Source of the DNA: a virus
Virus record (IMG/VR): IMGVR_UViG_3300047312_000166
Location: 1-23,224 of that record
DNA: 23,224 bases
Reading direction: 5' to 3' (one strand)
Within the stretch, counting starts at the first letter, position 1. Each line of letters begins with the position of its first letter. Both the position numbers and the translations under genes were made by a program. The notes under the pieces are model-generated. The model saw only the letters and a program-made list of their open reading frames with translations, was not told the DNA's origin and searched no databases. Shown here in pieces: positions 1 through 23,224 of this stretch.

Positions 1-65
1 ATAGTGGAACTTGCGATGCTTGTCGCTGTCCACGTTGAATCCCAATTAGTGCTGATTGTTGCCAT
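1..65 (-). CDS. Partial 5' end of a minus-strand gene, possible structural protein
   Basis: An ATG at 65-63 opens a frame that stays open to the left edge (21 codons). The visible peptide is rich in Ser, Thr and Trp (it begins MATISTNWDSTWT), as phage fibre or structural proteins often are. Upstream on the minus strand lies an AT-rich GATTAATAAATAATG stretch that resembles the promoter-like motifs seen before other minus-strand genes here. There is no close Shine-Dalgarno. It would be divergent from the glycosyltransferase gene at 102. With only 21 codons the call is tentative. Confidence 0.35.
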   Translation of the reverse strand, partial: MATISTNWDSTWTATSIASST

Positions 66-101
66 TATACATTATTTATTAATCTCCACTAATTTAATCT
101 T

Positions 102-971
102 ATGACTAAGATATTCGTCACCGCAGGAATCGGTGATTTTATAGCATCTGAATGCTTTTTTCCCGAAGATTTGAGGAAAAGCATTACCAAGATATATTAC
201 GCAACTCCAGCGCAAAAAGAAATTATTCAGATCGTTTCAGCGCTACCTAATTATCCGAATCTTAAAGAACAAGTAATCATATGGAAAGAGTTTAATAACC
301 CAGCGCCATATTGCTTCTTTCACAAGAATCACTTTGAGGGATTTTCTAAAAATCATAATGGCGATCCACTTCCAGGTGATTGGAATGAGGTTGAAGATTG
401 GAGTATCGCCATCAGGTTTAAGGCAGTTAATGAAACAAATGTCTTTAACTACTGGGAACTTTCAAAGACGTTAATTAAACAAGAAGATTTTACAGATTAT
501 ACATATTCCAGTTTAATAAAACATAAGCTATGTGATGCGCCTAGCCCGCCGCTAAATGCAGTGGCAATCGCGCCAGTAACAAGTAGTTTTGGCAGTCCTC
601 CAGAAAGAAATTTTAATGATGACGACTGGAGCACTATTTTATCATTACTAACTGAAAATAACCAGATAGGTGTAGTTTTAGGAACTGGTAATCTTTATGT
701 TCCAAATCACGGCAGAATTATTAATTTGCTTAATCAAACTTCTATTTTGCAATCGATTGAAATATTAAAACAGTGCCACGGATATTATGGTATTGACTCT
801 TTTATGTCGGTATTAGCAGCCAAGTTATTTGATAATATAAGAATTAAAAGTTTAAACTCTCACTGTTATCGCTACAAGCACATATATTATTATCCTAAAA
901 CAAATTTTGATTTTTTGTACGGAGCCAACAATCTTGTTCTTCACGCTTTTGGATTAACTGATTTAAAATGA
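102..971 (+). CDS. GT9-like glycosyltransferase (heptosyltransferase-type GT-B fold)
   Basis: This 289-residue protein resembles the GT9 (ADP-heptose:LPS heptosyltransferase) family. Its N-terminus KIFVTAGIGDF (3-13) matches the usual first strand and GxGD turn. The C-terminal half has AIAPVTSSFGSPPERNF (155-171), a GVVLGTG strand (190-196), and the end pattern SILQSIEILKQCHGYYGID (214-232) typical of the donor-binding half. It is shorter than bacterial members (about 320-350), and its donor and acceptor are unknown. No Shine-Dalgarno is visible; a TAATTTAA box sits four bases before the ATG. The stop overlaps the next start as ATGA, so the two are probably cotranslated. Role inferred: glycosylation of virion or host surface. 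Confidence 0.7.
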   Translation: MTKIFVTAGIGDFIASECFFPEDLRKSITKIYYATPAQKEIIQIVSALPNYPNLKEQVIIWKEFNNPAPYCFFHKNHFEGFSKNHNGDPLPGDWNEVEDWSIAIRFKAVNETNVFNYWELSKTLIKQEDFTDYTYSSLIKHKLCDAPSPPLNAVAIAPVTSSFGSPPERNFNDDDWSTILSLLTENNQIGVVLGTGNLYVPNHGRIINLLNQTSILQSIEILKQCHGYYGIDSFMSVLAAKLFDNIRIKSLNSHCYRYKHIYYYPKTNFDFLYGANNLVLHAFGLTDLK

Positions 972-3025
972 ACGTAATAAAAACATGTAAACACGGCCAA
1001 TTCATATACAATCCGAATGATGAATATATTGGTAGATCACTCACTAATTATGGCGAATATGAAGAAGAAGAGGTTAGGTTTTTTGAAAGCGTAATCAAAG
1101 AAGGCGATTGGGTATTAGATATTGGGGCCAATATTGGCACGCATACCATAGCTTTTTCTAAGTTAGTTGGCAATGGTGCGGTATGGGCATTTGAACCACA
1201 AAGACAGGTATATTATGCTCTTTGTGGCAATATAGCAATTAACAATTTGAGTAATGTGTACGCATTTCAACAAGTGGTTAGCAACAAAGATGGGCAAATG
1301 AAAATACCAGAACTTGATTTTAAAGTTCCAGGCAATTTCGGCGGCTTAGAGTTGCATAAAAAGTATGCGCCGAACAAGCCAAACACCATGGCAAGAATGA
1401 CCACTATTGATTTAATGAAATTAAAGAGATGTAATTTCATTAAAATAGATGTAGAGGGAATGGAAATGAACGTGTTGGCTGGGGCCAGAAACACTATCAT
1501 TAAATTTCAGCCAATCCTATTCGTTGAAAACGATAGGTTGGACATGGCCAAAGATCTAACTGAATACATAATCAAATTAGGATATAAAACATATATTTAT
1601 AAGTCATTGTTGTTTAACAAAAACAACTTTCATAAAAATCAGAATAACGTTTTTGGCTTTGTGGGATGTTTAAATTTGATTTGTATACCAAATCACATGG
1701 CGGACCAATTTGAAGCGGCGTCAGATTTTAAGCCATTTGACGGAGTATTTGACGATAATGACAAGTCTAGTTCAGCAAATGCTATGAGTATTATTCGTTG
1801 CGATTCTATAAATTATCTTCTTGAATCTGCTCAAAAATGTTCAAATATTCATGAATATGAAAAAGCAGAAGAGTACCTGAATATTGCTTTAAAAATTAAA
1901 GATGATGAACATGCTGTTTATACTGGACTAGCGGCTTTGATGTATAAGAAAACGGACTTCTCCAGAGCTTTGACATACCTTGATAAATCATTGTCGCTAG
2001 AGCATTCTTTGGCTAATTTAAACTCCAAAGGACTGACGCTAGGGTTTTTAAATCGCCCGAAAGAAGCCATAGAGTGTTTCCGAGAATATTTAATGCATAA
2101 AGAAAATGATGCACAGGTTCATTTTAATATGTCTTTGGATATGATAAAATCTGGAGATTTTAAAGAAGGCTTCCGAGAGTATGAGTGGAGGCTTCTATTG
2201 CCTAAATCGTCTGCTTATATGGAAAGGTTTGGTTCAAAGCCTATATGGGAAGGTTCGCCAAATAAAAAAGTTCTTTTGTTTATTGAGCAGGGTGTTGGTG
2301 ATTTTATACAATTCGTTAGATACGCCAAGCTTCTAAAAGAAAGAGGCTGCTATGTTATTAGCGAAATGTGGGATGATGTAAAAGATTTATTTAAAGATTA
2401 CCCTTATATTGATGAATTTGTAGCAATACGCAAATATGGCGAGGATGATTGTAAATTACCTGAATTTGACTGTATTGCATCTTGGTGCAGTTTGCCATAC
2501 ATTTTCAAAACAACTACAGAAACAATTCCTAGTGACGTACCTTATATTACTGTTAAAGATGGGTTTGATGATATTAATGGCGGAATAGGCATAGTTTGGG
2601 CAGGAAGCACCGTACACGACCATGATCATATAAGAAGCTGCTATTTGAGAGATTTAAAGCCATTAGATGGTCTTAAGTTATACTCCTTACAAAAAGGCAG
2701 TATGCAGAGAGTATGGAACAATACTGGTCCAGTTGATTTAATGGATGGATCTGATGTTAAGTATACAGATCTAGCGCCAAGAATTAATGATTTCAATGAT
2801 ACTGCTAAAATAATATCTAAATTAGATGCTGTGGCTACTGTTGATACGTCGGTGGCTCATTTAGCGGCGGCTATGGGTAAGCCAGTTTACTTGGCTCTTG
2901 GAAAATCTAATGACTTTCGTTGGTTTGATAAGGGATCTAGCTCACCTTGGTATCCGACTGTTCAGATTTTTCGGCAGGAATCGTCTTGGCTTCAGGTTTG
3001 GGAGCAAGTTCGGCAGAAACTATAA
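968..3025 (+). CDS. FkbM-type methyltransferase - TPR - GT9-like glycosyltransferase fusion
   Basis: Three domains are readable in 685 residues. Residues about 30-240 are a SAM-dependent FkbM-family methyltransferase: motif I is VLDIGANIGTHT (49-60) and the late motif is IKIDVEGMEMNVLAGA (158-173). Residues about 285-400 are TPR-like helical repeats (EKAEEYLNIALKI, SRALTYLDKSLSL, KEAIECFREYL). Residues about 434-685 are a GT9-like domain with LLFIEQGVGDFIQFVRYA (436-453) and the signature DTSVAHLAAAMGKPV (626-640). TPR-GT9 proteins are common in bacteria; the added FkbM head is less usual. FkbM enzymes O-methylate sugars or other hydroxyls, so the protein could extend and cap a glycan. The gene overlaps the upstream glycosyltransferase by four bases and the convergent small gene by 89. 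Confidence 0.9.
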   Translation: MNVIKTCKHGQFIYNPNDEYIGRSLTNYGEYEEEEVRFFESVIKEGDWVLDIGANIGTHTIAFSKLVGNGAVWAFEPQRQVYYALCGNIAINNLSNVYAFQQVVSNKDGQMKIPELDFKVPGNFGGLELHKKYAPNKPNTMARMTTIDLMKLKRCNFIKIDVEGMEMNVLAGARNTIIKFQPILFVENDRLDMAKDLTEYIIKLGYKTYIYKSLLFNKNNFHKNQNNVFGFVGCLNLICIPNHMADQFEAASDFKPFDGVFDDNDKSSSANAMSIIRCDSINYLLESAQKCSNIHEYEKAEEYLNIALKIKDDEHAVYTGLAALMYKKTDFSRALTYLDKSLSLEHSLANLNSKGLTLGFLNRPKEAIECFREYLMHKENDAQVHFNMSLDMIKSGDFKEGFREYEWRLLLPKSSAYMERFGSKPIWEGSPNKKVLLFIEQGVGDFIQFVRYAKLLKERGCYVISEMWDDVKDLFKDYPYIDEFVAIRKYGEDDCKLPEFDCIASWCSLPYIFKTTTETIPSDVPYITVKDGFDDINGGIGIVWAGSTVHDHDHIRSCYLRDLKPLDGLKLYSLQKGSMQRVWNNTGPVDLMDGSDVKYTDLAPRINDFNDTAKIISKLDAVATVDTSVAHLAAAMGKPVYLALGKSNDFRWFDKGSSSPWYPTVQIFRQESSWLQVWEQVRQKL

Positions 3026-3206
3026 CCTTTCCATTATCTAAAGTTAAGGTAAAGTTGGTTATTAGTTTATTGTTTTTTAACTTTGTAAAGAGATTATTAA
3101 TCTGGATGTGCGCATCAGAATTATCTTGAATATCGGCTGGACTGTCAGGAAAGAATAACTTTCTCGGAAGCGTAATGTGGACTTTTCCACCATCTACTAT
3201 AGGCAT
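2937..3206 (-). CDS. Small hypothetical phage protein (89 aa)
   Basis: I do not recognise a family. The start is supported by a good Shine-Dalgarno (AGGAGA, seven bases before the ATG). The N-terminal half (MPIVDGGKVHITLPRKLFF) looks like beta strands, followed by a helical middle (AHIQINNLFTKLKNNK), a strand pair, and a charged Pro/Lys/Glu tail. The last 89 bases run antisense through the end of the FkbM-TPR-GT9 gene, so its C-terminal tail is encoded opposite that protein's last 29 codons. It is divergent from the fibre-like gene at 3272 and probably shares a control region with it. Confidence 0.7.
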   Translation of the reverse strand: MPIVDGGKVHITLPRKLFFPDSPADIQDNSDAHIQINNLFTKLKNNKLITNFTLTLDNGKVIVSAELAPKPEAKTIPAEKSEQSDTKVS

Positions 3207-3237
3207 AATTGTCTCCTAAAATTCTTAGCTTGAAGCC

Positions 3238-3257
3238 TATATAAATTAGTTAACTAA
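3238..3257. promoter_or_regulatory. TATATAAAT box with adjacent perfect 12-bp palindrome
   Basis: Between the divergent genes at 3206 and 3272 lies TATATAAAT (3238-3246), close to the T4 late promoter core TATAAATA, directly followed by the perfect palindrome TTAGTTAACTAA (3246-3257). The box lies 25 bases before the plus-strand ATG and upstream of its AAGGAAA ribosome site. A near copy of the palindrome, TTAGTTTACTAA, lies in another divergent gap at 21940-21951, which suggests an operator. Promoter function is inferred. Confidence 0.4.
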
Positions 3258-3271
3258 AAGGAAAATTCACA

Positions 3272-3709
3272 ATGGCAGCAATGTCTACTTATCTTGAAGG
3301 TCAGTTTATTACCCATGTGTTCCGCACTGGAACATTTACTAAACCGACAGTATTGGCCCTAGCTCTTTGTACTACGACCCCGATTGCAAGCGATTCAGGA
3401 ACGCTAAGCGGTGCAGGTTCAACTGGTATTGAAGTAGCAAACAGTAATGGCTATACCCGAGTCACCTACAATCCACTTGACGCTAACTGGGCTGTTGCCA
3501 GCAATGGTACAACTAGCAACTCAAGCTCTATTACTTGGGCGTCAGCTACGGGTAACTGGGGGACAGTAACGTCACTCGCTATATGCGATAACATTACTTA
3601 TAATACCGGGCAAATGTTCTTTTTTTCGACGCTTGCACAAAATAAAGTTCTCAGTGCGAACGATACTTTCTCCTTCGCATCATCAGGCTTGACGGTTTCG
3701 TTTAGCTAA
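3272..3709 (+). CDS. Phage fibre / minor structural protein
   Basis: The 145-residue protein matches, from memory, a widespread phage structural family with the layout: M-S-x-Y-L-E start, P-T-V-L-A-L-A-L strand, G-T-E/GIEV, a GYTRV segment, a Gly/Asn/Ser-rich stretch, then WASATGNWGTVTSLAICD and a final NDTFSFASSGLTVSF strand. Visible here are MSTYLEGQFITHVFR (4-18), NGYTRVTYN (59-67), ITWASATGNWGTVTSLAICD (about 88-107) and the Ser/Gly end. Such proteins are usually fibre- or tail-associated virion proteins. An AAGGAAA Shine-Dalgarno supports the start. A strong terminator follows 24 bases after the stop, so it is probably a single-gene, highly expressed unit. Confidence 0.8.
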   Translation: MAAMSTYLEGQFITHVFRTGTFTKPTVLALALCTTTPIASDSGTLSGAGSTGIEVANSNGYTRVTYNPLDANWAVASNGTTSNSSSITWASATGNWGTVTSLAICDNITYNTGQMFFFSTLAQNKVLSANDTFSFASSGLTVSFS

Positions 3710-3732
3710 CTTTTTATTATATTGTTTTATCC

Positions 3733-3767
3733 AAACCCACGTCAAAATTTGACGTGGGTTTTTTATT
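3733..3767 (+). terminator. Rho-independent terminator after the fibre-like gene
   Basis: AAACCCACGTCAAA (3733-3746) pairs perfectly with TTTGACGTGGGTTT (3748-3761) around a single central base, and a T run (TTTTTT, ending TATTTT) follows. It lies 24 bases after the stop codon at 3709. The left flank lacks a long A run, so it works best for the plus strand; the minus-strand gene ending at 3797 could use it only weakly. Confidence 0.88.
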
Positions 3768-3796
3768 TTGATTAACTTGCTTTCATACTATCATTA

Positions 3797-5254
3797 TCAT
3801 TGCTGTTCTTTATTTCCATTACTTTTTCTTTTGCTAATTTTATTTTTATTTATATGCTTTTTACTGATTACTTCGTGCGTTATTTGTTTTAATGTTTGTT
3901 GTCCAGGAAATCCGTTAAATCCTCGCCGTAAATTTTGATCTAAGTTTTTCCAAGATATTCCTAATTCATCATATATTATTGAGGATGTGTCAATACAAGA
4001 CGGCAGTTTATCATTATCATTAATAAACATTTTAATCCAACTTTTTACTTGTTCAGTTGTAATTTTCCTATTTGTAATTCCTAATCTTCCGTTTTTTGGA
4101 TCATTTATATTATATCCTAGGTCGTCATTTTTGCTGCCGAAGTAATTGATCCAGAAGCACTCTCTTTGGGTTGCCGTATCTGGAGTTACTTCTTTAAAAG
4201 TTTCTAACATTAAAAATGCAAAAGCATGATCTCCTCGTTTATTCCATGATCGCTGTAAATGAATATTATCATGTTGGTTTTTTTCTAGATCCCATTGATG
4301 TTCGCTCAATCTTCCGCCTATGCCGTCCTTACTTATTGCTTGCCCTACATATATTTTACCGCTAATAGTATTAAAGATTCCGTAAATTCCGCTCACGCCA
4401 TAAAATTCACTGAATTCTCCGACTACTGCGTACGTGCCACCCAATAATTCATTACACTTATCTTTAATTTGTTTTAAAGTAAGTTCGCAAGAAGATTTAC
4501 GATACGTCAAATGATTATTAGTAGCCATTGCCATTTCTGGATCAGTAAAATTTCTAAACACTCTATCCACTAATTTATAATAACTCACTTTACACCGAAA
4601 ATCTAGTGACCACTCTTTTGCAGTCTTAGTTTCACCGAATGCAGTAATCTCTTTATTTAAGTTCCTAAATGCTTCGGGAGCGTAGTCTTTAGACAATGAC
4701 TTTTCTGGACTCATTCCATATTGAAATATCCTATTAGACAAAATGTCATAACCTACTTCGCAATTTGGGTGTTGCGATAGTTCTTTTAACGTATATTCTT
4801 TGCCTTTATAGGATACTACAGCATCCACTCTATTATTATGTGTACATTCTTCATAATAGCAATTTTCTGGTGAATACGGCTTATTATTATCTTTACGATA
4901 CATCCTGTAACTTTTTTGCCATCCTGCTTTAATTGCCCAATCCTTAAATACATCAAAGCTTGTCCACTCCGAACATACATTTTCCTTGTATTCACTGCGC
5001 ATTGCATTCCAGCACTTATACAGAGGATCTTTTTCTCTAGTTGCCTTAATAAAATGATAGCAATTATCTGGCGAAAAAGGCTTACTATTATCTTTTCTTT
5101 TGATAATTTGGCCGTCTTCCCATCCACCGTCAATCGCCCATTTTTCAAAAATCTTAAAATCTAGCCATTCCGGACAAACGCCAACATTTCCCTTAGCGCC
5201 AATCCAGGATTTGTAAAGCCGATTTGTTCTTCTGTTTTGATTAAAGTCATACAT
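3797..5254 (-). CDS. Free-standing GIY-YIG homing endonuclease with modular DNA-binding repeats
   Basis: A GIY-YIG nuclease domain is at about 286-385: GIYGIFNTISGKIYVGQA (289-306) holds the GIY and YVG elements, R315 lies in GGRLSEH, and the metal-binding Glu is in TQRECFWINYF (362-372). The N-terminal 135 residues carry two copies of an HNH/AP2-like phage module (VC.EW..F..F..WA...GW, then R/KKDN.KP[FY]SP[DE]NC), at about 26-66 and 93-134. Residues 148-243 carry two copies of a second module (KEYTLKEL...LSNRIFQYGMSPEKSL and GETKTAKEWS...LVDRVFRNFTDPEMA). The C-terminus is a basic tail. An AAGG site before the second of two nearby Met codons supports the start. It sits between a structural gene and small genes, not inside one, so it is probably a SEG-like mobile endonuclease. 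Confidence 0.87.
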   Translation of the reverse strand: MYDFNQNRRTNRLYKSWIGAKGNVGVCPEWLDFKIFEKWAIDGGWEDGQIIKRKDNSKPFSPDNCYHFIKATREKDPLYKCWNAMRSEYKENVCSEWTSFDVFKDWAIKAGWQKSYRMYRKDNNKPYSPENCYYEECTHNNRVDAVVSYKGKEYTLKELSQHPNCEVGYDILSNRIFQYGMSPEKSLSKDYAPEAFRNLNKEITAFGETKTAKEWSLDFRCKVSYYKLVDRVFRNFTDPEMAMATNNHLTYRKSSCELTLKQIKDKCNELLGGTYAVVGEFSEFYGVSGIYGIFNTISGKIYVGQAISKDGIGGRLSEHQWDLEKNQHDNIHLQRSWNKRGDHAFAFLMLETFKEVTPDTATQRECFWINYFGSKNDDLGYNINDPKNGRLGITNRKITTEQVKSWIKMFINDNDKLPSCIDTSSIIYDELGISWKNLDQNLRRGFNGFPGQQTLKQITHEVISKKHINKNKISKRKSNGNKEQQ

Positions 5255-5260
5255 ATTTCA

Positions 5261-5279
5261 CCTTATACGTATTAATCGT
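5261..5279 (-). promoter_or_regulatory. CGATTAATA promoter-like motif upstream of the homing endonuclease
   Basis: On the minus strand this reads ACGATTAATACGTATAAGG, in the 43-base gap between the Cys-rich gene and the endonuclease start. Similar [AC]CGATWA-N-TAT strings precede the genes starting at 14509, 16075, 18522, 22971 and 23056. The AAGG end also serves as the ribosome site. Function is inferred from recurrence and position. Confidence 0.4.
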
Positions 5280-5297
5280 CAAATCAAAGCCAAAACA

Positions 5298-5513
5298 TTA
5301 AGAAAAATCACTTCTAGTCAGTCGTGCTACAACGACATTCTCAGATCCAAGAGCAATTTCTGGTAAAGCGCCTATATCGTTAATAGCTCCAAATGAACGA
5401 CAAGTTGAGCAATTCCCTGCCGCTGTAGGATCATATGGTTTTTGAAATTCTGGCTGACTAGAAAGCCTTTGGTTAATAGATAAGCCGCAACAACCCGGGG
5501 GAACTAAAGTCAT
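5298..5513 (-). CDS. Small Cys-rich protein, paralogue of its upstream neighbour
   Basis: This 71-residue protein is unrecognised by family. It has a CC pair (8-9), a PEFQKPY segment, and CSTC, the same order as in the neighbour encoded at 5510-5695 (CC, PEFQRPY, CNSC), followed in both by a hydrophobic tail with PEI. The pair clearly arose by duplication. The CC plus CxxC pattern could bind zinc or form disulfides. Start and the neighbour's stop overlap as ATGA (5510-5513), so the two are translationally coupled. Confidence 0.75.
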   Translation of the reverse strand: MTLVPPGCCGLSINQRLSSQPEFQKPYDPTAAGNCSTCRSFGAINDIGALPEIALGSENVVVARLTRSDFS

Positions 5514-5695
5514 CTTGTATTTCTTTCAATCAAGATAACTGGCTGCTCCACTATTTCTGGAACAACTACTGGTTTGTCTATCCAAGTAAACATATCTCCG
5601 CATGAATTACAAGACGGAATAAAGTTATAAGGCCGTTGAAATTCTGGTGCATCAGGCACATTTTGATTACTTTGATTTGGGTCGCAACAGCTCAT
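5510..5695 (-). CDS. Small Cys-rich protein, first of a tandem paralogous pair
   Basis: This 61-residue protein starts MSCCDPNQSNQ, has PEFQRPYNF and CNSCGD, and ends in a Val/Ile/Pro-rich stretch (VVVPEIVEQPVILIE). It shares the motif order CC - PEFQ[KR]PY - CxxC - PEI with the downstream gene. No Shine-Dalgarno is visible; the start lies only 15 bases from the divergent start of the neck-protein gene, so the two must share a tiny, AT-rich control region (ACTATATATCAAT). Confidence 0.72.
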   Translation of the reverse strand: MSCCDPNQSNQNVPDAPEFQRPYNFIPSCNSCGDMFTWIDKPVVVPEIVEQPVILIERNTR

Positions 5696-5710
5696 ACACT
5701 ATATATCAAT

Positions 5711-6250
5711 ATGATACGAGACGCTTGTGGAAAACCATATCAGTTATCTGGTTCGCTTCAGATGTTTGATCAGAATAATCCTGATTTGGCCATGCTTCAC
5801 TCTATAAATGCCGAGCTATATCGCATATATGGTAGCCCGGCTTTATTCTTTCCTATTTTAATTAATGTTGATAACGTAGACAAGCTTTGGATTGAAGATA
5901 GAACTAAGCTTTGGGCACCAGGCATAGAAATATTTGTTCTATATACGCCACTCCCAGCAGTGTTTCAACAAGGCCAATTTGGTATTGATGGGCCGATGGA
6001 TTTGGTTCTTGAAACTCACAACCAATCTTTAATCGCTGCATTGGGACAAGCGCCAAGAATAGGATCTAAAATATTTTTACCACTTAAGCGTGAATGGTTT
6101 GTCTTAACTGCCGCACAGAACGAAAACTTTGCTCTATGGAATCAATTTGGTATAAATTTAATTTGTCAGAGATTCCAGGAAACGGTTACGGATGCTAGCG
6201 GCTCTCCATCTTTGGCAAACCAAACTACTACTACTTTTAATATTGATTAA
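5711..6250 (+). CDS. Probable T4 gp14-like neck protein
   Basis: I place the start at 5711 (MIRDACGKPYQL), because the in-frame extension back to 5636 would run antisense into the divergent Cys-rich gene. The 179-residue protein has the order seen in T4-like gp14 neck proteins, as I recall them: an early E-L-Y-R-I-Y-G segment (35-41), a D-K-L-W-x-E-D segment (57-63), a central strand GIEIFVLY (71-78), an F-G-I-D turn (90-93), and a late strand pair around KREWFVLTA (126-134). It is shorter than T4 gp14 (about 256). There is no Shine-Dalgarno; TATATAT ends four bases before the ATG. The N-terminus shares a motif with the next gene. gp14 helps close the head and join the tail. Confidence 0.6.
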   Translation: MIRDACGKPYQLSGSLQMFDQNNPDLAMLHSINAELYRIYGSPALFFPILINVDNVDKLWIEDRTKLWAPGIEIFVLYTPLPAVFQQGQFGIDGPMDLVLETHNQSLIAALGQAPRIGSKIFLPLKREWFVLTAAQNENFALWNQFGINLICQRFQETVTDASGSPSLANQTTTTFNID

Positions 6251-6253
6251 GTC

Positions 6254-6745
6254 ATGGCTATTATAAATAAAGACGGAACCCCATATAGATTAACTCATCC
6301 TAATCAACTGATGCTTGACCAAAACTTATCAGATGAAAAGTATGAATTACATAACTTTAATGTAAAAGAAATGCCTAAAAAAACACAAATTAAACATGAA
6401 GTAAGACAGGTTATAATTGAAAAAATTGACCCTGCTACACCACCCGAGTACCAGTTAACTATGTTGAATTGCCTGCCGGCAAAAACGATCCAAGTAAAAG
6501 ATGATCTATACGATGAAGTAAAAGTAAAGGTTCAATACGACAAGCCATCTAAAATTAGTTTTTTTATATCTAAGGTAGATGATATTTTATTTCAGTGCTG
6601 GAGCAAAACGCAAATAGGAAAAGATTCTATAATTCATCAAGCTAGGGAAAGGCGCTGGTGGATGGTAAAAGAAATAGGCGAGCAAGAGGGATGGTATTTT
6701 TATTCCTGTATACCTTCTTCAATTACGCCTTACTTTGAGGCATAG
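6254..6745 (+). CDS. Putative virion protein linked to the neck gene
   Basis: This 163-residue protein begins three bases after the neck-protein stop, with no clear Shine-Dalgarno, so it is probably coupled to it. The N-terminus INKDGTPYRLTHPNQ...LDQN parallels the neck protein's IRDACGKPYQLSG...FDQN, suggesting a shared docking segment or duplication. The middle is charged (KHEVRQVIIEKIDP), and the end has WSKTQIGK, RERRWWMVKEIG and a Ser/Pro-rich finish (CIPSSITPYF), a tail I associate with phage virion proteins. No family name can be given with confidence. Its last 23 bases overlap the convergent gene at 6723. Confidence 0.6.
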   Translation: MAIINKDGTPYRLTHPNQLMLDQNLSDEKYELHNFNVKEMPKKTQIKHEVRQVIIEKIDPATPPEYQLTMLNCLPAKTIQVKDDLYDEVKVKVQYDKPSKISFFISKVDDILFQCWSKTQIGKDSIIHQARERRWWMVKEIGEQEGWYFYSCIPSSITPYFEA

Positions 6746-6980
6746 AAACGTCCGCTTTTATTCCTAGTCTTGCTAGTTCTGCTTTATTTTGTTCTATGCA
6801 AGCTAGATAAGCCGCGCCGTAGAGGTCTGCTATCATTTGGCATAAATTTGTCACATCTTTTTCAGTCACGAATTGCGTTGCCATTCGTTCTATTAGTTCA
6901 GCGTGCGCCGGATACTTATCTTTTAGAATTTCTTTTATGAATTTATGAAGATGTGGCTTATATGGTAGATGAGAAAGCAT
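6723..6980 (-). CDS. Small helical hypothetical protein (85 aa)
   Basis: No family is recognised. The sequence is mostly helical (HLHKFIKEILKD, HAELIERMATQF, VTNLCQMIADLYGAAYLA). The start overlaps the end of the upstream DNA methyltransferase gene by 23 bases, and the 3' end overlaps the convergent virion gene by 23 bases. Its position just after a methyltransferase suggests cotranscription, but nothing shows a functional link. The first Met has no strong Shine-Dalgarno, though later Met codons would leave a much shorter product. Confidence 0.6.
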   Translation of the reverse strand: MLSHLPYKPHLHKFIKEILKDKYPAHAELIERMATQFVTEKDVTNLCQMIADLYGAAYLACIEQNKAELARLGIKADVSMPQSKA

Positions 6981-7746
6981 TTATTCGTTCTATTCCTTTG
7001 TTAAAGTATTCTTCGTTTTTTTCTATGCAGATAAAGTTTCTTTTAGTGCCTATACAAGCTACGGCGGTTGTCATAGAGCCAGCAGTATTATCTAGAACTA
7101 AATCACCTTCGTTAGTATAGGTTTTAATTAACCACTCAAATAATTCTACTGGTTTTTGTGTTGGAACAGTTGGCCTTGCTTCAGATTTAAACGGAAGTAC
7201 GCTGATTGGGTTTTTTAAAGACGTATCTTTGTCCGTAGTCATTTTGTAGACTCCGGTAGACATATTGTTAAATTCACCGACTTGTTTATCCTTAAATTTT
7301 CTCTTATATCTTTTAATAGTTTGCTCTGATGCCGGCAACATTTGTGGGTTATATGTTGGGCTTTGCTTATAAAATATACAGATATTTTCATGCATTTTCA
7401 TTGGCATATACTTAGCTAATTGGAATGAACCACATTTAGTTTTTTGCCATATTAGTTCATATTTGAAATTCTCAATATTACTATTAATTAGCTTAGTCGT
7501 AAACGGTTGCGATGCAGTAAATGCCATAACCCCATTTGGTTTAATCAATCTGTTATAATGCTCCCATAAGCTATGCATAGGTATATTTTCATCCCATTTT
7601 ACCCAGGTGGTGCCGTATGGAAGATCACATAAGATGAAATCTATGCTTTTTTCCTGTATATAATGCATAACATTGAGACAATCGCCTAAGCATAAAGAAT
7701 TAGGCTGTATGGGGCTTTCCGATGTGTAATCTTTAATTATTTGCAT
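6958..7746 (-). CDS. DNA methyltransferase (N6-adenine/N4-cytosine, beta-type)
   Basis: I choose the Met at 7746 (MQIIKDYTSES) rather than the longer frame from 7806, which would overlap the divergent gene's start. In 262 residues the catalytic motif IV is DLPYGTT (41-47), a variant of DPPY common in phage enzymes, and the SAM-binding motif I comes late as LVLDNTAGSMTTAVA (216-230). That order (IV before I) marks the beta class, Pfam N6_N4_Mtase. The usual DxxxGSGTT carries Met instead of Gly. WQKTKCGSFQLAKY and TVPTQKPVELFEWLI also fit. No partner nuclease is adjacent, so this looks like an orphan methylase for self-modification. TTATATATA directly precedes the ATG, with no Shine-Dalgarno. 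Confidence 0.88.
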   Translation of the reverse strand: MQIIKDYTSESPIQPNSLCLGDCLNVMHYIQEKSIDFILCDLPYGTTWVKWDENIPMHSLWEHYNRLIKPNGVMAFTASQPFTTKLINSNIENFKYELIWQKTKCGSFQLAKYMPMKMHENICIFYKQSPTYNPQMLPASEQTIKRYKRKFKDKQVGEFNNMSTGVYKMTTDKDTSLKNPISVLPFKSEARPTVPTQKPVELFEWLIKTYTNEGDLVLDNTAGSMTTAVACIGTKRNFICIEKNEEYFNKGIERINAFSSTI

Positions 7747-7782
7747 TATATATAAGGTACAACATATCATAGGGTAAATTGC

Positions 7783-9333
7783 ATGAACTTTACTGATTTT
7801 ATACAAGAGACAGATTCGGAATTTTTGTTAGAGGCGAACCCACGTAAGGGCGTCACCGACAAAGCTTTAAGAGTTAAGCTAGTTCCGGACAATACTGACC
7901 GAGAATTGTTTATGCGATTTTCTGCATCTTTCCCAGATGAAGGGCGTAATCAGAAGGCAAGACAACAATTAGAGAGCATGGGATTGAAGCCGTCAACTCA
8001 GTTGGCCGCGAAAGTCGTGAGGGCCAGATATGCAGTCGCAGCGGCGCACGGCGCAGGCGCTAACCCGCAATTACAGAAAGATGCATCAGAACATAATGTA
8101 TATTTCACACAGCCAAGCGGCGAAACAGCAACTCTAGTTGTTGGAAGCAATGAAATTCCTAATATTAACATCGGGTTTGAATCATTGAAGCATAAATTAG
8201 AAAACTACCCCGTTTCCGATACCGAAACCGGCAATGTTAAAAAGGAATTACCTAGGTTTACGCATCCTACTGTTCAGGGTAAGATTTCGCCACGAGACAC
8301 AGAAGGTAATCCTACAAAGGGCAAGCAGACCAATGGTATTAATAAGGCAACATTAGGTATTTCTGGTCATCCATCAGAAGTAGGTTGGTCAATCGCTTAT
8401 CACAGAACTGGTGTTAAGGCTAATAAAATGACTCCAGAGGAAGAAAAGTATGCGGAAAAGCCTAGTTCTGTAGACACATCGCAATCGCCAGAAATGGGCG
8501 ATGAAGAGGAGCGAACTAGAGTTAAGAAATTAACCGCTGCCGGTAATAACTACGTTGATAATGTTCTCTTCAACCCAACTGAAATGCCGTCTGAAATGAA
8601 TGACTCTGAAGGGAATGAATTAACCAATAAGCAGGTATTGGGAATGATCAAGAATGCTATCCGCAGACAAAATCTAAAGAATGTAGATCCACAAGACGTT
8701 TTGTCAGCATTCGCAATGCAGGTTCGCAATAAGTATGGTGAATTTGAAAATTATGAAAATGCTGAAAAGATGATTAATTCTTTAATTCCTATTGCGATCC
8801 ATGATGCGAGAGAAGCATCGGGACATGGTAGAAAAGCCGGGGAAGACTTGACTCACGGTAAAAAATATCAGATGAAGGCAGGAAGCATTGAAGGCGAAGA
8901 AGATCAGGAAACCGGCAAGTTTAAAGGCAAGATGGTTTCTACTGATGATCTTAAGAAGAGACTTGATCTAAGAACTCCTGAATATCAAGGTGAGCCAGTT
9001 CAAGGCGCTGATAAGGAAGCTGAAGTTCCTTACGAACCTCGTCCTCAAAATATTAGAACTTATAAAGCATCTCATAGAAGTCCTGATCAACCTGATCAAA
9101 TAGCGGCAGATATGGCCGCAGAAAAAGAAAATAAGCGAACCAAGGACTTGTATGGAGCCGCTAAGCCAGAAATGCCCAAAGATGACATTGAACGCGCATC
9201 GCCAGAAGAAATGGCCGCACGCCGACAAGAATTTTTGGGTAAGGTGCGCAATCTAGCTGCATCTAATCAGCCAGCGGCAACTCAGCCATCTTCTGTCCTA
9301 CAGAGATTGCGACAGAAGTTTAAAGTTGCTTAA
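7783..9333 (+). CDS. Large charged protein, candidate internal head or scaffold-type protein
   Basis: This 516-residue protein is not recognised by family. It starts MNFTDFIQETDSEFLLEA, which resembles the T4 capsid-targeting sequence MKTYQEFIAE; IQE (7-9) and LLE (15-17) fit the [LI]xE pattern cut by the T4 head protease. The rest is highly charged and rich in Glu, Lys, Ala, Pro and Gln, with predicted disordered stretches (about 140-260 and 370-500), a helical middle (NKQVLGMIKNAIRRQ), and a basic end (SSVLQRLRQKFKV). An AGGG Shine-Dalgarno eight bases before the ATG supports the start. It could be scaffold, head core or an injected protein; this is inference. The convergent Tat-signal gene begins its stop two bases after this one's stop. 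Confidence 0.72.
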   Translation: MNFTDFIQETDSEFLLEANPRKGVTDKALRVKLVPDNTDRELFMRFSASFPDEGRNQKARQQLESMGLKPSTQLAAKVVRARYAVAAAHGAGANPQLQKDASEHNVYFTQPSGETATLVVGSNEIPNINIGFESLKHKLENYPVSDTETGNVKKELPRFTHPTVQGKISPRDTEGNPTKGKQTNGINKATLGISGHPSEVGWSIAYHRTGVKANKMTPEEEKYAEKPSSVDTSQSPEMGDEEERTRVKKLTAAGNNYVDNVLFNPTEMPSEMNDSEGNELTNKQVLGMIKNAIRRQNLKNVDPQDVLSAFAMQVRNKYGEFENYENAEKMINSLIPIAIHDAREASGHGRKAGEDLTHGKKYQMKAGSIEGEEDQETGKFKGKMVSTDDLKKRLDLRTPEYQGEPVQGADKEAEVPYEPRPQNIRTYKASHRSPDQPDQIAADMAAEKENKRTKDLYGAAKPEMPKDDIERASPEEMAARRQEFLGKVRNLAASNQPAATQPSSVLQRLRQKFKVA

Positions 9334-9335
9334 AT

Positions 9336-9800
9336 TTAGTGTAGTTGGGCCATAGATGAGCGTGAATTAAAAGGCATTACTTTAGATTTAGCTAATTTAC
9401 AAGATTCGATACGGTGAAATCTTCTAGTATCTCCCTTGTATTCGCGAGCAGTAATTCCTATTTCACCAGAAATTAGATCGTGATTTTTAGAGTTTTCGTG
9501 CCATAAGGTTGAGTATGCATTTAAATACCAAAGATCTTTGAAAATTGCGAGAGCATCTGTTTCATTAAATTTAATTATATTTATGCTAAAATACGGAACC
9601 AAATCTTCCAACTGCTTAAAGGATTGAAACTGTTTTGCATGAGACAAAAGATATCTAAGATTGGTTATAGTCCCATATTCACTGTACTCAATTTCGGGTA
9701 AGTTATTCGGATTATCTGGATTAAATGTTTTGGCATCTAGTCCAGATACTAGTGGTAATGCAGCCAAGCCAGTTAAAATAGCATTTCTTCTAGTAATCAT
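9336..9800 (-). CDS. Secreted protein with Tat-type signal peptide, unknown function
   Basis: The N-terminus is a clear twin-arginine signal: TRRNAILTGLAALPLVSG (3-20), with the RR pair, a hydrophobic stretch and a plausible cut after LDA (21-23). The mature part (about 130 residues) is helical and carries no motif I recognise; it has several Trp/Tyr residues and a basic end (TRRFHRIESCKLAKSK). Tat export usually implies a folded or cofactor-bearing cargo moved to the periplasm, which is rare for phage products. A GGAG site before the ATG supports the start, and it overlaps the GMP reductase gene by 11 bases, so it is expressed from the same transcript. Confidence 0.75.
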   Translation of the reverse strand: MITRRNAILTGLAALPLVSGLDAKTFNPDNPNNLPEIEYSEYGTITNLRYLLSHAKQFQSFKQLEDLVPYFSINIIKFNETDALAIFKDLWYLNAYSTLWHENSKNHDLISGEIGITAREYKGDTRRFHRIESCKLAKSKVMPFNSRSSMAQLH

Positions 9801-10851
9801 AATTTTCTCCAGAACTTGTATTTTGGTGTATCTTACTCACTTGGACAAATGTTGCACACTTGCCCATATCTTTAATTGACGTAGAGCCTATATAAGCGCA
9901 AGATGAACGAAGTCCACCTAAAACTTCTTGTATAATTTTATTAACAGAACCTTTATACTTTATATTCATTACTGCGCCCTCTGATGCCCGGTAGTCTTTA
10001 ATTGAACCATATTTAGATTGCGCATAATGCGTTGACATGCCATACCATGTCATTTCTTTTTTAGAACCATCAGGATTAAGTATCCAGTCAGCGGATGAAC
10101 ATTCGTCTGTTCCGGAAAGCATAGTTCCGACCATTACGAAGTCGCCGTTCCCGCCAAACACCTTGCATATATCGCCGGGATACTTGCATCCTCCGTCACT
10201 GCATACTAGTCCTAGTCTTTTTTCACCAGACTTAAGGCCATGAGCAACTTGCGAACATTCTTGTACTGCACTGAATGTTCCATATCCTACGCCGGTAACT
10301 AACCGAGTGCGACATGCCGCCCCAGGGCCTATTTGTATTTTTACTATATCAACACCACCATGAATAATTAACTCTTGGACCATTTCGGGAGTTGTGATAT
10401 TTCCTGCGCATATAATAGATTCTGGAAAATGATTTCTCACATCTCTACAGAACCCAACAAAACTTTCCATATATCCATTGGGGACATCAATTACAATATT
10501 TGGTTGGACCCCAGTTAACTTACGATATGTGATTAACTTGTCAAGTCCTTCTTGTTCTTTGCCTATAGACATCCATAGGTAATCGGTCCCGATTTCGTTG
10601 ATATAATCTGCTAGAACTTCAGGATTATAATACTTGTGTAGAACTGTAATAATTTTGTTTTTAGAAAGCTCCCTTGCCATGTCAATAGTCGCAATGGGAA
10701 CCATATTAGATGACATAATTGGAATACAGGTTAGCTCTCTTGGCGAGTGGTAAAACCTAAGCTTGCGCTCCAACGATACATCACTTCTACTATTTAATGT
10801 TGACCTTTTTGGTACCATGAGAACGTCATCAAAGTCAAGCTTAAATTCCAT
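9790..10851 (-). CDS. guaC: GMP reductase
   Basis: This converts GMP to IMP with NADPH, releasing ammonia. The 353 residues match GMP reductase (about 347 in E. coli) along the whole barrel: DFDDVLMVPKRST (6-18), MSSNMV (46-51), the catalytic loop IGPGAACRTRLVTGVGY (174-190) with Cys180, CSDGGCKYPGDICKVFG (217-233), GDFVMVGTMLSGTDE (236-250), WYGMSTHYAQSKYG (269-282) and YRASEG (287-292). There is no CBS insert, and the RASEG and SSCAYIG ends favour reductase over IMP dehydrogenase. AAGG before the ATG supports the start. It is the third-last gene of a minus-strand run. Phage copies are unusual; with the PRPP synthetase nearby it suggests rebalancing purines toward adenine. Confidence 0.92.
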   Translation of the reverse strand: MEFKLDFDDVLMVPKRSTLNSRSDVSLERKLRFYHSPRELTCIPIMSSNMVPIATIDMARELSKNKIITVLHKYYNPEVLADYINEIGTDYLWMSIGKEQEGLDKLITYRKLTGVQPNIVIDVPNGYMESFVGFCRDVRNHFPESIICAGNITTPEMVQELIIHGGVDIVKIQIGPGAACRTRLVTGVGYGTFSAVQECSQVAHGLKSGEKRLGLVCSDGGCKYPGDICKVFGGNGDFVMVGTMLSGTDECSSADWILNPDGSKKEMTWYGMSTHYAQSKYGSIKDYRASEGAVMNIKYKGSVNKIIQEVLGGLRSSCAYIGSTSIKDMGKCATFVQVSKIHQNTSSGENYDY

Positions 10852-10853
10852 TG

Positions 10854-11207
10854 TTATTCCTTATTCGATTCTGAATTGTATAACTTTTCTATTTCAGAGA
10901 TTTGGCTGGTTGTCATCCACATAGCCTTGATCCATCTCTTTAGCCGCACATCTTCTATCGGATTTTCTTGCCATTCGGCTAAACGCTTTTTACATATCTT
11001 TATTAACTTAGAGAATCCGTTTGGAACTCTCTCATAGAAAGATGGGCGTTCCCGATTGATAGGTCCGCTTGTTTTAAGGGTACAGCAATGCTGCCAAGCA
11101 GGATACCAATCCTCATCCTCCATTCTATTCGCGGTTATTTTTTCTCCATTATGGTAGTGAGTATGTTTCGGCGAGACAAAGTCTGAGTATTTTTTTGCCC
11201 ATTTCAT
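10854..11207 (-). CDS. Hypothetical phage protein (117 aa)
   Basis: No family is recognised. It is basic and Trp-rich, with an N-terminal KHTHYHNGEKI stretch holding three His residues, a CC pair (HCCTLK), and a helical C-terminal half (FSKLIKICKKRLAEWQ, RLKRWIKAMWMTTSQISEIEKL). A GGGTGAC site before the ATG supports the start. It ends two bases before the GMP reductase start, so the two are cotranslated or closely coupled. It could be a small regulator or partner of its neighbour; nothing in the sequence decides this. Confidence 0.65.
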   Translation of the reverse strand: MKWAKKYSDFVSPKHTHYHNGEKITANRMEDEDWYPAWQHCCTLKTSGPINRERPSFYERVPNGFSKLIKICKKRLAEWQENPIEDVRLKRWIKAMWMTTSQISEIEKLYNSESNKE

Positions 11208-11223
11208 TTTGTCACCCAGAACA

Positions 11224-11322
11224 TCAGCATCGTGGAGCCGGAGAATTAATTACGTCAATCATAGCTATGATGAAGTATATTAACATGGCGATTTCTAAGA
11301 TTAGTGTATTGCTGTCGCTCAT
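11224..11322 (-). CDS. 32-residue single-pass membrane peptide
   Basis: A short ORF with a strong GAGG site six bases before the ATG. The peptide is MSDSNTLILEIAM, then a hydrophobic run (LIYFIIAMIDVI), and ends in NSPAPRC. One transmembrane helix is likely. The ribosome site overlaps the stop of the preceding small gene (11331), an arrangement typical of coupled phage genes. It ends 16 bases before the gene at 11207. Role unknown. Confidence 0.6.
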   Translation of the reverse strand: MSDSNTLILEIAMLIYFIIAMIDVINSPAPRC

Positions 11323-11330
11323 ATTATACC

Positions 11331-11507
11331 TCAAGCCTTAGGCTTGCTCTTACTATCATTTAAAATTTTGTTTAAATGATAAATGATAGTAGATGCAGTG
11401 TCTACGAGCACGAAGGGCAAAATAGCGTGAACCATTAAAATGACTGCTGTTATAACCAGCACAACTACTATCTTAAAGGCAAAGATAAGGTGCTGGAAGT
11501 ATGTCAT
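11331..11507 (-). CDS. Small membrane protein (58 aa)
   Basis: I start this at 11507 (MTYFQHLIFAFK), ten bases after the stop of the preceding small gene; the longer frame from 11555 would overlap that gene deeply. The product has a long hydrophobic stretch (about residues 9-38: IFAFKIVVVLVITAVILMVH, then ILPFVLV), enough for one long or two short membrane helices, and a basic tail ending SKSKPKA. The ribosome site (ACGAAG) is weak. Holin-like size and layout are compatible, but there is no lysis enzyme nearby. Confidence 0.6.
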   Translation of the reverse strand: MTYFQHLIFAFKIVVVLVITAVILMVHAILPFVLVDTASTIIYHLNKILNDSKSKPKA

Positions 11508-11517
11508 TTTTACTTCG

Positions 11518-11691
11518 TTAAGATGGTTCATTTGCATTATTTGGTCTTTCTTCATTCACAGGATGCGTTTTGTACAATCTTTCACATTGTCTGCATTCTC
11601 CGTTTGTTCTGGAGAAGTTGCAGAATATGTGATGCGGGGTACCGCCAATTCCGTAAAGCGTTTTTTCTTTTACAGATATTTCAGCTTTCAT
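11518..11691 (-). CDS. 57-residue putative zinc-binding peptide
   Basis: The short ORF has an AGGGAA site about seven bases before the ATG, and its start overlaps the stop of the upstream ORF as ATGA. It holds a His/Cys cluster: HHIFC (20-24), then CRQC (33-36), giving HH-C-C-C spacing that could bind one zinc ion. The tail is polar and Asn-rich (ERPNNANEPS). No family is recognised. The good ribosome site and neat overlap, not length, support it. Confidence 0.6.
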   Translation of the reverse strand: MKAEISVKEKTLYGIGGTPHHIFCNFSRTNGECRQCERLYKTHPVNEERPNNANEPS

Positions 11692-11801
11692 TTTTTGTTC
11701 CCTAAGCTTTTCCAGTATTTCATTGCAGACGACGAATACAACGGCGATCCCAAGACCATAATTGTAATGATGATCCCCAGCCCCAATAAAAGTTTAAGCA
11801 T
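11688..11801 (-). CDS. 37-residue membrane or lipid-associated peptide
   Basis: The peptide begins MLKLLLGLGIIITIMVLGSP (1-20), a signal-like or single transmembrane helix, followed by LYSSSAMKYWKSLGNKK with a basic end. Weak AAAGAAAG site before the ATG. It overlaps the next gene by ATGA and follows the gene ending at 11816 by 14 bases, in a run of five small genes. It could be a holin-like or membrane-anchored peptide; not proven. Confidence 0.5.
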   Translation of the reverse strand: MLKLLLGLGIIITIMVLGSPLYSSSAMKYWKSLGNKK

Positions 11802-11815
11802 AATTTTGCTTTCTT

Positions 11816-12046
11816 TTAAAGATAAATTCTTAAAACAGTGCCGATAATCATGGGCAGAGAAACGATAATCGCTATAGACGCTACGATTGCTGCTGCGTAT
11901 TTGCCACTTCGGTATGGTGGATTATGGGAAACATAAGTATACGGAATTTTGGGTTTGGAATAACCCGATTTTCGTATACTTTTACTTCTGATCCAGCCAT
12001 TTCCGCGTGAAACAGACGCAATAAGATTAGAATCAATGAACTTCAT
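11816..12046 (-). CDS. Small protein with shared N-terminal tag and C-terminal membrane helix
   Basis: I prefer the start at 12046 (MKFIDSNLIASVS) over 12058 because the same N-terminal pattern opens the gene at 13559 (MKLINANLIASLS). The 76-residue product has a basic, aromatic middle (SKSIRKSGYSKPKIPYTYVS) and a C-terminal hydrophobic helix (about 50-72, AAAIVASIAIIVSLPMIIG), so it is probably membrane anchored with the N-terminus inside. It overlaps the end of the deaminase-like gene by 14 bases. Function unknown. Confidence 0.6.
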   Translation of the reverse strand: MKFIDSNLIASVSRGNGWIRSKSIRKSGYSKPKIPYTYVSHNPPYRSGKYAAAIVASIAIIVSLPMIIGTVLRIYL

Positions 12047-12464
12047 AGACTTTTTCATATTTATTTCTAAAACTTTTATCAGAATTGCTCCAGTAAACTT
12101 CAGTTATACCGAGAGCATCTAAAATCTGTTGGCAGTCATCACACGGCTTGCTATCCCCAAGTTCCAAGAAGCGGTTTAAGCGAATAATAACAAACTTTAT
12201 GCGATGGTTTATATAAGTGTGTCCCCATAGACGACTTATCGCGTCAATTTCAGCGTGAGTGAAAAGATATTTGGGTTTTGTGTTAAACCTCTTGGCAAAT
12301 TTCAAAACACGAGCAGATTCGGTGCTCATGTCATTATATCCAATCGTCAAAAGTTTGTTTTTGCGATAGGTAAACGCAAAATGCCAATTCCGGTTTAGGG
12401 ACGTATCGTAAATTTTAGGCAGTAAATTCTGTGCCAGCGTAAGGGATTTCTCAATAATGTACAT
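12033..12464 (-). CDS. Cytidine/deoxycytidylate deaminase-like zinc enzyme
   Basis: The 143-residue protein carries the zinc-deaminase signature: HAE (70-72) in THAEIDAISRLWG, and PCDDC (107-111) in SKPCDDCQQILDALGITEVYW, with the Glu as proton shuttle and His and two Cys as zinc ligands. The spacing and the trailing strand ITEVYW fit the dCMP/cytidine deaminase fold. The substrate cannot be read; dCMP or a modified nucleotide is likely in a phage. It heads a minus-strand run that continues through small membrane genes to GMP reductase, and is divergent from the PRPP synthetase gene. No Shine-Dalgarno; GCTATTATC lies just upstream of the ATG. Confidence 0.8.
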   Translation of the reverse strand: MYIIEKSLTLAQNLLPKIYDTSLNRNWHFAFTYRKNKLLTIGYNDMSTESARVLKFAKRFNTKPKYLFTHAEIDAISRLWGHTYINHRIKFVIIRLNRFLELGDSKPCDDCQQILDALGITEVYWSNSDKSFRNKYEKVYEVH

Positions 12465-12552
12465 AAGCGAGATAATAGCATAAAAATAAGGTTACGTCAA
12501 TGTGAGTTTTGGTCTTGACCAGGCGAATGTTTTGTGATAAAAAGGTCGTAGT

Positions 12553-13533
12553 ATGAATGAAATCAAATTATTCGGAATGCCTGGGACGATCCCTTTTGCG
12601 GAAAAAGTCGCCGCACAACTGGATTTATCGCTAGGCAGATACACCTACAAGCTTTTTGACGACAAAGAGCCGTACATTCGGTCTGACGAGAATGTACGGA
12701 ATATGGATGTTTATATCATTAGCTCTCTTTGTTTTACTAAAGATTTTACTCCGTCAGAAAAATTCATGCAGTTATTGATGTTTATCGGTTCATTGAGGGA
12801 TGCCTCCGCCGGCAAGATAAACGTGGTCGTGCCGTTTATGGCCTTTTCAAGGATGGATAGGAAAACACAGCCGAGAGAACCAATCGCCACAAAGTATGTC
12901 GCCCAACTCTTAGAATCTGTAGGCACAAATCGTATTATCTGCTGTGATATTCACAACTTAAGTTCTTTCCAGTGCAGTTTTCGTATTAATACAGACAATC
13001 TAGAAGCCAAAAATTTATTTGCTAAACACGTAGCTGCAACAATAAAAAACCACAAAAACATTGCTGTTCTTAGCCCTGATTCAGGCGGAATGTCAAGAGC
13101 GTCTAGATTCCGTAATGCACTGAACAATATTTTAAAGGAAAATGTTGGACTTGCTTATTTAGATAAAAGTAGAAGTCAGGCGGGTGACGTAAGCGGAAAT
13201 CATATCGTTGGTGATGTTAAAGACAAGCAAGTAGTGATTATTGACGACATGATTTCAAGCGGCAAAACAATTAAGCAGTGTGTTGATACAGTCAAATCAC
13301 ACGGCGGTACAGTTTGGGCAATTTGCGCCACTCATGGTTTATTTGTTGGAAAAGTTAATGATTATCTTGCTGGCGTAAATAAGATAATCATTACTGATAC
13401 GATAAATCATTTTGATGATTTAGATAAAAGTATACTTGAGAAAATTGAAATTGTGTCAACTACGGAAATGTTCGCCAAAGCTATTCGCAGAACGAATCAG
13501 GGCGGTTCTATTAGTTCTTTATTAAAAGACTAA
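12553..13533 (+). CDS. prs: Ribose-phosphate pyrophosphokinase (PRPP synthetase)
   Basis: This makes PRPP from ribose 5-phosphate and ATP. The 326 residues include PFMAFSRMDRK (94-104; usual form PYxxYxRQDRK), REPIATKYVAQLLESVG (108-124), CDIHN (131-135; usual DLHA), SPDSGGMSRASRF (174-186), and the PRPP-binding loop VVIIDDMISSGKT (227-239). Key metal and ribose-5-phosphate residues appear kept, while several usual residues are changed, as in phage forms. AAGG before the ATG supports the start. In some phages prs pairs with nadV for NAD salvage; no nadV is seen here, while GMP reductase lies 1.7 kb away. It is followed 25 bases later by the gene at 13559. Confidence 0.92.
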   Translation: MNEIKLFGMPGTIPFAEKVAAQLDLSLGRYTYKLFDDKEPYIRSDENVRNMDVYIISSLCFTKDFTPSEKFMQLLMFIGSLRDASAGKINVVVPFMAFSRMDRKTQPREPIATKYVAQLLESVGTNRIICCDIHNLSSFQCSFRINTDNLEAKNLFAKHVAATIKNHKNIAVLSPDSGGMSRASRFRNALNNILKENVGLAYLDKSRSQAGDVSGNHIVGDVKDKQVVIIDDMISSGKTIKQCVDTVKSHGGTVWAICATHGLFVGKVNDYLAGVNKIIITDTINHFDDLDKSILEKIEIVSTTEMFAKAIRRTNQGGSISSLLKD

Positions 13534-13558
13534 ACCTTAAAATATAAGAAAGAAAAAA

Positions 13559-13930
13559 ATGAAGCTCATCAACGCAAATCTAATCGCATCCCTCAGTTAT
13601 GGTGGGAAGGGCTATATTAAAACTAAAAATTACTATAGCGATTTTTCTGTTCAGGTTATGGTCCAGCCAAATGGTGGTGGGGAAAAGCATCTTATTACAG
13701 GATATAATATAAAAATGGATGCGCAATCACAGGCCAACTACGATAACAAAAGCTCCAAGCCAATTATACTGAATTATGACTTTGTTATGCCTATCGCTGG
13801 TATTATTGTAGGATGCAACACTTTTTATCGTGGCGAACTTATTAATAAGGGTAGCGTAAACGATAAAATCAATCACGCTATAGGCGATAAGTGCTCTATT
13901 AGAGCAGAGCTAAAGATACTTGAGTGGTAA
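13559..13930 (+). CDS. Hypothetical protein with shared N-terminal tag (123 aa)
   Basis: No family is recognised. The N-terminus MKLINANLIASLSYGGKG matches that of the gene at 12046 (MKFIDSNLIASVSRGNG), but the remainder differs: a beta-rich body (FSVQVMVQPNGGG, KPIILNYDFVMPIAGIIVG) and an end with IGDKCSIRAELKIL. It follows prs by 25 bases with a GAAAGAAA ribosome site, so it is probably cotranscribed. It converges on the methyltransferase at 13934 with a three-base gap. Confidence 0.7.
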   Translation: MKLINANLIASLSYGGKGYIKTKNYYSDFSVQVMVQPNGGGEKHLITGYNIKMDAQSQANYDNKSSKPIILNYDFVMPIAGIIVGCNTFYRGELINKGSVNDKINHAIGDKCSIRAELKILEW

Positions 13931-13933
13931 TAG

Positions 13934-14509
13934 TTATCTTTCTTCCAGTATCTTCCATACTTCATAAACATCTGGGCCAAATAGCTTAGATGGAACGGGC
14001 AAGACTACACGTTTTTCGGTGAATACATCTGAAATCACGGACTCAATAGGCTCAATTGTTTGATAGCTCGTCAATCCGCCGTTTTCTTGAACAATGCTTT
14101 CGTTGATCTTGCCATAATAATAAAAGCCAGCAACTAATGCTGCCTTCACTCTGATTTCTTTAAATATTCTTTCATATAATTCATAATTTTCTTTTACCGT
14201 AGCCGTTATTTCTGATGAAAATAGGCTTACGAATGAAAGCGGTTTAAACCCTCCTAAAACTTGCTTTAAATCACAATTTCTATAATCTATTTTTTTGACG
14301 TTGACGCCCTCAAAATTTTTGTCTAGTCCTAGATATGCTCTAGGGCGGGTATACCTCTTGAATTCTCCCAGCCCACACCCCAAATCAACCGTATACTCAA
14401 AACAAGAATTGAATTTAATAATATCAAAAATCCAGTCATGCGCCTTTCTAACTGTAGGCTCATGTAAGTATTCGTCGTACATTTTATAAAATTCGGTGTT
14501 GTATGGCAT
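13934..14509 (-). CDS. Class I SAM-dependent methyltransferase, substrate unknown
   Basis: I start at 14509 (MPYNTEFYKMYDEY), since a GGAG site lies just before it; a longer frame from 14536 adds nine residues without a site. Motif I is TVDLGCGLGEF (40-50), followed by YLGLDKNF (59-66), the acidic end of the second strand binding SAM ribose. The later part (SLFSSEITATVKENYELYERIF, VKAALVAGFYYYG) fits the fold. There is no DPPY-type motif, so the substrate is probably a small molecule or protein rather than DNA. It is 191 residues long, short for this fold. Confidence 0.75.
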   Translation of the reverse strand: MPYNTEFYKMYDEYLHEPTVRKAHDWIFDIIKFNSCFEYTVDLGCGLGEFKRYTRPRAYLGLDKNFEGVNVKKIDYRNCDLKQVLGGFKPLSFVSLFSSEITATVKENYELYERIFKEIRVKAALVAGFYYYGKINESIVQENGGLTSYQTIEPIESVISDVFTEKRVVLPVPSKLFGPDVYEVWKILEER

Positions 14510-14516
14510 AATTATT

Positions 14517-14533
14517 CTCCATATATTAATCGG
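14517..14533 (-). promoter_or_regulatory. CGATTAATA promoter-like motif before the methyltransferase
   Basis: The minus strand reads CCGATTAATATATGGAG; the GGAG also serves as the ribosome site for the gene starting at 14509. It is one of several [AC]CGATWA-type strings in short gaps upstream of genes. Promoter function is inferred from recurrence. Confidence 0.4.
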
Positions 14534-14565
14534 CAAATTAGAGTAGTCATATGAGTAAATAAAGC

Positions 14566-15048
14566 ATGTCTATTAGATGGTTAATCTCAAGGGATATTGA
14601 AAACGCGATAGATGTTGCCCGCACCGACATGGGACTGGTAACATGGAGCGAGAAAGACATTAAAGATGCTCTTAGACAACGTAATTATATCGGATATGTG
14701 GCAGAAAATCCGTCGTTTCATATAAATGGAGTTATGATATACGAATTAAATCAAAGTTATCTAGATGTAAAAATGCTATACTCAAATGATCCAATATCCA
14801 CTAATGAGCTGGTGGATAAATTAATATCTACATTACGTCCGAATGGCAGAAATAAGATCTTTGTAAGAATTCAAGAAAACCAGGCCAACGAATCGCAGAT
14901 ATTGTCTGTATTAGCCAGGAAAGGATTTGGGACTAGACAAGAGGGGCGCGAAATAATAGCGGAGTATCCGCCGATGGACCAAAAAAGAAAAGTATCGTCC
15001 TTTAAAACATTTCTGGGCAATAATCCATCAGAAAAAATAGGCCACTAA
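14566..15048 (+). CDS. GNAT-like acetyltransferase, cofactor loop degenerate
   Basis: The 160-residue protein follows the GNAT layout: IRWLISRDIENAIDVAR (3-19), WSEKDIKDALRQRNYIGYVAE (27-47), GVMIYELN (55-62), and a last helix-strand (ILSVLARKGFG, 112-122). The order and the LRQRN-IG-VAE and MIYEL strings resemble, from memory, a RimI-like group common in planctomycetes. The acetyl-CoA pyrophosphate loop (Q/RxxGxG/A) is missing: the site reads YSNDPISTNEL (72-82). It may have lost catalysis and kept a binding role. No Shine-Dalgarno; TAAATA ends four bases before the ATG. It overlaps the convergent Cys-rich gene by four bases. Confidence 0.7.
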   Translation: MSIRWLISRDIENAIDVARTDMGLVTWSEKDIKDALRQRNYIGYVAENPSFHINGVMIYELNQSYLDVKMLYSNDPISTNELVDKLISTLRPNGRNKIFVRIQENQANESQILSVLARKGFGTRQEGREIIAEYPPMDQKRKVSSFKTFLGNNPSEKIGH

Positions 15049-15431
15049 GGCGTATGTTCTTGAGCATCTGAAAATCTGCGGAATTCATTTGCTAATGTTA
15101 TATCGGTAGATGTTAATGTTCCATTCTCAAAACAAACTTTGCATACTTTAAGCAATTCTTCAGTATGATCGTTTTTTACTTCCATAGTATAATTGTTATC
15201 AGTTACCCATTCATTACCAAGGCACATTCCACATTTACAAATGGGTAGCCCCGACCTTTTGGTCAACTCAAAGTAAAATTCTTGCTTTTTACTTTCATCT
15301 TTAGGAGCATTAAAGTAAAAAATCGCAGATGACTTAGCGTTCGTTTCATAAGAGTTTAAAAAGTCTGACATGGCTTTAAATGTCGGGCACTGAGGATCGC
15401 TACAACAAACATGCATTGTATGACATTTCAT
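15045..15431 (-). CDS. Cys-rich putative zinc-binding protein (128 aa)
   Basis: No family is recognised. Cys are grouped: CCSDPQC (9-15), CKCGMC (65-70) and CKVC (97-100), plus His 4, His 7 and a late His, enough for one or two zinc sites. The middle is helical and charged (FYFNAPKDESKKQEFYFELTKR). The gene follows the 61-residue neighbour by three bases, and its start could alternatively be the second Met (MHVCCSD). Together with the two upstream genes it forms a small operon. Confidence 0.68.
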   Translation of the reverse strand: MKCHTMHVCCSDPQCPTFKAMSDFLNSYETNAKSSAIFYFNAPKDESKKQEFYFELTKRSGLPICKCGMCLGNEWVTDNNYTMEVKNDHTEELLKVCKVCFENGTLTSTDITLANEFRRFSDAQEHTP

Positions 15432-15434
15432 AAT

Positions 15435-15620
15435 TTATTCTTTCTTAATTTCTAAACCATCTAAATTCACCATTAACTTTGCGGGTATTGGTAAGCCGAC
15501 AATACCACAATGATTATTTTCGTTTGTTATATTCCAAAATTTGCAAATAGTGCATTGTTCAAAGTACTTGCCTTTATCATAGCAAGCCGCAATTACAAAA
15601 CTATGCTTACATTCGCTCAT
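15435..15620 (-). CDS. Small zinc-ribbon-like protein (61 aa)
   Basis: The peptide has C4-H6 near the start (SECKHSF), then CTIC (23-26) and a later C/H (NNHCGIVG), compatible with a zinc knuckle. No family is recognised. The ATG overlaps the stop of the upstream gene by one base (TAATG), with GGAG in the upstream coding end, so the pair is coupled. The C-terminal half (LPIPAKLMVNLDGLEIKKE) looks like strands. Confidence 0.68.
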   Translation of the reverse strand: MSECKHSFVIAACYDKGKYFEQCTICKFWNITNENNHCGIVGLPIPAKLMVNLDGLEIKKE

Positions 15621-16075
15621 TAGAACTCCTCTACTTTGCCATCACTAAGATAATTAAATACTTTTAATATGTCGTCTTCTTGCGTTTTTCTGCTATTTGT
15701 AGTTGGTCTTAGTATGTTCTTTTCAAGACTCCATTCACCAGCATAAAAAGTAATGCTAAATGCCGTGCCTTTTTCGCTTGTTAGAAATAATGTAGATGTT
15801 TTTTCTGGTGTGTTAATAGAAACATTTCCGGCATAAGTGCTGCCATTCCGACGCAATGTTAATTTACATTTTGTTTTTTCTGAAATAACCCTTCTTGTGT
15901 TTTTAGGGCCATAGTACATAGCCACCCACAAATCATCGTCTATCTTTACCGTTGTGGATGATGTATCTTCAGGTATTGTAAATTTTATTGTTGTCTCTAG
16001 TTGCGATTCCGGTGACCAAAGGCGCGGGCCGTCATTAAAGCATAGAAATGCTAACGCCAATATTAGTGTATTCAT
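15620..16075 (-). CDS. Putative exported protein (151 aa)
   Basis: The N-terminus MNTLILALAFLCFNDG looks like a short signal peptide or membrane anchor; the cleavage point is unclear. The mature part is strand-rich (TTIKFTIPEDTSSTTVKID, DLWVAMYYG, KCKLTLRRNGSTYAGNVSI, TSTLFLTSEKGTAFSITFY), suggesting a beta sandwich, with a helical end (EDDILKVFNYLSDGKVEEF). No family is recognised. It heads a three-gene minus-strand operon and is preceded by CCGAATAACATATT directly before the ATG, with no Shine-Dalgarno. Confidence 0.65.
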   Translation of the reverse strand: MNTLILALAFLCFNDGPRLWSPESQLETTIKFTIPEDTSSTTVKIDDDLWVAMYYGPKNTRRVISEKTKCKLTLRRNGSTYAGNVSINTPEKTSTLFLTSEKGTAFSITFYAGEWSLEKNILRPTTNSRKTQEDDILKVFNYLSDGKVEEF

Positions 16076-16089
16076 AATATGTTATTCGG
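16076..16089 (-). promoter_or_regulatory. CCGAATAACATATT box adjacent to an ATG
   Basis: The minus strand reads CCGAATAACATATT and then ATG. It resembles ACGATAAGTATATT at 18523-18536, also directly before an ATG. Both genes lack a Shine-Dalgarno, which suggests a promoter placed so that the mRNA starts at or near the ATG. Inferred. Confidence 0.4.
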
Positions 16090-16107
16090 TAAATGATTTG
16101 TTAAACT

Positions 16108-16731
16108 TTAGGATTTATTACTATTTTCTAGTTCGGTGTTCCAGTAAAGTTCAGACAGGAATGCATCCCATGACTTCGGCATAACTCTACGATCAATGTT
16201 AAATATACTAAATTTTGGTTTAAATGGTTGTCTAATAAGCTTCATCCCGATTTCATCAGGCGTATTGTTGGCCTTGTACCTATTGCATTTGGTGCAAGCG
16301 ATTACGCAATTAAACCAATTAGTTTTTCCATTTCTTGATACCGGTATAATGTGATCTATAGACAGCTCTTTGGTCCCAGGTGTAGCCCCACAATATTGAC
16401 ATTGATTGTTATCTCTGTTGTAGATAGCTCTACGATTAAACGGCACCTGTCTATTGGGAAAGCCATCGTATCTGGTTAAGAGTATGACCTCTGGAATTCT
16501 ATATGCGGTACTTCTAGTTTTAATAACACTTTCATTATCGTTAGGACGAATTTGCGACCAATCATTCCATGTATAGGTGGAAAAACCGTTAATCGCGTCA
16601 ACTATTCTTGCTTTTGGCTCATTGTTCTTATAGGTGCTGAACAGCTTGGAAATAGCCGACTCTAGAGGATTAATGCCAATAGGCATCCATGACTTATTGA
16701 GAACTAAAACCGGATGAGCGGCGACATACAT
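16108..16731 (-). CDS. HNH endonuclease
   Basis: The 207-residue protein has a full HNH/zinc motif in the second half: CQYC (111-114), LSIDHIIPVSRNGKTNWFN (123-141) with the DH pair, and CTKCNRYK (146-153). The N-terminus PVLVLNKSWMPIGINPLESA (7-26) is a conserved lead-in I know from phage and bacterial HNH proteins of this type. It probably nicks or cuts DNA, and may act in packaging, recombination or as a mobile element. A perfect TATAAATA lies four bases before the ATG, with no Shine-Dalgarno. It is not inserted in another gene. Confidence 0.88.
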   Translation of the reverse strand: MYVAAHPVLVLNKSWMPIGINPLESAISKLFSTYKNNEPKARIVDAINGFSTYTWNDWSQIRPNDNESVIKTRSTAYRIPEVILLTRYDGFPNRQVPFNRRAIYNRDNNQCQYCGATPGTKELSIDHIIPVSRNGKTNWFNCVIACTKCNRYKANNTPDEIGMKLIRQPFKPKFSIFNIDRRVMPKSWDAFLSELYWNTELENSNKS

Positions 16732-16735
16732 AGCA

Positions 16736-16743
16736 TATTTATA
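16736..16743 (-). promoter_or_regulatory. Perfect TATAAATA late-type box before the HNH gene
   Basis: On the minus strand TATAAATA is followed by TGCT and then the ATG at 16731. It is identical to the T4 late promoter core. Placed this close, transcription would start near the ATG, giving a leaderless mRNA. Function is inferred. Confidence 0.5.
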
Positions 16744-16761
16744 ATAGCGACGAACGTATTA

Positions 16762-17007
16762 TTATATGACAGGATCTGTTTCCGGTTGTTTAACGATAAC
16801 TGCTTTTTTATAGTCCAATAAAAGAGATTTATTACTAAAATAGGGAGTTCCATATTTTGTATTTAGAGTAGAATTTTTTACATACTTTTCTGCTTTGTGC
16901 TTTGTCGTGAAGTGAGCCAACAAAGTCCTAACTTCTTCATATATGTCCATGTCGGCTTCATCATCAAATCCGACAGACACTTTTTTGACTCCATATAAAT
17001 CGTACAT
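16762..17007 (-). CDS. Hypothetical protein (81 aa)
   Basis: No family is recognised. It starts MYDLYGVKKVSVGFDDEAD, continues through a helix with VRTLLAHFTTKHKAEKYVK, and ends in strands (PYFSNKSLLLDYKKAVIV). The layout of a short helix-then-strands fold is shared by many small phage proteins. The ribosome site (GAAAGAAA) is weak. It is the last gene of the minus-strand operon that begins at 18522. Confidence 0.65.
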   Translation of the reverse strand: MYDLYGVKKVSVGFDDEADMDIYEEVRTLLAHFTTKHKAEKYVKNSTLNTKYGTPYFSNKSLLLDYKKAVIVKQPETDPVI

Positions 17008-17027
17008 GTTCTAATTTCTTTCTCAAC

Positions 17028-17303
17028 CTATGTTAACTCATCGCCATAATAGCCCGCGGGAATTTCAGTCCATTTCATTCCTGACACCGGCACATCTTTT
17101 GCCTTCTTCTTATTCTTTGCTTTCTTAGCAGTTATTTTTTTCACTGGCGCGAAATCAAAGGCAGACAACGGCTTTAATCCCACGAATGCTTTTCTTGGAT
17201 CGTTTCGGTTACGAAAGCATTTGTCGCATATGTCATAGTTACACGCAACATCTTCAACGGTATTTGCGTTTGACATAGGTTGTCCACAGTAATCGCACTT
17301 CAT
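17028..17303 (-). CDS. Zinc-ribbon protein with basic linker (91 aa)
   Basis: The N-terminus has two CxxC knuckles, CDYC (3-6) and CDKC (26-29), consistent with one zinc. The middle is a Lys/Ala-rich stretch (KKITAKKAKNKKKAKD) likely to be disordered and nucleic-acid binding, and the end is acidic with Trp. It begins like the gene at 18277 (MICDYCG versus MKCDYCG), suggesting related zinc ribbons in one operon. It overlaps the upstream gene's end as ATGA. Confidence 0.7.
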   Translation of the reverse strand: MKCDYCGQPMSNANTVEDVACNYDICDKCFRNRNDPRKAFVGLKPLSAFDFAPVKKITAKKAKNKKKAKDVPVSGMKWTEIPAGYYGDELT

Positions 17304-17521
17304 GATCGCTCCTTTATTTCTGCTAATCTTTGTTTTCTATGAGGCTCTAGATGTCTTTCGTGCCAGCTTTTGTCTCTCTGGCTGCTAAGGTCAATCCAAT
17401 GTTGAAAATTTTCTGGCTCTACCGGCTCCTCTCCATCGGCAAATTCCACAAAATCAGGCACACATTCTCCCCCTTTAATGTTTGGGTAATACTTAAGTTT
17501 TATATAATACTTCAATTTCAT
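17300..17521 (-). CDS. Hypothetical protein (73 aa)
   Basis: No family is recognised. It begins with a repeated basic-aromatic string (MKLKYYIKLKYYPNIKGG), then an acidic middle (FADGEEPVEPENFQHW) and a basic helical end (WHERHLEPHRKQRLAEIKERS). The ATG lies two bases after the stop of the TrpRS gene, and it overlaps the next gene by four bases, so all three are coupled. A role with the synthetase is possible but unproven. Confidence 0.62.
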   Translation of the reverse strand: MKLKYYIKLKYYPNIKGGECVPDFVEFADGEEPVEPENFQHWIDLSSQRDKSWHERHLEPHRKQRLAEIKERS

Positions 17522-17523
17522 TT

Positions 17524-18261
17524 TTAGCTCCTGAGTTTATTAAAAATTGATTCGCTTAATCGTTCTTTTAACTCTAGGTTCATAGACGGAATCTCGCCGC
17601 CCACAAAGCAAGAGTATAAATAACACAAATTATCCATACCGTTTTTATCGGTGGTTGCCTTCTTTAACTTTAAACTAATTTCTTCATAACTGTCGTCTAA
17701 AAACAAACAACCGCCTGGATTTGATTTTGACATTTTAACAGATGGATTTTTTAAATCCTTAATTCTTCCCACTACAATCTCTGGTTCAGGTATAACAAAA
17801 TCTTCGCTGAAAACTCTGTTATATTTTTTTAGTAGCTTAGATGCATACTGAAGATGCTGTGTTTGATCTTCCCCAACAAGTACTTTTTTAAATCCTGCTA
17901 CGTCGTGCGTCATCAAAACTGGATACGTTAATAAATGGGCGCTTGGATTAGACGACGACTTGTATTGTGTCATTCTTTCTAAATCGCCCATTGCGGATAT
18001 TGAAAGAAGTTTGAAGTAAAATTCGGCATTAAAAACATCCTTTTGAATTATGATTTTAGAAACGCCAAATTTGTTCAGTAGCTCAATGCTATTCTTGATT
18101 TCCTGCCCAGGCGCATGATAGTTAGCAACTAAAACGCTAGCTCCAGCTTTTCCTGGCAGTATTACCGAGAAATAGTGACCAAGATGCAATTTGCCTGTTG
18201 GCCTGAACCCGCACAATTTATCACCAAAGACACACCATGTTTCTTCTCCTGAAAACCCCAT
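17524..18261 (-). CDS. Tryptophanyl-tRNA synthetase, C-terminally short
   Basis: The 245 residues carry class I synthetase signatures: GFRPTGKLHLGHYFSV (18-33) with HLGH (26-29), AMGDLERMTQYK (90-101), TYPVLMTHDVAGFKKVLVGEDQTQHLQYA (two parts at 112-128 and 129-140), and a perfect KMSKS (176-180) in SVKMSKSNPGG. GEDQxQH and the GDLERMTQ string favour TrpRS over TyrRS. Bacterial TrpRS is about 330 residues; here only about 65 follow KMSKS instead of about 140, so the anticodon-binding helical domain is cut down. It could charge tRNA poorly, make aminoacyl-adenylate only, or act in trans. It sits in an operon with zinc-ribbon proteins. The start lacks a Shine-Dalgarno. Confidence 0.87.
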   Translation of the reverse strand: MGFSGEETWCVFGDKLCGFRPTGKLHLGHYFSVILPGKAGASVLVANYHAPGQEIKNSIELLNKFGVSKIIIQKDVFNAEFYFKLLSISAMGDLERMTQYKSSSNPSAHLLTYPVLMTHDVAGFKKVLVGEDQTQHLQYASKLLKKYNRVFSEDFVIPEPEIVVGRIKDLKNPSVKMSKSNPGGCLFLDDSYEEISLKLKKATTDKNGMDNLCYLYSCFVGGEIPSMNLELKERLSESIFNKLRS

Positions 18262-18276
18262 TTTACACTAAAAACT

Positions 18277-18522
18277 TTACTTGTCAAGGCCCTTAGATGC
18301 AGAATAGCGACAGCGCAAGTAGTAAATCAATCCCGTTGGACCAAGTAATGGCTGCACACTTACAAGCTTATTGGCTATGGATGCCGTATTTAAATTTTTA
18401 AATAGGGGAATAGACATATGAGAAAACATGTTAATATTTTTCCCGCTACACTTTGCGCATACCTGATGTTCATTTAATGGAACCAGTTTATCGGATTTAT
18501 TTCCACAGTAATCGCATATCAT
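18277..18522 (-). CDS. Zinc ribbon fused to a gp23-type major-capsid motif (81 aa)
   Basis: Residues 3-25 are a zinc ribbon (CDYC then CAKC). Residues about 48-75 read ASIANKLVSVQPLLGPTG and then LIYYLRCRYSASKG. This matches the N-arm region of T4 gp23, which has (P)NLIAFDICGVQPMNSPTG followed by QVFALRAVYGKDP: the VQP, PTG, LR and Y positions all coincide. No full capsid protein is encoded here, so the fragment is either a remnant or a functional mimic. The TATA-like box directly before the ATG and the lack of a Shine-Dalgarno fit a leaderless start. It heads the operon with TrpRS. Confidence 0.72.
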   Translation of the reverse strand: MICDYCGNKSDKLVPLNEHQVCAKCSGKNINMFSHMSIPLFKNLNTASIANKLVSVQPLLGPTGLIYYLRCRYSASKGLDK

Positions 18523-18536
18523 AATATACTTATCGT
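18523..18536 (-). promoter_or_regulatory. ACGATAAGTATATT box directly before an ATG
   Basis: The minus strand reads ACGATAAGTATATT and then ATG (18522). It belongs to the recurring [AC]CGATWA group and is also a TATA-like box adjacent to a start without a Shine-Dalgarno. It should drive the operon from 18522 down to 16762. Inferred. Confidence 0.42.
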
Positions 18537-18553
18537 ATTATGCTTTAAGACAC

Positions 18554-18560
18554 ATAAATA
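18554..18560 (+). promoter_or_regulatory. ATAAATA box four bases before the paralogue-1 start
   Basis: ATAAATA (18554-18560) is followed by GTAT and the ATG at 18565. There is no Shine-Dalgarno. This is close to the T4 late core TATAAATA. It is divergent from the operon that starts at 18522, so the 42-base gap holds two back-to-back promoters. Inferred. Confidence 0.45.
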
Positions 18561-18564
18561 GTAT

Positions 18565-19998
18565 ATGCGATTTCGTGCCTACCTAGAGTCGTTCGGCTCG
18601 TTTAATTATAGGGTTCCCAATGACCCAGAAGAGCAATTATACGACTTCTATATGCTTAATTGGCTTAGGGGCAGAAATTCGCTTTATAACAAAGCTAATC
18701 AACATGGGTTGGCTATCTCACCTAAAAAGCCAGAATATGGCGGTGACATGGGCCATGAAGACAAAATAGATTATATGTTAGATGAAGTCGCACATACTCT
18801 AATCCCCAAGCTTAAATCCGACTTCCTTAAGGCAGTGCTATTCGGCATTACTGCGGAAATGCGGCATGTGCCTCGTGAAATGGGAGATTATAAAAATTTT
18901 TCGGCTAATATAGCAGACGGCGTCGGCGAGAGATACGCAAAAATATACAATGATTTTTTTAGTTATTATAATTATGATAATTTTAAAGACAAAATGGCAG
19001 AATTTAATAAATCTGTTCCTGTAAAAGACAGAATGTTTAGAAATGTTAAAAATTTCGTAGATCCGCATAATGCCGATTTTCTTCATTATAATATGACCGG
19101 TAGAATGGCCGCTTATCGCAGTATGTTAAAAGGCGGCTCTACTGAGAGAGATTTCGTAGAAATGGCTAAATTTACGTTTGCGAACGGTAGTTGGCAGGCT
19201 AGCTATGGTGGCCAACCATGGGCAAATGCTTGTGATGGATGGCTGCAATTATATGATTCAAAAGGTGAAAATTCTGATATAGTCGCCATTGATCACATTT
19301 ATGATCTACAGCATAATAATGGTTCTGTTTTAAATAAAGTAGCTAAGTATATTAAGGGGGGAAATACTACATGGCTCAAAACTGCTTTGGATGATAAGGC
19401 GCAGTCTAATGGTCCGATGGATATAGTGGATAAAGTATCGTCAAGCATGAGAGAACTAGCTTTGCCGGCCATAAAATTAAAATTTGGAACAACGTATCAA
19501 GACAAGGCATCTGCGGAAATTTCACCATATAAAGGCTCTTATGAAAACCAATATTTTTTGACTGGCCATGACTGGAGTGCCTACGAAGGAGCTTATCATA
19601 GTTCTTCAATTCCTGAATTAAAGTTAGTGCGACTTGGGCTATATCTTGGTTGGTCGCCTAAAAAGGTTACATTAAAGGATATTGAAAGGTTAAAAAATAC
19701 TTTAAAAGTTCCTCAGTTAGATGACGCGCGGATAAAGAAAGTGCTTACATCTGAATACAATAATAAAAGAAACATAGAAACTGGTAACTTTAAATATGTA
19801 AAGGTTAAATTAAGTAGTGATTTAATACGGGAAATAGACAAATTTATAAGGCTAAAAGACACCTGGCTATATGAAGCAGTAGTTAAAAAAATAGACAGTG
19901 AAACTCATTATGGATATGCAGCATCAAAATACTTATATGGCTACTGCGCATCATTAGTCGGTAAACAAAGAAGTATAGATGAGGTCGTAGAGCCATGA
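18565..19998 (+). CDS. Large hypothetical phage protein, first of two tandem paralogues
   Basis: This 477-residue protein shares its whole layout with the next gene. Both begin M-R-F-x-x-[YF]-[LI]-E-S-F-G-S-F-N-Y-R-V-P, which also resembles T4 capsid-targeting starts. Shared landmarks are EEQLYDFYMLN, KANQHGL, KPEYGG, DYMLDEV, DFVEMAKF, the YGG-W-ACD-WLQLY stretch (about 213-230), AIDHIYD-HN, and ALPAIKLKFG (about 305-314). The body is helical with no membrane helix and no enzyme motif I recognise. The gene probably encodes a virion or head-internal protein; this is inference. ATGA overlap at 19995-19998 couples it to the second copy. Confidence 0.7.
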   Translation: MRFRAYLESFGSFNYRVPNDPEEQLYDFYMLNWLRGRNSLYNKANQHGLAISPKKPEYGGDMGHEDKIDYMLDEVAHTLIPKLKSDFLKAVLFGITAEMRHVPREMGDYKNFSANIADGVGERYAKIYNDFFSYYNYDNFKDKMAEFNKSVPVKDRMFRNVKNFVDPHNADFLHYNMTGRMAAYRSMLKGGSTERDFVEMAKFTFANGSWQASYGGQPWANACDGWLQLYDSKGENSDIVAIDHIYDLQHNNGSVLNKVAKYIKGGNTTWLKTALDDKAQSNGPMDIVDKVSSSMRELALPAIKLKFGTTYQDKASAEISPYKGSYENQYFLTGHDWSAYEGAYHSSSIPELKLVRLGLYLGWSPKKVTLKDIERLKNTLKVPQLDDARIKKVLTSEYNNKRNIETGNFKYVKVKLSSDLIREIDKFIRLKDTWLYEAVVKKIDSETHYGYAASKYLYGYCASLVGKQRSIDEVVEP

Positions 19999-21401
19999 GA
20001 TTCTCTCAATTTATAGAATCTTTTGGTTCATTTAATTATCGTGTTCCCGATGATCCAGAAGAACAATTATATGACTTCTATATGTTGAATTTGCTAAGAG
20101 GCAGAAATTCGCTTTATAACAAGGCTAATCAACATGGCTTAACCATAATGCCTAAGAAGCCAGAGTACGGCGGCGAAATGAATCATGAAGATAAAGTAGA
20201 CTACATGCTGGATGAAGTGGCAAAAGTTCTTATACCAAAACTTAAATCAGATTTATTAGAAGCGGTTCTTTTTAGTATAACGGCAGAATTTAGACATGGT
20301 GGCGACCGAGATACGCAAGAAATACCAATGAGCCATATGACAGATATGATTCGTAGACAAATGGGCGCTAAATATTCTAGAATATTTAGCGATTTTTTTA
20401 ACCATTTAGACTCTTCTTTTGATGCATCGTTTAGGCCAAAAATTCAAGCAAATTCTCAATTGATGAAAAACACTATTAACAGTACTCCTATCTATAACAG
20501 TAGAAGATTGGCATCTTATTCATCGATGGAAAAAAGTACCCATAATGAAAAAGACTTTGTAGAAATGGCTAAATTTGTTTTTGGGGAGGGGGATTGGGAC
20601 AAAGATTACGGTGGTCCTTCATGGGAACAGGCTTGTGATGCATGGCTCCAACTGTATAATTCTAAATCAGAAGATTCAGACATTATAGCGATTGATCATA
20701 TGTACGATATAGAGCACAATACAGGGAACATTCTTGACAAGAGCAATCACTTTTTAAAGAACGGGCAATTTACATGGCTCAGTAATGCCCTTAATAAAAA
20801 AGCTAGAATTACTTCTCCGATGCAAATCATTGACGATATTTCTCCAGCAATGACACAAATAGCCTTGCCTGCCATAAAGTTAAAGTATGGCCAAACATTA
20901 GAAGATAAAATGAAGGCTGATACATTTAAAACACAGATCCCAGGAGCTGGGTTTGATGACTTAATTAAAAAGGAATTTGACGAAAATCAAGGAATATATG
21001 ATGCAGGTATTCCTGAACTAAAAATGGCTAGAACTCTTAGGGGAATTTTAGCTGCTTATAAAGTGCGTAGAATTGACTTTAGAATCATTGAATTAGCTAA
21101 GTCTAAAATTAGAGTCCCATTAGACAGTCAAAAAATTAAACAGTTCTTTCAGCAAGAGTATCAAAATTGCAGAAATATAGAAACTGGTAACTTTGGTCAT
21201 GTTAAGGTGCTTATGACTAAAGATTTAATATACGAAATACAAAAAAATTTAGAAGATCCATATGGCCATAGATCAGGAATAAAAGACAGAATAGCCGGTG
21301 AAACAAATTATGACGATGAAGTTATTAAGAGTTTAGTAGATTACTGTGAAAAGTTAGTTGAAGATGGCGGAAATGTTAGCTCAATATTAGCGGTTCGCTA
21401 A
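19995..21401 (+). CDS. Large hypothetical phage protein, second of two tandem paralogues
   Basis: The 468-residue product is a paralogue of the preceding gene, strongly alike for the first 90 residues and in the AIDHMYDIEHN, ALPAIKLKYG, RNIETGNF and GHVKV-like stretches; the central region (about 110-170) and end have diverged. It begins MRFSQFIESFGSF, the same capsid-targeting-like start, with a GAGG ribosome site inside the end of the first gene. No enzyme motif is seen. A local duplication with drift is the simplest origin, giving two proteins that may assemble together. The stop overlaps the convergent MT-A70 gene by four bases. Confidence 0.7.
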   Translation: MRFSQFIESFGSFNYRVPDDPEEQLYDFYMLNLLRGRNSLYNKANQHGLTIMPKKPEYGGEMNHEDKVDYMLDEVAKVLIPKLKSDLLEAVLFSITAEFRHGGDRDTQEIPMSHMTDMIRRQMGAKYSRIFSDFFNHLDSSFDASFRPKIQANSQLMKNTINSTPIYNSRRLASYSSMEKSTHNEKDFVEMAKFVFGEGDWDKDYGGPSWEQACDAWLQLYNSKSEDSDIIAIDHMYDIEHNTGNILDKSNHFLKNGQFTWLSNALNKKARITSPMQIIDDISPAMTQIALPAIKLKYGQTLEDKMKADTFKTQIPGAGFDDLIKKEFDENQGIYDAGIPELKMARTLRGILAAYKVRRIDFRIIELAKSKIRVPLDSQKIKQFFQQEYQNCRNIETGNFGHVKVLMTKDLIYEIQKNLEDPYGHRSGIKDRIAGETNYDDEVIKSLVDYCEKLVEDGGNVSSILAVR

Positions 21402-21931
21402 GCTTCATTACCCCAGCAATACCAGCCTTCTCTTTTAGCTCTAGCATACATGTCTAATCGTGGTTCTGGCGATAGCTTTTCTACTAGCTTATAGAAATCA
21501 TCTGGTTTCTCGCTATGCCTGCCTCTATCCCATGAAAAGCATGTTCCACTAGTAGCCTGTGAATGCCGTCCACCCATTCCAAAAGGATTTCCGTGTCTAC
21601 TTCCTACCCGAGACACAAGTATATGTTCTGTATTACATCTAAAACGTCCTACGCCAAGCCCTGGCTTCTTCCAAGTCCAAAGTATGATTGGTTTAGCCTT
21701 CCATGCGCCAGCGACCGTATAGGCCCAATCTACGTGTTGTGCAAGGCACCATATGTATAAGTGTGCCTGTTTGGCAATCGGCGGCTTGATAGAACAGATT
21801 TCGTCTAAGCTTAATGTGTTATAATGAGATTGTGGACTGCCCTTGGGCGCTTTTCCATTAATAATTGACATTTCTGGTGTCCAAGGCGGGTCAACCACTA
21901 TTGTGCGAAACTCTACATCAGGAAATTGCAT
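21398..21931 (-). CDS. MT-A70-family adenine methyltransferase
   Basis: The 177 residues have the catalytic DPPW (14-17) in IVVDPPWTPEM, then HYNTLSLDEICSIKPP (36-51), HLYIWCLAQH (57-66), ILWTWKKPGLGVGRF (83-97), TEHILVSRVGS (101-111), and the end pattern RLDMYARAKREGWYCWGNE (158-176). This is the MT-A70 layout used for N6-adenine methylation of DNA or RNA in phages and bacteria. The length is normal. It is divergent from the 75-residue gene at 21961 and overlaps the end of paralogue 2 by four bases. No nuclease partner is nearby, so self-modification is the likely role. Confidence 0.9.
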   Translation of the reverse strand: MQFPDVEFRTIVVDPPWTPEMSIINGKAPKGSPQSHYNTLSLDEICSIKPPIAKQAHLYIWCLAQHVDWAYTVAGAWKAKPIILWTWKKPGLGVGRFRCNTEHILVSRVGSRHGNPFGMGGRHSQATSGTCFSWDRGRHSEKPDDFYKLVEKLSPEPRLDMYARAKREGWYCWGNEA

Positions 21932-21939
21932 ATTTTAAG

Positions 21940-21954
21940 TTAGTTTACTAAATA
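21940..21954. promoter_or_regulatory. Operator-like near-palindrome and TAAATA box
   Basis: TTAGTTTACTAA (21940-21951) differs by one base from the perfect palindrome TTAGTTAACTAA at 3246-3257; both lie in gaps between divergent genes. It overlaps TAAATA (21949-21954), which ends six bases before the ATG at 21961 with no Shine-Dalgarno. A shared regulator is possible. Inferred. Confidence 0.38.
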
Positions 21955-21960
21955 ACTTAT

Positions 21961-22188
21961 ATGAAAACCTGGACCCAATACTGCGAAAATATGCCAAATT
22001 ATGCTACCTCTGCTCGTCCGATGACGGCAGGTGGATTTAATGGAACAGTTAACCTAGGGCAGGCTAACTTACAATTAGTTGGGCAAGCATTGCAGATAGA
22101 TAGCGGAACTCACAGCATAAGGCTTCCGCTAACATCACAACAGGTTCAGCAGATACAAAAAGAAGTAGGATCAGGATTAGGTAGATAA
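21961..22188 (+). CDS. Small protein with capsid-targeting-like start, tandem copy 1 (75 aa)
   Basis: The N-terminus MKTWTQYCEN resembles the T4 internal-protein leader MKTYQEFIAE. The body has GGFNGTVNLGQANLQLVGQALQID, split here as GGFNGTVNLG and NLQLVGQALQI, then a Gln-rich end (SQQVQQIQKEVG). It is a paralogue of the next gene. Predicted to be a short beta-strand plus helix protein; function unknown. No Shine-Dalgarno; TAAATA ends six bases upstream. The stop is one base before the next ATG. Confidence 0.65.
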   Translation: MKTWTQYCENMPNYATSARPMTAGGFNGTVNLGQANLQLVGQALQIDSGTHSIRLPLTSQQVQQIQKEVGSGLGR

Positions 22189-22189
22189 T

Positions 22190-22408
22190 ATGAAAACTTG
22201 GACTCAATATCTAGAGGCTGTAGGCACACCAGCACCAGCAATTTTTATGCCAGGACTCTTTAATGGTCTAACAAACTTGGGGCCAGTAAGCGTAAGGGTA
22301 GTTGGCAATATACTACAAATACAAACCAATAGGGATGCGTCTAATCTAGTTCTTACAATGCCACAGATTCAGCAGCTTAAGCGAGATTTTAACTTAACGG
22401 TTATTTAG
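22190..22408 (+). CDS. Small protein with capsid-targeting-like start, tandem copy 2 (72 aa)
   Basis: It opens MKTWTQYLEAVG and shares FNG-x-x-NLG, VRVVGNILQI and a Gln-rich late segment (MPQIQQLKRDF) with copy 1, but the linker between (TPAPAIFMPG) differs. YLEA sits where the T4 leader has FIAE-A, so cleavage after Glu9 is possible. The two genes are adjacent with a one-base gap and probably share one mRNA. The 3' end overlaps the convergent gene at 22394 by 15 bases. Confidence 0.65.
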   Translation: MKTWTQYLEAVGTPAPAIFMPGLFNGLTNLGPVSVRVVGNILQIQTNRDASNLVLTMPQIQQLKRDFNLTVI

Positions 22409-22615
22409 CTTTTTAATCTTTTCCAGACAATCTGTAACTTCATCTAATTTTTTGCTGGGATACTTACAAGTACCTAGTAGCAGCAAAAGGGCGTCCTCAA
22501 CAAAGATCATATCCTTGTTACTTAACTTTTCGTCCTTAGTTGGAGAGCATACAATAAAAAACCAAAGAGCAGCTTCTATGAGTATATAAGCGATAATGGC
22601 AGCGGCTAATGTCAT
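22394..22615 (-). CDS. Small protein with N-terminal membrane helix (73 aa)
   Basis: The first 22 residues (MTLAAAIIAYILIEAALWFF then IV) form one hydrophobic helix, followed by a charged, helical domain (KDEKLSNKDMIFVEDALLLLLG, KKLDEVTDCLEKIKKL). It is probably anchored in the inner membrane with a cytoplasmic tail. ATGA overlap with the upstream gene couples the two. No family is recognised. Confidence 0.65.
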   Translation of the reverse strand: MTLAAAIIAYILIEAALWFFIVCSPTKDEKLSNKDMIFVEDALLLLLGTCKYPSKKLDEVTDCLEKIKKLNNR

Positions 22616-22971
22616 CGGAAAGCCTTAGTTGTAGTTTTAATGAAAGATTGATTTTCGCTATAAGATAAGGATTTAATGAGGTTTAAATCTAAGTACTTAG
22701 TTTTCTTTAAAGGATGAATTGTTCCAACGTGTATTTTAAGAGTATCACCAGCCATGACGTAGACCGTACTGGCAAAATATGATATTGTTATATCTCCGCA
22801 TCCTGCAAGCGGCAAAGAACAATACTTACTTACAAATAGAGATGTAGCACTCCAAGCAGATTTTGGGTTGAATATGGCATACATCTTGCCGTCATCATCT
22901 TTCACTAAATTTACTCTGCGATAATCAGCGTTTGATAATTCTTTGTGACCGTTTAATAGTCCTGCGTACAT
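22612..22971 (-). CDS. Putative small structural protein (119 aa)
   Basis: The start is supported by AGGAGA before the ATG. The N-terminus MYAGLLNGHKELSNADYRRVN and a strand-rich middle ending VYVMAGDTLKIHVGTIHPL recall the fibre-type family of the gene at 3272 (long strands, a GYxR[VT]-like turn, then a GDT-x-x-x strand), but the match is loose. It could be a decoration or fibre-associated protein. It is divergent from the partial connector gene at 23056 and probably shares its control region. Confidence 0.55.
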   Translation of the reverse strand: MYAGLLNGHKELSNADYRRVNLVKDDDGKMYAIFNPKSAWSATSLFVSKYCSLPLAGCGDITISYFASTVYVMAGDTLKIHVGTIHPLKKTKYLDLNLIKSLSYSENQSFIKTTTKAFR

Positions 22972-22984
22972 AATTGTTCTCCTG

Positions 22985-23034
22985 ATATTTTATCGGCTCT
23001 CATGCAAATCAATCTTAATGACGATAGATTATTG
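22985..23034. promoter_or_regulatory. Back-to-back CGATWA promoter-like motifs in a divergent gap
   Basis: Facing left, CCGATAAAATAT (minus strand, 22996-22985) lies before AGGAGA and the ATG at 22971. Facing right, ACGATAGATTATTG (23021-23034) lies before AAAGGAG and the ATG at 23056. Both fit the [AC]CGATWA-type group, and unlike the ATG-adjacent boxes they leave a leader with a ribosome site. Inferred. Confidence 0.42.
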
Positions 23035-23055
23035 TTATGAAAAGGAGATGCTGGA

Positions 23056-23224
23056 ATGACCGATAAAGAACTTATTGATTGGGCGCGGTTGATGTTAGGC
23101 GAACCGATTATAAAATTAGAGATAGATGATGAGCAAGTTCAATTTATAATTGACACAGCTAGAACTAACATTAAAGATGCTCAGTTTAAAACTAATAAAA
23201 TGGTTAAGAAAGCAGTATACAACG
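23056..23224 (+). CDS. Partial neck or connector-type virion protein
   Basis: The 56 visible codons begin MTDKELIDWARLMLGEPIIK, then LEIDDEQVQFIIDTA. This matches, from memory, the start of a virion protein family in T4-like phages (pattern LIDWCLRxLGxPVIEINVDxxQVEDRIDEA), usually annotated as neck or head-tail connector. A strong AAAGGAG site precedes the ATG. The gene runs off the right edge. The family match rests on a short segment, so the exact role is open. Confidence 0.55.
   Translation, partial: MTDKELIDWARLMLGEPIIKLEIDDEQVQFIIDTARTNIKDAQFKTNKMVKKAVYN

Follow-up and report, generated by a model that had tools for sequence, protein, structure and literature searches.

Short N-terminal leaders on unrelated proteins of a huge T4-type phage as putative capsid targeting sequences

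Five proteins encoded in a single stretch of viral DNA begin alike, although their bodies fall into three unrelated groups, and the question raised by this locus is what such a common start could be for. The stretch, called here the window, is 23,224 nucleotides long and was taken from IMG/VR record IMGVR_UViG_3300047312_000166. An initial annotation had likened the five starts to the T4 internal proteins, which are sent into the prohead by an N-terminal sequence that the head protease then removes after a Glu, and had proposed that this phage packages a set of proteins for injection into the host. The likeness to T4 was rightly drawn, as ipII and ipIII start with MKTYQEFIAE and ipI with MKTFKEF...ITE in the T4 record.

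Results

The pattern M.{1,2}[FWY]..[FY][LIVMC].?E was matched by exactly five of the 200 ATGs found on both strands of the window and followed by at least 50 open codons, and all five open reading frames, on the plus strand, lie where they had been annotated. The first (7783..9333) codes for a 516-aa protein with the leader MNFTDFIQE (7783-7809), followed by T, and a body without a family match. It had no match in phages and only its own parent record in viral_contigs; the 246244 protein, like the 7783 protein, had no tblastn match in phages. An apparent relation of the 7783 protein to another leader protein of the parent record, 309346 (27% over 134 residues, 9e-6 without composition correction), was not significant with phmmer and was rejected. 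The second gene (18565..19998) codes for a 477-aa protein with the leader MRFRAYLE (18565-18588), followed by S, and a body related to phrog_20946 (1.7e-11). Its stop is overlapped by the start of a 468-aa paralogue (19995..21401; leader MRFSQFIE at 19995-20018, followed by S), to which it is 47% identical over their length. The last two are a 75-aa protein (21961..22188; leader MKTWTQYCE at 21961-21987, followed by N) and its 72-aa paralogue (22190..22408; leader MKTWTQYLE at 22190-22216, followed by A), which starts 2 bases past the stop of the former and shares 38-40% identity with it. Besides the parent record, the 22190 protein was found at 100% identity in one further contig, L242. Because four of the genes form paralogue pairs, the five leaders amount to three independent cases, and blastp (1e-4) found no similarity between the three groups, as had been claimed. 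These proteins, of 72-516 aa, have no recognised domain, and none of their bodies matched an enzyme.

G001, a 511-kb T4-type phage record, contains the window in identical form and codes for gp23 and a prohead protease 3-6 kb past it. The annotation had called for this protease to be identified, and a search of G001 located a T4-type S77 enzyme (PF03420, 1.4e-25) at 164290-164700. The same record matched gp23 (4.8e-87, from 161.7 kb), a T4-type portal (5.7e-63, at 173979-175076) and a gp55-like late sigma factor (2.9e-11). The gene at 168085 was rejected as the portal, since the portal match sits at 173979-175076.

The genome-wide search proposed earlier compared every upstream ATG within 300 bases (start zone) with internal ATGs, using a strict pattern, M-x(1,2)-[FWY]-x-x-[FY]-[LIVMC]-x(0,1)-E, and a looser form. 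The 21961 gene escaped the simple gene caller, which also put the 18565 start at an inner ATG; the gene list holds four window genes. In G001 the strict leader occurred at 16 of 1,123 start-zone and 1 of 1,894 internal ATGs (Fisher p 1.4e-6), and at 12 of 1,119 start-zone ATGs after removal of those four genes (p 5.7e-5). The looser form occurred at 36/1,123 and 9/1,894, marking 36 genes where about 5 are expected by chance, or about 30 above background. The 595-kb phage LR756511 showed the same excess for the looser form (45/1523 vs 10/2310, p 1.5e-10; 44 leader genes, 7 expected from background) and the strict form (8 vs 2, p 0.012). Four of its looser hits (117902, 392743, 543819 and 576394) were judged apparent false positives, because the alignment with their relatives starts at the first residues, and were kept in all counts. 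G003 showed the looser form at 12/397 start-zone and 1/718 internal ATGs (p 3e-5) and the strict form at 0/397 start-zone ATGs. Each taken alone, T4 (p 0.08), P-SSM2 (0.09), Cr30 (0.49), phiM12 (0.34) and G002 (0.18) gave no significant excess. Single leader proteins do occur in cultured phages: AGS80945.1 of Caulobacter phage Cr30, in which the leader precedes a YHGTS body, PSSM2_114 and PSSM2_115 of P-SSM2, and T4 gp61.1. The five N-termini are real and beyond chance, and in G001 the leader holds the N-terminal position of a T4-type capsid targeting sequence.

As in T4, the leader is carried by otherwise unrelated proteins. The only invariant columns among 40 aligned leader proteins were M1, F3 and W6, all fixed by the search pattern. 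Leader-bearing bodies include ART-like (ART-PolyVal), NUDIX, NADAR, RelA/SpoT-like (RelA_SpoT), GNAT, RNA-repair-like and PolyA_pol families, and for both NADAR and NUDIX one body has the leader and its relative lacks it. In a Pfam scan of 25 leader proteins of G001, the five of the window and 20 others, only 2 passed the curated cut-off. The proposal that the five are candidates for a packaged set was supported, but the set appears far larger than five and is likely to include enzymes.

The cleavage site that had been proposed, [LI]xE as in T4, is found strictly in the 7783 leader (FIQE) only; the ends of the other four read [YF][LIC]E, where P3 is aromatic. All five show a broader hydrophobic-x-Glu, in part because the pattern itself requires it. 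Among 50 non-redundant ORFs from a promoter-leader scan, 2 of them from G001, 49 had a Glu within residues 8-16 (background 47%, p 1.7e-15). Hydrophobic-x-Glu with the Glu at 10-16, outside the search pattern, was found in 29 of the 50 (p 6e-13) against a background of 226/1,609 windows (14%); Glu at 8-9 was left out of this count because P3 is fixed there by the pattern, and including it gives 39/50. Neither of the two testable leaders of G003 had a hydrophobic P3. In all 12 records examined gp23 starts with [FY]L[NH]E followed by [AG].

The junction could be followed further in the 18565/19995 body family, which has 14 body copies in other records. In nine sequences of the family Glu8 is the sole invariant leader column, and relatives with unlike leaders nevertheless keep hydrophobic-x-Glu just before the body. 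The motif stands 5-8 residues before a conserved Tyr in 14 of 16 body copies (in the other two it was placed by eye), even where the body is embedded in long open frames, which reach 909-1,928 residues in some relatives. The family lies at 153.8-156.6 kb in G001, adjoining the head genes, and head genes also neighbour one G002 copy, of 1,928 aa on the minus strand, which starts at 167.4 kb, with the protease at 160.7-161.2 kb; in LR756511 it lies at 419-422 kb, far from protease matches at 243 and 526 kb. An AlphaFold2 model of the 18565 protein built from 9 sequences predicts a helical body (mean pLDDT 63.5), with 20 of 30 ten-residue blocks of residues 11-310 at pLDDT of at least 70; pLDDT falls under 50 at residues 1-11 and in several further stretches. 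Nothing in the PDB matched the model (best E 1.1), and the viral matches, four in number, were weak and unnamed (best 9.3e-4).

Part of the leader genes carry a T4-late-type promoter core, TAAATA, which in the window precedes the 18565 ATG at -10 (18555..18560, plus strand) and the 21961 ATG at -12 (21949..21954, plus strand) and is missing before 7783. The core was seen at -10/-11 in G001, G003 and LR756511, and leader genes were enriched for it in G001 (p 7e-6) and LR756511 (p 1.4e-7); the association was not significant in G003 (p 0.15). A DNA pattern joining the promoter at -10 to the leader matched 60 IMG/VR stretches, one of them G001, whereas control patterns matched 3 (Trp changed to Gly) and 8 (promoter moved 7 bases). 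Apart from G001, 21 records of at least 80 kb contain this module; an S77 protease was found in 10 of them and not in the other 11, and gp23 was not found in 10. The 11 records without the protease, one of which is 381 kb long, had no T4 portal (0/11) and a gp55-like factor in 2, and they may be fragments.

Discussion

Most of the sequence checks (protease, excess at gene starts, late-promoter enrichment, junction site, and presence or absence of the leader on related bodies) support the capsid-targeting reading, and the leaders are very probably T4-type capsid targeting sequences that have grown into a large cargo system, whose members would be packaged, trimmed and injected. Core binding, cleavage, packaging, injection and the functions of the bodies are inferred here from sequence. 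Leader genes would be transcribed late, together with the head genes. By its two aromatics, three apart, the leader would attach to the scaffold core while the prohead forms and bring its protein into the particle. Cutting after the Glu of hydrophobic-x-Glu at the leader end would then fall to the S77 protease, and the mature protein so freed would remain inside the head, beside the DNA, until ejected into the next host. Several bodies look like enzymes that act on NAD/ADP-ribose, nucleotides or proteins, and on that account the set reads best as an injected kit for take-over and counter-defence.

Passages of PMC9026906 describe positions 4 and 7 of T4 IPIII as directing the protein into the head and 8 and 10 as processing positions. 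The aromatic spacing and Glu noted in the annotation agree with this, the two aromatics corresponding to 4 and 7 and the hydrophobic residue and Glu to 8 and 10, although in the five window leaders the spacing and the next hydrophobic residue belong to the search pattern and are hence not independent. From what passages of PMC9026906 and PMC3012670 describe, T4 IPI, IPII, IPIII and Alt have in common with the present proteins a short N-terminal propeptide, a Glu at the cut, an S77 protease and diverse bodies, and the IPs also an aromatic-x-x-aromatic followed by a hydrophobic residue. Our pattern recovers ipII and ipIII from T4, but not ipI or alt. T4 has a handful of such proteins, whereas the two huge phages have 36 and 44 leader genes, part of which, unlike the T4 set, have the late-promoter core 10-12 bases upstream of the ATG. 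For inner head proteins of the giant phages SPN3US and phiKZ, passages of PMC5694885 likewise describe targeting, trimming by a gp21-type protease and, in the diverged paralogues gp53/gp54, a common stretch of the first 15 residues, but their propeptides are in several cases longer than 100 residues (20 in one), and the motifs named there are AxE/SxE.

It is possible, if rather doubtful, that the leaders target the prohead but that their proteins serve inside it as structural or assembly factors, which line or shape a very large head, and not as ejected effectors. The position of the 18565 family beside head genes in G001, and of one copy in G002, would suit such a role, as would the effect of T4 IPIII on head assembly (passages of PMC9026906) and the lack of enzyme matches for the window bodies. 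However, no assembly role would be expected of the ART-PolyVal, NUDIX, NADAR, RelA_SpoT, GNAT and PolyA_pol bodies, and in LR756511 a long distance separates the 18565 family from the protease. Structural proteins and injected effectors can both be present, as different members of the set. An address elsewhere (membrane, tail or replication compartment), with the Glu unrelated to the head protease, seems improbable. Short N-terminal leaders serve many compartments, and 11 of 21 module-bearing records had no S77 gene, but hydrophobic-x-Glu recurs at the junction, also inside long open frames, and gp23 starts are FLxE-like. The leader also matches the tested targeting positions of T4 IPIII (passages of PMC9026906).

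It is very improbable that the leader is a by-product of start signals, with a late promoter at -10 needing A/T-rich first codons that spell M-K/N-F-K. The recurrence of TAAATA in three phages and the enrichment in two of them fit this explanation, but the exact core at -13..-9 is absent from 26 of 36 leader genes of G001 and the leader is absent from 28 of 38 genes having the core; moreover, the Trp codon and later Glu are not A/T-rich, and the change of Trp to Gly in the pattern drops 60 matches to 3. Chance matches added to a few duplicated genes are hardly credible as a full explanation: two paralogue pairs do make up four of the five proteins of the window, but the contrast between start-zone and internal ATGs in three phages, the Glu test made at positions the pattern leaves free and the 40 proteins invariant only at pattern-fixed columns all argue against it.

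Capsid targeting could extend to a broader arrangement, for and against which we see about equal grounds, in which leader and promoter of huge T4-type phages form one travelling cassette: TAAATA (-10), ATG, M-N-F-K-x-W-L and hydrophobic-x-Glu. Any recipient gene would then give, from a leaderless mRNA, an effector that is made late, packaged in the head, released by the protease and injected. If so, each virion would hold dozens of different pre-made counter-defence proteins, including ADP-ribosyltransferases, NUDIX/NADAR enzymes, an alarmone-synthetase-like protein and RNA-repair enzymes, and this payload would bear comparison with the effector repertoire of a secretion system. Capsid targeting itself, with or without such a cassette, would explain why late promoters precede enzymes that may act against early host defences, the enzymes being made for the next infection. 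The leader would provide a simple sequence tag for injected proteins of large phages, otherwise guessed from fusions and gene neighbourhood, and candidate effectors would be listable directly from metagenomic genomes.

The same kinds of domain are predicted to be injected in phage polyvalent proteins (PMC5512222) and in packaged ART/NUDIX/NADAR proteins (PMC9503650). Polyvalent proteins are marked by at least two disparate domains within a single polypeptide; the window leader proteins have no recognised domain, and some relatives of the 18565 body lie in long open frames. In the passages concerned, packaging is argued from MuF/portal fusion or gene neighbourhood, whereas here separate proteins are marked by a leader with a putative cut site. 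T4 Alt is itself an ADP-ribosyltransferase (passages of PMC9026906 and PMC3012670). Two ART-like bodies were compared with the PDB by phmmer, one without a match and the other with one at E 0.97. The motif YHG[TS] was not commoner in leader proteins of LR756511 (0/44 vs 1/905); in G001 it was commoner among them (3/36 vs 2/650, p 0.001).

Results

The initial annotation described five window ORFs that share a T4-like N-terminal leader, and all five (7783, 18565, 19995, 21961 and 22190, named by their starts) are present as described. They are the only matches to the strict expression M.{1,2}[FWY]..[FY][LIVMC].?E among the window's 200 ATGs with at least 50 open codons. They amount to three independent cases, 18565 being a paralogue of 19995 and 21961 of 22190. 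The window itself is an IMG/VR fragment, its 23,224 bases being identical to 135,207-158,430 of IMGVR_UViG_3300046517_002304 (G001), a record of 511,233 bases. The gp23 gene of G001 (161744-162946) lies 3.3 kb beyond the window end; a gp55-like late sigma factor and a T4-type portal (173979-175076) are also encoded. The prohead protease, which the annotation had wanted identified, is T4-type (PF03420; G001 164290-164700). Elsewhere in the window, 968-3025 (+) encodes a fusion of FkbM methyltransferase, TPR and glycosyltransferase family 9, and the product of 3272-3709 (+) matches Gp80, a podophage fibre family (7e-26).

Leader frequency was compared between start-zone ATGs (upstream, within 300 bases) and ATGs within genes, using for G001 a set of 686 genes from a simple caller of our own, which missed 21961. 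The strict form was found at 16/1,123 start-zone and 1/1,894 internal ATGs of G001 (p 1.4e-6), and the excess persisted after removal of the window genes (p 5.7e-5). A looser form gave 36/1,123 against 9/1,894, a background from which about 5 of the 36 are expected by chance. Since both expressions were composed with the window and T4 already known, the fair tests are other phages. In the 595-kb phage LR756511 the loose form occurred at 45/1,523 start-zone and 10/2,310 internal ATGs (p 1.5e-10) and the strict form at 8 and 2 (p 0.012); in the viral record G003 the loose form gave 12/397 against 1/718 (p 3.3e-5) and the strict form 0 against 1. The excess was not significant in T4 (5/375 against 3/785), P-SSM2, Cr30, phiM12 or the record G002. 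T4 matches include ipII and ipIII; ipI and alt are not among them.

A cut site at the junction of leader and body was then considered. T4 gp21 cleaves after L/I-x-E, and in IPIII targeting depends on residues 4 and 7 and processing on residues 8 and 10 (PMC9026906). In the T4 record the 95-residue IPI begins MKTFKEFTSTTTPVSTITE, followed by A, and its reported mature form of 76 residues (PMC3012670) is consistent with cleavage after the Glu that ends MKTFKEFTSTTTPVSTITE. Where spacing leaves P3, the third residue before the cut, free, it is hydrophobic in 9/12 G001 leaders (background 0.37; p 0.009), 11/16 in LR756511 (background 0.36; p 0.007) and 0/2 in G003. The 18565 family offers the strongest test. 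Across nine aligned sequences Glu8 is the sole invariant leader column, alongside the body columns Tyr15 and Pro18, and hydrophobic-x-Glu stands 5-8 residues ahead of the conserved Tyr in 14/16 body copies (both window proteins included; L004, a near copy of L005, excluded), at frame positions from 8 to 615. L011 and L012 fall outside this anchor and read by eye QLNE/LQYHAP and QLNE/VTYHVP, respectively. Where the body lies inside long frames (the second copy in L007, L010, and a G002 protein of 1,928 aa), the site precedes it as well, an arrangement that is polyprotein-like. The gp23 N-terminus reads [FY]L[NH]E/[AG] in 12/12 cases (G001, LR756511 and ten S77 protease-bearing records).

Frames in L007, L010 and G002 (protein start 167351, -) carry repeated bodies or leader-like stretches with hydrophobic-x-Glu before bodies, and the G002 protein has by eye a GSxxG...DxD nucleotidyltransferase-like stretch.

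Unlike T4, the phages G001, G003 and LR756511 place the late-promoter core mostly 10-12 bases ahead of the ATG, from which leaderless late mRNAs are predicted. The counts of TAAATA at -13 to -9 in these three are 26, 47 and 24, against expectations of 2.0, 1.0 and 1.9, and the commonest positions are -10 and -11. The core is found chiefly at -45 to -21 in T4, phiM12, P-SSM2 and G002 (28, 21, 41 and 22 times), which have 1, 0, 5 and 0 copies in the close range of -13 to -9. Window cores are at 18555-18560 and 21949-21954. The close core precedes 10/36 leader genes and 28/650 others in G001 (p 7e-6), 10/39 and 22/910 in LR756511 (p 1.4e-7; ATGs within called genes excluded), and 5/11 and 57/233 in G003 (p 0.15).

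Core and leader were also sought jointly in viral_contigs, as a DNA pattern with the core at -10 and M-[KN]-F-x-x-W-[LF]. It gave 75 matches in 60 stretches, one being G001, and 65 of the matches had ORFs of at least 40 aa; the pattern with Trp changed to Gly gave 3 stretches, and that with the core moved 7 bases further off gave 8 (3 with such ORFs). Position 4 is Lys in 40 of the 50 non-redundant ORFs. Glu falls inside residues 8-16 in 49 of them (background 47%, p 1.7e-15), and in 29 a hydrophobic-x-Glu lies fully outside the pattern, with its Glu at 10-16 (background 14%, p 6e-13). Searches of all 21 further records of at least 80 kb that carry the joint pattern found the S77 protease in 10 and a match to gp23 in 11. 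Where no protease was found (11 records), a T4 portal occurs in 0/11 and a gp55-like factor in 2/11; these records may be fragments, the largest being 381 kb.

Bodies are diverse. Two of 20 G001 leader proteins scanned exceed the Pfam cut-off, NUDIX (9e-12) and RelA_SpoT (2e-7); weaker matches are PARP/ART (1.8e-4, under cut-off) and GNAT (PHROG acetyltransferase 1.5e-4), and inspection by eye adds one HELTH protein and three further bodies with YH[GA][TS]. In LR756511, ten of 44 leader proteins were scanned, picked by eye so that the yield is not a rate: NADAR (2e-19), HAD_SAK_1 of RNA-repair proteins (1.6e-15), PolyA_pol (1e-25; leader borderline), Peptidase_C39 (5e-14) and tRNA_lig_CPD (8e-9) were found, and five had no match above cut-off. 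Forty proteins from the IMG/VR pattern matches gave ART-PolyVal (1e-18), NUDIX (5e-15), GNAT (2.5e-7) and PolyA_pol (3e-25; L188 and its near copy L209, which is cut), as well as two proteins with DUF4379, a single one with a Helicase-associated domain, and some weaker matches. The leader can be present or absent on related bodies: the alignment of the LR756511 NADAR protein to a G001 protein that lacks the leader (50% identity) begins at residues 13 and 1, respectively, and that of the G001 NUDIX protein to an LR756511 protein likewise lacking it (34%) at residues 15 and 3. Function searches of the window's three body groups gave no assignable function.

Discussion

The leader data fit a T4-type capsid-targeting sequence (CTS) in large-scale use; on this reading the proteins would be present in virions, trimmed and injected. 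CTSs have been proposed as a means for T4-like phages to package proteins of various kinds, and CTS-like sequences have been proposed on additional proteins of T4 relatives (PMC9026906). Myovirus ART, NUDIX and NADAR proteins have been proposed to be often packaged, an argument made from fusions and neighbourhood (PMC9503650, PMC5512222). A literature search with few subscription journals in its scope turned up no single phage with a CTS family numbering tens of genes, and no T4-type late promoters placed at the start codon itself, which is weak evidence of absence; in PMC9004378 "leaderless" occurs in a reference title alone.

T4 gene 61.1 (18966-19130, -), annotated as hypothetical, codes for a protein beginning MKTFKEFIKED, which is CTS-like, and gp61.1 is a candidate head protein.

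Copies of the gp23 N-terminal arm occur in small ORFs or frames. The 81-aa ORF at window 18277-18522 (-) has a Zn-ribbon-like CxxC...CxxC start and then an arm copy (49% identity to G001 gp23 over 63 aa, 3e-14); a 63-aa ORF just beyond the window (G001 158943-159134, +) has another (75% over 20 aa, 1e-5), and a third match lies at G001 412800-412991 (-; 5e-5). These copies could be either remnants or a second capsid-directed tag. Similar gp23 fragments are seen in G003, G010 and G011.
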